This document shows positions 1 to 47,164 of a stretch of DNA of 47,164 bases, piece after piece. A model generated the notes under the pieces. It had not been told where the DNA came from. It saw nothing but the letters and a program-made list of their open reading frames with translations, and did not search any database. Origin of the DNA: a virus. The stretch is from the IMG/VR virus record IMGVR_UViG_3300046096_000127, positions 1 through 47,164 of that record. One strand, 5' to 3'. The position numbers were made by a program, and so were the translations under genes. How positions within the stretch are numbered: position 1 is the stretch's first letter; each line of letters opens with the position of its first letter.

Positions 1-30
1 GTAGTGGAGCTACCTACACCAACCGAGTAA
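1..30 (+). CDS. possible 3' end of an upstream gene (partial)
   Basis: Frame 1 is open from the window edge to a TAA at 28-30 and reads VVELPTPTE. The stop lies just before the promoter-like motif at 37-42, the same arrangement seen at the later cassette boundaries. Frame 3 is also open, to the TAG at 42-44, so the frame is not certain. Too little is present to name a product. Confidence 0.3.
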   Translation, partial: VVELPTPTE

Positions 31-31
31 C

Positions 32-86
32 CATGATAAAATAGAGTAGCCCTTCTACCTAGGATATCAATGGCAATCAATTTTCC
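32..86 (+). repeat. 55-bp exact direct repeat, copy 1
   Basis: Bases 32-86 are identical to 12670-12724. The repeat covers the -10 element, the whole leader, the ribosome binding site, the start codon and the first codons (MAINFP) of the two fibre genes at 70 and 12708. The flanking bases differ on both sides, so the identity is bounded. Confidence 0.95.
34..42 (+). promoter_or_regulatory. promoter-like extended -10, fibre cassette 1
   Basis: TG at 34-35 followed one base later by TAAAAT at 37-42 forms an extended -10. The transcript would start near 49 and contain a short GTAG-ccctt-CTAC hairpin and an AGGAT ribosome binding site before the ATG at 70. The same block recurs exactly at 12670, and related motifs head the other cassettes. 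No convincing -35 is visible. It may be read by host sigma factor or a phage-modified polymerase. Confidence 0.6.
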
Positions 87-2673
87 GGATTCACCCTCTG
101 TAAATGATGTATTTACAGTAGGTAGCGCTGCCTGGATTTGGACTGGCGTTGTCTGGAAGACTACTGGACTTGAGTATGCTAATGGCCCTACAGGTCCTAC
201 TGGATCTCAAGGTAGCCAAGGAGTAACTGGCCCTTCTGGAGCTGACTCATTTGTAACTGGACCAACTGGAGCTGCTGGCACAAATGGCACAAATGGTCAA
301 GATGGTGCAACTGGCCCAACTGGTACACAAGGCGCAACAGGTCCAACTGGTGATCAAGGCATTCAGGGAATCCAGGGAACTACTGGCCCAACCGGCATTC
401 AGGGAGCAACTGGCCCAACTGGTGCAACTGGTGAGTACGGACTAACCGGCCTTCAAGGTGCAACTGGACCAACCGGAGCTGACTCTAACGTAACTGGACC
501 TACTGGTTCAACTGGTGCAACTGGTGCAACAGGTGCAGACGGATATGTTGGTGCGGATGGTGCAACCGGACCTACTGGTGCAACTGGTGCTACTGGTGCT
601 ATAGGTGCAACTGGGCCAACTGGAGCACAAGGCATTCAAGGTGTAACAGGTGCAACAGGATCACAGGGAATCCAAGGTGCAACAGGTGCAACTGGTGCAA
701 CAGGTGCAGACGGATATGTTGGTGCGGATGGTGCAACCGGACCGACAGGCGCTACGGGACCGCAGGGTACAGACATCCACTTCATTGGGTCCGTGTCTAC
801 TGTAGGCGCACTACCGAGCACTGGTAACTCGAATAATGATGCCTATATTGTTGATTCTGATGGCAACCTTTATGTTTGGAATGGTTCAAGCTGGACTGAC
901 GCTGGTCAGATTGTTGGCCCCCAAGGTGCAACTGGTGCTCAGGGAGCCACTGGACCTGCAGGCCCTGGCGTTGCAACTGGCGGTTCTACTGGACAGTTCC
1001 TTGCCAAGGTTGATGGTACTGACTACAACACAACTTGGACTTCTACCGCACCTTCAGCTGGCTATACGTCAGTTATCAAGCATGAGGTGAAACTTGGTGA
1101 AGCAATTGCTAAGGGTCAGGCTGTTTACGTAAGTTCCTCTAACGGAACTAACATGATTGTTTCTAAGGCTTCGAATGCCGCTGAGACTACTTCATCTAAG
1201 ACTATGGGCTTGCTTGAGTCTGGTGGTTCAACTAATGCTTTTGTAAATGTAATTACTGAAGGTTTACTTACTGGTTTAGATACTGGAAGTGCTACTGCTG
1301 GTGATGCTGTTTGGTTGGGCACTGCAGGTGACCTTATCTTCTGGCATTACGGCGGTTCGACTACTAAGCCTTCTGCGCCAGCGCACTTGGTGTTTATTGG
1401 TATTGTTACCCGTGCACATGCAACTAATGGTGAAATTTTTGTCAAGGTTCAGAACGGTTTCGAGGTTGACGAGCTTCATGATGTAGCGATTACATCAAAA
1501 ACAGATGGCGACGTTCTACGCTACGATTCAGCAACTGGTTTATGGAAGAACTCTCAGGTAGTTGGACCTACTGGTGCAACAGGTGCAACGGGTGCAGCCT
1601 CTACTGTTGCAGGACCTACTGGGTCTCAGGGTATCCAGGGTGCAACTGGTGCTACTGGTGCAACAGGCCCTACCGGAGCTGCTTCAACCGTTACAGGACC
1701 TACAGGATCGGCAGGTGCAACCGGTGCAACTGGTGCAAAGGGTACCTACACGGTTTCAGATACCTCACCACCATCTCCAGTCCTCGGAGACATGTGGTTT
1801 AACTCAGCCGAGGGCATCATCTATGTCTACTACAGTGACTTCTGGGTAGAAGCAGATGCAAATATTGCAGGCCCAACTGGCCCAACTGGTGCGCAAGGTG
1901 TTCAGGGTGCAACAGGTCCAACTGGTGCAGATGGTGTTTATACCGTTTCTGCCACCGCACCATCGGACCCAGCCGAAGGCGACACTTGGTTTGACTCTAC
2001 CGACGGAACTATGTACCTATGGTACGGAACTGCTTGGGTCGAGACAACTTCAAACATCAGTGCGCCCGGGGCAACAGGGCCTACTGGAACTGGACGCTAC
2101 GCAGCAACATCTACTGCACCAACCAACCCAGCTATCGGCGAGACCTGGTTCGACACTAATACTAGCCAGATGTTTATTTGGTACGATGGCTATTGGGTCG
2201 AAACTTCATCTAACATCAACGGCCCAACTGGACCTCTAGGACCTACCGGTCCGATTGGTGTAACAGGGCCAAGCGTTACCGGACCAACTGGACCAACCGG
2301 TCCGACAGGCCCGACGGGAGCAGCGTCTCAGGTCACCGGCCCAACTGGAACTACAGGACCTACCGGTCCATACCTTTTCTCGACAATCACAGACGTAGCT
2401 GGGACTTACTCGACTATTTCCGCAAATGCCGGAACTGTTCTACGCTCTACCTCAGCTACGGCGTACACCATTACTGTTGATAATAATCTTGTAGCCGGAC
2501 AGCAGATTGACGTAATTCAGTATGGAGCTGGCCAAATCACATTCGTAGCAGGCACTGGGGTAACTCTAAACTCAGCTGCAAGCAAGTTTAAAACCAACGT
2601 TCAGTATTCACCGGCAACTATTATGTGCGTGGCTTCTGGGCTATATGTCTTGCTAGGTGATCTAGTCGTATGA
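70..2673 (+). CDS. collagen-like tail fibre protein (867 aa)
   Basis: This is a long fibre dominated by Gly-X-Thr collagen-like triplets (GPTGATG type), expected to form a trimeric triple-helical shaft. It starts with the MAINFPxSP module ending in a WxWxGxxW pattern (residues 1-33). Interspersed globular modules are one GSVxTVxxLPxTGN...DAYIVD...LYVWNG module, a larger globular domain near residues 320-490, and three copies of an APSxPxxGDxWFxSxxGxxYxWYxxxWVE module. The C-terminus is a beta module ending in LLGDL, also found at the end of the product of 24657-25928 and inside that of 5711-6988. Start: ATG with AGGAT upstream, inside the 55-bp repeat. The stop overlaps the next gene by ATGA. 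Function as a host-binding or decoration fibre is inferred from composition and context. Confidence 0.85.
514..572 (+). repeat. 59-bp in-frame direct repeat in collagen region, copy 1
   Basis: Bases 514-572 are identical to 685-743. The offset of 171 bases equals 57 codons, so recombination between copies would shorten or lengthen the shaft without breaking the frame. The block includes the non-triplet DGYVGADG element, which makes simple codon convergence less likely than recent duplication. Confidence 0.9.
685..743 (+). repeat. 59-bp in-frame direct repeat in collagen region, copy 2
   Basis: Second copy of the block at 514-572, identical over 59 bases. Just beyond it the two copies diverge (CCTACTGG against CCGACAGG). 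Confidence 0.9.
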
Positions 2674-3413
2674 GCCCTTTTATGGTTGGAACTACAGGCA
2701 GTCACAAAACTAAAGCTATGGTGTCCGGTGGAACGCTTTACTCAGATGCAACTTACTACTATCGAACTTTTTACGGAAGCAGCGATCTAGTTGTTTCAGT
2801 TCTTCCAGTAACCGTAGAGGTACTCATTCATGGGGGCGGCGGCGGCGGTGGAGGTAACATTGGAACTGGTGGCGCAGCAGGCGGAGTCTCTTATTTTTCT
2901 GGCAAAGTTCTAACTGTCGGGACGTATAGTCTTGTAGTCGGCGGCGGCGGGGTTGGGTCCAAAAACAGTAATGGATTCTCCGGTGCTTCAGGGTCAACTT
3001 CGTCTTTTCCGGGTACTGGTTCCGCTGGTGGCGGTGGCCTAGGCAGCGAGGGCGGTGGTGCTGGCGGTTCTGGTAACGGTGGCGGCGGTGGCGGCCGTGT
3101 TGCTGGAAGCAACAATGGTGGTGCAGGTGGTCCTGGAACTAACTCTTTCTCAACCTGGGTAACTACAACTGGTCTTCGCGGTGATGGTTACTTTGGTGGT
3201 GGCGGTGGTGGAGGTGCTCAGGGTGGCACTTCTCAGGTTCCTGGTGCCGGCGGTATTGGTGGAGGTGGCGGTGGAAGTGCTGGAACTGGCTCTAGTTTCG
3301 CGGGTGGCGGTCAGGGCGGAACTGGCTCTGGCGGCGGAGGTGGCTACGCCGGTGGTGGCAACGGTGGCTCTGGATTTGTTATGATTAGATATCTTAAGAC
3401 GGCGGTAGATTAA
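2670..3413 (+). CDS. Gly-rich fibre tip/adhesin protein (247 aa)
   Basis: The N-terminus leads into a [20 protein letters not shown] strand pair, followed by about 170 residues of GGGGG-rich sequence, and ends in [15 protein letters not shown]. This matches the Gly_rich_2-type domain of phage receptor-binding proteins: glycine runs pack as polyglycine-II-like layers between a start strand motif (YYYRTF) and an end motif (VxIRY). Six other genes here carry the same domain. The ATG overlaps the previous stop as ATGA, so translation is probably coupled to the collagen fibre, which suggests the product sits on or with that fibre (inference). Confidence 0.75.
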
Positions 3414-3745
3414 TGGCTCTGGATTTCCCAAACTCCCCGACTAACGGGCAAACTTTCACTTCTGGCAATCGAAGTTGGACTTTTAATGGCACCCGCTGGG
3501 AAGCTGTTTTCTATCAAGGTGCTCCTGGTCCAACTGGGCCATCAGGCCCTGCTGGAATCGATGGATCATATTCCGTATCTGCTACAGCACCCTCATCGCC
3601 GTCAGCGGGGCAGGCTTGGTTTAATACTGAAGATGGTAAACTATACATATACTTCAGTGGTGCATGGATGGAACCTAACGCGAACCTGATTGGTCCAACA
3701 GGCCCAGGCGTCACTAACTACATTCACCCATTCTTTACGGTATAG
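3413..3745 (+). CDS. short fibre protein with MAINFP-type N-terminal and WVE modules (110 aa)
   Basis: Residues 1-33 are a copy of the N-terminal module (FPNSPTNGQTFTSGNRSW then WNGTRW). After a short GPTGPSGPAG collagen stretch there is one copy of the YSVSATAPSSPSAGQAWF...WMEPNANL module. It is essentially a minimal version of the fibre at 70-2673 with almost no shaft. The start overlaps the previous stop as TAATG. It may be an adaptor or a degenerate fibre kept for its N-terminal module; its function is not known. Confidence 0.7.
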   Translation: MALDFPNSPTNGQTFTSGNRSWTFNGTRWEAVFYQGAPGPTGPSGPAGIDGSYSVSATAPSSPSAGQAWFNTEDGKLYIYFSGAWMEPNANLIGPTGPGVTNYIHPFFTV

Positions 3746-3753
3746 GAAAATAA

Positions 3754-4083
3754 ATGGCTACCACATATAAGATTCTTGGTCAGGTAAACCCTGCAGCCAC
3801 TACTGCCACTACTGCCTACACCGTGCCTGCCGGAACTCAAGCTATCGTTAACAGCATTGCTGTGTGTAACCAGGCTAGCGGGGCTGGCTCTTTTCGTATT
3901 GCCGTTCGCCCAGCTGGAGCTACGCTAGCCGCTCAGCACTACATCGCTTATGACACTCCTATCGGAGCTAACGACACTATTAACCCAGGAATTACGCTAT
4001 CTCTAGGTGCAACAGACGTTATTACTGTCTACATGTCAACCAACACCATGAGCGTCCTAGTTTCAGGTGTGGAGATTGTCTAA
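3754..4083 (+). CDS. small beta-rich fibre-associated protein (109 aa)
   Basis: A compact, cysteine-poor, valine- and threonine-rich protein with the pattern of a small beta sandwich (VPAGTQAIVNSIAVCN ... LGATDVITVYMSTN). The product of 13158-13517 is similar in length and pattern and lies in the same relative place, after a MAINFP-module gene and before a lectin-like gene, so the two are probably paralogs. A ribosome binding site (AGGA) lies 7 bases before the ATG. The specific role is unknown; a capping or attachment unit is a guess. Confidence 0.65.
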   Translation: MATTYKILGQVNPAATTATTAYTVPAGTQAIVNSIAVCNQASGAGSFRIAVRPAGATLAAQHYIAYDTPIGANDTINPGITLSLGATDVITVYMSTNTMSVLVSGVEIV

Positions 4084-5708
4084 TGCAATACGCGTCTTCT
4101 ATAACCAGATCTGGTATCCAGACATTTGCTCGCTATAAGAGCATTAAAGCTGGCTATTCCCCGCCTCCAACAGTAACCGGAGGGGTTCTCAGTGCTGATG
4201 CTACATATTACTATCGGACTTTTATTGCCTCCGGGACACTAACTATCTCTGGCGGCCTTATTACCATCGATGCTGTAGTAGTAGCTGGCGGCGGTGGCGG
4301 TGGCGGTGTTGCCCCAACTGGTGGCTACCATGCGGGCGGCGGTGGCGGCGGTGCTGGAGGTTACCTAACCGTAGCTAATTATGCTGCTTTTGGCGCATAC
4401 ACTATCGCAGTTGGAGCTGGAGGCTCTACCGCTAACTACGAGCCTACTATTGGAGGAGATACTTCTGCCTTCACATTTACAGCCATCGGTGGAGGTAAGG
4501 GTGCTACAGGAGGCTCTTCAATTGCAGCTACTAATGGCGGTTCTGGTGGAGGCGGGGGGCGCGATATTAATACCGCCGGGCAGGGTACCGCTAGTCAAGG
4601 TTTTGCAGGAGCTGCAGGCAGCGTAGCAGTGAATAGCGCTGCTGGTGGTGGTGGTGCTAGTACAGCGGGCAGTGCGCCTCAATCAACTTACGGAGGCAAC
4701 GGCGGAGCTGGCCTACAATGGCTAAACGGCTCATATTATGCTGGCGGCGGTGCTGGCGGTAATGGAAATACTAATAGCACTACCACAGTAGGTCAGGGCG
4801 GTCTAGGTGGTGGCGGTAACGGGTCACCATTTGCAACCTCTCGAATAGGTATTTCGGCGGGAGCAAACACTGGCGGTGGAGGTGGCGGTGGAGGTGCGTA
4901 TTCAACTCCTGAAGGAGTTTATGGTGGTTCAGGAGGATCTGGCGTTGTTATTGTTCGCTATTTAAAGTCTGCCGTAGTAAACAGCACTATATGGCGAACT
5001 GACTCGGCTTCTACCTCTCTTAAAATCGCAACGCCGCTTTCAGCTGATCTTAGCTTCAATGATTATTCTGCAACTATAGCCGGAAGTGGCGTCAATCGAG
5101 TAATGACATCAGTAAACTCTCCTGCATTTCAAACTATTTCTTCTAAGTATTATGGTAGCTCCCTGTCTATGGGCGGCTACTTAGAAAACAAATATATAAG
5201 CACTCCTACTAATGCAAATCTTCAAATCGGTACTAATGATTTCACAATCGAGGGCTGGTACTACTTCACCAGCACGTCGGTAAGCGGAGGCTATCAATGC
5301 ATGGCTTCTCATGCTGGCGACAGCGGAGATCAGCAGCCCGGCTGGGTTATGATTCTTGAGGCAAATACAACCCTGGCATTCTATGCTTGCACTGCTGGCA
5401 GCACCGGCTGGGGTATAGCCCTAACTACCTCTACAACTCCTACAGCTAACACCTGGCATCACGTAGCTGTAACTCGAGCAAGCGGTGTAGTTCGTATGTT
5501 CCTAAACGGTACTCAGGTTGGAACAGTGACATCAAACAACAACATTGGTATCCCTGCTTCTCAGACTTTCCGCATCGGTAGCTATCAGTATTTCCCAGGG
5601 CCAGTAGCCAAGGGACTTTCTGGTTACATCCAAGATTTCCGCTTCTACGTTGGAGCGGCTAAATACACAGGAGCATTTACTCCCCCAGCACAGATGTATG
5701 TAGGTTAA
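4083..5708 (+). CDS. Gly-rich adhesin with C-terminal LamG-like lectin domain (541 aa)
   Basis: Residues about 35-300 form the Gly-rich domain ([17 protein letters not shown] start, GSGVVIVRYLKSAV end). The remaining 240 residues look like a laminin-G/concanavalin-type jelly roll: NDFTIEGWYYF, WHHVAVTRASGVVRMFLNG, FRIGSYQYF and a final YIQDFRFYVGAAKYTGAFTP, the strand order typical of LamG_3 domains. Such domains bind glycans, so this is a candidate receptor-binding protein. TAATG overlap with the preceding small gene indicates coupled translation. Confidence 0.8.
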   Translation: MQYASSITRSGIQTFARYKSIKAGYSPPPTVTGGVLSADATYYYRTFIASGTLTISGGLITIDAVVVAGGGGGGGVAPTGGYHAGGGGGGAGGYLTVANYAAFGAYTIAVGAGGSTANYEPTIGGDTSAFTFTAIGGGKGATGGSSIAATNGGSGGGGGRDINTAGQGTASQGFAGAAGSVAVNSAAGGGGASTAGSAPQSTYGGNGGAGLQWLNGSYYAGGGAGGNGNTNSTTTVGQGGLGGGGNGSPFATSRIGISAGANTGGGGGGGGAYSTPEGVYGGSGGSGVVIVRYLKSAVVNSTIWRTDSASTSLKIATPLSADLSFNDYSATIAGSGVNRVMTSVNSPAFQTISSKYYGSSLSMGGYLENKYISTPTNANLQIGTNDFTIEGWYYFTSTSVSGGYQCMASHAGDSGDQQPGWVMILEANTTLAFYACTAGSTGWGIALTTSTTPTANTWHHVAVTRASGVVRMFLNGTQVGTVTSNNNIGIPASQTFRIGSYQYFPGPVAKGLSGYIQDFRFYVGAAKYTGAFTPPAQMYVG

Positions 5709-5710
5709 AT

Positions 5711-6988
5711 ATGGCTATCTCATTTCCAGGATCACCAACTCTAAATCAAACTTATGCATATGCAGGCCGTAGTTGGATTTGGAATGGCTCTAGTTGGCAG
5801 GCTCAAGGAACTGCTGCCATTACTACACGCACCGTTTCTGACAAGTCGGCAAACTATTCACTATCATCAGCAGACGAAAATCAGATTATCCGTTTTACCG
5901 GATCCTCAGCTCAAATTTTCACCATAAACAACGCTCTAAACGTTGGAGGTGTCACTTCGGTTTTCCAAGATGGAACAGGTACTGTCAATTTCAGTGCTGG
6001 TTCTGGAGTTACTCTTCTAAGCCCAGCTGGTTTTTCTACGCGTGCGCAATACTCTAAAGTTGACGTTAACTGTGTTGCCTCCGGTCAATATCGCCTATCG
6101 GGGGATCTTCCTGCTATTTCAGTAGTAACAGGAGGAACTTTATCGTCCGATTCAACATATTATTATCGGACATTTACAGCATCTAGCAGCTTGTCAGTAT
6201 CTTCTTTACCGATTGCAGTAGATATTCTTATGGTTGCCGGCGGTGGTACCGGTGGTGCAGTGGCTACTGGACAAACACAGCGTGGTGCTGGTGGTGGAGC
6301 AGGCGGTCTCATCTATATCTCTTCGTACACGATGCCTGCTGGCAGCTACACAATCGCGGTAGGCTCTGGAGGCGCTAGTGCTAGCGGAACGGCAGTTGCT
6401 AAGGGTGTAGATACAGTACTGTCCGGAAACGGTAGAACAATTACTGCTCTTGGCGGAGGAAGCGGTGGATATAACGACACCACTAATAACGCTACCTCTG
6501 GCGGTTCTGGTGCCGGACAGTGGTATCCAGGGTACCCCGGCTCAGCGGCAACACAGCCGTCCACCACAAGCGATGGGGTAGGAACATACGCCTCTACCGG
6601 ATTTGGTAATGCCGGTGGAACGTCAGGCAACTCTCAGCCCTATGCATCTGGTGGAGGTGGAGCTGGCGCGGCCGGAGGTAATTACAACGCTGTAGGTGGT
6701 CCAGTCGGCGGAGCCGGAAAGCAGTATTCTGCTTTTGCTACAGCAACTACTACCGGTGCTAATAGCGGGTATTATGCTGGCGGAGGTGGTGGAGCTGGGT
6801 ATCCACCCGAAGGTAGTACATATGCTAACTATGCCGGTGGTGCCGGTGGTGGCGGTACGGGAGTCAATACTGCTTATAATGCCATTTCAAACGCTGTAGT
6901 AAACACTGGCGGTGGCGGCGGGGCAGGCGGTTCCGGTGGTTCTGGTATTGTTATCATCCGTTATACAAAAGCAAGCGTAGGTGGCTAA
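5711..6988 (+). CDS. three-module fibre protein: MAISFP module, LSGDL module, Gly-rich domain (425 aa)
   Basis: It joins three modules that elsewhere occur in separate genes. Residues 1-35 are the N-terminal FPGSPTLNQTYAYAGRSWIWNG module. Residues about 40-135 are the beta module that ends in SGQYRLSGDLPA and closes the fibres at 70 and 24657. The rest is a Gly-rich domain from VTGGTLSSDSTYYYRTF to GSGIVIIRYTKASV. The ATG follows the previous stop by two bases with an AGG upstream. The architecture is direct evidence that these modules can be shuffled as units. Confidence 0.75.
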   Translation: MAISFPGSPTLNQTYAYAGRSWIWNGSSWQAQGTAAITTRTVSDKSANYSLSSADENQIIRFTGSSAQIFTINNALNVGGVTSVFQDGTGTVNFSAGSGVTLLSPAGFSTRAQYSKVDVNCVASGQYRLSGDLPAISVVTGGTLSSDSTYYYRTFTASSSLSVSSLPIAVDILMVAGGGTGGAVATGQTQRGAGGGAGGLIYISSYTMPAGSYTIAVGSGGASASGTAVAKGVDTVLSGNGRTITALGGGSGGYNDTTNNATSGGSGAGQWYPGYPGSAATQPSTTSDGVGTYASTGFGNAGGTSGNSQPYASGGGGAGAAGGNYNAVGGPVGGAGKQYSAFATATTTGANSGYYAGGGGGAGYPPEGSTYANYAGGAGGGGTGVNTAYNAISNAVVNTGGGGGAGGSGGSGIVIIRYTKASVGG

Positions 6989-6989
6989 T

Positions 6990-7544
6990 ATGACTATGAC
7001 ATTCCCTAGTTCTCCAACTCTAAACCAGACTTACACGTCAGATGGCCGTACCTGGTATTGGAACGGTTATGCCTGGAAGGCATCTGGCTATGTATCTGGA
7101 GTAGTAAGCGCGACATCGCCAATAACATATGACTCAAATACAAAAGTTGTTGGCCTAGATCGTACTGCAGAGAACACTGTAAATGACACTCGTTATGCAC
7201 TACTTGCAGACAATCAGCTATACCCTATAGATACGCCAGTTTTTGATGGGCTCTCTACTAGATTTATCCCTACATATCAGGGAACTCCTATTTCAGTAGC
7301 AAATCCTTATAAACTGCTTATCTTTATAAATGGTATTGCTCAGAAAATAACATTCCCGGAATACGTATGGCAGTCGGGCCTATCCAAAGACGGTTTTATG
7401 GTAGACTTAGAGGGATACATTTCTTTCACTGAGCCTATTCCTGCAGGAGCAACTTTCGACGGGCGTGTGCTTCCTGGAGCAGCAACTGTATCAACACCAA
7501 GTCAATATCCGTTCAATGCAGCGGATATCCTATTAGGAGCTTAA
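6990..7544 (+). CDS. fibre protein with MTMTFP N-terminal module (185 aa)
   Basis: Starting at the ATG at 6990 gives MTMTFPSSPTLNQTYTSDGRTWYWNG, which aligns residue for residue with MAINFP in the sister proteins; a GTG at 6981 is the alternative but overlaps the previous gene. The middle (SATSPITYDSNTKVVGLDRT) is a common fibre motif. The C-terminal 100 residues (KLLIFINGIAQ, EYVWQSG, GYISFTEPIPAGATFDGRVLPG) resemble a small domain often seen at the end of tail or neck fibre proteins, which returns a beta-rich head. Its exact role is unknown. Confidence 0.7.
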   Translation: MTMTFPSSPTLNQTYTSDGRTWYWNGYAWKASGYVSGVVSATSPITYDSNTKVVGLDRTAENTVNDTRYALLADNQLYPIDTPVFDGLSTRFIPTYQGTPISVANPYKLLIFINGIAQKITFPEYVWQSGLSKDGFMVDLEGYISFTEPIPAGATFDGRVLPGAATVSTPSQYPFNAADILLGA

Positions 7545-10500
7545 ATGGCTAGAAAAATCATCCTAGACACCGCGTACACCTTTACGCCGTCTACTAGAAC
7601 TATCGTTATTCCGAAGTTCATTGCCCGTGAGCGCCTACTCCTAATTACCAACGTCACTACCAACCAGGTGATTTATAACTTCTCTGATATCGCCTTGAAG
7701 GCAACTTCATATACAAGCTCGACTGCAAACATGGTTGAGTCGACAACTATTGTCTTGAACTACAACACCACTGCAATGTCATCTACTGACAAGCTTCAGA
7801 TTACGGTTGATGAGTTTGCAGAGTCATTTACGCCTGCTGACACTCAGCTAGACCCAACTAACAAGCTTCGTGTATCGCAGCCTCAGGCGCTTATTGACAC
7901 TGACTTCGAGTACGGTATGCAGGTATCTAAGTGGGAAAACTTGGCTATGACCAACAACCGCCCATTTGCTTACGCTTACCCTGTATTCATCCCAAATATT
8001 TCAGGTATCGCATTCCCACAGAATGGCCGCACCGTAACTGTTACTACTTCAGCTAACCACGGTCTTTCAGCAGGGCAGGCAATTACTGTTCAGGATACTT
8101 ACCTAAACATTGCCAACGGTAACTTCATCATTGAGACCGTTCCTAGCTCTACTACCTTCACATTTACTGCTCGTGCAATCAACACTAGCTCGACCATTAC
8201 TGCAATTTTTGATGCTAACAAGACCGCTATCTACCAGGGAAGCATCTACAGCGGTGCTCAGATTGGTGGAGCACCGAATATCATGACTTACAGCGGTACT
8301 GCAATTACTGTAGCCACCACTGTAGCTCACGGACTTTCAATCGGTAATGAGATTGCTGTTACTGGCACTACTGCATCTACTAACGCACCTAATGGCTCAT
8401 TCATTGTTGCCTCGGTACTTAGTGCAGTATCCTTCGTATACTATGCAGCTGCAGCACCAACTGGTACTCTTGGCTATGGCTCAGCAGCTATTTATGCTCG
8501 TCCTCAGGCACAGTTCCTACACCGACCATTTGACGGTGGAGTTATTTTCACCTCTAACGGAACCTCAAACAACGAGCAAGCTATCCGCCAGACTCGTCGT
8601 TACTTCCGTTACCAGTCAGGTAAGGGCATCCAGATCTCATCTGGTACCATCCTAAAGCCAGCTCTACAGCTAGATGCTTTGACTTCATCTGGAACTACTG
8701 TTACTGTTCAGACTAAAGAGCAGCACAACATCCAGCCTGGAACCTCAGTAACCATCTCGGGTGCTAATGAGTCTGCCTACAACGGTACGTTTGTAGTGAC
8801 CAACGTTACTGGATTCAACACTTTCCAGTACACGGCTCTTTCAACCCCTTCGGCAACCCCTGCTTCAGGTCAATTCTATGCATCAGTTACCTCATGGTAC
8901 GGCGCAACTAACCGTCTAGGAACTTTTGACAACCAGAATGGCTTGTTCTTCGAGTATGACGGTCAGGCTCTTTATGCTGTTCGCCGCAGCTCCACATATC
9001 AGGTAGCAGGTCGTGTTTCTGTAGTTAATGGTTCTACTACTGTTTCACAGACTGACGCATCCTATGCAACTACCTTCAATAAGCAGCTAGCTGTTGGTGA
9101 CTTTATTGTCATTCGCGGACAGTCATACCGTGTGCAGGACATTGCTTCTGACACCTCACTGACAATCACCCCTGCATATCGCGGTGCCACTACTACCCAC
9201 GTCACTATGTCAAAGACTGTAGAGACTCGTATCCCTCAGTCGCAGTGGAACATCGACAAGATGGACGGAACCGGGCCTTCAGGCTACAGCATCGACCTAT
9301 CAAAGATGCAGATGTTCTATATTGACTACACCTGGTATGGTGCGGGATATGTTCGTTGGGGTCTTCGTGGTCCAAACGGTAACGTAGTGTATGTACACCG
9401 TATGCCTAACAACAACATCAACAATGAAGCATACATGCGCTCTGGAAACCTTCCAGCCCGCTACGAGTCAAATACTTTCTCAAAGATTACTCAAATCACT
9501 TCATCAATTGGCGCAACTGATACTTCAATCAATGTTCGTTCTACTAGCGGATTCTCTCCTACAGGAACTATCGTAATTCGCAGCGCTACAGCTTTTGAGT
9601 ATGTAAACTACACCGGTGTTACTACAACATCATTCACCGGACTAACCCGTGCTCAGGCTGGAGCAACAACTAACGTAACTATTGCTGCTGGGTCAAACCT
9701 TGGAACTGTCTCGGCTAGCACAGGTATTCAGGTTGGTCAGCGCGTTGTGCACACTAACTTCCCTGACAATACCTTTGTTTCAGCTATCTCGGGAACTACC
9801 ATCACATTTAGCAATGCTGCTGTTGTAGCTAACCCTACTTCAGTTATTTTTGCACCTATGGCCGGAGCAGCTCAGGCGTTTACCTTCTCAGCAACTGCAC
9901 CAATCGCAGTTGAGCAGGCATACCCAACCTATGCCCCAAGCATTAGCCACTGGGGTACCTCGGTTATTATGGATGGTCGTTACGACGATGACAAGTCTCT
10001 CTTGTTCACCTTTGGTCAGACTACCTTCACTAACATTACTGCTGGTGCTTCAAAGGCCCTGTTCTCTATCCGTGTTTCACCATCGGTAGATAACGGTACT
10101 CCTGCAGCATTCGGTGCTCGTGAACTTGTTAACCGCATGCAGCTCATCCTCCGTGCGCTAGACGTTACTACTAAGACCACAGGTGCTACATTCCTTGTAA
10201 CAGCTGTTCTTAATGGAACTCCATCTTCAGCTACGGCATGGACTAACGCAGTTAAAAATGCTACTGGTGTAGCTAACTCTTCACTTGCTCAGCTTGCTGA
10301 CTACGCTGGTGGAACTACTACCGTTTCAAATGGTGAAGTTACTGGCGGATTCTTCGTATCAGGAACTACTTCGGTAGACTTGGATAAGGTTCGTGACCTT
10401 GGTAACTCGATTCTGGGTGGTGGTGGAGCCAACTCCAACACAAATATTTACCCAGATGGTCCAGACGTTCTAACCATTTCAGTAACTAACCTCGGTGCAT

Positions 10501-10550
10501 CAGCTATTGACGTACTAGGCCGTCTATCATGGTCTGAGGCTCAGGCTTAA
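7545..10550 (+). CDS. large virion structural protein, probable baseplate or tail-fibre base (1001 aa)
   Basis: The largest single-chain structural protein here without collagen or glycine repeats. The N-terminal 150 residues (KIILDTAYTFTPSTRTIVIP, VIYNFSDIALKATSY, TDFEYGMQVSKWENL) resemble, from memory, virion proteins of marine T4-like phages. Three internal copies of an HGLSxGxxITVxxTxxxxxNGxFxVxxVxSxxxFxY unit (near residues 175, 265 and 390) look like small beta domains. The second half contains further beta repeats and an alpha-poor C-terminus. A conserved core protein among variable adhesins would fit a hub on which fibres dock (inference). Ribosome binding site AGGAG; the ATG follows the stop directly. 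Confidence 0.65.
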   Translation: MARKIILDTAYTFTPSTRTIVIPKFIARERLLLITNVTTNQVIYNFSDIALKATSYTSSTANMVESTTIVLNYNTTAMSSTDKLQITVDEFAESFTPADTQLDPTNKLRVSQPQALIDTDFEYGMQVSKWENLAMTNNRPFAYAYPVFIPNISGIAFPQNGRTVTVTTSANHGLSAGQAITVQDTYLNIANGNFIIETVPSSTTFTFTARAINTSSTITAIFDANKTAIYQGSIYSGAQIGGAPNIMTYSGTAITVATTVAHGLSIGNEIAVTGTTASTNAPNGSFIVASVLSAVSFVYYAAAAPTGTLGYGSAAIYARPQAQFLHRPFDGGVIFTSNGTSNNEQAIRQTRRYFRYQSGKGIQISSGTILKPALQLDALTSSGTTVTVQTKEQHNIQPGTSVTISGANESAYNGTFVVTNVTGFNTFQYTALSTPSATPASGQFYASVTSWYGATNRLGTFDNQNGLFFEYDGQALYAVRRSSTYQVAGRVSVVNGSTTVSQTDASYATTFNKQLAVGDFIVIRGQSYRVQDIASDTSLTITPAYRGATTTHVTMSKTVETRIPQSQWNIDKMDGTGPSGYSIDLSKMQMFYIDYTWYGAGYVRWGLRGPNGNVVYVHRMPNNNINNEAYMRSGNLPARYESNTFSKITQITSSIGATDTSINVRSTSGFSPTGTIVIRSATAFEYVNYTGVTTTSFTGLTRAQAGATTNVTIAAGSNLGTVSASTGIQVGQRVVHTNFPDNTFVSAISGTTITFSNAAVVANPTSVIFAPMAGAAQAFTFSATAPIAVEQAYPTYAPSISHWGTSVIMDGRYDDDKSLLFTFGQTTFTNITAGASKALFSIRVSPSVDNGTPAAFGARELVNRMQLILRALDVTTKTTGATFLVTAVLNGTPSSATAWTNAVKNATGVANSSLAQLADYAGGTTTVSNGEVTGGFFVSGTTSVDLDKVRDLGNSILGGGGANSNTNIYPDGPDVLTISVTNLGASAIDVLGRLSWSEAQA

Positions 10551-10562
10551 AAGGAGTCCCTA

Positions 10563-11090
10563 ATGGGTCTGAACAAGCTTAACCATAACTTTGACGAGCC
10601 TGTAGCTTTTTCTTCAGAGGCTGTTGGATCACTAGTTGCTGGGTCTATTACTGCTGCTAATGGTGTAATTGGTAATCTAGCAACTACGCTTGCTAATCCT
10701 GTTTTTAGCGGTCAGGCTCTAGAAAACTTTTATGTTAATGAGTCTGGATTTGCAGGTTATGATTTCTACGCAGTCTCTAATGGTGCTATCCAATACCTAG
10801 CAAATACGGCTACAGCTAATGGCTCATTGAGAGTTACCGCCAGTCCAACTCAGTCATTAAATGCTTTTATGGCTGTAGGTCAGGTTATGACAATTACCCT
10901 CATGGTTCCTAATGCTGGTACTGCTTATTACCCAACCTCGTACCTAATTGATGGCGTGGCTTACGTACCTAAGTGGACATCTACTCCTACCGGTGGAAAT
11001 GCTAACGCTCTCGATGTGTACACGCTATCTATTTTTAAAGTTGGCGTAAACGCTTATAACGTTATTGGCTCTCAAACAAAGTACGCATAA
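10563..11090 (+). CDS. fibre protein with FAGYxF C-terminal module (175 aa)
   Basis: Residues about 60-175 (FAGYDFYAVSNGAIQYLANT ... YYPTSYLIDGVAYVPKW ... GGNANALDVYTLSIFKVG) are homologous to the C-terminal domains of the products of 15625-16197 and 19874-23770. The N-terminal 55 residues are unique (MGLNKLNHNFDEPVAFSS). A strong AAGGAG site lies 6 bases before the ATG. It is followed with a TAATG overlap by a Gly-rich LamG adhesin, as the sister copies are followed by Gly-rich adhesins, suggesting a conserved partner pair. Confidence 0.7.
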   Translation: MGLNKLNHNFDEPVAFSSEAVGSLVAGSITAANGVIGNLATTLANPVFSGQALENFYVNESGFAGYDFYAVSNGAIQYLANTATANGSLRVTASPTQSLNAFMAVGQVMTITLMVPNAGTAYYPTSYLIDGVAYVPKWTSTPTGGNANALDVYTLSIFKVGVNAYNVIGSQTKYA

Positions 11091-12646
11091 TGCCTGTATT
11101 ACAGACATTTAGTAACTCTGCAGCTAGAGCTTTTAAAGGTAGTGGCGGTGCTTCCGGACCTACAGTAACTGGCGGAACTGCAGTTGTTAGCGGAGCTTAC
11201 ACAATCCGAACATTTACAGCTAGCGACACTTTATCTATAACTGGCGGTAGTATCACTGCAGACATTCTCGTGATTGCTGGTGGTGGAGGTGGCGGTAATG
11301 GTGGTGCCAACTATTGCGGTGGTGGAGGTGCTGGTGGTCTTCTTCAACCAACCTCAGTAGTCCTAACTGGAATCTTACCTATTGTAATCGGCGGTGGTGG
11401 CGGCCTAAACTCACAGGGTAGCAACACTACCTTTAGCACCTATACAGCTGTAGGTGGCGGAACTGGTGCAAACTCATACTATGCAACTGGTGGTGCGGGA
11501 GGATCTGGTGGTGGTGGTGGCCCTACAAATGGTGCCGGTGGTGCTAGAACTGTAGACCAAGGAAATATTGGCGGTGTAGCATCTTCTGCTAACGCTGGTG
11601 GCTCTGACTCTGGTGCAGGTGGTGGTGGTGGCGCTGGCGGTGCTGGCTATGACCGTCAAAGTCCAGGTGGATTCCGTAACTCTCCCGGTGGTGCCGGTGA
11701 AGGTTTGCAGCTTTCTATCTCAGGTACTGCTACTTGGTATGCGGCTGGTGGTGTAGGTGCAGGGTTCTACTACGGCGATCGCGGCAATGGTATCGGCGGT
11801 GGAACTTCTGGATACAACTATCCTCAGTTTCAAAACATTCAGATTGATCCAACTGGATCTGCAAATACTGGCTCAGGTGGTGGTGGAAAAGGTTGGGCAC
11901 AGGGCGGTGGTTCAGGAGGGTCTGGTGTAGTAATTATTAAATACTTAACACCTAGCGCTGGTGGGTCAGCTCCAGCTGTACTATCCCCTATCTCTAGCGG
12001 ACTTATTCTAAATCTTGATGCCGCTAAATCTACCTCTTACTCGGGCTCTGGAACAACTTGGTCAGATCTCAGCGGGAATAACTATCACGGAACTCTTCTA
12101 AATGGCCCGACATACAGTGCTGCTAATGGTGGGAGCATTGTCTTTGATGGAGTTGATGACTACGTATCAGGCACACTCCCTACAACTGCAATCTCTAATG
12201 TAACACTTCAAGGATGGGTAAATGTCCAAGCTGGACGTAAGGGGCCATTTTTCCGCCTAGGAAGTAATGGAGTCGGCTACTCGGTAGGGCAGGGAACAAC
12301 TTATTACTCAAATACCGGCACTGAGGCCATTATGCTTTTCTCAGGTATTCGCTGGATTAGTACAGGCGTTCAGTGGAACACTGGTTGGCAGATGGTTACC
12401 ATGATTCTTGATGGATCTGGCGTCCCGAGCGTATATAAGAACACTACTTTTATTGGTAGCTACGGTGGTTCAAATGCTGGAGCCCCGTCGGGATCTTACG
12501 TACTTGGTCGTGTAATCGGCGATGAGCCAGGTGGTGGTGGCCCATGGGCTGGAAACCTAGCCAACTTCTGGGTATATAACCGAATACTGACTACGGGGGA
12601 AATCTCTCAGAACTTCGAGACCTTCCGATCTCGCTTTGGTGTATAG
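11090..12646 (+). CDS. Gly-rich adhesin with C-terminal LamG-like domain (518 aa)
   Basis: Residues about 20-285 are a Gly-rich domain (VTGGTAVVSGAYTIRTFTAS to GSGVVIIKYLTPSAGG). The C-terminal 230 residues are a LamG-like jelly roll: LILNLDAAKSTSYSGSGTTW, DLSGNNYHGTLLNGPTY, GSIVFDGVDDYV, VTLQGWVNVQAG and a final NFWVYNRILTTGEISQNF, the classical order for carbohydrate-binding LamG_3 domains. It closes cassette 1. The LamG part differs strongly from the one at 4083-5708, so the two adhesins probably see different ligands (inference). Confidence 0.8.
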   Translation: MPVLQTFSNSAARAFKGSGGASGPTVTGGTAVVSGAYTIRTFTASDTLSITGGSITADILVIAGGGGGGNGGANYCGGGGAGGLLQPTSVVLTGILPIVIGGGGGLNSQGSNTTFSTYTAVGGGTGANSYYATGGAGGSGGGGGPTNGAGGARTVDQGNIGGVASSANAGGSDSGAGGGGGAGGAGYDRQSPGGFRNSPGGAGEGLQLSISGTATWYAAGGVGAGFYYGDRGNGIGGGTSGYNYPQFQNIQIDPTGSANTGSGGGGKGWAQGGGSGGSGVVIIKYLTPSAGGSAPAVLSPISSGLILNLDAAKSTSYSGSGTTWSDLSGNNYHGTLLNGPTYSAANGGSIVFDGVDDYVSGTLPTTAISNVTLQGWVNVQAGRKGPFFRLGSNGVGYSVGQGTTYYSNTGTEAIMLFSGIRWISTGVQWNTGWQMVTMILDGSGVPSVYKNTTFIGSYGGSNAGAPSGSYVLGRVIGDEPGGGGPWAGNLANFWVYNRILTTGEISQNFETFRSRFGV

Positions 12647-12669
12647 AATCAACCCAACTACTTGATTTA

Positions 12670-12724
12670 CATGATAAAATAGAGTAGCCCTTCTACCTAG
12701 GATATCAATGGCAATCAATTTTCC
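12670..12724 (+). repeat. 55-bp exact direct repeat, copy 2
   Basis: Identical to 32-86. It places the same promoter, leader and first codons in front of the gene at 12708. Recombination between the copies would remove the whole of cassette 1 downstream of the first start codon and fuse its promoter to cassette 2. Confidence 0.95.
12672..12680 (+). promoter_or_regulatory. promoter-like extended -10, fibre cassette 2
   Basis: TG at 12672-12673 and TAAAAT at 12675-12680, within the 55-bp repeat. It lies 24-34 bases after the stop of the previous gene and 28 bases before the ATG at 12708, a spacing that leaves room for a leader with its own ribosome binding site (AGGAT). Confidence 0.6.
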
Positions 12725-13154
12725 AGCTAGCCCAACTGTCGGTCAAACCGTAGTTGCGAATGGTATTACCTGGACTTGGTCTGGTGCCACTTGGAAGTCT
12801 AAGGGTGCTATTATTGAAGGTCCAACTGGGCCTACAGGTCCGACTTCTACAGCTCCAGGGCCTACCGGAGCAACTGGTGCAAAAGGCAAGTTTACAACTA
12901 GCGATACTGCCCCTGTCTCACCTAGTACAGGCGATGCTTGGTTTGATAGCATCCGTGGATTTACATATGTTTACTACACTGATGGTGATAGCTCTCAGTG
13001 GGTTCAGGTTGGTAGTGCAAACATGGGACCTACCGGAGTAACTGGAGCGACAGGCGCTAACGGGACCAACGGTATTAACGGCGCAACAGGGCCAACTGGC
13101 CCCCTAGCAGCGACAGGCAAAATCATTGCTATGTCAATTATTTTCGGAGGTTAA
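12708..13154 (+). CDS. short collagen-like fibre protein (148 aa)
   Basis: N-terminal MAINFPASPTVGQTVVANGITWTWSG module, then [20 protein letters not shown], one FTTSDTAPVSPSTGDAWF...WVQVGSANMG module, and a second short collagen run ending in a tail with AMSIIFGG. Its first codons are identical in DNA to those of the gene at 70. The shaft is short, so it may be an adaptor or primer for the neighbouring lectin-like proteins rather than a long fibre. Confidence 0.75.
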   Translation: MAINFPASPTVGQTVVANGITWTWSGATWKSKGAIIEGPTGPTGPTSTAPGPTGATGAKGKFTTSDTAPVSPSTGDAWFDSIRGFTYVYYTDGDSSQWVQVGSANMGPTGVTGATGANGTNGINGATGPTGPLAATGKIIAMSIIFGG

Positions 13155-13157
13155 GCA

Positions 13158-13517
13158 ATGGCTAATCCAAACATCGTAAACGTAACTAGTATTCTAGGCA
13201 AAACTGCAGTTCAGCTGCCGACTACTACTCCAGCCGATATTGTCACTAACTCAGCCGCGTCGTCGACAATAGTTAAGATAAACGATCTAATAATTGCAAA
13301 TGTAAATGGAACCGCCGCCGCAACAATAACAGCTTCTATTTTCCGATCTACTGTAGAATACAAAATTGCTCACGTAATCTCAGTTCCGGCAGGCGCTACC
13401 TTAGTTGTACTAGACAAGACATCTTCTATCTATCTAGAAGAGGGTGACTCTCTTCGCCTAACCGCTTCAGTAAACTCATATCTAAGTGCGGTTTGCTCGT
13501 ACGAGATCCTTGCATAA
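13158..13517 (+). CDS. small beta-rich fibre-associated protein (119 aa)
   Basis: It resembles the product of 3754-4083 in length, composition and position. Features include VNVTSILGKTAVQLPTTT, a central IIANVNGTAAATITASIFR strand pair, VPAGATLVVLDKTSSIYLEEGD and a closing LSAVCSYEILA. GGAGG lies upstream of the ATG. Its stop overlaps the start of the fibrinogen-like gene as TAATG, so the two products are likely made in step and may bind each other. Confidence 0.65.
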   Translation: MANPNIVNVTSILGKTAVQLPTTTPADIVTNSAASSTIVKINDLIIANVNGTAAATITASIFRSTVEYKIAHVISVPAGATLVVLDKTSSIYLEEGDSLRLTASVNSYLSAVCSYEILA

Positions 13518-14545
13518 TGCCTAAGGGGCATAGAGCAAACGGGGGCTATATAGGAGCCTCTGGCACTGGATCTACTGGCGGAGTTTTTTCTGCGAGGACT
13601 CAGCAGATGTTAACTTCATCGAATTCATGGCTACCTTTAGGCTCAGCCGCTAACCCAGCAGCTAGTGCTGCTGCTTTAGTCGCTGCTGGCAATACCACTA
13701 GTGGCCTATACTACATCAATCTGCCTACAGTAGGGCCTACTCAAGTTTATTGCGATCTGACTACTCAAGGCGGTGGCTGGATGCTCGCAATGCGCCTAGA
13801 CTCTAATCTTGGTACAGGCACTACTCGTCACTACTTTGACCCTACTTGGTGGGAAAATGCAGCTAGCTATTCAGCAGCCCCGTCTAATGCCAGAACTACG
13901 GGTGAAGTAAAAACAGCAGTATATGGGTATTACCCTCATACCGAGATTATGCTTGAGTACGGGTATGGTGCTTCCACATTTGCTAGTACTGCTATTGCTA
14001 GATACACCCAGCCCTCAGCGGGAAATTCTCCAAGTCAAATTGGAACTACTCTGGCAGCTAAGCAGAACTCGACCTCGGCTTACCATGAAAATGGAGGTAG
14101 AACTTGGAATGGCTACACTACTAGCGCATATCGTTGGACTAAAGCTGCTTCTACAGACAATACATTTTTTCCTAATGCTTACCTACATTTAAATGTAGGA
14201 TCACACGTAGATTCTGGCGCAAGCAATGACGTATTCCGGTTCTGGTATAACTCGATTCCAGATACGACAACCGGTGCAGATACTTGTAATCAGATTGGCG
14301 GATGGGGTATGTCTGGAGACTACGCGTTTTCCGGCGTTCCTGTTGGTCAAAGTTTTGCATGGGACGGTGGAAATGCTTCAGCAACTATCTCCCCTCCAAC
14401 AACTTCTACTAGCGGGTTCAGCTGTCAATGGAACTCTCAGCGTGCTGCAGCAGGCACTAGCGGTAAAAACTTCCTAGGAAATACGGCGACTCAGGTGTCT
14501 GGAAATTACTATACCAACGGCGTTGGTTTGATTTGGGTGAGGTAA
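13517..14545 (+). CDS. fibrinogen-like (FReD-type) adhesin (342 aa)
   Basis: The diagnostic stretch is near residues 62-95: SGLYYINLPTVGPTQVYCDL followed by TTQGGGWMLAMRLD, matching the fibrinogen C-terminal family pattern (SGxYxI...VYCDMxTxGGGWTV). The C-terminal part (GWGMSGDYAF ... GVGLIWVR) fits bacterial members of that family. These domains bind acetylated sugars in lectins, so a role in receptor recognition is likely (inference). I chose the ATG at 13517, which overlaps the preceding TAA as TAATG; the further ATG at 13493 lies inside the previous gene. An alanine-rich linker (residues 43-60) separates the Gly/Ser-rich N-terminus from the domain. Confidence 0.7.
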   Translation: MPKGHRANGGYIGASGTGSTGGVFSARTQQMLTSSNSWLPLGSAANPAASAAALVAAGNTTSGLYYINLPTVGPTQVYCDLTTQGGGWMLAMRLDSNLGTGTTRHYFDPTWWENAASYSAAPSNARTTGEVKTAVYGYYPHTEIMLEYGYGASTFASTAIARYTQPSAGNSPSQIGTTLAAKQNSTSAYHENGGRTWNGYTTSAYRWTKAASTDNTFFPNAYLHLNVGSHVDSGASNDVFRFWYNSIPDTTTGADTCNQIGGWGMSGDYAFSGVPVGQSFAWDGGNASATISPPTTSTSGFSCQWNSQRAAAGTSGKNFLGNTATQVSGNYYTNGVGLIWVR

Positions 14546-14547
14546 AA

Positions 14548-15348
14548 ATGCCTAATGGAGGGGTTCTAGGCCCGGCTAACAACTCTACAAGCTCGTCTTC
14601 TAGTGGGATTTGGCGTGTAGAAGAGCAGTACGCAGCTATAAAAGCTAACTCTTGGGCCAGCTTGACGCTACCCGTACGCACTAATCTACTATCTTGGTAT
14701 GACGTTGCAGATCCGTCCTCTGTCACAGTTTCGGGGGGTAAAGTATCTAGTCTTCTAGACAAAAGCGGCAATGGTAGACATGCCGCTCAAGGCATATCAG
14801 GACAGCAACCTTTATATACCACTAACGCACAGAACGGGCTGCCGGCTATGGAATTCACGGCTGCAAACTCTACGTTCCTGAGCATAGCTAACCCAGTCAC
14901 CCACAGCAGCAAAAACACTCATATTTTTGCTGTAGTTAAGAGTAAAAATGTTTTAGCAAACGAGACTACTGGTTTTTATGGGTCTCAGGGGGTTACCAAT
15001 GCTCTAGCATACTGCTTGCCAGGGCAGACAGCAGCAAGGCAGACACTTTTACATTCAGGGGTTGCATGGATGGGGGGATCTTCCGTAGCTACCTTCAATA
15101 CATCAAATTTTTATAGTATTAATGCTTCTTGGAATGGATCGACAATAGCTTATAGGCAATCAAGAACTGATGATGGTACCGCATCTTACTCGGGTACACC
15201 AGCCAACCCTAGTAACTCTATAGGCTGTCAAGAAGTGACTTCATACTCTGGAACGTATGTAGCAGAGCTCATCATCTACAGCGCTCCGCTATCTACAACA
15301 GATAGAAACTTAGTAGAAAACTATTTGTTCAATAAATGGGGAGTCTAA
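14548..15348 (+). CDS. LamG-like lectin adhesin (266 aa)
   Basis: After a serine-rich N-terminus (ANNSTSSSSSGIW) the protein shows a LamG/concanavalin pattern: LLSWYDVADPSSVTVSGGKV, LLDKSGNGRHAAQGISGQQP, GLPAMEFTAANSTFLSI, HIFAVVKSKN and a final ELIIYSAPLSTTDRNLVENY followed by LFNKWGV. This closing motif is typical of LamG-type domains in aquatic bacterial and phage proteins. The ATG at 14548 has GAGGT 5 bases upstream and is preferred over a TTG at 14533. It ends cassette 2, giving a fibrinogen-like and a LamG-like adhesin side by side. Confidence 0.75.
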   Translation: MPNGGVLGPANNSTSSSSSGIWRVEEQYAAIKANSWASLTLPVRTNLLSWYDVADPSSVTVSGGKVSSLLDKSGNGRHAAQGISGQQPLYTTNAQNGLPAMEFTAANSTFLSIANPVTHSSKNTHIFAVVKSKNVLANETTGFYGSQGVTNALAYCLPGQTAARQTLLHSGVAWMGGSSVATFNTSNFYSINASWNGSTIAYRQSRTDDGTASYSGTPANPSNSIGCQEVTSYSGTYVAELIIYSAPLSTTDRNLVENYLFNKWGV

Positions 15349-15376
15349 CTAGACCGTCACAGCAATCTAAATAAGG

Positions 15377-15391
15377 TAAAATTTATATATG
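15377..15391 (+). promoter_or_regulatory. promoter-like -10 placed for leaderless transcription, cassette 3
   Basis: TAAAAT at 15377-15382 is preceded by AAGG and followed by TTATAT and the ATG at 15389. A start point seven bases after the -10 falls on the A of the ATG, so the mRNA would begin at the start codon. No ribosome binding site lies at normal distance: the only AGG is within the promoter, 13-15 bases from the ATG. Confidence 0.5.
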
Positions 15392-15625
15392 GCCATTAAT
15401 TTCCCAAACTCCCCAACAAACGGGCAGACTTTTGTAGCTGGATCAGCTACCTATTCGTGGAACTCTAGCGCCTCAACCTGGGACCTAGTTACTGCCGTTG
15501 CAATTGGACCAACTGGCCCAGCTGGTACCGCAGGTGCACCGTATGGTAACCTTGATGGAGGGTCCGCAACTAGTAACTATAGCGGTCTTACAGCCATATC
15601 TGGCGGAAATGCGAGCGGAAACTAA
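15389..15625 (+). CDS. minimal MAINFP-module protein (78 aa)
   Basis: Nearly all of this protein is the N-terminal module (MAINFPNSPTNGQTFVAGSA, YSWNSSASTW) with a vestigial collagen run (GPTGPAGTAG) and a short GGSATSNYSGLTAISGG tail. The tail motif (GGxxxSxY) is common in phage fibre proteins. It may act as a free adaptor: a module with no adhesin of its own, coupled by TAATG to the next gene, which lacks the module. Confidence 0.7.
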   Translation: MAINFPNSPTNGQTFVAGSATYSWNSSASTWDLVTAVAIGPTGPAGTAGAPYGNLDGGSATSNYSGLTAISGGNASGN

Positions 15626-16197
15626 TGGCAGTTCAAATACAATGGCGTCGCGATACAGCGGCTAACTGGACCGCAGCTAACCCAGTCCTCGCGGCTGGTG
15701 AAGCAGCCTACGAGACTGATACAAACAAGTTCAAGCTTGGCAATGGCTCTACCGCTTGGAACTCCCTTGCTTACGGCGGTCTTTCTGGTGTAATGAATAA
15801 CCCAGTTATCACAGGCGCAGGTCAGGAAACTATTGTTGTTTCTGGGACTGGTTTTGCTGGCTATACTTTTGATGTTATCTCCGGCGCGGTTCAGTACATT
15901 ACAGCAAACGCAACTGCTAATGGTGCCCTAGCTATCCGTGGCAATTCAACTACTACCCTAAACTCTTTCATGGCCACTAACACCGCTATATCCATCATCT
16001 TGGACATTACTAACGGTTCGAGTGCTTATTACCCAACTAGCTTCACTATTGACGGCACTTCTGTAACCCCTAAATGGAATGGCGGCACTGCTCCTACTGG
16101 TGGAAATGCATCATCTATTGACCGCTATGCATTCACTATTGTAAAGACGGCTTCAGCAACTTACACCGTATACGCAACTCAAGTCAAATTCGCCTAG
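15625..16197 (+). CDS. fibre protein with Mtd_N-like N-terminus and FAGYTF C-terminal module (190 aa)
   Basis: Residues 1-52 (QIQWRRDTAANWTAANPVLA, GEAAYETDTNKFKLGNGSTA) match the phage fibre N-terminal family known from major tropism determinant and hyaluronidase-type fibres: RRGTxxxWxxxNPVLAxGExGYExDTxxxKxGxGxTxWxxL. Residues about 75-190 are the [20 protein letters not shown] module shared with 10563-11090 and the C-terminus of 19874-23770. The start is set by TAATG overlap. No reverse transcriptase or template repeat is visible nearby. Confidence 0.8.
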   Translation: MAVQIQWRRDTAANWTAANPVLAAGEAAYETDTNKFKLGNGSTAWNSLAYGGLSGVMNNPVITGAGQETIVVSGTGFAGYTFDVISGAVQYITANATANGALAIRGNSTTTLNSFMATNTAISIILDITNGSSAYYPTSFTIDGTSVTPKWNGGTAPTGGNASSIDRYAFTIVKTASATYTVYATQVKFA

Positions 16198-16206
16198 GAG
16201 TAACAC

Positions 16207-17616
16207 ATGCCATTTTTGGGCGTCGCAGGTATTGGCGGACTTTTAGCATTTTTAAAAGCTGGATCTAAGCCATCAGCTATTACAGGTGGAATTCTTTCCG
16301 AGGACTCTACTTACTTTTACCGGACTTTTAAGGGTAGCTCTACACTTACAGTAACTGGCGGAGTTTTAAATGCCGATGTACTCGTCATTGCTGGTGGAGG
16401 CGCTGGTAGCCAAGACCGTGGTGGCGCGGGTGGTGCTGGTGGTTTTGTACCACTGCCAAGCCAAAGTCTAACTCCAACTTCTTATACAGTCACTGTTGGT
16501 GCGGGTGGTAGTCCTGTCAATCCAGGGCGAGGGGGTAGCGGTACCCAATCTAGATTTGGAAATTCAACTATTGCTGTCGGTGGAGGCGGTGGTGGAGCGG
16601 GGACTAGCGATGCTAACGGATTAGATGGCGGCTCTGGTGGTGGTGGTGGAAACAACCCAGCTGCCCCTACAGGTGCTGGCGGAACCCCAACAGCTGGACA
16701 AGGTTTTGCTGGTGGTACTGGTACATACTCTGCCCCTAATTATGGCGCGGGTGGTGGTGGAGGTGCTGGAGGCGTAGGTGGTAACGGTACTAGTACTAGC
16801 TCTGGAAATGGTGGGATAGGATTAAACACCTACGCAGCCTGGGCAACTGCGACTGGTACTGGCGTATCTGGCTACTATGCTGGCGGTGGAGGTGCAGGTA
16901 GCTACCTTGGAGGTATTAACGGCTCTGGAGGCGCAGGCGGTGGAGGTGCAGGAGTTAGAAATGGTGCCTCAAATGCTGGAGTTGCTAACACTGGCGGCGG
17001 TGGAGGTTCTAACGGAGAAGGCGGTGTAAGTGCAGGTGGTGCTGGCGGTTCGGGTGTAGTTATCGTTAGGTACTTAAAAACTGCAGTTCTACCTTCTACT
17101 AGTGCTTATGAACTTATCGGAACTATTAACGTAACCACTGCACAGGCTGCAGCAGTATTCTCAGGAATCCCGTCTAGCCAATACGCACACTTGCAAATAA
17201 GAATGGCAGCTAGGGCAGATGGTGGTGCAGCTACTCAAGATTTTTGGATGCAATTTAACGGCGATTCTGGCTCAAACTATACATATCATCAGCTGTACTC
17301 TTACAACAGTGCAGTAGGTACCGGAAATGGTACTTCACAAACCAGAACCTACATAGGAAGTTTTGCAGGTGCTGGTGCCACGGCTGGTGCATATGGTGCA
17401 AGCATTATCGATATACTCAATGCTTTTAGTTCTACTAATAATAAGGTCACTAGGCTTATTAATGGAGTAGTAGGAACTAGTGCTAGTACTGGAATTGCTA
17501 ATCATATTTCTGGAGCTTGGTTAAGCACAGCTCCAATTACTTCGATATCTGTCTTCTCAGCTATTGGTAATTTAGCTGTTGGAACTCGCGTTTCTTTGTA
17601 TGGTATGAGAGGATAG
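16207..17616 (+). CDS. Gly-rich adhesin fused to a 160-residue beta domain (469 aa)
   Basis: The Gly-rich domain runs from ITGGILSEDSTYFYRTFKGS to GSGVVIVRYLKTAV (residues about 25-295). The C-terminal 170 residues (YELIGTINVTTAQAAAVFSG, YAHLQIRMAARAD, FWMQFNGDSGSNY, SISVFSAIGNLAVGTRVSLY) are homologous to the whole product of 17619-18101 and to the N-terminal part of 18098-19435. A strong AGGAG precedes the ATG. The triple occurrence in adjacent genes indicates local duplication followed by fusion to different partners. Confidence 0.75.
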   Translation: MPFLGVAGIGGLLAFLKAGSKPSAITGGILSEDSTYFYRTFKGSSTLTVTGGVLNADVLVIAGGGAGSQDRGGAGGAGGFVPLPSQSLTPTSYTVTVGAGGSPVNPGRGGSGTQSRFGNSTIAVGGGGGGAGTSDANGLDGGSGGGGGNNPAAPTGAGGTPTAGQGFAGGTGTYSAPNYGAGGGGGAGGVGGNGTSTSSGNGGIGLNTYAAWATATGTGVSGYYAGGGGAGSYLGGINGSGGAGGGGAGVRNGASNAGVANTGGGGGSNGEGGVSAGGAGGSGVVIVRYLKTAVLPSTSAYELIGTINVTTAQAAAVFSGIPSSQYAHLQIRMAARADGGAATQDFWMQFNGDSGSNYTYHQLYSYNSAVGTGNGTSQTRTYIGSFAGAGATAGAYGASIIDILNAFSSTNNKVTRLINGVVGTSASTGIANHISGAWLSTAPITSISVFSAIGNLAVGTRVSLYGMRG

Positions 17617-17618
17617 CT

Positions 17619-18101
17619 ATGCCAGATGCTCAAGTTCAAATAGGCCAGGTAACCCTTACCACGGCCCAGACAGCCGTGGTATTTACTAACTTGACTCAAA
17701 GTTATAGGGATCTAATTTTAGTAGTAACTTTACAGAATTCCACCGTATCTGCGTACCCGAGTCTTCGTTTTAACGGCGATGCTACTTCAGGAAACTACTC
17801 ACGAGTAGGTTTACGTGGCAATGGTACTTCTGCTACGGGGTTTTACGTTACCCCGGAAACAGCTCTCTTTACCGACGGCCCGTCATCTGGAGAGTATGTA
17901 GTATTTAGAGTAATGGACTACAGTGCTTCAGATAAACATAAGACTGTAATTACCCACTCTCACTCAGTTACCGATAGTGAGAACTTAACTGTAGGCCGTT
18001 GGGCCTCTACTAGCTCGGTTACTTCGCTCTCTGTAACAACTACTAACACTGATACGTATGGTATTGGTTCTACGTTTATTCTGTATGGAGTACTAGCATG
18101 A
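17619..18101 (+). CDS. single-domain fibre protein, beta domain shared with both neighbours (160 aa)
   Basis: The protein is one free copy of the 160-residue domain: IGQVTLTTAQTAVVFTNLTQ, YRDLILVVTLQ, LRFNGDATSGNYSRVGLRGN, and a closing TYGIGSTFILYGVLA. The pattern (L..I...F..NGD.GxNY ... G..V.LYG) is one I associate with jelly-roll-like tail tip domains, but I cannot name the family with confidence. Its stop overlaps the next start as ATGA. Confidence 0.65.
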   Translation: MPDAQVQIGQVTLTTAQTAVVFTNLTQSYRDLILVVTLQNSTVSAYPSLRFNGDATSGNYSRVGLRGNGTSATGFYVTPETALFTDGPSSGEYVVFRVMDYSASDKHKTVITHSHSVTDSENLTVGRWASTSSVTSLSVTTTNTDTYGIGSTFILYGVLA

Positions 18102-19435
18102 GTTATGTACAAATAGCTAAACAAACTTTGTCGTCGCCAACTAATGTTTTTACTTTTCAGAATTTATCTCAGGTTTATACTGATTTGCTTATTGTTGCAA
18201 CTATTAGAACCACTAGAGCAAATACAGACCCAGGAGCTGACCTTCAGGTCACATTTAATAACGATACTGGTGCTAACTATAAGGTGCGCGGCTTTGAAGG
18301 TAACGGAAACGGTGCCTATGGAAGTTCTAACTTTGCAGTAGCAAACGGTATTGGTTACATTCTTAACGTCTCTAGTTTTGCTACTACAAATACTTTTGGT
18401 ACCTGGCAAATGTCTATCCCAAACTATACGAGTAGCAATACCAAGGTTTGCGCTATGGATAGTGCTTCAGAAACTAACGGAGCTACTAGTTACATGCGAG
18501 TAGGTACGGGTTTTTGGAACTCTACTACAGCTATTAACCGTATCGATATTACAGATGGAAACTCTTCCAACTTTATTGCTGGAAGTACAGTGACTATTTA
18601 TGGTGTTAATCGTATTCCTACAGCATCTTTAGGAGCCACTCCTGCAGTTGACTACCTTGTAGTTGCAGGCGGAGGTGGCTCTAACCAGGGAGGTGGTGGA
18701 GCTGGAGGACTTCTAACTGCATCTGGATTCTCTGTGGCCCCTGGCTCTCCTCTAACAGTTACTATTGGCGGGGGAGGAGCGGCTGGTTCTGGAAATGGAA
18801 TTACTCTTGGAGGTAATGGGTCCAGCTCTGTATTTTCTTCTATAACTGCTACCGGTGGTGGTGGAGGTGGTGCAGGAAACAATAACGCTGGTTCTGGAAA
18901 CAACGGTGGGTCAGGTGGTGGTGGTGCTCAGGTAGGTGGAGCAACCTCGTACGGTGGAACAGGGATTGCTGGTCAAGGTTATGCAGGTGGAACTAACGGT
19001 GGTTTTGGGGTAGCAAACTACCCTGGTGGCGGTGGCGGCGGGGCAGGTCAGGTAGGTGGAAACGCAATTAGTGCCACAGTCCCTGGAAATGGCGGAAATG
19101 GTATTGTAAATACTTTTTCAGGTAACGCTACCTATTATGCTGGTGGTGGTGGTGGCGGACTCAACACTGGCTCTGGGACTAATAGTATAGGCGGCCTTGG
19201 CGGTGGTGGCAATGGTGCCATAGCTAATGCTGCTGCAAACCCAGGTACTATTAATACTGGTGGTGGAGCCGGTGCCACGGGAAACGGAGGCGCTACTGGC
19301 GGTTCGGGCCTCGTAGCTATCCGTTACCCAGACACCTACACAGCTCCAGCGGCTGTAACTGGCAATCCTATGATCACTTTTGTCAACGGCTACCGCGTCT
19401 ATACTTGGACTGCTTCAGGCTCAATTACCTTCTAA
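18098..19435 (+). CDS. beta domain fused to a circularly permuted Gly-rich domain (445 aa)
   Basis: Residues 1-172 are the 160-residue domain (IAKQTLSSPTNVFTFQNLSQ ... GSTVTIYGVNRI). Residues about 180-410 are glycine-rich, entering directly at VDYLVVAGGGG and leaving at GSGLVAIRYPDTY. The strand that opens the domain in the sister genes (YYRTFTASGTLTI) is here at the very C-terminus as GYRVYTWTASGSITF. The order of strands is therefore rotated relative to the other six Gly-rich genes. It ends cassette 3. Confidence 0.75.
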   Translation: MSYVQIAKQTLSSPTNVFTFQNLSQVYTDLLIVATIRTTRANTDPGADLQVTFNNDTGANYKVRGFEGNGNGAYGSSNFAVANGIGYILNVSSFATTNTFGTWQMSIPNYTSSNTKVCAMDSASETNGATSYMRVGTGFWNSTTAINRIDITDGNSSNFIAGSTVTIYGVNRIPTASLGATPAVDYLVVAGGGGSNQGGGGAGGLLTASGFSVAPGSPLTVTIGGGGAAGSGNGITLGGNGSSSVFSSITATGGGGGGAGNNNAGSGNNGGSGGGGAQVGGATSYGGTGIAGQGYAGGTNGGFGVANYPGGGGGGAGQVGGNAISATVPGNGGNGIVNTFSGNATYYAGGGGGGLNTGSGTNSIGGLGGGGNGAIANAAANPGTINTGGGAGATGNGGATGGSGLVAIRYPDTYTAPAAVTGNPMITFVNGYRVYTWTASGSITF

Positions 19436-19476
19436 ATCCTGAGCAACTAAGGACAGTCAGTAAGTAGTGAATGCGG

Positions 19477-19482
19477 TAAAAT
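19477..19482 (+). promoter_or_regulatory. promoter-like -10, fibre cassette 4
   Basis: TAAAAT at 19477-19482 is preceded by GCGG and followed by AGAG-gtaata-CTCT, a potential leader hairpin, then ACCTTAAGGA and the ATG at 19512. The leader resembles that of cassettes 1 and 2 (TAAAATAGAG ... CTACCTAGGA), which supports shared ancestry. Confidence 0.6.
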
Positions 19483-19511
19483 AGAGGTAATACTCTACCT
19501 TAAGGACCGTT

Positions 19512-19873
19512 ATGTCGTGCTTTTCTAGCAATATATATGACATTATTGCAGACCAAGGTGCAACTTTTCAGCGACACATCGTTCTTAAGACCACAGCCAA
19601 GAAGCCAATTACCTTCGGGCTGCACACTGGACTGATGCAGATTAGAACTAGAGCTACATCTCCAGTTATCTTGCTAGAGCTTTCTACCGAGAATGGTCTA
19701 ATCAAGCTAGACGGGACCAAGGGGCTAATTGAGCTCTACATTTCAGCTGCGGTTATGACTGAAATGCCAGCTGGTGACTATGTCTACGATCTAGACCTAA
19801 CAGAAACAGAAACTTCTGAAGTTACTACTGTTCTTCAAGGCGAATTTACGGTACGTGCGGAGGTAACACGCTA

Positions 19874-19874
<1 letters not shown>
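19512..19874 (+). CDS. baseplate/fibre attachment-type protein (120 aa)
   Basis: The pattern is that of a common small phage protein found before fibre genes: [28 protein letters not shown]-like strand ([20 protein letters not shown]), [34 protein letters not shown] and a closing [15 protein letters not shown] recognise the pattern but not a firm family name. AAGGA precedes the ATG, and its TAA overlaps the next start as TAATG. It probably forms a small beta sandwich that joins the long collagen fibre to the baseplate (inference). Confidence 0.65.
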
Positions 19875-23770
<3,896 letters not shown>

Positions 23771-23781
23771 GGAGTAGATTA

Positions 23782-24597
23782 ATGCCTCTACTCTCAACAG
23801 CGGGTGCAGCATCTGCAAGAGGCTGGCTTGATATTATTCCTAAGCCAGTAGTCACTGGCGGAACATTGTACTCAGATGCTAGCTATAACTACATAGTATT
23901 TACTTCAAGCGGATCTCTATCAATAACTGGTGGAAGTATTATTGCCGACATGATTGTTATAGCTGGTGGTGGTGGCGGTGGTAATGACCAGAATGGTGGC
24001 GGTGGAGCAGGTGGACTTCTATCTGACCCAGCGGTATCTTTGGCTACCGGAACCTATACTGTAACTATTGGTGGTGGTGGTATCCCGTCTAATGGAAACG
24101 TTAGCCAAGGAACGAATGGAACTAACTCCAGACTGGGCTCACGCGCTGAGGCTATTGGCGGCGGTGTTGGCGATAATTACTACTTCTCTGCAGGTAGTGG
24201 TGGTTCTGGCGGTGGAGGAAGTATTCACAGCCCAGGTTCTGGGGTAGCAGGTCAAGGTTACGCAGGTTCACCAGGAAACTATGGTGGTGGAGGAGGAGCT
24301 GGTGGAACCTCGGGCGGGCAAGCTGGTGGTATAGGCTCAGCGGTATTCTCTAGCTGGGGCCTTGCTACAACTACTGGACAAAATGTTTCGGGTACTGTCT
24401 ATTATGCTGGTGGCGGAGCGGGCGGTCGCTATGGCGCTTTAGGTGGGTATGGCGGTGGTGGTAACGGTAATAACTACTCTGGTGGTATTCCGGCTACATC
24501 TGGTACTACTAATACTGGCGGTGGCGGTGGAGGTGCACTATTTGCTGCTGGAGGTAATGGCGGCTCAGGGATTGTAATAGTCCGCTACCCTAAATAG
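23782..24597 (+). CDS. Gly-rich adhesin (271 aa)
   Basis: A stand-alone Gly-rich domain: [40 protein letters not shown], and a closing GSGIVIVRYPK at the extreme C-terminus. There is no lectin domain. It follows the giant fibre with a strong AAGGAG site and could be its distal tip, in the way gp38-type Gly-rich tips cap long fibres in some T4-like phages (family knowledge; the pairing here is inference). It ends cassette 4. Confidence 0.75.
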   Translation: MPLLSTAGAASARGWLDIIPKPVVTGGTLYSDASYNYIVFTSSGSLSITGGSIIADMIVIAGGGGGGNDQNGGGGAGGLLSDPAVSLATGTYTVTIGGGGIPSNGNVSQGTNGTNSRLGSRAEAIGGGVGDNYYFSAGSGGSGGGGSIHSPGSGVAGQGYAGSPGNYGGGGGAGGTSGGQAGGIGSAVFSSWGLATTTGQNVSGTVYYAGGGAGGRYGALGGYGGGGNGNNYSGGIPATSGTTNTGGGGGGALFAAGGNGGSGIVIVRYPK

Positions 24598-24621
24598 CCT
24601 CTACACTGCAGTTTTTATCAT

Positions 24622-24629
24622 GGTAAAAT
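24622..24629 (+). promoter_or_regulatory. promoter-like extended -10, fibre cassette 5
   Basis: TGG at 24621-24623 followed by TAAAAT at 24624-24629. The leader has an ATAC-ttt-GTAT hairpin followed by AGGACATAA and the ATG at 24657. It lies within the 59 bases that separate the stop of the previous gene from the next start. Confidence 0.6.
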
Positions 24630-24656
24630 AGACATAATACTTTGTATAGGACATAA

Positions 24657-25928
24657 ATGGCCATCAATTTCCCAAACTCTCCATCAGTAAATGATGAATT
24701 TACGTATGATAATCGTACGTGGGTTTGGAATGGCGCTACCTGGGACGTAAAACTAACTACTTTTGTACTAGGACCAACCGGACCACAGGGCGGTACAGGT
24801 GCAACTGGGCCAACCGGACCTAGTGTAACTGGACCAACAGGTGCAGCTTCAAATGTCACGGGGCCAACAGGTCCAACTGGAGCAGTAGGGCCGCAGGGGA
24901 CCTTTGGTGGAGCTACGTTCAAGTACAACTACATCACTAGCACTGTAGATATCAATCCAGGATCGGGAAACCTAGGATTTGACAACACTCTAACTACAGC
25001 TACCATGCTCTATATAAGCTGGTTTGATTTCAATGCATCAGATGCTCAGGCTTACTTGGAAACAATTGATGACTCTAGCTCCGCGATCAAGGGCCACTTT
25101 AAAATTTCTGAAATTGGTAATCCAGATAATTATGTATATTATGCAATTACTGGGTATCACTACGCACATGACTCGTATTATGAAGTGCCAATATCTTACC
25201 TAGACGGAAACGTGACATCTTGGGCAAACAGCCAAGATGTGAACATTACCTTCGTACGCACAGGTGACAAAGGTGACGATGGACCAACTGGCCCTACGGG
25301 AGCGAGTGGCACCAACGGTACTAATGGTATAAATGGGTCAGATGGCCCGACGGGTCCAACAGGCACCACGGGCCCAACTGGACCTGGAGGCCTTAGCGGT
25401 TTAGTTGCTACTTCACCAGTTACGTTCAATGTTAATACATCAACTATAGGGTTTAACCAGAGTACGTCACTATCTCTAGTTGGTACGCAGACTATTACAG
25501 CTGCCTCGTCTACAGCTAAGGCATTGATTGTTAAAGGTGCGTCCTCTAACACAGCAAACATACAGGAATGGCAGAGCCCAGCCGGGACATCCGTTCTAGC
25601 TAGCGTAAGCGCTAACGGAAACATAGTTTCTCACCTAGAGTTTAATGCTCAGACAGCTAGCTATACTCTAGTTGCCTCGGATGATGGCAAGGTCATCGAA
25701 GTAAATAGCTCTCAGGACGTAGTGATTAGTGTACCTAGCGGCGCAGTATTTATGACTGGTGCTCAAATTACTATTGTAAGAGTGAATACTGGAGGAGTAT
25801 CAGTGGCGGGTTCTGGCGTCTCAGTGTATGGAACTCCAGGACTTAAGCTACGTGATCGCTGGTCATCCGCATCACTAATTAAACGCTCTAACGGAACTTG
25901 GCTACTACTCGGTGATTTGAGCGCATAA
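24657..25928 (+). CDS. collagen-like fibre with globular inserts (423 aa)
   Basis: N-terminal MAINFPNSPSVNDEFTYDNR module, closest in wording to the gene at 70 (SPSVNDVF). A collagen run (GPTGPQGG ... GPQGTFGG) leads to a unique globular insert of about 110 residues (FKYNYITSTVDINPGSGNLG ... VNITFVRTGDKGDDG), a second collagen run, then NTANIQEWQSPAGTSVLASV, as in the giant fibre, and a C-terminal beta module ending in GTWLLLGDLSA. The stop overlaps the FN3 gene as TAATG. Confidence 0.75.
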   Translation: MAINFPNSPSVNDEFTYDNRTWVWNGATWDVKLTTFVLGPTGPQGGTGATGPTGPSVTGPTGAASNVTGPTGPTGAVGPQGTFGGATFKYNYITSTVDINPGSGNLGFDNTLTTATMLYISWFDFNASDAQAYLETIDDSSSAIKGHFKISEIGNPDNYVYYAITGYHYAHDSYYEVPISYLDGNVTSWANSQDVNITFVRTGDKGDDGPTGPTGASGTNGTNGINGSDGPTGPTGTTGPTGPGGLSGLVATSPVTFNVNTSTIGFNQSTSLSLVGTQTITAASSTAKALIVKGASSNTANIQEWQSPAGTSVLASVSANGNIVSHLEFNAQTASYTLVASDDGKVIEVNSSQDVVISVPSGAVFMTGAQITIVRVNTGGVSVAGSGVSVYGTPGLKLRDRWSSASLIKRSNGTWLLLGDLSA

Positions 25929-28735
25929 TGAGAAACCATCACCACGGTGTAGAGGCTTCTCAAAATAGTAAATCATTTCTTGCTCCTAAAGCACCAACCA
26001 ACGTTACCGCACTAAACGTGAGCGGCAGACCATTCGGCAACGGAATGTTGATGCTGTCATATACCCCTAATCCAAACGGATCACCAGCAACTTCTTACGA
26101 GATAGTCTCCTCATCGGGGTCGTATCAAAACACATACGCTCCGGGAGAGACCATACTGGTTGGCAGCCTTACTGGCGGCGTAACCTATCAGTTCAAGATA
26201 CGAGCAATTAATGCTGCTGGCATTTCTCCATGGTCAGCTTTATCACCTGCAGTAAAAGTAAAGACTATCCCGGCTATCCCGGTACTAGGGACTCCAACTA
26301 ACGAGCCTGGCAGATTTTACGGTGATGGCGCTATAAGCCTCCCCTTTACTCCCCCTGCGGATGGGGGAAGTCCACCTGTAACTATCTTTGCAATTCCCTT
26401 TCCTAGCGGTCCAGTAGCGTATTTCACTACATCTCCAGGATTGGTAACAGGGTTGCAGGGCGGAAGTACTTATACAGTCAAGGCCGCGTCCTCTAATAAT
26501 GAGGGCACTACCGGGCTATCTGATCCGACTTCATCAGTAACGGTATATACCGCTCCAGAAAAAGCCTCAATCGGAAGTTTTACGGCGCTCAATAATACAG
26601 TTACAGTTACATTTGCTGCAGCAGGCGGTACCGGTGGGTCTCCAGTAACCTCTACAACCGTAATTCTGACAGATTTTAATACAGAAATGATTGTTGGAGA
26701 ATCTACAGCCGAATCTCCAGTAACATTTAGCGGAAACATAGAGTACGGAACTAAATATAAGGTAGAAGTTATTCGTACCAATGCGTACGGAAATTCAGAA
26801 CCAGCGTCGGCTACAGTAACTACTCAGGGAAATCCACCTAACCTACACGAGATATCCGCTACACCACTAAGCGGTAGCAGCATTTCGGTACATATGACTG
26901 CACCCGTATACCCATACGAAGTAACATATGACCTATATTATGGCCAAACTGGACTACCACTCAGCTATGCGGCTACATATACTGCAGCAGCAGATGTAGC
27001 TTTTGACGAGACTTTTGTTTTCAATGGATTGATCGCTAGTGTTGAGTACTCGTTTACTCTAGCCAACGGGCAAGTAGATGCTACTACCACTGCAACTACC
27101 TTACCCTTGTCTGCACCAGGTCAGATAAACCTAGTTGGAGATACAACGGTTGGCTCGACTATAACTTCGTTTGCTCAAAACTGGACTAATAATCCAACTG
27201 CCTACGAGACAAAAATTACATCTACATATGGCTATGATCCTACTGAGTCCAGTCCAATAGTAGCCACTGGAGAGTCTCAGGCATCATACAAAATTACCAA
27301 ACTTGACACTGATCCACCGCCAAACAGGTATCGATCATTCGTACGTGCTACCAATGCTAATGGTGTCTCTGGTTGGTACCCATCTAGCGCAATTCTAATT
27401 GCACAACCACTGGTAGGGGCTATCAGTATCAGCGAAGTTGCAGGGACTGCAACTACTACTAGTTTAAAAGTAAGACTCCAAGTAGCTATCTCTAGCTACG
27501 AACGATATTTCAGCGTATCTGCAAACAATGTTTTTAAGACAGACTATACAGTCTTGGAGGGGGCAACTTTAGATACGCAATACACTGTAACTGGACTTAC
27601 TCCAGGCGTCACATATACAGTCACACTGAGCGACCCATCGGGCAGTGCTTCAGTTAGCTTGACTACGTTAGGACCGCCTACTGGAGGTCAGTCTGGTATT
27701 TCTGGAACTGGTATGGCAGGAACTACACTAACGGCTACCACCAGCAACTGGGGAAACGCGCCTCTTTCTTACGAGACAAAGATTGTAGCTAGTACTGTCA
27801 ATCCACCAGTAGAAGGCAACATTACCAAAGCAAGTAGCCTGTATAACTCCGTGCAGTACACAATTACTACAGAAGATGCTGCAGACCCTCCATACTACTT
27901 CCGCGCATTTGGAAGATCTACAAATGCAAACGGAACTTCAGCATGGGTAGGATCTGACACTATTATTAAGTCATACCCTATACCAGTACCATCTGGTGGT
28001 ACCGTATCACTTACTGGCGGTAGTACTGTCGGATCTACCCTATACGCTAGTACAAGCGGCTGGGGCAATGTAAATAGCTATGAAATCAAGATTGTAGCAT
28101 CTACTAGTACCCCAACGGAATCTAGTGTTGCTAGAGCTACAGGAACTTCATCCACTAGCACCACGATCATAAATACTGATGCACTACCTCCGCTAGTACA
28201 GTTTCGAGCATATGCTAGAGCTACTAATAATGGTGGAACCTCTGCATGGGTATCATCTGGAGTTATCACCACTACCGCTGGCACTGCACCAACTGGAGGT
28301 TCTGTATCTCTAAGTGGTACTGGAGTTGCTGGTACATCTCTAACTGCAACAGCTAGTGGATGGTCAGGCGCTGATAGCGTAGAAACTATAATAAACGCTA
28401 GTACTTCTACACCAGTCCTTTCGAGCAACCTGACGAAGGCATCGGGGAATACCTCTACATCATATACAGTCACAACATATGATGCATCTTCTCCAGCATT
28501 CTATTTCTCGGCATTCTCTAGAGCAACTAACTTCTACGGAACTACCGGCTGGGTTCAATCAGGAACTATCCTATCGTCACCAGCAGCAACTACAGCAACT
28601 ACGGCAACTACGGCAACTACGGCAACTACGGCAACTACGGCAACTAGTTCATGTAATAATATCACCCTAAGCAACTGTGCCGCATGTGGTGGTGTTGTGA
28701 TGGGGACTGGATCAAATAGGATTTGTGCAATATAG
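25928..28735 (+). CDS. FN3- and Ig-like repeat fibre protein with Cys-rich tail (935 aa)
   Basis: Residues about 18-115 are a clear fibronectin type III domain (PTNVTALNVSG, YEIVSSSG, GVTYQFKIRAINAAGISPWS). Two or three more FN3-like domains follow to about 385. The second half has four 90-100-residue repeats with the pattern GxVSLxGxxxVGSTLxAxxSxW then YExKIVASTxxP and RAxARATNxxGTSAW. Near the C-terminus a Thr-Ala run (ATTATTATT) is encoded by 9-bp tandem repeats, followed by a cysteine-bearing tail CNNITLSNCAACGGVVMGTG. Such strings of beta domains act as spacers or weak glycan binders on virions. A His-rich start (MRNHHHGVEAS) is unusual. Confidence 0.75.
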   Translation: MRNHHHGVEASQNSKSFLAPKAPTNVTALNVSGRPFGNGMLMLSYTPNPNGSPATSYEIVSSSGSYQNTYAPGETILVGSLTGGVTYQFKIRAINAAGISPWSALSPAVKVKTIPAIPVLGTPTNEPGRFYGDGAISLPFTPPADGGSPPVTIFAIPFPSGPVAYFTTSPGLVTGLQGGSTYTVKAASSNNEGTTGLSDPTSSVTVYTAPEKASIGSFTALNNTVTVTFAAAGGTGGSPVTSTTVILTDFNTEMIVGESTAESPVTFSGNIEYGTKYKVEVIRTNAYGNSEPASATVTTQGNPPNLHEISATPLSGSSISVHMTAPVYPYEVTYDLYYGQTGLPLSYAATYTAAADVAFDETFVFNGLIASVEYSFTLANGQVDATTTATTLPLSAPGQINLVGDTTVGSTITSFAQNWTNNPTAYETKITSTYGYDPTESSPIVATGESQASYKITKLDTDPPPNRYRSFVRATNANGVSGWYPSSAILIAQPLVGAISISEVAGTATTTSLKVRLQVAISSYERYFSVSANNVFKTDYTVLEGATLDTQYTVTGLTPGVTYTVTLSDPSGSASVSLTTLGPPTGGQSGISGTGMAGTTLTATTSNWGNAPLSYETKIVASTVNPPVEGNITKASSLYNSVQYTITTEDAADPPYYFRAFGRSTNANGTSAWVGSDTIIKSYPIPVPSGGTVSLTGGSTVGSTLYASTSGWGNVNSYEIKIVASTSTPTESSVARATGTSSTSTTIINTDALPPLVQFRAYARATNNGGTSAWVSSGVITTTAGTAPTGGSVSLSGTGVAGTSLTATASGWSGADSVETIINASTSTPVLSSNLTKASGNTSTSYTVTTYDASSPAFYFSAFSRATNFYGTTGWVQSGTILSSPAATTATTATTATTATTATTATSSCNNITLSNCAACGGVVMGTGSNRICAI
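28586..28648 (+). repeat. 9-bp tandem repeat (GCAACTACG, about 7 units)
   Basis: Five exact GCAACTACG units (28595-28639) flanked by GCAACTACA and GCAACTAGT. They encode the Ala-Thr-Thr run before the Cys-rich tail. The unit is a multiple of three, so copy-number change alters linker length but not frame. Confidence 0.95.
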
Positions 28736-28777
28736 TTGTAGTATATGAATGTACATGAACAAAATAGAGGATAAATA

Positions 28778-28987
28778 ATGGCAACAAGAAAATTTGCAGC
28801 AGTGGCTGGTGAAGATGTATTTACCATACTAATATTTGATGATGACCCTGAAGTAAACCCTAGCGGTCCGCGACATGCAGCGGGATTTTCCTCGAAGCCT
28901 ATTATTGTCGAGATAGAAGAAAACTCTCCTGTCACCCTAGGCTGGACATATGATGGCAGCACATTTACCCCACCATCGGACTACTAA
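28778..28987 (+). CDS. small acidic protein, possibly fibre-assembly related (69 aa)
   Basis: An acidic protein with an AAVAGEDVFTILIFDDD start and a GWTYDGSTFTPPSDY end. The GWTYDGxxFxPP ending is common at the C-terminus of phage tail-fibre assembly and tail proteins, so a link to the preceding fibre is plausible. AGAGGA sits 6 bases before the ATG. The bases just upstream (CAAAATAGAGG) resemble the cassette promoters, but the distance to the ATG is too short for both a start site and this ribosome binding site. Confidence 0.6.
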   Translation: MATRKFAAVAGEDVFTILIFDDDPEVNPSGPRHAAGFSSKPIIVEIEENSPVTLGWTYDGSTFTPPSDY

Positions 28988-29217
28988 TGGCTACCCCCTG
29001 GGAAGAGTATAAGAAGAAGTTAGGCACCTCTCGCCCATGGGACATGTTGAACCCAGCTGCCGATCGCGTAGATGATAAAAAAGCTAAAACCAGGCTAGAT
29101 ATCTGCTTAGGGTGCGATAAGCTCATAAAAGTAACAAAACAATGCAGTGAATGCTTATGCTTTATGCAGCAGAAAACCAAACTTGCTAGCGCAGAGTGTC
29201 CGCTTCATAAGTGGTAG
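28987..29217 (+). CDS. small zinc-ribbon protein (76 aa)
   Basis: Six cysteines lie in the C-terminal half: C40-x2-C43, C53-x2-C56-x-C58 and C71, with H74 close to the end. This CxxC/CxxC spacing is a zinc ribbon. Proteins ending in CxCFMxxKTxLxxAxCPxxKW occur, as I recall, in aquatic T4-like phages without known function. The start overlaps the previous stop (TAATG). It may be a small nucleic acid-binding or assembly factor; no function can be assigned. Confidence 0.65.
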   Translation: MATPWEEYKKKLGTSRPWDMLNPAADRVDDKKAKTRLDICLGCDKLIKVTKQCSECLCFMQQKTKLASAECPLHKW

Positions 29218-29229
29218 TGGGCCCATATC

Positions 29230-30159
29230 TTGGATAGTATTTTTATACAAATACCCTCATATAGAGATTTAGAGCTACCTAAGACAATAGTAGATGCAGT
29301 AGCAAAAGCCTCTGGTAAGTATAGGCTTGTTTTTGGCATACACAGCTGCATCGCATACTCTGGCGAAATACTAATTCCTTTTATAGAATCTGACCTAGCT
29401 ACAATTAAATATGTAGAAAGTATAGCGCCCAACAATATAGGATTGCAGTTATCTAGACATATTGCTAACGAGCTATACACCGATGAAGATTACTACTTAC
29501 AGATCGATGCTCACATGAGATTTATGCCTAACTGGGATGAGATTGCAGTAGCAGATCTTAAGTACTATCAAGATTTGGGCATAAAAAAGCCTTTAATATC
29601 TGGCTATCCGCCTAGTTATCACTACCGTGAAGATACAGAAGTTCTAGAAGATAAAACAGTATTTCACACAACTAGAATGTCATTTTTAAAAAACCCTATT
29701 GCGTTTGAGAAGTCCTATATACCGTCTCAAGATGCCGTAGTGGCCCCGAAAGGTTGCATATATGGTACGTCAGTTGCTGGAGGATTAATTTTTACCGTAG
29801 GGGATTTTGCAAAAATAAAACCAAATAAGAAGATAGCATTCTGGGGGGAAGAGATTTTAATTGCAGCTAGAGCATTTACTCATGGCTTCACTCCAGTATT
29901 GCCTGTTCATCACCTACTGTGGCACCTATACTTCGATACTCAGCCAGATGGGTTTACACGCAGGGAGTCTGTTTGGGCAGATTATCCGGATCTTTGGCCA
30001 GAGCTAGATATGTTATCTAAGCTAGAGCTTATTGACATATTTAACAATGCTCGAATTGGAGACGATGCCTTAGGCACGGAGCGCACTCTAGAAGACTATG
30101 GCAACTTTGCTGGGCTAGATTTTAAAAATAGACGCGTTACTCAGCGCTGGGGGCTGTAG
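29230..30159 (+). CDS. GlcNAc-transferase-like glycosyltransferase (309 aa)
   Basis: The N-terminus SIFIQIPSYRD and the motif YYLQIDAHMRF (residues 88-98, DxH metal site at 93-95) followed by NWDE match the glycosyltransferase family typified by Dictyostelium Skp1 GlcNAc-transferase (PF11397), a GT-A fold acting on protein hydroxyl groups in its known member. The start is TTG at 29230; upstream the frame is closed by the previous gene's stop, and this start keeps the family's N-terminal strand. It is the last + gene of the fibre operon. Its 3' end overlaps a convergent small gene by 23 bases. A threonine-rich collagen fibre made in the same operon is an attractive substrate, but that is inference. 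Confidence 0.7.
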   Translation: MDSIFIQIPSYRDLELPKTIVDAVAKASGKYRLVFGIHSCIAYSGEILIPFIESDLATIKYVESIAPNNIGLQLSRHIANELYTDEDYYLQIDAHMRFMPNWDEIAVADLKYYQDLGIKKPLISGYPPSYHYREDTEVLEDKTVFHTTRMSFLKNPIAFEKSYIPSQDAVVAPKGCIYGTSVAGGLIFTVGDFAKIKPNKKIAFWGEEILIAARAFTHGFTPVLPVHHLLWHLYFDTQPDGFTRRESVWADYPDLWPELDMLSKLELIDIFNNARIGDDALGTERTLEDYGNFAGLDFKNRRVTQRWGL

Positions 30160-30265
30160 CTTTTTCATGTTGCTCTTCGCACACTCTAGCGAGGGACCTA
30201 ACAACAAAATTCTCTTTGCAAATTGCACATTGATACGAATTATTTACGCTGTTATTAAGTTTCAC
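30137..30265 (-). CDS. 42-residue zinc-finger protein
   Basis: A GTG start at 30265 with AAGGA 5 bases upstream gives 42 codons to TAA. The sequence has C13-x2-C16 and, 12 residues later, C29-x3-H33 (YQCAICK ... RVCEEQHE), a compact C2-C/H finger. Actinophages often carry such tiny single-finger genes. It lies downstream of the primase gene and past the terminator at 30311-30342, so it needs readthrough or a promoter I did not recognise. It overlaps the 3' end of the glycosyltransferase gene on the other strand. Function unknown; nucleic acid or protein binding is likely. Confidence 0.55.
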   Translation of the reverse strand: MKLNNSVNNSYQCAICKENFVVRSLARVCEEQHEKATAPSAE

Positions 30266-30310
30266 TAGATTCCTTACGGGCAACAATGGACCCTTCAATT
30301 ATCGCATAAA

Positions 30311-30342
30311 AGAAAAGACCAGACTCTCGCCTGGCCTTCTCT
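30311..30342 (-). terminator. rho-independent terminator after primase gene
   Basis: On the - strand, bases 30342-30331 pair with 30322-30311 as a 12-bp stem with an 8-base loop, followed by TTTTAT. Two of the pairs are G-U in the - strand RNA but would be A-C mismatches in the + strand RNA, so the element terminates leftward transcription. It starts 6 bases past the primase stop codon. Confidence 0.75.
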
Positions 30343-30348
30343 AATCTA

Positions 30349-32991
30349 CTAGAAGCTCTTTGCAGCTCGAAGCGTAGTGCCCCAATCTACCTCACCGCTA
30401 GGCACAGCGCGAGGGTTCAGAGTACGGTCCTTAATCTCAGCACGTACGCCTTGACCTACAACATTTAGGCCACGGTCAGATAGCTTACGCTGGAATGCAA
30501 TCTGAGTCATAGGACGCTCTCCACGCTCATCTGACCACATGCGATAGACACTATAGAGGCTCTTGATAGTGACTGAAGTACCATCAGACTCCTTAGTCTC
30601 CTCATCTAGGAAGAGTCCAATACGGTCTTCATTCTTGCGGTAGATGTCAGCTGCATCGCGAACTGCAGCACACCAACCTAGAGGGTCACGTGCACTAGAG
30701 CCTAGATACTTGATAGCACCTTCAACAGCCCATGAAAGAACAGCAGGAAGTCCACCCTCTGGATCAGATAGGTATGCCTTGAGGTCAGGGTCTGAGGTCT
30801 CAGGGATGTTCAACCATGGGATTGGACGGAGACGACGCCACATAGCATCATCATTAATAATCGGGCGGTGGTTAGTAGTAACCCACATCTTCCCCTGAGC
30901 CTTAAAAGTGAATGGCTTCTCACCTGGAGAACGACCCTGAATAGTAGAGGAACCAGTCATCTGCTTAATCTGGTTTTCGTTTAGACGTTCAGACTCTGGC
31001 AACTCATCGATCCAGATCATACGCTTACCACGCAGCTCAGCCATGTAGTACTGAGCAGACGAGTCATTACCGCCCTTACCAGCTGCCATGATTTCTGAAG
31101 GCAACTTACCGGCATACTGCTCGGTACCAAGTGCGTTAACAATAGTCTCAACAAATGTATTTTTACCAGAACCTGGAGGACCGTAAACCAAGAACAGAAC
31201 ATCCTGGTTGCTGAGGCCAGTCAAGGTATAACCAGCTGCTCGCTGGATCCACTCCTGAAGCTCCTTGTCGCCACCAGTTGCATAGTCAATGAACTGCTCC
31301 CAGCGCACGTTACGTAGGCCAGGAGTGTACGACACAGGAGCACGCTTTGTAATGTAGAGGTCTGGACGGCCTTCAAGCTTGTCACCAGTACGCAAGTCAA
31401 CTACACCATTGAGCACACCAAGCAAGTGCGCATCGCCATCCCAACGCTCAACACCAGTGACGATACGCGGGTCTGAGTTAGCATTCTTAATGGTTCCAGT
31501 AATAACTGCATTTGACTTGGCCTTCTTAGCCCAGCTGACTAGCTCCTGACGCTTAGTGTCATCGCTAGCTGGGTAGTTAGCAACTTCACCAGCAATAACT
31601 GGAGATAGCTTCTTAGCAAGTTCTTGAATCCTTAGGTCCTCTGAGTCTGGACACCAGTACCCGCCATTCCAGTGGAACCAACCTAGACCAGCAGTGTAGC
31701 GAATTGCAGAGCCAAAGGTATCAACTAGACGACGACCATTACCAACATCAGTTAGGGTGCGGTATCCCGGACGGCCTCCATCGGCATCTTCTAGAGCATC
31801 AACGTCATTAGGCAGTAGCAAGTTTCCATTGCTAGTAGCATCCGATACAGACATGCCCTGCTCAACTAGTTCAGCAATAGCTGAACCTACGGCTCCGCCA
31901 CTAGCAACAGGCATAAGCTCTCGATCGAATACAGAACCCTCTGGAGCGCTCTCCTGCGGCTGCTCTGAGGCATTCTGTGCCCAGGTTGCACCCTGATTTG
32001 CTACCCAGTCGGTGAGTCCCGGCCACGAGCGGTCAATCTTAGGGTTATTAGCAACAAAGTCAATCGCACGGTGAGTGTGCATGAGTAGCGAGTTGACTCC
32101 CTCTAGTTCCATAGGAGGGTGAACCATCTCGTGGTTGAAGCGAATCATCATAGATTCAATAGCTAGACGGCCCTTGTCGTCCGTACCAAACTTGTTAGCT
32201 AGGGCACAGGCTAGACGGTAGATCTCAACAGCACGGTGACCTTCTTGAATACCTTCAGAAAGAATCTTGTCAACGTCAACCTTTTCGCCACCGAACTCAA
32301 GGTCGGACATCCAGTCCCAGCTGCCTTCACGGTAGTTACTACCGCTTCCAGTACGCAAAGCCTTAGCACGTAGGACCGCGAGAAGCTCTTCAGGAGCTTC
32401 TGCAATTTCCATGTTCCATGGCTCGTGCCCTTCCTTCCAGTCATAGGTAGTCCCAGAGAAGTGGCGCGAAGGGGTGATTAGGATGTATCCGTTGTGCTTG
32501 ATATCGATGCCCTTGAGACCAGACTTGTCTAGGTTCCCTAGGAACTTCTCATTCGGGTTGCACTTATAGATAAGGTGACGACCACGAACAATCTTGCCGC
32601 GAATGTTGTATTCGCCGGTGATGGCTTCTACTGTTGGAGGTAGGTTACCTTCGGCACGCTCTTCAAGAATCTGAAAAGAGTCGTCACCACCCGAGCGTGG
32701 GTCGACATCGATGGCAAAGAATCCAGATGGCTTACAGAAAACACCAATGTTGTAGTCAGGGTTTTGTTCATACCACTTAGCTACTATGGCAGGGTCACTA
32801 GATGCCTCAGTGTTCCAGTTGTGTAGCGCTGGGTGCTTGCCTACATCCTTGGAGTCGCCATGCGGCTTACCGCATGTACAACGACCACCCTCATCAATAC
32901 CGTGAACTGGGAGCAATACCCAACCCTTTTTGGCGTACCAAGCAGCACCCTGTGCTAGCCGACCATTGCCTGCGCTCTCCCAGCTGCTCAT
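30349..32991 (-). CDS. primase-polymerase / D5-type SF3 helicase (880 aa)
   Basis: A replicative primase-helicase. Residues 15-210 are a bifunctional primase-polymerase (AEP) domain with GWVLLPVHG, the metal-binding pair AIDVDP (D95, D97), and GRHLIYK (138-143); C38, C40, H44 may bind zinc. A linker leads to a D5_N-like region (about 435-590) and an SF3 helicase with Walker A GPPGSGKN (604-611), Walker B MIWIDE (658-663), sensor TTNHRP (705-710) and arginines at 719-722. It synthesises primers and unwinds the fork. The ATG overlaps the stop of an 11-codon leader ORF (TAATG), and a promoter lies at 33050-33078. It is the only replication gene outside the right-hand operon. Confidence 0.9.
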   Translation of the reverse strand: MSSWESAGNGRLAQGAAWYAKKGWVLLPVHGIDEGGRCTCGKPHGDSKDVGKHPALHNWNTEASSDPAIVAKWYEQNPDYNIGVFCKPSGFFAIDVDPRSGGDDSFQILEERAEGNLPPTVEAITGEYNIRGKIVRGRHLIYKCNPNEKFLGNLDKSGLKGIDIKHNGYILITPSRHFSGTTYDWKEGHEPWNMEIAEAPEELLAVLRAKALRTGSGSNYREGSWDWMSDLEFGGEKVDVDKILSEGIQEGHRAVEIYRLACALANKFGTDDKGRLAIESMMIRFNHEMVHPPMELEGVNSLLMHTHRAIDFVANNPKIDRSWPGLTDWVANQGATWAQNASEQPQESAPEGSVFDRELMPVASGGAVGSAIAELVEQGMSVSDATSNGNLLLPNDVDALEDADGGRPGYRTLTDVGNGRRLVDTFGSAIRYTAGLGWFHWNGGYWCPDSEDLRIQELAKKLSPVIAGEVANYPASDDTKRQELVSWAKKAKSNAVITGTIKNANSDPRIVTGVERWDGDAHLLGVLNGVVDLRTGDKLEGRPDLYITKRAPVSYTPGLRNVRWEQFIDYATGGDKELQEWIQRAAGYTLTGLSNQDVLFLVYGPPGSGKNTFVETIVNALGTEQYAGKLPSEIMAAGKGGNDSSAQYYMAELRGKRMIWIDELPESERLNENQIKQMTGSSTIQGRSPGEKPFTFKAQGKMWVTTNHRPIINDDAMWRRLRPIPWLNIPETSDPDLKAYLSDPEGGLPAVLSWAVEGAIKYLGSSARDPLGWCAAVRDAADIYRKNEDRIGLFLDEETKESDGTSVTIKSLYSVYRMWSDERGERPMTQIAFQRKLSDRGLNVVGQGVRAEIKDRTLNPRAVPSGEVDWGTTLRAAKSF

Positions 32992-33026
32992 TAGTGGTCC
33001 GCCTTGTCGTCGTTAAAGAAATTCAT
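32991..33026 (-). CDS. possible 11-residue leader peptide (MNFFNDDKADH)
   Basis: An ATG at 33026 has a GGAG core 5 bases upstream, clearly better than anything directly before the primase start. It encodes MNFFNDDKADH and stops in a TAATG overlap with the primase ATG. This suggests ribosomes load here and reinitiate at the primase gene. It may be a regulatory leader, or just an entry site. Whether the peptide itself matters is unknown. Confidence 0.45.
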   Translation of the reverse strand: MNFFNDDKADH

Positions 33027-33049
33027 ATGCTCTCCAGTAGATAAAAATC

Positions 33050-33078
33050 AGCATACACCCGAATGCGGGCATCTGCAA
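33050..33078 (-). promoter_or_regulatory. candidate promoter of the primase gene
   Basis: On the - strand TTGCAG (33078-33073) and TATGCT (33055-33050) are separated by exactly 17 bases, and the -10 is preceded by TG. The spacer contains a small dyad CCCG-catt-CGGG (33069-33058). The predicted start point near 33042 leaves a short leader with GGAG before the ATG at 33026. Confidence 0.45.
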
Positions 33079-33095
33079 GTTGAAACATTTTTTCG

Positions 33096-33109
33096 AGGCA
33101 GAACTGCCT
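33096..33109. promoter_or_regulatory. 14-bp dyad, candidate operator between divergent promoters
   Basis: AGGCAG-aa-CTGCCT is a perfect inverted repeat with a 2-base centre, too tight for an RNA hairpin but fitting a dimeric DNA-binding protein. It lies between the leftward promoter (33050-33078) and the rightward -10 (33164-33169), where one regulator could act on both. Confidence 0.45.
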
Positions 33110-33160
33110 ACTTACTGGCGGCTCGATCTAACAGCCCGTCAAATAAGGACGACCCTTATA

Positions 33161-33169
33161 GGGTAAAAT
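33161..33169 (+). promoter_or_regulatory. promoter-like -10 for the membrane protein/phosphoesterase operon
   Basis: GGG followed by TAAAAT at 33164-33169, the same motif as at the fibre cassettes. The region just before it (CCCTTATAGGG, 33153-33163) is itself a short dyad. The leader to the ATG at 33218 has an AGCAA-acttaa-TTGCT hairpin (33177-33192). Sharing this motif with the fibre cassettes suggests co-expression, probably late. Confidence 0.5.
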
Positions 33170-33217
33170 TGTAAGAAGCAAACTTAATTGCTGTCCCTAG
33201 AGAATCTATTATAGGTC

Positions 33218-33559
33218 ATGACTAACGAGATTATTTTTACTATTGCAGCCGTTATTACCGCTGTCGGAGTCATCATTGGTGGCCTCATCGCGATTTACCG
33301 ATTCGTTAAAAAGATTAGCGACTCCATCGGCGTGGATAAAAATGGACGTACCCTTGCAGAGCGTCTAGATCGTGTAGAGCACCAACTCTGGGAAAACGGT
33401 GGCAGCTCTCTAGCTGACCGAGTCAATATTATCGAAGCTCATAGCATAAAAACTGCTGCTGAAGTTGGCGTAATTAGAGACTTCATTACTTCGGGGAATA
33501 GATTTGGCGATGCAACTCTTACACCAATTCGCAAAACTCGTGCAAAAAAAGTTAGCTAA
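33218..33559 (+). CDS. membrane protein, DUF2746-like (113 aa)
   Basis: One N-terminal membrane segment (residues about 5-28, IIFTIAAVITAVGVIIGGLI), then a basic stretch and a predicted helical region (TLAERLDRVEHQLWENGGSS, LADRVNIIEAHSIKTAAEVG), ending in lysine-rich TRAKKVS. This layout matches DUF2746-type proteins of actinophages, which often sit near lysis genes; a holin-like role is possible but no endolysin is in the window. AGG lies 4-7 bases before the ATG. Confidence 0.6.
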   Translation: MTNEIIFTIAAVITAVGVIIGGLIAIYRFVKKISDSIGVDKNGRTLAERLDRVEHQLWENGGSSLADRVNIIEAHSIKTAAEVGVIRDFITSGNRFGDATLTPIRKTRAKKVS

Positions 33560-33583
33560 ACGCGAAAACATGTAGTAACATTT

Positions 33584-33610
33584 TCCTAGTGACTAAATTA
33601 CACACTAGGA
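33584..33610 (+). promoter_or_regulatory. hairpin covering the ribosome binding site of the HTH gene
   Basis: TCCTAGTG (33584-33591) pairs perfectly with CACTAGGA (33603-33610) around an 11-base loop. The right arm holds most of the AGGAGAG ribosome binding site (33607-33613) for the ATG at 33617. Folded, the mRNA would hide the site. As DNA it is also an inverted repeat right in front of a gene for a likely DNA-binding protein, so it may be its own operator. Confidence 0.6.
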
Positions 33611-33616
33611 GAGACA

Positions 33617-33886
33617 ATGTCTTTTGGGGACAAGCTCAAAGCAGCGGTTGACGAATCAGCTGTTAAATTATGTAAAATCGGTGTACTTCTTTCTGGCTCA
33701 GAACTCTCAGCTACCGACAAAAAGAATCTGACTGCTGTTCTAGCAGCCGCACCGGATGACCCTACGCGCGTACCTAATACAGTGCTGGGCAAGATCCTCC
33801 GTGAAGAAGGTCACGACATTAGCAATAGTGCCGTAGATCGACACCGCCGCCTTGACTGCGCATGCCACCAGGCGGTCAAGAACTAA
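33617..33886 (+). CDS. small helix-turn-helix-like protein (89 aa)
   Basis: Residues 52-78 (VPNTVLGKILREEGHDISNS, AVDRHRR) have the pattern of a helix-turn-helix with a basic recognition helix, as in the small DNA-binding proteins of actinophages that end in SAVxRHRRxxCxC. C81, C83 and H84 follow at once and could bind a metal. The 3' end overlaps the phosphoesterase gene as TAATG, a pair I have seen together in actinophage genomes. It may be a regulator or a DNA-packaging or processing accessory. The upstream hairpin suggests tight control of its level. Confidence 0.6.
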   Translation: MSFGDKLKAAVDESAVKLCKIGVLLSGSELSATDKKNLTAVLAAAPDDPTRVPNTVLGKILREEGHDISNSAVDRHRRLDCACHQAVKN

Positions 33887-35088
33887 TGGGCCTATCAGAT
33901 CGCTTAGAGGCTCTGGCCTCCCCGGGTAAGTCAGGGTCAGACTTTAAAGCTCTTAACACTCCAGAGAACTGGCGTCCAAGAATGGACATCGATAGTGTCT
34001 CTGGAGGCTTTCTTATTTCTGAGCCAAAGCCAGAAGGACAGTCCTCAGATGCCCGTCAGGTCTTAGAGGACTTCGGGCTAGACCCCCTCTCATGGGAGGT
34101 TACATCTGTTCGACTAGGTAAGTGGCAGAAGTATGATGGCGAGTACCTAGAGTCTCAGCGTGTAAATGTCATCCCATCAAAGCTTTCTGCCGAAGACCAC
34201 TTAGATGCCGAGAAGCTCATCGATGAAGTAAAGAAGTGGCGTCCCCAGACTGGAATCAAGACCGCTACTGGTGAAGGCTCTTACGCGCTATTCCCTGCTG
34301 ATCAGCAGATTGGTAAGAAGGCAGCTTCTGGCGGAACCCAGCAGACTATTGACCGGCTACTACATCTTACCGAGTCATCTGTACAGCGCTTTAAGGCCTA
34401 CCAGAAGATGGGCCTGAACCTAGGAACTATCACACTAGGCCTCCCTGGTGACCATGTAGAGGGTAATACTTCTCAGGGTGGCCGACTACAGGGTCTTGCA
34501 GCTTCAGATCTAGGTATCACCGAACAGGTGCGTGTTGCACGTCGCTTGCTTATGGCACAGATTAAGGCGCACGCACCTCTTGCTCAGAACATGATTGTCC
34601 CAGTCATCAACGGAAACCATGATGAAGCTGGTCGCTATGTTGCAACTGACCCAGCCGATGGCTGGAATACTGAGATTGCTTCAGCCGTTCAAGACGCCTG
34701 TGCAGAAAACCCAGCTCTACAACACGTAGAGTTCCGCTTTCCATCTTCAGGCCACCAAACCCTTGTAACAGAGATTTGCGGTGTACACCTGGGAATGTTC
34801 CACGGTCACCAGGCTAACCAGAATAATATCGAGAAGTATCTTGCAAACCAGACACTAGGTCAGACCGCTCTAGGCGGCGCAGATATTTGGATTTCGGGAC
34901 ACTTCCACAACTTCCGCTCTATGGACATTGGTGACCGCCTATGGTGCCAGTGCCCAACTACTGACCCAGGCTCTGACTGGTACCGTGACCGTGCAGGCGC
35001 TCAATCGCGTGCGGGACTACTCACTATGGTGTTTGGCGGGAGCTACGATGCTCGCGAGCACCTAAGTGTTCTATCTGTAAAGGCTTAA
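33886..35088 (+). CDS. calcineurin-like metallophosphoesterase (400 aa)
   Basis: The metal-site motifs of the family are present in order: FPADQQIG (D139, Q141), GDHVEG (188-193), NGNHDE (242-247), GMFHGHQ and SGHFHNF. It therefore probably hydrolyses phosphoesters, perhaps nucleic acids in Mre11/SbcD fashion; the substrate is unknown. A 130-residue N-terminal extension precedes the first motif. I chose the ATG at 33886, which overlaps the previous TAA; an ATG at 33862 lies within the upstream gene. The first motif has Q where many relatives have H (DxH), which is tolerated in some branches of the family. Confidence 0.75.
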   Translation: MGLSDRLEALASPGKSGSDFKALNTPENWRPRMDIDSVSGGFLISEPKPEGQSSDARQVLEDFGLDPLSWEVTSVRLGKWQKYDGEYLESQRVNVIPSKLSAEDHLDAEKLIDEVKKWRPQTGIKTATGEGSYALFPADQQIGKKAASGGTQQTIDRLLHLTESSVQRFKAYQKMGLNLGTITLGLPGDHVEGNTSQGGRLQGLAASDLGITEQVRVARRLLMAQIKAHAPLAQNMIVPVINGNHDEAGRYVATDPADGWNTEIASAVQDACAENPALQHVEFRFPSSGHQTLVTEICGVHLGMFHGHQANQNNIEKYLANQTLGQTALGGADIWISGHFHNFRSMDIGDRLWCQCPTTDPGSDWYRDRAGAQSRAGLLTMVFGGSYDAREHLSVLSVKA

Positions 35089-35089
35089 T

Positions 35090-36139
35090 ATGAAGGTAGC
35101 GGTTTACTCGATCGCCCTAAATGAGAAGAACTTCTTAAAGCGTTGGTATGCCTCCGCTAAAGAAGCAGACTACATTTTGATTGCTGATACTGGCTCTACA
35201 GATGGTCTAGTTAAGGCAGCTAAAAAACTAGGCATCAACACCTTTGAGATTAAAGTATCTCCTTGGCGATTCGACGATGCCAAGAACTCTGCACTATCAC
35301 TACTCCCTGCAGATATTGACGTTGCAGTGTCTATGGATATGGATGAGGTCCTACTCCCTGGCTGGCGCGAGGAGTTGGAGAAGACATGGGAGCCAGATGC
35401 GACTATTCTCAATCACAAGTACCGCCATAACGGCGGCGCATGGCAGTGGCATTCTAAGATTCACGCTCGTAAAGGTTGCCGCTGGACTGGAGCGGTTCAT
35501 GAAACGCTTACCTGGGCAGGAGATGAGAAGACCTTATGGTCATCGAATATCTATCTGGATGAGTGGCAGGACACTTCAAAAAGCCGTAAAAGCTACCTTG
35601 ATCTTCTACACAAGAAGATTAAAGAGGGAGATACGGATTGGCGCACTAGGTATTTCCTAGCTAATGATTATCAGAATATTGGCAACTTAGATTCTGCAAT
35701 CTTTTGGCGTTCCGAAAGTTACGCTGCTTGCACCGAGGGGCCTATTGTAAAGTCTTACATAGCTAAGAACATCGCAGCAAATTATCAAGAACAAGCAAAT
35801 GTCGAATCTGCTTTAGAGTGGCTAGATGTAAGCCTAGAGCAGAGTAAAGAGCGAGAGACTTTGTTCGCTATAGCAAAACTACATTCAGCACTAGGGAACC
35901 ATCAATCAGCATATAACGCAGCGGTAGATTGTCTAGCTATCACAGAAAAGCGAGATGGCTTCACATATGACTCAGCGGCATGGGGTGCCATCCCGTATGA
36001 CCTACGAGCACTATCCGCTTACTATATTGGTAAGCCAGACGAGGCTTTAGAGTATGGCAAAAAAGCTTTAGAATTAGATCCAGAAAATCAAAGGTTGGTA
36101 GCCAACCTTAAGTGGTACGAGGAAGCAAATGACAAATAA
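35090..36139 (+). CDS. GT2-like glycosyltransferase with C-terminal TPR-like region (349 aa)
   Basis: GT-A fold signatures: VAVYSIALNEKNFLKRW, the nucleotide-binding DTGSTDG (33-39), and the metal-binding DMDE (83-86). The histidine-rich middle (KYRHNGGAWQWHSKIHARKG) and CHETL-like VHETLTW motif fit the catalytic domain. From about residue 190 helical pairs resemble TPR repeats (YFLANDYQNIGNLDSAIFWR, AIAKLHSALGNHQSAYNAAV), useful for binding a protein partner. It begins two bases after the phosphoesterase stop and overlaps its paralog by 11 bases. Confidence 0.75.
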   Translation: MKVAVYSIALNEKNFLKRWYASAKEADYILIADTGSTDGLVKAAKKLGINTFEIKVSPWRFDDAKNSALSLLPADIDVAVSMDMDEVLLPGWREELEKTWEPDATILNHKYRHNGGAWQWHSKIHARKGCRWTGAVHETLTWAGDEKTLWSSNIYLDEWQDTSKSRKSYLDLLHKKIKEGDTDWRTRYFLANDYQNIGNLDSAIFWRSESYAACTEGPIVKSYIAKNIAANYQEQANVESALEWLDVSLEQSKERETLFAIAKLHSALGNHQSAYNAAVDCLAITEKRDGFTYDSAAWGAIPYDLRALSAYYIGKPDEALEYGKKALELDPENQRLVANLKWYEEANDK

Positions 36140-37217
36140 AGTAAAGACTTGCGTATACGCTATCTCCCTAAACGAGATCAAGCACGTAGACCTATTTATG
36201 GATGCAAACGAAGGTGCTGACCTAGTACTTGTTTGTGACACCGGATCAACTGACGGAACTGTAGAACGTCTACGGGAACGCGGAGCAGTAGTCTATGAGA
36301 TTAGTCAGAAGCCCTGGCGTTTTGACGTTCCTCGCAATACGGCCCTAAGCCTAATCCCCGCTGATATTGACATCTGTCTAAGCATCGACCTAGATGAGTA
36401 TCTACAGCCTGGCTGGGTAGAAGCTATCCAAGCAGCCTGGGATGCTCACGACGGCAACATTCAACGAATCGCCTACGACTACATTTGGAACTGGAAGGAA
36501 GACGGAGTAACTCCTGGAATCCAGTTCTATGCAGACAAGGTACATTCACGTTTTGGTTATCGCTGGCGTCAGCCTTGCCATGAGACGCTCTACTGGGAAG
36601 CCGAAGGGCCGGAGAATAGGATTACTATTCCAAAGGTAGTCTTGCACCACCGAGCTGACCCTACAAAGAGTCGTTCACAGTATCTACCGCTATTGAAGCT
36701 AGCTGTTAAGGAGACCCCTCAGGATGACCGCAGTGCGTTCTACTATGCCAGAGAGCTATTCTTCTACGGCCACTATGATGAAGCAGCAGTAGAGTTTAAG
36801 CGTCACTTGTCTATCCCTACCGCCACCTGGGCACCAGAGCGTGCTGCATCCATGAGATATCTGGCAAAGGTAGAGCCAGCTAATAAGCTGGAGTGGCTAG
36901 ACAAGGCGATAGCTCAAGCGCCAGGCCGTCGGGAACCTTTGGTTGAGTACGCTCAGTTTATGTATGATCAGAAGAACTGGGAAAAGTGCTATGAAGTTTC
37001 TACCGAGGCACTGAGGATTGCAGAAAAGCCTCTAGATTACCTATGCGAGGACTTTGCATGGGGAGAGTTGCCTTATGATCTAGCAGCTATTGCTGCTTAT
37101 AACTTAGGCAAGTATCAAGAAGCTGCAGAGTATGGTGCCAAGGCCGTGGAGTTGAATCAAGAAGATATTCGTCTAAAGACTAATCTTGACTTTTACCTTG
37201 CTGCTTGTTCTTCCTAG
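36129..37217 (+). CDS. GT2-like glycosyltransferase, paralog of the preceding gene (362 aa)
   Basis: Same architecture as its neighbour: AISLNEIKHVDLF, DTGSTDGT (37-44), IDLDEYLQPGW with the DxD motif at 87-89, PCHETLYW, then TPR-like pairs (YYARELFFYGHYDEAAVEFK). Shared LSLIPADIDICLSIDLDE/LSLLPADIDVAVSMDMDE segments show recent common ancestry, so the pair arose by tandem duplication. Both active-site motifs are intact in both copies, arguing for two distinct acceptors or sequential sugar additions. Its 3' end overlaps the convergent whiB gene by 38 bases. Confidence 0.75.
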   Translation: MTNKVKTCVYAISLNEIKHVDLFMDANEGADLVLVCDTGSTDGTVERLRERGAVVYEISQKPWRFDVPRNTALSLIPADIDICLSIDLDEYLQPGWVEAIQAAWDAHDGNIQRIAYDYIWNWKEDGVTPGIQFYADKVHSRFGYRWRQPCHETLYWEAEGPENRITIPKVVLHHRADPTKSRSQYLPLLKLAVKETPQDDRSAFYYARELFFYGHYDEAAVEFKRHLSIPTATWAPERAASMRYLAKVEPANKLEWLDKAIAQAPGRREPLVEYAQFMYDQKNWEKCYEVSTEALRIAEKPLDYLCEDFAWGELPYDLAAIAAYNLGKYQEAAEYGAKAVELNQEDIRLKTNLDFYLAACSS

Positions 37218-37656
37218 CAGCTTGCGAGTGATAAGCCTCAACAGCGTTTGCACTAGTGCGGCTCTGCCAGCTGAACTTACAGTCTAGGCACTCAACCATT
37301 TTCATAGTAGACCAGCGTCCACCGTTAGGTCGGTCAATGGTATTAGTAGTTAGTGAAGATGTTTTTGCCTTACAGTACGGGCATAAAGGGAAACGCTTGT
37401 GGCGCATCTCCTGGCCTTCCCAGTTTACTGACAAGGTTCTACGTATTTTCTTGTAATCTAGGCCACCCCAGATCCCCCAGACCTGCTTAGTCTCTAGAGC
37501 CCACTTGGCACAATCAGCTCGAACAGGGCATTCAAAGCATAGTTTTTTAGCCTCGAACTGCTGGGATGGCTTGTTGGCAAAGAAGCTTTCTATATGCTTA
37601 GCATTTACTGGCTTAGCGCACTCTGCATCTTCGTGCCAGTCTGGAGATTCAATCAA
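37180..37656 (-). CDS. whiB: WhiB-family regulator with extra C-terminal zinc ribbon (158 aa)
   Basis: WhiB proteins hold a 4Fe-4S cluster and control transcription with the primary sigma factor, almost only in actinobacteria and their phages. The four ligands are here as C13, C40, C43 and C49 (LCFECPVRADC), followed by the signature GIWGG (61-65) and a basic stretch (KKIRR, 69-73). Unlike most WhiB proteins there is a further 90-residue tail with CPYC (92-95) and CLDC (123-126), a likely zinc ribbon. The start is a TTG overlapping the previous stop as TTGA; no ATG allows the first cysteine. It is the last gene of the leftward operon. Confidence 0.88.
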   Translation of the reverse strand: MIESPDWHEDAECAKPVNAKHIESFFANKPSQQFEAKKLCFECPVRADCAKWALETKQVWGIWGGLDYKKIRRTLSVNWEGQEMRHKRFPLCPYCKAKTSSLTTNTIDRPNGGRWSTMKMVECLDCKFSWQSRTSANAVEAYHSQAARKNKQQGKSQD

Positions 37657-37994
37657 AAGTCGTAAACCTTAACCCATGTAGTTGGAACTATATTTTCTAG
37701 AACTAGATCTTCAGGATTATCACCGTCAGCATCACAAGAGACAACACTTGTAGAGTCTTCTTCAGATGTTCCGGCATAGCCATGAGTAATCTCGCCACGA
37801 TCAATCATCATGAATCCTTGACTTAGAGAAAGTGCAATGCCTTCACGTTGCAATGCAGAAGCCAATGCCCTACGCACAACTTCGTGCTCGACATCAACAT
37901 GACCTTCTGTATGTAGCATCAAACCGTCAGACATTGCCTGATTGTCAGTGTCCCAAATAAACCAAAGGGACTCGCCAATACGAGAATCTTTCAT
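37653..37994 (-). CDS. uncharacterised protein (113 aa)
   Basis: I do not recognise it. It is acidic and soluble, with ESLWFIWDTDNQAMSDGLML, a helix rich in EVVRRALASALQREG and a strand-like ALSLSQGFMMIDRGE. The C-terminal part has a cluster of acidic residues (SEEDSTSVVSCDADGDNPED). It is joined to whiB by a 4-base overlap, so the two are expressed together. The ATG at 37994 has no strong ribosome binding site. Confidence 0.55.
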   Translation of the reverse strand: MKDSRIGESLWFIWDTDNQAMSDGLMLHTEGHVDVEHEVVRRALASALQREGIALSLSQGFMMIDRGEITHGYAGTSEEDSTSVVSCDADGDNPEDLVLENIVPTTWVKVYDF

Positions 37995-38052
37995 AGAAAG
38001 ATTGTATCTTGACGAATCCCTAGGTTAAGTTACGTTTACCGTGAATTACAAT

Positions 38053-38295
38053 TTATACTGCAGGAGTGAATACAAACCCATTTTTTAGATTACCAATAAC
38101 TGTAATCACAAATCTAGCGGAAGGTGCAACGCCGTCCTTAGCCTCGGCTAGCTCCACGCGTAGCTCACTATTTACTCGATCAGCAACCTGAGTTGTTGGG
38201 ATATCTAAAAACTCAGCTACTAGCTCGTCAGCTTTTACCAAAGCTTCAGCTACGGTATCTGCATTGAACTTAATATTAAAAGCAATACGTAGCAT
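38053..38295 (-). CDS. uncharacterised small protein (80 aa)
   Basis: Not recognised. The layout beta-helix-beta-beta is suggested by LRIAFNIKFNADTVAEALVK, ADELVAEFLDI, LRVELAEAKDG and RFVITVIGNL. It looks like a small single-domain protein. Its start overlaps the previous stop as TAATG, and it is followed by a 58-base gap. Confidence 0.5.
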   Translation of the reverse strand: MLRIAFNIKFNADTVAEALVKADELVAEFLDIPTTQVADRVNSELRVELAEAKDGVAPSARFVITVIGNLKNGFVFTPAV

Positions 38296-38723
38296 TACTT
38301 GACTCGCTTCTCTAGCTTGTACGGTGAATAGTGGACTCCGTTTAGGGGAGGTGTCTTATTATCAGTAGAGTTCATAATTACATCTCCATAGCGGATAGCT
38401 ACAATACGACCACGTCGACCATTATGTAGGGTTCCAGAGGCATCTTGGAAGGCATCTGATAGGACTCGAATTTCATCGCCAACCTTAATGTTTCCAGGCT
38501 GAACTAGGATCCAGGTTTCATCAGTAGCTACTTGCTCTTCTTTCAAGGAGTGTCCTAGTGCAAGCTTACTGAACATCTCTACAGCTTCTTTGGCAAGGTT
38601 AGGGGTTAGCTTAGACTGCTGCTCCCAGACTTCGAGTAGCTGGAGTACTGCATTCCCAGGACCGACTTTAGCCTTTGCCTCGGCTAGCTGAGCTCGCACC
38701 CATTCAAAATTTACTTCAGGCAT
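38295..38723 (-). CDS. uncharacterised protein, possible SH3-like barrel (142 aa)
   Basis: Not recognised as a whole. Residues 1-60 look helical (FEWVRAQLAEAKAKVGPGNA, LQLLEVWEQQSKL). The second half, WILVQPGNIKVGDEIRVLSD ... GTLHNGRRGRIVAIRYGDVI, has the pattern of a small KOW/SH3-type beta barrel. AGGAA lies 3-7 bases before the ATG, the same AGGAAATC leader as at the single-strand binding gene. Confidence 0.5.
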   Translation of the reverse strand: MPEVNFEWVRAQLAEAKAKVGPGNAVLQLLEVWEQQSKLTPNLAKEAVEMFSKLALGHSLKEEQVATDETWILVQPGNIKVGDEIRVLSDAFQDASGTLHNGRRGRIVAIRYGDVIMNSTDNKTPPLNGVHYSPYKLEKRVK

Positions 38724-38735
38724 GATTTCCTATCT

Positions 38736-39746
38736 TTATAGATTAAATAATACTTCAAATTGAGCAGAGATGTCCTGCTTTGTTGGAATGGCATCGTAAT
38801 ACGTGTCAGTCTGCTTAGCTGCAACATTAAACCGCTCACTCTCAGTCATATCCTCGATCTGATATGCCAGGTGGGACCAGTGGTGGGATAACTTGCTAGA
38901 CTCCTTCCAATCAGTAACAATCGGTGAGGTTGCATTCATAGCCTGAATATAGCGATAAGACCACCAAGTTCCGACTCCTCGATCCTGCGGAGAGATTAGA
39001 GCACCAATGGAGTCACGTAGGTTATCATAGACCTCATCATCAGAGGCTCGCATGCTAGCTTTCATCTTCCTAGCAGGCAGTCCAGTAATCTTAGAGATGC
39101 CTTTAGACCACTTAGTCACGTTGGTGTCGATAGCCCAGCCATCTCGACTACCGTGGAATACTACGAACTCCTCGTTTAGGAGATAGGCATCTAGGTTCAC
39201 ACCAATAAGCGTTCCGCGAGCATTTGGTAGCTGGTATTCAACGGACTCTTCTGACTTCCAAGGAAGCTTCGGGTAGACGGTCTTAGGCCACTGCTCGGAA
39301 AGTAGCTTCTCAGAAATCGCCTTGAGCCTAGCCTGAACATTCTCAGACTGCGCCAGCTTGTTCTCGAAACGCTTAGAGAAGAACCCACTAGTAATGTACT
39401 TAGGGTCTCTAGCAATCGCTGCAAATCCTGTCTCGAACTGCCAAAGCTGAGGATTGTCGATAATCATGTGCAACTTAGGCGAGCTGTACAGGATATCTAT
39501 AACGGATAGTGCTCCGTAAATCTTATTTGCGCTTAGCGCGGTAGGGGGTACAACCCCTACAAACACTAGATCAAATTGATCTAGGTAGTCTTCAGTCCAA
39601 GTCAAGCTCGGAGACTGCCATATAACCTCTGCGTCCGGAACAATGGTACCGAAAAGGCTAGAGAAGACAGTAAAAAATGTTTTGTTTGTGGACTCCGTTG
39701 GCTGCTTGCAGTGAGCGGAGGTCATTCCCGTAAATAGAACTTTCAT
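38736..39746 (-). CDS. glycosyltransferase-like protein, GT-B type (336 aa)
   Basis: MKVLFTGMTSAHCKQP opens as a Rossmann strand, followed by DLVFVGVVPP and LHMIIDNPQLW. The C-terminal stretch GVGTWWSYRYIQAMNATSPI and VTDWKES resembles the donor-binding end of GT-B glycosyltransferases, where a sugar nucleotide is held before a variable acceptor. I chose the ATG at 39746, with AGGGA 5 bases upstream; a GTG at 39776 falls inside the terminator hairpin and has no binding site. No close family can be named, so the function is tentative. Confidence 0.45.
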   Translation of the reverse strand: MKVLFTGMTSAHCKQPTESTNKTFFTVFSSLFGTIVPDAEVIWQSPSLTWTEDYLDQFDLVFVGVVPPTALSANKIYGALSVIDILYSSPKLHMIIDNPQLWQFETGFAAIARDPKYITSGFFSKRFENKLAQSENVQARLKAISEKLLSEQWPKTVYPKLPWKSEESVEYQLPNARGTLIGVNLDAYLLNEEFVVFHGSRDGWAIDTNVTKWSKGISKITGLPARKMKASMRASDDEVYDNLRDSIGALISPQDRGVGTWWSYRYIQAMNATSPIVTDWKESSKLSHHWSHLAYQIEDMTESERFNVAAKQTDTYYDAIPTKQDISAQFEVLFNL

Positions 39747-39768
39747 ATTATCCCTAGGTAGTGAGAAA

Positions 39769-39791
39769 GGGGACACCAGTTCGGTGCCCCC
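39769..39791 (-). terminator. rho-independent terminator after the single-strand binding gene
   Basis: Bases 39791-39783 pair with 39777-39769 around a 5-base loop to give a 9-bp GC-rich stem, followed by TTTCTC in the - strand. One pair is G-U in the - strand and A-C in the + strand, again pointing to leftward use. The short, broken T run suggests partial readthrough into the genes at 38736-37180. Confidence 0.6.
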
Positions 39792-39805
39792 TTCCTTGAT
39801 CTCTA

Positions 39806-40399
39806 TTAGAACGGAGAGTCTTCTGAACCAACTGGAGCAACTGGTGCAGCTGGGGCCGGAGCCGGTGCTGCAACAGCCACTGAAGGACCATCAAACGGGG
39901 TTGCAGGGGCTGGAGCTGGTGCAGGAGCTGCAGCTGGTGCTGGAGCTGGTGCAGGAGCTGCAACGGCCGCTACAGAGGCTACAGCGGCGTCTACAACGAT
40001 ACGGTGGTAGTTCTTGATCTCGTTGCTTACGTTGCCGTTGTAGGTGCGCTTACCAATGGTGCCACGGAAGCCGCGGTGTAGAAGAGCTGCCTCAATCTGA
40101 GCGTTGGTTGGGTTTGACTCGAAGAAGTCCTTACCCAAACCTAGTGCACCCATCTTCACGAAGAACATGGTGAGAGCCTTAGGGTTCTCAGGAGAGATGA
40201 CAAGCTGGTCCCAAATGCGACGCTTGGCGTGAGGACCACCCTGAACTTCAGTGGTGATCTTGAACATGGTCTTACCAGACTGAGACACAGTGGCCTTAGA
40301 CTCGGTAACCTTTAGCTCGTAGTCGCCATCTGGTAGCGGTTCGTAGCTTGTAGTTTCGCCAGCCTCTTTAACGAGGTCTGACCAGTTGAGTGAACTCAT
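39806..40399 (-). CDS. single-strand DNA-binding-like protein (DUF669-type) with SSB acidic tip (197 aa)
   Basis: Residues 1-140 resemble DUF669-type phage recombination proteins: LPDGDYELKVTESKATVSQS, GKTMFKITTEVQGGPHAKRR, IWDQLVISPENPKALTMFFV and GTIGKRTYNGN. A Pro-Ala linker follows (about 143-190), then the tip GSEDSPF (191-197). This copies the architecture of bacterial SSB: OB-like core, flexible linker, acidic tail ending in P-F that docks repair enzymes. It lies next to the Sak4-like gene, its usual partner. AGGAA lies upstream of the ATG. Confidence 0.7.
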   Translation of the reverse strand: MSSLNWSDLVKEAGETTSYEPLPDGDYELKVTESKATVSQSGKTMFKITTEVQGGPHAKRRIWDQLVISPENPKALTMFFVKMGALGLGKDFFESNPTNAQIEAALLHRGFRGTIGKRTYNGNVSNEIKNYHRIVVDAAVASVAAVAAPAPAPAPAAAPAPAPAPATPFDGPSVAVAAPAPAPAAPVAPVGSEDSPF

Positions 40400-40410
40400 G
40401 ATTTCCTAAC

Positions 40411-41172
40411 TTAGTTGTTCTTCTTTGTGGTTTTTGTCTTTTCGCCGAAAATGATGTCTAGCATACGCTCAACCCCGAGGTCCTGCTGCTCGACAATCTT
40501 TCCCAAGCGTCCCTGGACGCGTTCTCCAGCTTCGTATTCAGGTGTACGCTCAACATACATGCGTCGTACCTTATACGGAGGCTGCAATGGGTCAGGATTT
40601 GGTACCTGTTCCACCGTGATCGCTCCAAGAATATCGTAGAAGTATGGAGCCTGAATTGCAAGCTGGCCCTGTAGGTAAGGACGGTATACGCCATCCTGGC
40701 CCTTACGTGCCATTGCAGTCAGTACTACAGCTTCTAGTGGCTGTGTAGGGTGCATTGTTAGGTCGCGTAGGTCACGAAGTAGCGCACCCATGTGGCGCAA
40801 AAGCTCGCCCCACTGCTGCATCTTCATCTGCTCGCTACCTGCAATGTTGTCCATGCACTTGACCTGCAACTCAGAGATTGAGTCGATGATCAAAGACTTG
40901 AACTGGTGCTTACCGCTCTGAAGCCATGCGAAGGTCTTCATAACGATGTCGTAGTCACGAACCTGGACTACAACGGTATCCCATGTTCCGTCAGCCACTG
41001 GTGGCTCTTCACGGATGGGGTCCCAGTACTTGACGTTGATAGGGAGGAAACGGTGTCCACCCTCAACATCAAGCATTAGGCGTGGGTAAGGTGCTGTCAC
41101 TGCAAAGGTTGACTTTCCAACCTTAGATTCGCCATAAACCATTAATGTTAAGCTGCGATCGACTTCTGACAT
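40411..41172 (-). CDS. Sak4-like RecA-fold ATPase (253 aa)
   Basis: A minimal RecA-type annealing/recombination ATPase. Walker A is GESKVGKS (14-21) and Walker B LIIDSISEL (94-102), with no RecA N- or C-terminal domains, as in the Sak4 group (Pfam AAA_24-type). The helix QQWGELLRHMGALLRDLRDL and the FYDILGAITVE strand continue the fold. Placed just before the single-strand binding gene, it probably promotes single-strand annealing during replication or repair. A long purine site (AAGGAAGTGAGTAGGA) precedes the ATG. Confidence 0.8.
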   Translation of the reverse strand: MSEVDRSLTLMVYGESKVGKSTFAVTAPYPRLMLDVEGGHRFLPINVKYWDPIREEPPVADGTWDTVVVQVRDYDIVMKTFAWLQSGKHQFKSLIIDSISELQVKCMDNIAGSEQMKMQQWGELLRHMGALLRDLRDLTMHPTQPLEAVVLTAMARKGQDGVYRPYLQGQLAIQAPYFYDILGAITVEQVPNPDPLQPPYKVRRMYVERTPEYEAGERVQGRLGKIVEQQDLGVERMLDIIFGEKTKTTKKNN

Positions 41173-41248
41173 TCCTACTCACTTCCTTTCTTATTGATTG
41201 TTGTTTTTATTTGATATCCCAAAGCATACTACTTTGGAAACTTTTTCG

Positions 41249-42187
41249 CTACTCTGAGCCCTTAGCTTCTGAACCCTTGTAGTAGTCGTAAGGATTTGAC
41301 TCAGTGAACGAGTCGCTAATGGCTGCCTCGGCGGCGGAACCATCGTCGATAAGTGGGCAGATAGCGAAGAACTGACACTTCCACTTACATTCACGGCTCG
41401 GCTTTGGGTAAGCAAGCTTTAGGTGGCTTACGCCATCGTCAAGGCCATCACGTACGCGCATCATGTCTTCTAGCGTGCCTTCAAGGCGCTGATAGAAAGA
41501 TCGAAGTGCGAACGCATTGTGACGAACAGTAGTCTGGTCATAGAACGGCGGCTTAGCATAAGCGCCACGCTTAACCTTACGAAGCATCGTAAAGATAGCG
41601 CCGTCTGACCGTTCGCCTTCCTTATTCTGGGCTTCCTCGAGAAGCATATAAGTAAGGACCTGCTCGTTCATGTGAGCGATGGAGTTGAACTCAGCGAATG
41701 AGCCTCCAACAGTCTTGAAGTCACGAAGCATACGAGCGCCGTCAATCTTACGACGAACACGCATATCAATCTTGCCCTGAAGAGTCACACGACCGTCAAG
41801 CATAGGACGCTCGATAACTTCTTCTGTAGAGATCATCTCTAGATCTGCATCGATACCCTCAAGCTCGACCCACTCTAGGTAGCCCTCAAGCATGATGCGA
41901 CCGAGTTCCGCCTCTGACTCTAAGTCAGTGGTGTCGCGGTACTCATCGGTGAGAAGCTTCATGTCGATCTTAATTAGCTCGGCGTGAATCTCTAGGAGGT
42001 CACGCTCCATGCCAGAGGTGTAGTACTGGTCGAGTGCCTCGTGGATACGAGACCCCAGTGCTAGAGGACCGGTAAAGGTCTGCATCTTTGGCTTTAGACG
42101 GCGGTAGTAAGTCAACCACCAGCGGCGGCGGCAGTCTTTAAAGGTTTGGATCTCCGAGTTGGAGATGCGTACTGGCTCAGTTGTCAT
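41249..42187 (-). CDS. Cas4/RecB-type nuclease with iron-sulfur cluster motif (312 aa)
   Basis: PD-(D/E)XK nuclease pattern: GSRIHEALDQYY (H49), QGKIDMRV (D141), RDFKT (D156, K158) and NEQVLTYMLL (Q176). C19 pairs with C267, C271 and C277 near the C-terminus, the spacing of the 4Fe-4S clasp of Cas4/AddB-type enzymes. It therefore probably trims DNA ends in recombination. The ATG overlaps the helicase stop, so the two are translated in step and may act as a helicase-nuclease pair. Confidence 0.82.
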   Translation of the reverse strand: MTTEPVRISNSEIQTFKDCRRRWWLTYYRRLKPKMQTFTGPLALGSRIHEALDQYYTSGMERDLLEIHAELIKIDMKLLTDEYRDTTDLESEAELGRIMLEGYLEWVELEGIDADLEMISTEEVIERPMLDGRVTLQGKIDMRVRRKIDGARMLRDFKTVGGSFAEFNSIAHMNEQVLTYMLLEEAQNKEGERSDGAIFTMLRKVKRGAYAKPPFYDQTTVRHNAFALRSFYQRLEGTLEDMMRVRDGLDDGVSHLKLAYPKPSRECKWKCQFFAICPLIDDGSAAEAAISDSFTESNPYDYYKGSEAKGSE

Positions 42188-44004
42188 TATTTCTTTCCAA
42201 CGCTTTCTTTAAGCATCTTGAGTAGCTGGTCCTTGTCGCGGACAATCTGCTCGAAGTTTCCAGCTTTTGTGTCTAGTGCTTGAATAACACGTTCTTCCAT
42301 AGTTCCCTCGGTCACATAGTCGGTAATGATTACTGAATCGTGAATCTCGGAGCCAATGCGGTGTACGCGGTCCAGGGCCTGCTTGTAATCTACAAGAGAC
42401 CATGGCCTTTGAAGCATAACAAGGCGACGCGCAGTTGTCAAGGTGACACCCACACCACCAGCCTGAGCAGTGAAAAGGATCCACTTAGTGCGCCCAGCCT
42501 GGAAATCATCAATGTGTCGCTGACGCTCGTCTGCATCTAGAGCACCAGTGATTAGACCGTGCTTGATACCTTCCTTAGTCAGACGTGCGCTGAGGATGTC
42601 AATCAGCTGGCGAGATACAGCACAGACTGCAACTGAGTCATCGCCGAAGTCACCATTCTTCATATCATCCATAAGAGCATCGACCTTACAGGACGGGTCG
42701 GACAGAATAACCTTTTCATCGCCAGAGGATGGATCAACTGTAATTTCAGCGTAAGAGCTAGCGAACTGGAGTAGTCGCAAGGCCTGAGTCAGAGGGTTAG
42801 CGGCAACGACAACATCGCCGGTCGCATCTCCCTCCTCCTTCTCTAGCATCACAATCATGTGCTCTGCCATCTGCTTGTAGGCCTTAGCCTGCTTAGCACC
42901 CATCTCGACATCACGGCGTTCATTGATTACCTCAGGCAACCAAGGAAGCACGCGAGCCTTCAGCATGCGGCGCATACGAGGGTTGATTGCAGCGTAGAAC
43001 TCCTGCTCCATGTGAGGCTTTACGCCAAGAACCATCATCCCACCGAAAGCATTGAGCATGGTGTCAATCATTCGGTCAATCCACTTAGTCTTTGACGGCC
43101 ACTCTTCTGGAGCAATCCAGTGAAGAATCGGCCATAGGTCAACTACGTCATTAGCAATAGGCGTACCGGTAAGAGCAAAACGAATGTCCGCATCTCCAGT
43201 AGCAGCCCAAAGAGCACGGGTCTGCTTAGACTTAGGGTCCTTTGAGCGGTGGATCTCGTCAGCAATTACTGCCTTGAAGTCGATCTCGTTTAGCTCACGT
43301 TGGTGGACTTCACAGCGGCCAGGAGTGACTCGAGAGTCGTGGCCCTTGCAGTCCAGGCAGCGAGCCAGGGCAATCGAGCCATAAGATGACAGCTTTGAGT
43401 GACTACGTAGCGACTCCCAGTTAATGACGACTACATCACTGTTCTGGTCAAACAAGGCTTTGCGCTTATTAGATGGACCGCCAATAACAGTGACGTTGAC
43501 CCCAGGCCACCACTTGTCGAACTCACGTTCCCAGTTCTTCTTAAGAGTGTTTGGACAGACAACAAGAGCCGGAAATACTGCTTCTCCTCGGTCATGTAAC
43601 TTCTTAAGCGATCGGATAGCCTGAGCGGTCTTACCTAGTCCAGGCTCGTCAGCAAGAAGTGCACGGCGAGCAGTGGCTAGGAACTCTACTCCAGCACGCT
43701 GATGAGGGAAAAGGTCTGCATCTCCGTCTTCCATGACGTCTACATCACGGAGGTGGTTAGCCGGGTCTACGCGCTCTGTACGCTCTTTGGTGGCCCAAGC
43801 AGATAGGTTCGGACCTAGGACTAGTTCAGCCTTAAAAGTAGAGCGTAGCGCCAAGCAGCCGCCCCAGGAGGTAGGAATACGCCACACCTGCTCTTTAGCT
43901 GACCAAGAAGCACCAGGTAGTCCCTTACAGAGTTCTTTTAGACGCCATTCTGCATTGATAACAATGTGCTCACCCGATTCATCGAGTTCTACAAGTACTG
44001 GCAT
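42187..44004 (-). CDS. SNF2-type DNA helicase/translocase (605 aa)
   Basis: SF2 motifs in order: LFPHQRAGVEFL (98-109), Walker A DEPGLGKTAQ (119-128), DEIH (249-252), LTGTPIAND (motif III), VTLTTARR and QALDRVHRIG (motif VI). The N-terminal 70 residues (HIVINAEWRLKELCKGLPGA) look like the HARP-like module of annealing helicases such as SMARCAL1. Between the first motifs there is a cysteine/histidine insert, CLDCKGH ... CEVH (C216, C219, H222, C231, H234), a probable zinc-binding knuckle. It could remodel forks or anneal strands. It begins after a 77-base gap with its own possible promoter. Confidence 0.85.
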   Translation of the reverse strand: MPVLVELDESGEHIVINAEWRLKELCKGLPGASWSAKEQVWRIPTSWGGCLALRSTFKAELVLGPNLSAWATKERTERVDPANHLRDVDVMEDGDADLFPHQRAGVEFLATARRALLADEPGLGKTAQAIRSLKKLHDRGEAVFPALVVCPNTLKKNWEREFDKWWPGVNVTVIGGPSNKRKALFDQNSDVVVINWESLRSHSKLSSYGSIALARCLDCKGHDSRVTPGRCEVHQRELNEIDFKAVIADEIHRSKDPKSKQTRALWAATGDADIRFALTGTPIANDVVDLWPILHWIAPEEWPSKTKWIDRMIDTMLNAFGGMMVLGVKPHMEQEFYAAINPRMRRMLKARVLPWLPEVINERRDVEMGAKQAKAYKQMAEHMIVMLEKEEGDATGDVVVAANPLTQALRLLQFASSYAEITVDPSSGDEKVILSDPSCKVDALMDDMKNGDFGDDSVAVCAVSRQLIDILSARLTKEGIKHGLITGALDADERQRHIDDFQAGRTKWILFTAQAGGVGVTLTTARRLVMLQRPWSLVDYKQALDRVHRIGSEIHDSVIITDYVTEGTMEERVIQALDTKAGNFEQIVRDKDQLLKMLKESVGKK

Positions 44005-44033
44005 TTTTAATCTTTCGTTGTCGTTGTATAAAT

Positions 44034-44042
44034 ATATTAGCA
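44034..44042 (-). promoter_or_regulatory. candidate extended -10 before the helicase gene
   Basis: On the - strand TGC followed by TAATAT at 44039-44034 gives an extended -10, 30 bases before the ATG at 44004. No clear -35 is seen. The flanking TATTAGC-aaaaa and ttttt-CTGCTAATA arms form an inverted repeat with a 17-20-base loop that could instead be a weak terminator of the preceding gene. Confidence 0.35.
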
Positions 44043-44081
44043 GAAAAAAACTAGTTTGGTATTTATTTTTGCTAATACTTT

Positions 44082-44555
44082 TTATTGCTCAAGTAATCCT
44101 ATAGGCTTCCAACCACTTTTTACAAGTCGAAGTAGTCCGTGTCGGATTGCATCCATCGCGTGACCTTCGCCACCCTTGTGCCAATATTCAAGCTTCTTCA
44201 GCGCAGGATTGGGAAATAGCGCCTTAGCATCAGCTGGACTCTGAAAGTAAATGTCGTCTGGAGCGCGACCGACATCCATAAGACATTGCTTAAGAATACC
44301 GATCTGCTCTAGAGAATACGGAGCCTGGGAGTTGCGAACAGTCTGAGCGTTGATAGTGAATCGCTCGCAGACTACTTCGATTCCGCCTTCTTCTGGCCCA
44401 TACAGAGCTAGAGCTTCGCGAATCGGCTTCGCATATTCGTCTTGCTGCACTTCATCGGACCAAAGAAGAATAGGGTCGCTGCCCTTCTCGTAGCTGAATA
44501 GCGCTAGTCCAGTGGCTTTACCTGGATCAACTGCCAATACCCATTTAGTAGTCAT
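44082..44555 (-). CDS. RuvC-like Holliday junction resolvase (157 aa)
   Basis: RNase H-like fold with the acidic residues in the right order: D10 in LAVDPGKATGLALF, E64 in VVCERF, and H132/D135 in GHAMDAIRHGLL. Length and spacing match phage RuvC-type resolvases. It would cut branched DNA before packaging and during recombination. It overlaps the homing endonuclease gene by 11 bases in a different frame. Confidence 0.85.
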   Translation of the reverse strand: MTTKWVLAVDPGKATGLALFSYEKGSDPILLWSDEVQQDEYAKPIREALALYGPEEGGIEVVCERFTINAQTVRNSQAPYSLEQIGILKQCLMDVGRAPDDIYFQSPADAKALFPNPALKKLEYWHKGGEGHAMDAIRHGLLRLVKSGWKPIGLLEQ

Positions 44556-45204
44556 CTTCTGTCCTCGCTTCTTTCTCTAGGCGCTCACGTTCACGACGAG
44601 CTTTCTGAGCCGCCTGCAGTTTAGCTAAATGCTCTGGAGATAGTTTTTTACCCCGCTGAGCTTTAGATATTTTTTCTGCAGTTTCTGGAGAGCATGGCCT
44701 ACCAGTACGACTTTCAATAAGTTTCTCTACGTGTTCTGGCGATAACTTTTTACCTTTTTTGGCATCAGACATCTTTTTCTTGGCCTCATCAGTGCGCTTT
44801 TTTCCAGAATTAGACATAGAGATCTTGTTCTTTGTATAGTCGGAATGCTTTCTACCTAAAGCTTTTTCTCGCTTTTTAGCTAAAGTCTCTTCGGAGTCCT
44901 TATGTCCCATGGTGCCTTCTCCGCCATCAGTCATATTTAGAAGCTTAGCTCCTGCCTCACGTAAGTTCTTAATTAAATAGATTTCTTCTTCGCAAGCCCG
45001 ATCCCATGTAAGCTCACCTAAGATTTTTATAGCAATCACATCGTCGTACTTACGCATCCAAGAGTATACTGGTCTAACTGTCCCGGCATGCGCCCTTTCC
45101 TTATGGGCTCGTAGTCGAATCTCTACGTCTTCATATTTAGTAATTCCAACATATCGGACATCTTCCGTAGAAGACTCTCTGCATAGTACATATAAGCTGG
45201 CCAT
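44545..45204 (-). CDS. GIY-YIG homing endonuclease with NUMOD3 repeats (219 aa)
   Basis: The catalytic domain has LYVLCR (4-9) and RYVGIT (17-22) as the GIY and YIG strands, R30 and H34 in RLRAHKERA, and E74 in CEEEIYLI. The rest is a row of NUMOD3 DNA-binding modules (GRKHSDYTKNKIS, GKKRTDEAKKKMS, GKKLSPEHVEKL, GRPCSPETAEKIS, GKKLSPEHLAKL). Such genes are selfish: they cut a site in genomes lacking them and copy themselves in. It is free-standing between polA and the resolvase, with an AT-rich leader and weak ribosome binding signals. Confidence 0.9.
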   Translation of the reverse strand: MASLYVLCRESSTEDVRYVGITKYEDVEIRLRAHKERAHAGTVRPVYSWMRKYDDVIAIKILGELTWDRACEEEIYLIKNLREAGAKLLNMTDGGEGTMGHKDSEETLAKKREKALGRKHSDYTKNKISMSNSGKKRTDEAKKKMSDAKKGKKLSPEHVEKLIESRTGRPCSPETAEKISKAQRGKKLSPEHLAKLQAAQKARRERERLEKEARTEDDY

Positions 45205-45244
45205 ATATTTAGTATATCAAAGTAGTTTACTGAGGTGTAAGTCT

Positions 45245-47071
45245 CTACCCCTCATATTTACTACCCCAGGTGGTATAGCCGCCTTCAACATCAGCCGTAA
45301 GCGGGACCGCCCACCCCTCAGTAGTAGTCATGCACTGACGAACTAGCTGCTTGATCTCCTCAACATCTTCACGAGGTGCATTGAGAACAATTTCGTCATG
45401 CACTGGAACAATCATTAACTCAGTCAAATCAGCCTGGTCCAGCTTTACTAGGTTCGACTTAAAGATTTCAGCTGCCGAGCCCTGGATAAGATAATTCGTA
45501 AGTGAATAAATTCGATCATCGTCAGATGGAATACGGTGCCCGGTCCAGGTTTTTACATATGCCTGCCCCTCGTCACGTAGGCGTTGCATGCCTACTTCTT
45601 CCACTTGCTTCTGAAAAAACTTCATGCCTGGATAGTTGACATCAAAAGCATCAGATACTGCACGCATCTGATCCTCTGGCACACCAGCAGTCATAGCCTG
45701 TTTAGCTACTCCAGCCCCGTAGAGGCGTCCGTAGACTACTCCCTTGATAAGTCCTCGTCGCTTGTCTGACTTGACCATAGTCGGGTCCTGATAGACCTCA
45801 CGGCCAATCTCAGTAAATGGGTCAGAGCCAGTAGCATCTGCCATATTAAATAGATCAATTAGATTTTGATCATTAGACATAGTTGCAAACATGCGAAACT
45901 CAACCTGGTCAAGGTCGGAGGTGATGATTAGGTGGTCCTCGTCACGAGGGATGAACGCACGGCGTACAGTATCATCACCCTTTGGCAGGGTCTGCAAAGC
46001 AGGGTTTTGAATAGTCATACGTCCAGTACGAGCACCCATTGTGCGAATAGATGGGTGCACAAAACCATTGATGTTGTCAGTGATGAAGTTCGAGAAGTAT
46101 GTAGAGGCTAGCTTATCTGCCTTACGCTGCTTCAGTGCCGTGGATGCCAGCTCCTGTACCTCGGGAGTCCCGTTTAGTGCCAAGAACTTTAGCTGGTCAG
46201 CAGATGCAGACTTATTACCTGAAGGGGTAAACTCGGTGATCTCCGCGCCAAGAAGCTCTAGCTGTCGAACTAACTGAACGTTACTAGTGATTGACATCCC
46301 ATTATATCGGCCTTTAGCCCACACTTTAACCTGCTCGGTGTAGTCAACAAGTTCTTGGTACTTCTTCTTAGAGTAATCAAGGTCAAGACGAGCACCATTG
46401 AGCTCCATGCGGGTAGCAATACGGCGAGTGTTCATTTCTAGCTCATACGCCACGCTATACGCCTGCCCTGGGCCGCACTTCTCCCAGAACTTCTCAAATA
46501 GACGCATCGTGAGAACAGTATCTAGAGCACCATAGGCCCAGTAAGGCTGGTAGTTGATAGGAACGGTCCCCCAAGTCCAGCCATTCTTAGCCATGCCGTC
46601 ATCTAGAACCTGCTGCATGCGAGCAGCATTAGCATCCACGTACTGAGAAGTTAGGCGCTTTAGAGCACCAGAGCCCAATGGGTCGATGAGGTGAGCCATA
46701 ATCATGGTGTCATGAGCACGGTGCCAGGGTAGGTCCCACTTAGATTTGACAGCAAACCAACGGGCTTCGAAAGCGATGTTGTGGCAAACAATCTGGCCGT
46801 CAAAGCGACGCATGCCTTCATAGAAGACACCGTTCCACTCTTCCCAAGGGATGGACCATCCGGTCATGCCGTCACCGACCTGGATTAGACGAATACAGCC
46901 ATGCCAAGGTGAGAATGCATCATCACGATGGTTGCCTGGAAACTCGCCGGTCTCAATGTCTACTGCGATTGCATTTAGCGGACGGCGTTCACCAATCCAA
47001 GTTAAAAACTGTGAAGCCTTCTCTACGCTATCAACTAGCTCGAGCTTTACTCCATCTAATCCTGTTGTCAT
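45245..47071 (-). CDS. polA: family A DNA polymerase (608 aa)
   Basis: Replicative DNA polymerase. The 3'-5' proofreading domain has AVDIETGEF (D38, E40), CHNIAFEARW (97-105) and YGALDTVL (180-187). The polymerase domain has motif A SDLDQVEFR (385-393; D386), motif B KRRGLIKGVVYGRLYG (437-452; R439, K443, Y447) and motif C VPVHDEI (555-561; D559). There is no 5'-3' exonuclease domain, as in T7-type enzymes. The residue matching Phe762 of E. coli Pol I is Tyr447. The ATG follows ACGAAAGACAAAA. A promoter lies at 47096-47124. Confidence 0.95.
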   Translation of the reverse strand: MTTGLDGVKLELVDSVEKASQFLTWIGERRPLNAIAVDIETGEFPGNHRDDAFSPWHGCIRLIQVGDGMTGWSIPWEEWNGVFYEGMRRFDGQIVCHNIAFEARWFAVKSKWDLPWHRAHDTMIMAHLIDPLGSGALKRLTSQYVDANAARMQQVLDDGMAKNGWTWGTVPINYQPYWAYGALDTVLTMRLFEKFWEKCGPGQAYSVAYELEMNTRRIATRMELNGARLDLDYSKKKYQELVDYTEQVKVWAKGRYNGMSITSNVQLVRQLELLGAEITEFTPSGNKSASADQLKFLALNGTPEVQELASTALKQRKADKLASTYFSNFITDNINGFVHPSIRTMGARTGRMTIQNPALQTLPKGDDTVRRAFIPRDEDHLIITSDLDQVEFRMFATMSNDQNLIDLFNMADATGSDPFTEIGREVYQDPTMVKSDKRRGLIKGVVYGRLYGAGVAKQAMTAGVPEDQMRAVSDAFDVNYPGMKFFQKQVEEVGMQRLRDEGQAYVKTWTGHRIPSDDDRIYSLTNYLIQGSAAEIFKSNLVKLDQADLTELMIVPVHDEIVLNAPREDVEEIKQLVRQCMTTTEGWAVPLTADVEGGYTTWGSKYEG

Positions 47072-47095
47072 TTTTGTCTTTCGTAAGGTGGTTCT

Positions 47096-47124
47096 ACTTT
47101 ATAGCATTTATGGAATTATTTCAA
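47096..47124 (-). promoter_or_regulatory. promoter of the leftward replication operon
   Basis: On the - strand TTGAAA (47124-47119) and TAAAGT (47101-47096) are 17 bases apart, a near-consensus primary sigma promoter, and the -10 is followed by AGA as in the cassette promoters. The start point would fall about 20 bases before the polA ATG. The -35 overlaps the end of the upstream gene. Confidence 0.5.
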
Positions 47125-47164
47125 CCCTATAGACGCTAGCAATGTTTCTATCGGAGTCAGAGGC
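47116..47164 (-). CDS. 3' end of an upstream leftward gene (partial)
   Basis: One - strand frame is open from the window edge to a TAA at 47118-47116 and ends PIETLLASIGLK. A second frame is open to a TAA at 47110-47108 and ends ASVYRVEIIP. Both are plausible C-termini, so a gene probably enters here, but the frame and product cannot be told from this fragment. Confidence 0.35.
   Translation of the reverse strand, partial: PLTPIETLLASIGLK

Follow-up and report, generated by a model that had tools for sequence, protein, structure and literature searches.

Architecture of the fibre island

The 24 genes of the fibre island at positions 70-28735 (+ strand) of the phage contig IMGVR_UViG_3300046096_000127 are ordered by an anchor-shaft-dock-tip grammar, which the description of the island as a combinatorial kit in an earlier note undersells. 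Most genes fall into about nine sets, or cassettes, comprising an N-terminal anchor (MAINFP), a shaft, a C-terminal dock and a separate tip gene, with the dock being of the FAGY type, of the LGDL type or a stand-alone small protein. We favour, at a probability of roughly 0.68 for the explanation as a whole, a host-recognition (minor tail/tail-fibre) locus that has expanded to about nine fibre cassettes and operates through docks and plugs. In each cassette, the N-terminal module would anchor a trimeric fibre, which collagen and small beta modules would space and a C-terminal dock domain would end. The tip that binds the receptor would be a separate protein, encoded by the next gene and fitting the preceding dock through a short N-terminal plug. 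With dock and plug conserved and the body of the tip free to vary, recombination could then trade tips (Gly-rich, LamG, fibrinogen-like, fn3 and D160) among cassettes and phages without the fibre being rebuilt. The basis for this explanation lies in the sequence, namely in the modules, the gene order, the plug behind FAGY, the tip swaps and the docks held in common with a phage of unrelated replication genes. From these we infer that dock and plug bind physically, that the fibres are trimers and that many tips are displayed simultaneously on the virion.

The features are as follows, where the window is the whole 47,164-nucleotide stretch that was analysed and genes are named by their first position.

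70-3413, +, cassette 1: anchor-collagen shaft-LGDL dock (70-2673); Gly-rich tip (2670-3413)
3413-5708, +, cassette 2: anchor-collagen-WVE (3413-3745); B110 small dock (3754-4083); Gly-rich and LamG tip (4083-5708)
5711-6988, +, cassette 3: natural fusion of anchor, LGDL dock and Gly-rich tip
6981-10550, +, cassette 4: anchor gene (6981-7544); conserved 1001-aa virion structural protein, PHROG 5838 (7545-10550)
10563-12646, +, cassette 5: FAGY dock (domain 10716-11075); Gly-rich and LamG tip (plug 11090-11164)
12708-15348, +, cassette 6: anchor-collagen-WVE (12708-13154); B119 dock (13158-13517); fibrinogen-like tip (13493-14545, probably starting at an internal Met); LamG tip (14533-15348)
15389-19435, +, cassette 7: anchor-collagen (15389-15625); Mtd_N-FAGY dock (15625-16197, FAGY 15820-16182); Gly-rich-D160 tip (plug 16207-16278); D160 (17619-18101); D160-Gly-rich (18098-19435)
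19512-24597, +, cassette 8: 120-aa protein (19512-19874); collagen fibre and FAGY dock (19874-23770, 1298 aa, FAGY domain 23384-23755); Gly-rich tip (plug 23782-23847)
24657-28735, +, cassette 9: anchor-collagen-LGDL dock (24657-25928); fn3 tip (25928-28735)
2398-2670, +: LGDL dock, copy 1
5846-6115, +: LGDL dock, copy 2, inside the 5711 fusion, with a predicted T4 gp9/TSP4 XD1 fold
25653-25925, +: LGDL dock, copy 3

Cassette 4 fits the grammar least well. The 120-aa protein of cassette 8 also lies upstream of collagen fibres in several relatives.

The earlier note had proposed that the 28-kb island was built from a limited module kit, and its 24 genes do carry every module named there at the counts given, with recurrent modules accounting for 5833 of 9457 island residues. 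The MAINFP N-terminal module is found in seven genes (70, 3413, 5711, 6981, 12708, 24657 and, as the seventh, the 78-aa ORF 15389-15625). Gly-rich domains are likewise present in seven genes, all of them above the Pfam cut-off for PF21722 (Gly_rich_2; 43.8-76.9 bits, curated cut-off 24.3). Collagen (Gly-X-Y) shafts occur in six genes (70, 3413, 12708, 15389, 19874 and 24657), a count obtained after a crude counter had flagged 13 genes and the 7 Gly-rich ones were taken out by hand; Pfam collagen exceeds its cut-off in three (70, 19874 and 24657; 15389 lay outside the Pfam scan). The WVE module is present in six copies in four genes, and there are three copies each of the LYVWDG module (leaving out an extra weak match at residues 3-34 of gene 70 that overlaps MAINFP), the FAGY C-terminal domain, the LGDL module and the 160-residue domain (D160). 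Three genes carry LamG-like domains: 4083 and 11090, both by Pfam, and 14533, where the call relies only on PHROGs and a custom profile. The fibrinogen C-like domain (26.2 bits, cut-off 22) and the Mtd_N domain (in 15625; 59.9 bits, cut-off 26.3) are single, and gene 5711-6988 joins MAINFP, LGDL and Gly-rich modules in one chain, as had been noted. In addition to this list, we found that two genes share a QEWQ module, that 25928-28735 has fn3 and fn3-like repeats and that gene 70 contains a 150-aa module, besides the PHROG 5838 protein of 7545-10550.

The FAGY dock and its proposed plug

The pairing of dock and plug is clearest for FAGY. This domain is C-terminal in 19/19 distinct copies, and the following gene is on the same strand in all 19, at a gap of -37 to 41 nt (3/3 in the window). 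Tips behind FAGY differ in fold and open with a short common plug (M-P-hydrophobic...), a pattern found at the called start in 16/19 FAGY followers and 46/1887 other genes, or in 18/19 and 54/1887 when an internal Met is allowed. A plug model trained on 18 plugs was applied to held-out followers from fresh contigs and named phages, the latter being ten records chosen from match sets of 6 and 541 (the 541 mostly Mtd_N matches). Here, 16 of 22 FAGY followers, several of them related to one another, outranked all but 3 of 2144 other genes, and the remaining six ranked 12-175. Cultured phages that carry the cassette include Syn30 and S-MbCM6 of Synechococcus and the Roseobacter phages CRP-3 and CRP-738. 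The exceptions are one follower in the discovery set (L060), which is an N-module gene without a plug, and three cyanophages in which a first FAGY gene is followed by a second and no tip. The FAGY-tip pair lies directly after the tape-measure protein and the distal tail protein (Dit) in two contigs (L206 and L207), and after tape-measure matches with one gene between in two others (L204 and L211), which points to a place at the tail tip.

These observations bear on whether the island is an ordinary mosaic tail-fibre locus, in which fibre genes are gained and lost independently, docks and plugs are not paired and conserved N-termini are recombination boundaries. Mosaic host-recognition clusters with means of 34.2 and 44.6 kb are described for cyanomyophages and pelagimyophages (PMC7029224), and homologous recombination needs conserved 5' ends, with the window having a 70-nt leader repeat:

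32-101, +: 70-nt leader and MAINFP 5' end, repeated at 12670-12739 (90%) and 24619-24688 (67%)

However, we judge this account unlikely, as the plug sits right behind FAGY on tips of different folds, is rare elsewhere and recurs in held-out actinophage-like contigs, cyanophages and Roseobacter phages. In the fused gene 5711, where dock and tip share a chain, we could recognise no plug, which also counts against the mosaic account. The plug rule holds for FAGY; followers of LGDL and B110 do not share this plug, with 3/41 and 3/47, respectively, matching it.

LGDL, the small docks and predicted folds

LGDL is C-terminal in 42/44 copies, one of the two exceptions being the window fusion with a Gly-rich tip. 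For fold comparison we used a predicted model of 5711, the one gene modelled of the seven with Gly-rich domains. The Gly-rich part matched the Pam3 gp24 fibre (7ypx; Z 13.9, 177 aligned, rmsd 2.9) and the Bxb1 tail tip (Z 12.4, 186 aligned, rmsd 3.8), and this tip is predicted to have the Pam3 gp24 fold, a TNF-like plus a glycine-rich domain. The LGDL part matched the Pa223 spike (Z 12.1, 95 aligned, rmsd 2.2), CBA120 TSP4 residues 80-179 (Z 10.2, 92 aligned, rmsd 2.4), T4 baseplate chain AC, which we take to be gp10 (Z 9.8, 92 aligned, rmsd 2.3), and T4 gp9 (Z 8.8, 88 aligned, rmsd 2.5). Together, the XD1/gp9 middle-domain matches (9ny6, 9f4a, 7rfo, 5iv5 and 1qex) span Z 8.8-12.1 over 88-95 residues at rmsd 2.1-2.5, and LGDL is thus predicted to have the T4 gp9/CBA120 XD1 connector fold, in a model whose pLDDT over LGDL is only about 54-71. 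XD1 has been described as a spacer whose function is not fully understood, in contrast to the docking domains XD2 and XD3 (PMC8825819). For FAGY the fold matches are weak (best Z 5.8, range 3.2-5.8) and come from the same families as the top LGDL matches; hhalign aligned only 17 columns between the two, and we make no claim of FAGY-LGDL homology. A degenerate search based on the FAGY alignment turned up no conserved stretch, and a single FAGY protein was used as the query instead.

A dock, above all a stand-alone B110 or B119, might instead be a folding chaperone for the product of the next gene, like Pam3 gp25 for gp24. Small separate proteins do directly adjoin the fibre genes, tail-fibre chaperones are known (PMC9608196), and B110 and B119 could themselves be chaperones. 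As an account of the docks in general this is nevertheless quite improbable: fibres of up to 1298 aa in the window terminate at their C-terminus in FAGY or LGDL, LGDL is fused to the tip in 5711, and the window docks precede their tips, whereas the Pam3 chaperone, by gene number, comes after its fibre. Short hubs follow B110 in 11/12 cases and long hubs in 0/40; the N-terminus of the long hub (the 1001-aa protein) was considered as a fused B110, but the profiles do not align and we dropped the idea.

Tip exchange among relatives

The dock-plug explanation places the freedom to vary in the tips, and tips are the part of the island with the fastest turnover. Across 14 of the 24 prim-pol contigs fetched, several of which cover only part of the island, 9/10 tip genes lack any homologue that spans 60% of the gene, as do 12/24 island genes (low-complexity masking inflated the latter to 16/24, and the lower, unmasked value is used). 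Prim-pol itself is present in 13 of these 14 relatives at 58-79%; island content varies among relatives while core genes are conserved, as in a hypervariable cluster. Between two contigs (L003 and L074) the dock is 71% identical and the tips are LamG and Gly-rich, respectively. Similarly, the B119 docks of the window and contig G046 are 78% identical and are followed by fibrinogen-like and Gly-rich tips, the first 20 residues of which are 50% identical. The B110 dock is 72% identical in G046, where a LamG domain with 71% identity to the one in 11090 carries a 14533-type plug, so that one LamG domain is found on two different N-terminal plugs. Docks at 72-82% identity are common to the window and a contractile phage whose replication genes are unrelated. 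Ten contigs of the fresh FAGY set, G046 included, yielded no prim-pol; they are fragments, searched without a positive control.

Module exchange, as put forward in the earlier note, is supported, in that docks are kept and tips differ between related phages. That note had counted a fixed gene order with no exchange in relatives as evidence against its view; in a close trio, gene order is mostly fixed, yet one tip has been exchanged. Hypervariable loops within Gly-rich tips were another candidate, as L003, L004 and L074 seemed to keep the ends around an unalignable middle. This disappeared without low-complexity masking, and we dropped the claim because, unmasked, the Gly tip that follows the FAGY gene of 310 aa is 78-100% identical per block beyond residue 60.

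Expression of the cassettes

The earlier note had also raised the possibility that the island is a reservoir for tropism switching. On this view, as we framed it, one fibre would be expressed at a time through phase variation or a diversity-generating retroelement. The many tips in one genome and the Mtd_N domain in 15625 would suit such a reservoir. It finds no support in the window, however, and we consider it very unlikely: there are no inverted repeats of at least 40 nt in 1-29300, no invertase or integrase among the ORFs scanned and, in the ORFs submitted to Pfam, no reverse transcriptase, on a contig that is incomplete. Moreover, a promoter-like element precedes four separate genes, which suits parallel expression:

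37-45, +: promoter-like element TAAAATAGA, 33 nt before gene 70
12675-12683, 19477-19485 and 24624-24632, +: other copies of TAAAATAGA

The exact 9-mer is enriched, though not with 3 mismatches (8 against 6.5 expected), and is not general among relatives. Under the dock-plug explanation, about four such elements probably drive joint transcription of the cassettes.

Implications and comparison with known systems

A plug-and-socket order may account for changes in the surface molecules that such viruses recognise. A dock and a short plug would give a rule, readable from sequence, for when a swapped tip stays compatible with its fibre. Such a rule would predict receptor-binding tips among the uncharacterised genes of uncultured phages, tell tip from shaft and offer a simple binding test. 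It would also place Gly-rich, LamG, fibrinogen-like, fn3 and D160 proteins, many of them in families of unknown function (PHROG 2295 and 5906), at one virion site, and make swap events countable as a measure of the rate at which freshwater phages change their receptor use. Only tentatively, and at less than even odds, do we extend this to tailed phages of aquatic bacteria sharing a transferable tip standard, with a few C-terminal dock domains, plugs specific to each dock, trade in tips of unrelated folds among cassettes and across contractile and non-contractile phages, and many tips on each virion of the window phage.

Among the closest parallels are the T2/S16-type gp37-gp38 fibres, which also end in a separate glycine-rich tip protein; T-even gp38, like the followers of 19/19 FAGY genes, is encoded immediately downstream of the distal fibre gene. 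It interacts with gp37 through its N-terminus, and, to overcome the incompatibility of PP01 gp38 with T2, a version was built in which the first 113 residues are those of T2 (PMC12892980). The FAGY follower in MW202481 carries the annotation tail fibre adhesin gp38; S16 and PP01 gp38 were absent among the PDB sequence matches and fold matches listed. Unlike gp37-gp38, the window has several dock types, several tip folds behind one dock type and about nine cassettes. Pam3 gp24, present in virions by mass spectrometry (PMC9608196), belongs to the same Pfam family (PF21722) as the window Gly-rich domains, including the one modelled. The Pam3 fibre consists of a single protein that brings its own helical baseplate-docking domain at the N-terminus (PMC9608196), whereas five of the seven window Gly-rich proteins start with a short leader and directly follow a dock gene (2670, 4083, 11090, 16207 and 23782), the other two being fused to a dock (5711) or placed after D160 (18098).

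In CBA120 TSP1-4 and other Ackermannviridae branched complexes with gp10-like domains, several receptor-binding proteins are held on connector domains (PMC11721090, PMC8825819), and LGDL would resemble these through its predicted gp9/XD1 fold. The CBA120 XD domains are N-terminal, with XD2 and XD3 binding partners, whereas the connector-like fold in the window is C-terminal in a tandem of dock then tip; no beta-helical tailspike was recognised in the window. Large hypervariable host-recognition islands are already known, and it is the plug-socket grammar that looks new. The pelagimyophage and cyanomyophage cluster is such a tail-fibre island, with collagen, Mtd, ConA-like and YadA domains in its structural operon, and the excerpted text of that source makes no mention of a dock-plug grammar (PMC7029224). 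Those phages are T4-like myophages, whereas the window lineage looks siphovirus-like.

The window phage is probably an actinophage, judged by WhiB, and would be a large, tailed and probably non-contractile one; it is a probable virus of freshwater actinobacteria. INPHARED held no near-identical match to window positions 1-25000. Past the island's right end, and following 29230-30159, lies a convergent gene:

30349-32991, -: Prim-Pol/D5 primase-helicase

In the cultured Microbacterium phage Pumpernickel, minor tail proteins occupy the site equivalent to the island, facing prim-pol. The cultured freshwater actinophages E7 and F5 of Nanopelagicales also have a hypervariable tail-fibre island, which comprises two collagen-like proteins along with a portion of a tail fibre protein and covers about 5 kb of 39-kb genomes, compared with 28.7 kb in the window (PMC10202952).

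Modular organization of the fibre island

The earlier note described the tail-fibre island as built from a limited kit of modules, and its module counts all hold, with recurrent modules making up 5833 of the 9457 island residues. The genes most often referred to are the following, other genes being named by their start coordinates.

70-28735 (+), tail-fibre island of 24 genes
3754-4083 (+), B110, small stand-alone protein and putative dock
5711-6988 (+), fused anchor, LGDL and Gly-rich gene
7545-10550 (+), conserved 1001-aa structural protein (PHROG 5838)
13158-13517 (+), B119, small stand-alone protein and putative dock
25928-28735 (+), fn3 tip
30349-32991 (-), convergent prim-pol gene

Module profiles were seeded from the window copies and then iterated over contigs of relatives, comprising 80 contigs that gave the best of 386 matches to the 1001-aa protein, the islands of 24 prim-pol contigs, and phage DSL-LC01. 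The FAGY domain is C-terminal in all 19 distinct copies of this discovery set, and in a fresh set it ends within 5 residues of the C-terminus in 15 of 15 copies, including one where the contig stops. LGDL is C-terminal in 42 of 44 copies, the LYVWDG module lies inside the protein in 60 of 62, and 75 of 82 MAINFP copies have further sequence behind them. Read by these positional rules, the window would hold about nine cassettes, running in general from a MAINFP anchor through a shaft and a putative dock to a tip. The poorest fits to this grammar are LamG gene 14533 and the fourth cassette (6981 and 7545).

Tip exchange between relatives

In three related loci (L003, L004 and L074), the 1001-aa protein is 87-89% identical and gene order is mostly kept. 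Between L003 and L074, the last 130 residues of the FAGY dock are 71% identical and the next shaft gene is 84% identical, whereas the tip itself is LamG in L003 and Gly-rich in L074. A more distant comparison is provided by contig G046, which is contractile given its tail sheath (PHROG 23, E 6e-50), and whose helicase and polymerase are only 24-28% identical to those of the window. Its 13-kb island nevertheless carries B110 (72%), B119 (78%) and the Mtd_N-FAGY gene (82%) in the same order as the window. The tip behind B119 is Gly-rich in G046 and fibrinogen-like in the window, with 50% identity over the first 20 residues, and G046 also has a LamG domain, 71% identical to the one in 11090, on a 14533-like N-terminus.

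Gene turnover was compared across 14 of the 24 prim-pol contigs fetched. The prim-pol gene was found in 13 of these relatives at 58-79% identity, and for 12 of the 24 island genes, including 9 of 10 tip genes, none of the 14 has a homologue spanning 60% of the gene, an absence that is overstated because some contigs reach only part of the island. Partial contigs do not by themselves explain why anchors and docks are often found yet tips are missing. In the fn3 tip, the last 27 residues are 52% identical to the C-terminus of an fn3 tip in contig G007, and the bodies align only partly.

A putative plug shared by most proteins following FAGY

A same-strand gene follows FAGY in 19 of 19 discovery cases. 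These followers begin with M(S/A)P-hydrophobic, a short start here termed the plug, in 16 of 19 cases versus 46 of 1887 other genes, or 18 of 19 versus 54 of 1887 when an internal Met is allowed. Because this pattern was first noticed in the discovery data themselves, it was tested on new data with a profile built from 18 discovery plugs, leaving out the remaining follower, L060, which has none. The 22 held-out followers comprised 13 from contigs fetched with gene 15625 and 9 from annotated named phages, the latter drawn from ten records with Syn30 and S-E7, which are alike there, counted once. At least 6.5 bits was scored by 16 of the 22, which are partly non-independent (L203 is a close homologue of the window gene, and L210/L213/L215, L209/L214 and L204/L208 are mutually similar), a score that no more than 3 of 2144 other genes reach. 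Among the remainder, L221 ranked 12 and L204, L207, L209, L214 and S-BM3 ranked 66-175. In three cyanophages with two FAGY genes in tandem, a plug-bearing gene follows the second only.

The discovery followers are Gly-rich (8), LamG (2), Gly-rich with LamG (1), Gly-rich with the 160-aa domain D160 (1), an N-module (MAINFP) gene (1) or unassigned (6), and D160 by itself also occurs among followers of the fresh set. The FAGY-tip pair of L206 and L207 lies directly behind the tape-measure and distal tail (Dit) proteins. In cyanophage S-MbCM6 (L238 3947-4573), a 2OG-Fe(II) oxygenase gene immediately follows the pair and might serve to hydroxylate fibre proteins.

LGDL and B110 are weaker dock cases than FAGY. 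An fn3 protein follows LGDL in 25 of 42 rows, often with a basic M-S-K-R-like start, and the other followers are Gly-rich, D160, N-module or unassigned proteins; LGDL followers do not share the FAGY plug. The 50 B110 followers include the 1001-aa family (14), Gly-rich (13), D160 (2), LamG (2) and others (19). The 1001-aa protein has short and long forms, and B110 lies upstream of 11 of 12 short ones versus 0 of 40 long ones. Two copies of this protein occur per island in G020 (L169-L170) and G018 (L167-L168), and DSL-LC01 has parts of it embedded in a 2853-aa protein. In G005, seven genes of 227-261 aa lie between two fibre groups (20681-25848, oriented contig coordinates) and are 74-95% identical in G006; by size and position, similar runs occur in G001, G002, G015, G018 and G020.

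Predicted folds

The AlphaFold2 model of 5711-6988 has a mean pLDDT of 72.6. Its Gly-rich part matches Pam3 gp24 at Z 13.9 and the Bxb1 tail tip at 12.4, with the ALK/LTK glycine-rich domain lower at about 7-8.5. The LGDL part matches a Pa223 capsid spike (Z 12.1), a Klebsiella phage baseplate protein (10.6), CBA120 TSP4 residues 80-179 (10.2), T4 gp9 (8.8) and T4 baseplate chain AC (9.8), which we take from its length to be gp10. The use of this T4 entry in PMC8825819 also points to gp10, and the domain description there identifies TSP4 80-179 as XD1, a domain also in gp9 whose own role is described as that of a spacer. FAGY residues 71-190 are modelled at pLDDT 86-95 and match the LGDL fold group weakly (best Z 5.8); among predicted viral structures, its best matches come from uncultured phages, as uncharacterised or collagen proteins, and from cyanophages.

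Relation to known systems and expression signals

The island as such is of a known kind, because earlier reports already describe hypervariable host-recognition clusters with similar domain types, averaging 34-45 kb, in T4-like marine phages (PMC7029224), a 5-kb version in cultured freshwater actinophages (PMC10202952), gp38 tips as separate proteins in T-even phages (PMC12892980) and gp10-like connectors in branched tailspikes (PMC11721090). No description of dock-plug pairing was found in the literature searched, which left most subscription papers out of reach, and this is weak evidence that the pairing is new.

The exact 9-mer TAAAATAGA has four copies on the plus strand of the window (about 0.17 expected), 33-35 nt before the starts of 70, 12708, 19512 and 24657, and at three of the four sites the surroundings belong to a 70-nt leader repeat. 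The element may be an extended -10-like promoter. Scanning 12400-30400 for the sigma-70 consensus gave no excess (17 versus 24 expected), no inverted repeats of at least 40 nt were found in 1-29300, and Pfam scans of the submitted window ORFs found no invertase, integrase or reverse transcriptase.

Phage identity and tail-locus setting

The host is probably an actinobacterium, since the minus-strand genes include DNA polymerase A, an SNF2 helicase, a PD-(D/E)XK nuclease, an AAA protein (RecA-like by annotation in relatives) and WhiB; the virus record, 47,164 bases long, has no tRNA genes. The nearest named relative sharing the window layout is Actinomycetia phage DSL-LC01, which PMC10611076 describes as a metagenome-assembled genome with TerL nearest to Microbacterium phages. 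In cultured Microbacterium phage Pumpernickel, four annotated minor tail protein genes lie, with two small hypothetical genes, between the tape measure and a convergent primase-helicase, and three of the four carry fragments of the 1001-aa protein or fn3 modules; this is a positional argument for the island being a tail locus. Portal, major head protein, head-tail adaptor, tape measure and minor tail families are represented in relative G010, with no tail sheath found among the ten proteins tested.

Further genes outside the island are as follows.

28987-29217 (+), 76-aa cysteine-rich protein after the island, present in 2 of 14 relatives
29230-30159 (+), GlcNAc transferase a little past the island (PF11397, 126.5 bits)
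35090-36139 (+), GT2-TPR glycosyltransferase past prim-pol
36129-37217 (+), second GT2-TPR glycosyltransferase
44545-45204 (-), GIY-YIG/NUMOD3 homing-endonuclease-like gene adjoining DNA polymerase

By our own reading, the cysteine-rich protein is a probable zinc ribbon. The Thr-rich Gly-Pro-Thr collagen shafts could be the substrate of these transferases. With the length cut applied, the homing-endonuclease-like gene has no homologue in any of the 14 relatives, only a few of whose contigs span the region, and it is possibly a recent insertion.

Follow-up and report, generated by a model that had tools for sequence, protein, structure and literature searches.

A WhiB-type regulator with a conserved, putative zinc-ribbon tail in viruses of freshwater actinobacteria

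The WhiB–ribbon gene and its neighbours

The WhiB genes of actinophages are well known, and they serve as host markers; as the standard marker gene of actinophages, WhiB is very common in freshwater viromes. The window of this study, the whole 47,164-nucleotide stretch of IMG/VR record IMGVR_UViG_3300046096_000127, comes from a virus of freshwater actinobacteria, which has hundreds of relatives with a WhiB-type regulator and a conserved tail. In the window, this regulator is encoded on the minus strand at 37180..37656, as judged from the open reading frame, a Pfam match and the homologs. The gene starts with a TTG codon that shares bases with the upstream gene's TGA stop, and its product has 158 residues (MIESPDWHEDAECAKP...CFECPVRADC...WGIWGG...CPYC...CLDCKFSWQSRTSANAVEAYHSQ...).

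The protein consists of a WhiB (Wbl) core, a linker and a C-terminal ribbon, with isoelectric points of 6.1 for the core, 10.4 for the linker and 9.6 for the ribbon and tail. The WhiB domain (residues 7–70; 37447..37638, minus strand) matches the Pfam family Whib (PF02467) with 62.2 bits, above the cut-off of 23.6. Its cysteines C13, C40, C43 and C49 follow the four-cysteine pattern of Wbl proteins (C-x26-C-x2-C-x5-C), and it features the GIWGG turn at residues 61–65, a form of the G[VI]WGG turn of the family, as well as the aromatic residues W7, F25, F26 and W63. Wbl proteins carry a [4Fe-4S] cluster, and many of them bind to region 4 of SigA. The basic linker (about residues 71–90, IRRTLSVNWEGQEMRHKRFP; 37387..37446, minus strand) stands out by its conservation in the alignment. 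The putative zinc ribbon (37183..37395, minus strand), delimited by the alignment and an AlphaFold2 model, combines two CxxC knuckles, C92-P-Y-C95 and C123-L-D-C126 (C-x2-C-x27-C-x2-C), with a PxGGRW hairpin and the helix SRTSANAV; in total, the tail after GIWGG comprises about 90–93 residues. An earlier, sequence-only reading of this stretch had described standard WhiB ligands and a GIWGG turn, followed by an added tail with CPYC and CLDC. It was right in all of these points, including the coordinates and the cysteines, to which we add that the gene lies on the minus strand.

The WhiB–ribbon gene is the last in a leftward run of replication genes, which also encodes DNA polymerase A, an SNF2 helicase, a PD-(D/E)XK nuclease, an AAA/RecA-like protein and a DUF669 protein. 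The phages Pumpernickel and A3Wally have a matching order of helicase, nuclease or unnamed gene, RecA-like gene, small genes and WhiB. As in phage DSL-LC01, the gene is convergent with a glycosyltransferase gene and overlaps it; in the window, two adjacent glycosyltransferase genes, both assigned to phrog_13126, occupy 35090-37217 on the plus strand, and it is the second that overlaps the WhiB gene. On its 5' side, the window carries a gene for an acidic protein of 113 residues and pI 4.2 (37653..37994, minus strand), hereafter the partner, whose homologs likewise lie upstream of WhiB–ribbon genes. An acidic gene of about 113 codons is found immediately 5' of the WhiB–ribbon gene in all 38 of 38 loci, usually with overlapping stop and start codons. 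DSL-LC01 also has a partner homolog before its WhiB gene, and so do Microbacterium phages, with weaker similarity.

Conservation, distribution and fold of the tail

A scan of IMG/VR with the WhiB–ribbon protein yielded 70 loci, from which 36 distinct viral members were aligned. These non-identical homologs share 68–79% identity with the window protein, and all eight cysteines, four in the WhiB domain and four in the tail, are invariant among them; they are also kept in the homologs from DSL-LC01 and Pumpernickel (47–51% identity), which bring the set to 38 sequences. Within the 36 members, R109, P110, G113, R114, W115, T117, M118, W130 and the run QSRTSANAV are invariant as well. The mean pairwise column identity is 0.744 in the ribbon and 0.685 in the WhiB core, and it is highest, at 0.882, in linker residues 71–87. 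Given that the ribbon matches or exceeds the core in conservation and that its cysteines do not vary, the tail is more than a chance extension. The search for a WhiB-plus-zinc-ribbon architecture, which the sequence-only reading had suggested, has thus recovered a widespread viral fusion with a constant metal-binding pattern, and not a common WhiB extension devoid of one.

A second scan, made with a ribbon-only alignment that included the distant members, returned 457 relatives. A WhiB core is fused in every one of the best 80 of these, and the idea of a stand-alone ribbon was rejected for this set. Among isolated phages, the fusion is carried by DSL-LC01 (129 kb) and the Microbacterium phages Pumpernickel, A3Wally, Cece, Zooman and Big4 (186–195 kb); in GenBank, the ribbon-bearing genes are labelled as WhiB family transcription factor only. 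In the Arthrobacter phage Atuin, WhiB is followed by a shorter CSFC...CNVC tail without the long hairpin and the SRTSANAV helix, and such shorter CxxC...CxxC tails of Arthrobacter phages may be a divergent form of the ribbon.

Such a tail was not known to the sequence-only reading from host WhiB proteins. No relative was found when about 85,000 cellular genomes were scanned twice with peptide patterns; as these patterns were few and short, the scans could miss a divergent cellular form. Among plasmids, no WhiB match covered 80% of the query. A host origin of the fusion was rejected on these results, and as far as the collections searched show, WhiB plus ribbon appears to be a phage architecture.

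AlphaFold2, run on an alignment without the two GenBank phage rows, models the whole protein at low-to-moderate confidence (pLDDT 69.6) and the tail alone at 78.9. The modelled tail has a long β hairpin, a short strand and a C-terminal helix. Its top match in the PDB is RPB9 (probability 0.99, TM 0.56 by target, E 0.096), and the Foldseek matches to RPB9, TFIIS and Lar-like proteins have probabilities of mostly 0.85–0.99 at E-values of about 0.05–0.2, none of them reaching 0.001; among the viral matches that have a name, most are TFIIS or Lar proteins. The two knuckles and the modelled hairpin agree with each other and may fit a TFIIS/RPB9-type ribbon, for which the Foldseek E-value is about 0.1. 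Because the fold matches miss an E-value of 0.001, the term ‘zinc ribbon’ rests on the cysteine pattern, its invariance and the model together, which suggest that the tail binds a metal, presumably zinc. The tail shares the C-x2-C...C-x2-C arrangement with the TFIIS, RPB9 and Lar ribbons, but differs from them in its invariant PxGGRW tip and SRTSANAV helix, and it has no family match above cut-off.

The Lar-annotated proteins among the fold matches also allow for the ribbon to be a captured restriction-alleviation domain, fused to WhiB and directed against host restriction. The family Lar_restr_allev (PF14354) does match the tail weakly in 7 of 38 members, but its 15.1 bits lie well under the cut-off of 28.6, and membership was rejected. 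Furthermore, a free-standing ribbon is missing among the best 80 of the 457 matches, and the hairpin and the SRTSANAV-type helix are specific to the WhiB fusion. We consider a Lar-like origin very improbable.

A more serious alternative concerns the target of the ribbon. Its most conserved surfaces are the hairpin tip and the start of the SRTSANAV helix, and not an Arg/Lys-rich face; moreover, its nearest folds, RPB9 and TFIIS, act on polymerase, and the partner is conserved and acidic. The ribbon could accordingly bind RNA polymerase, the partner or a host protein instead of DNA, and the promoter box described below would then be read by a different phage protein, for instance the plain WhiB or an HTH protein. 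However, both the linker and the tail are basic, and known Wbl proteins contact DNA by C-terminal or other basic motifs. We regard such a ribbon as possible, though on the doubtful side.

Promoters of the partner–WhiB unit and of other genes

In the window, the partner gene is preceded on the minus strand by a putative −10 element, TACAAT (38001-38006), which together with the 6 nt to the partner ATG spans 37995..38006 and makes for a leaderless-type start. Upstream of the −10, at a distance of 30 bp, lies a 15-bp box, TTGTAATTCACGGTA (38037..38051, minus strand), which deviates in one position from the consensus TTGTAATTTACGGTA and is the sole site in the window at up to two mismatches. The consensus is composed of alternating repeats (GTAA-TTAC-GTAA). 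Allowing for three mismatches, it is found before the partner–WhiB unit in 44 of 47 distinct loci, where no consensus −35 is present; the box is kept even though the spacer is divergent and the preceding gene differs between the window and its relatives. From the box to a TAnnnT −10, the distance is 19–20 bp in 21 loci and 29–32 bp in another 21, one helical turn apart, but as the rule by which the −10 was picked also requires a nearby start codon, these two spacings are really those from box to start. In the two other box loci, the distances of 12 and 13 bp seem to stem from a wrong choice of −10 by the script. The partner start codon follows about 6 nt past the −10, a distance like that in leaderless actinobacterial mRNAs.

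At up to two mismatches, the box occurs once in four of six records; G010 has a copy with three mismatches in the corresponding position, and none is present in G005 (the phage of locus L066, with the same gene as locus L024). At the box-less locus L024, TTGACT-N17-TAAAAT is in place. A scan of the collection for the exact box returned 118 stretches, of which 80 were examined: 23 have a WhiB gene within 1,100 bp, a few more end before that gene but contain the beginning of the partner gene, and the others appear to be chance occurrences. With one site per genome, a regulon defined by the box was ruled out, and for the same reason the box provides no link to the GGTAAAAT promoter class discussed below. 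In 23 of the 39 sequences checked, a further promoter, TTGACA-N17-TAnnnT, lies about 900–950 nt before the WhiB start. At three Microbacterium phage loci (L073, L074 and L075), we observed a promoter-like stretch before the partner gene, consisting of TTTGCA or TTTGTG followed by TATGAT/ACTATA.

Judged by its sequence, the box promoter has the anatomy of an activator-dependent promoter, and its putative autoregulation by the WhiB–ribbon protein, acting at the box, is the simplest reading.

Beyond this promoter, the sequence-only reading had proposed that the phage uses an unusual −10, TAAAAT. The window contains this hexamer 14 times, which is below the chance expectation, and its over-representation across the window as a whole was rejected. 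However, 6 of the 14 sites sit in intergenic gaps upstream of rightward genes. On the plus strand, GATAAAAT is found at 35..42, upstream of a collagen-like fibre gene, and at 12673..12680, in the same leader, while GGTAAAAT is found at 15375..15382, at 19475..19482 (upstream of a 120-residue protein matching a tail-fibre-assembly family), at 24622..24629 (upstream of a collagen-like fibre gene) and at 33162..33169 (before a small membrane-like protein, with AATAA 16–17 bp upstream of TAAAAT). The hexamers at 37 and 12675 are not independent, as both belong to a duplicated leader (ATGATAAAATAGAGTAGCCCTTCTACCTAGGATATCAATGGCAATCAATTTTCC), the copies of which, at 1-69 and 12647-12707, precede two collagen-like fibre genes.

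In the relatives, two almost exclusive promoter classes are found. Among 314 upstream regions from the window and five relatives, obtained by mechanical gene calling and compared with shuffled sequences, TTGAC[AT]-N16-18-TAnnnT is present in 29 (1.5 expected) and GGTAAAAT in 37 (1.6 expected), and just one region has both. None of 35 GGTAAAAT sites is accompanied by TTGAC, nor is it present in the −35 zone of any of 38 GG/AG/GA-TAAAAT sites, where a weak AATMA element scores 173.7 against a shuffle maximum of 155.8. In three fresh genomes, the TTGAC class was found 19 times (1.1 expected) and GGTAAAAT 12 times (1.1 expected), with none shared; the pre-specified AMTMA was present in 3 of 10 cases (p 0.0025) and an upstream T in 9 of 10. 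The idea of an unusual −10 therefore holds in part: a separate GGTAAAAT class without TTGAC exists, but TAAAAT itself is ordinary, being one base from TATAAT and fitting TAnnnT, so that the odd part is the GG prefix together with the missing −35.

Downstream of GGTAAAAT lie genes for a major head protein and a minor tail protein, for fibres and their assembly, and for a holin-like protein; TTGACA stands before genes for DNA polymerase, for HTH proteins and for a RecE-like protein, and before the glycosylase–partner–WhiB transcription unit. As the TTGAC class also precedes a few tail-like and packaging proteins, this early/late split is a tendency and not a rule. It is plausible that the WhiB–ribbon protein drives the GGTAAAAT promoters. 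A universal link was ruled out, since DSL-LC01 and Pumpernickel have the same WhiB–ribbon protein but lack the motif; the protein is thus not tied to that word. DSL-LC01 has about 20 near-identical promoters of its own, GATTCTAAAGATGTTATAATAGAATC, before small genes (L126-L128; 23,598-40,591 of the record). GATTCTA/TAGAATC inverted arms flank their −10, which suggests a common repressor or activator site.

No Pfam matches to Sigma70_r2 or Sigma70_r4_2 were found in 13 records, which are metagenomic ‘linear’ contigs with no completeness estimates. A second, plain WhiB of about 100–120 residues, without the long tail, is encoded in 9 of 12 relatives (G001–G006, G008, G010 and G012) and could be the switch factor instead. 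In G002, G004 and G008, a GGTAAAATAGA site is located about 60–80 nt past the plain WhiB domain.

Sigma contact, known systems and a possible mechanism

W7, F25, F26 and W63, which we take to correspond to W3, F17, F18 and W60 of WhiB1, are each at least 90% conserved in 36 homologs, and the GIWGG turn is kept in 36 viral relatives. In the Microbacterium phages (L073, L074 and L075), the ribbon is retained and the turn reads GTRAG or GTRGG; its tryptophan is lost, so the sigma contact may differ there. WhiB1, WhiB3 and WhiB7 bind region 4 of SigA via conserved aromatic residues, and WhiB subclasses contact DNA through subclass-specific motifs (PMC10245118, PMC3905903); the conserved tryptophan and other aromatic residues have roles in both sigma contact and cluster stability (PMC10245118). 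By analogy, we infer that the WhiB core docks on region 4 of host SigA.

Such docking could also serve a take-over of the host, in which the protein would compete with host WhiB for sigma and block host genes or superinfection; the ribbon would then stabilize or target it, and the phage promoters would not be its targets. The conserved sigma-contact aromatics fit this, and the WhiB of phage TM4, as cited in PMC10202952, offers a precedent. As far as the TM4-type function is known, it requires no ribbon, however, and the conserved box with its one-turn spacing at the gene's own promoter points to the control of a phage promoter. A take-over of this kind seems distinctly unlikely to us.

One of the closest known systems is WhiB7, an autoactivator whose C-terminal module reads a box beside the −35, while its core holds SigA region 4 (PMC3905903). 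WhiB7 (WblC) of mycobacteria and Streptomyces resembles the phage protein in its Wbl core and C-terminal module. It differs in that it uses a short AT-hook (RGRP) at an AT-rich site by a real −35, whereas the phage protein has no RGR motif in its tail, but a ribbon of about 70 residues, a 15-bp box and no consensus −35, with DNA and sigma binding being predicted. A second parallel is T4 MotA/AsiA, which acts at phage promoters where a −10 is combined with a phage box that replaces the −35 (PMC6755090). The likeness lies in the sequence anatomy of the partner–WhiB promoter, which has a −10 and a box in place of the −35, although the MotA box is centred at −30 and the box described here lies 19–20 or 29–32 bp from the −10. 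The proteins are not homologous, and if the parallel is real, one Wbl–ribbon protein would join both roles. Finally, the WhiB of TM4 and the more than 800 phage loci surveyed in PMC8612146 are likewise phage-borne Wbl proteins, sometimes near replication genes; the words ‘zinc’ and ‘extension’ are absent from that survey. In a literature search mainly of openly accessible journals, phage WhiB together with a zinc ribbon led to one unrelated paper and no other, so the novelty is provisional. New here are the TTGTAATTTACGGTA box at the partner–WhiB unit and the two promoter classes.

Overall, we give about an even chance to the following: the protein is a sigma-binding Wbl activator whose ribbon provides specificity for DNA or polymerase, which is autoregulated at the box and has a part in a promoter switch. 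The Fe-S cluster-bearing WhiB core would dock on region 4 of the primary sigma factor of the host, while the basic linker and the ribbon, placed like the AT-hook of WhiB7, would touch upstream DNA or polymerase. In many relatives, the upstream TTGACA promoter would start early expression with unmodified host polymerase. The WhiB–ribbon protein and its acidic partner would then be made from the activator-type promoter, in which TTGTAATTTACGGTA replaces the −35, under WhiB7-like autoregulation at the box, and the factor may take part in a switch to the GGTAAAAT class, found in front of many genes for capsid, tail and lysis proteins. In this scheme, the contacts with sigma and with DNA, the autoregulation and the part in the switch are predictions. 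A one-protein appropriation of sigma in these large freshwater actinophages, which have no detectable sigma factor, is conceivable but unlikely: the Wbl half would grip sigma region 4 and the ribbon read DNA, first for autoactivation at TTGTAATTTACGGTA and then at the GGTAAAAT promoters of structural genes.

The WhiB–ribbon protein is hence a good but unproven candidate for a factor that redirects host RNA polymerase during infection. For large actinophages without a detected sigma factor, an extra DNA- or polymerase-directed module, a single box and a late-gene promoter class would together make a testable proposal for how the gene programme is controlled.
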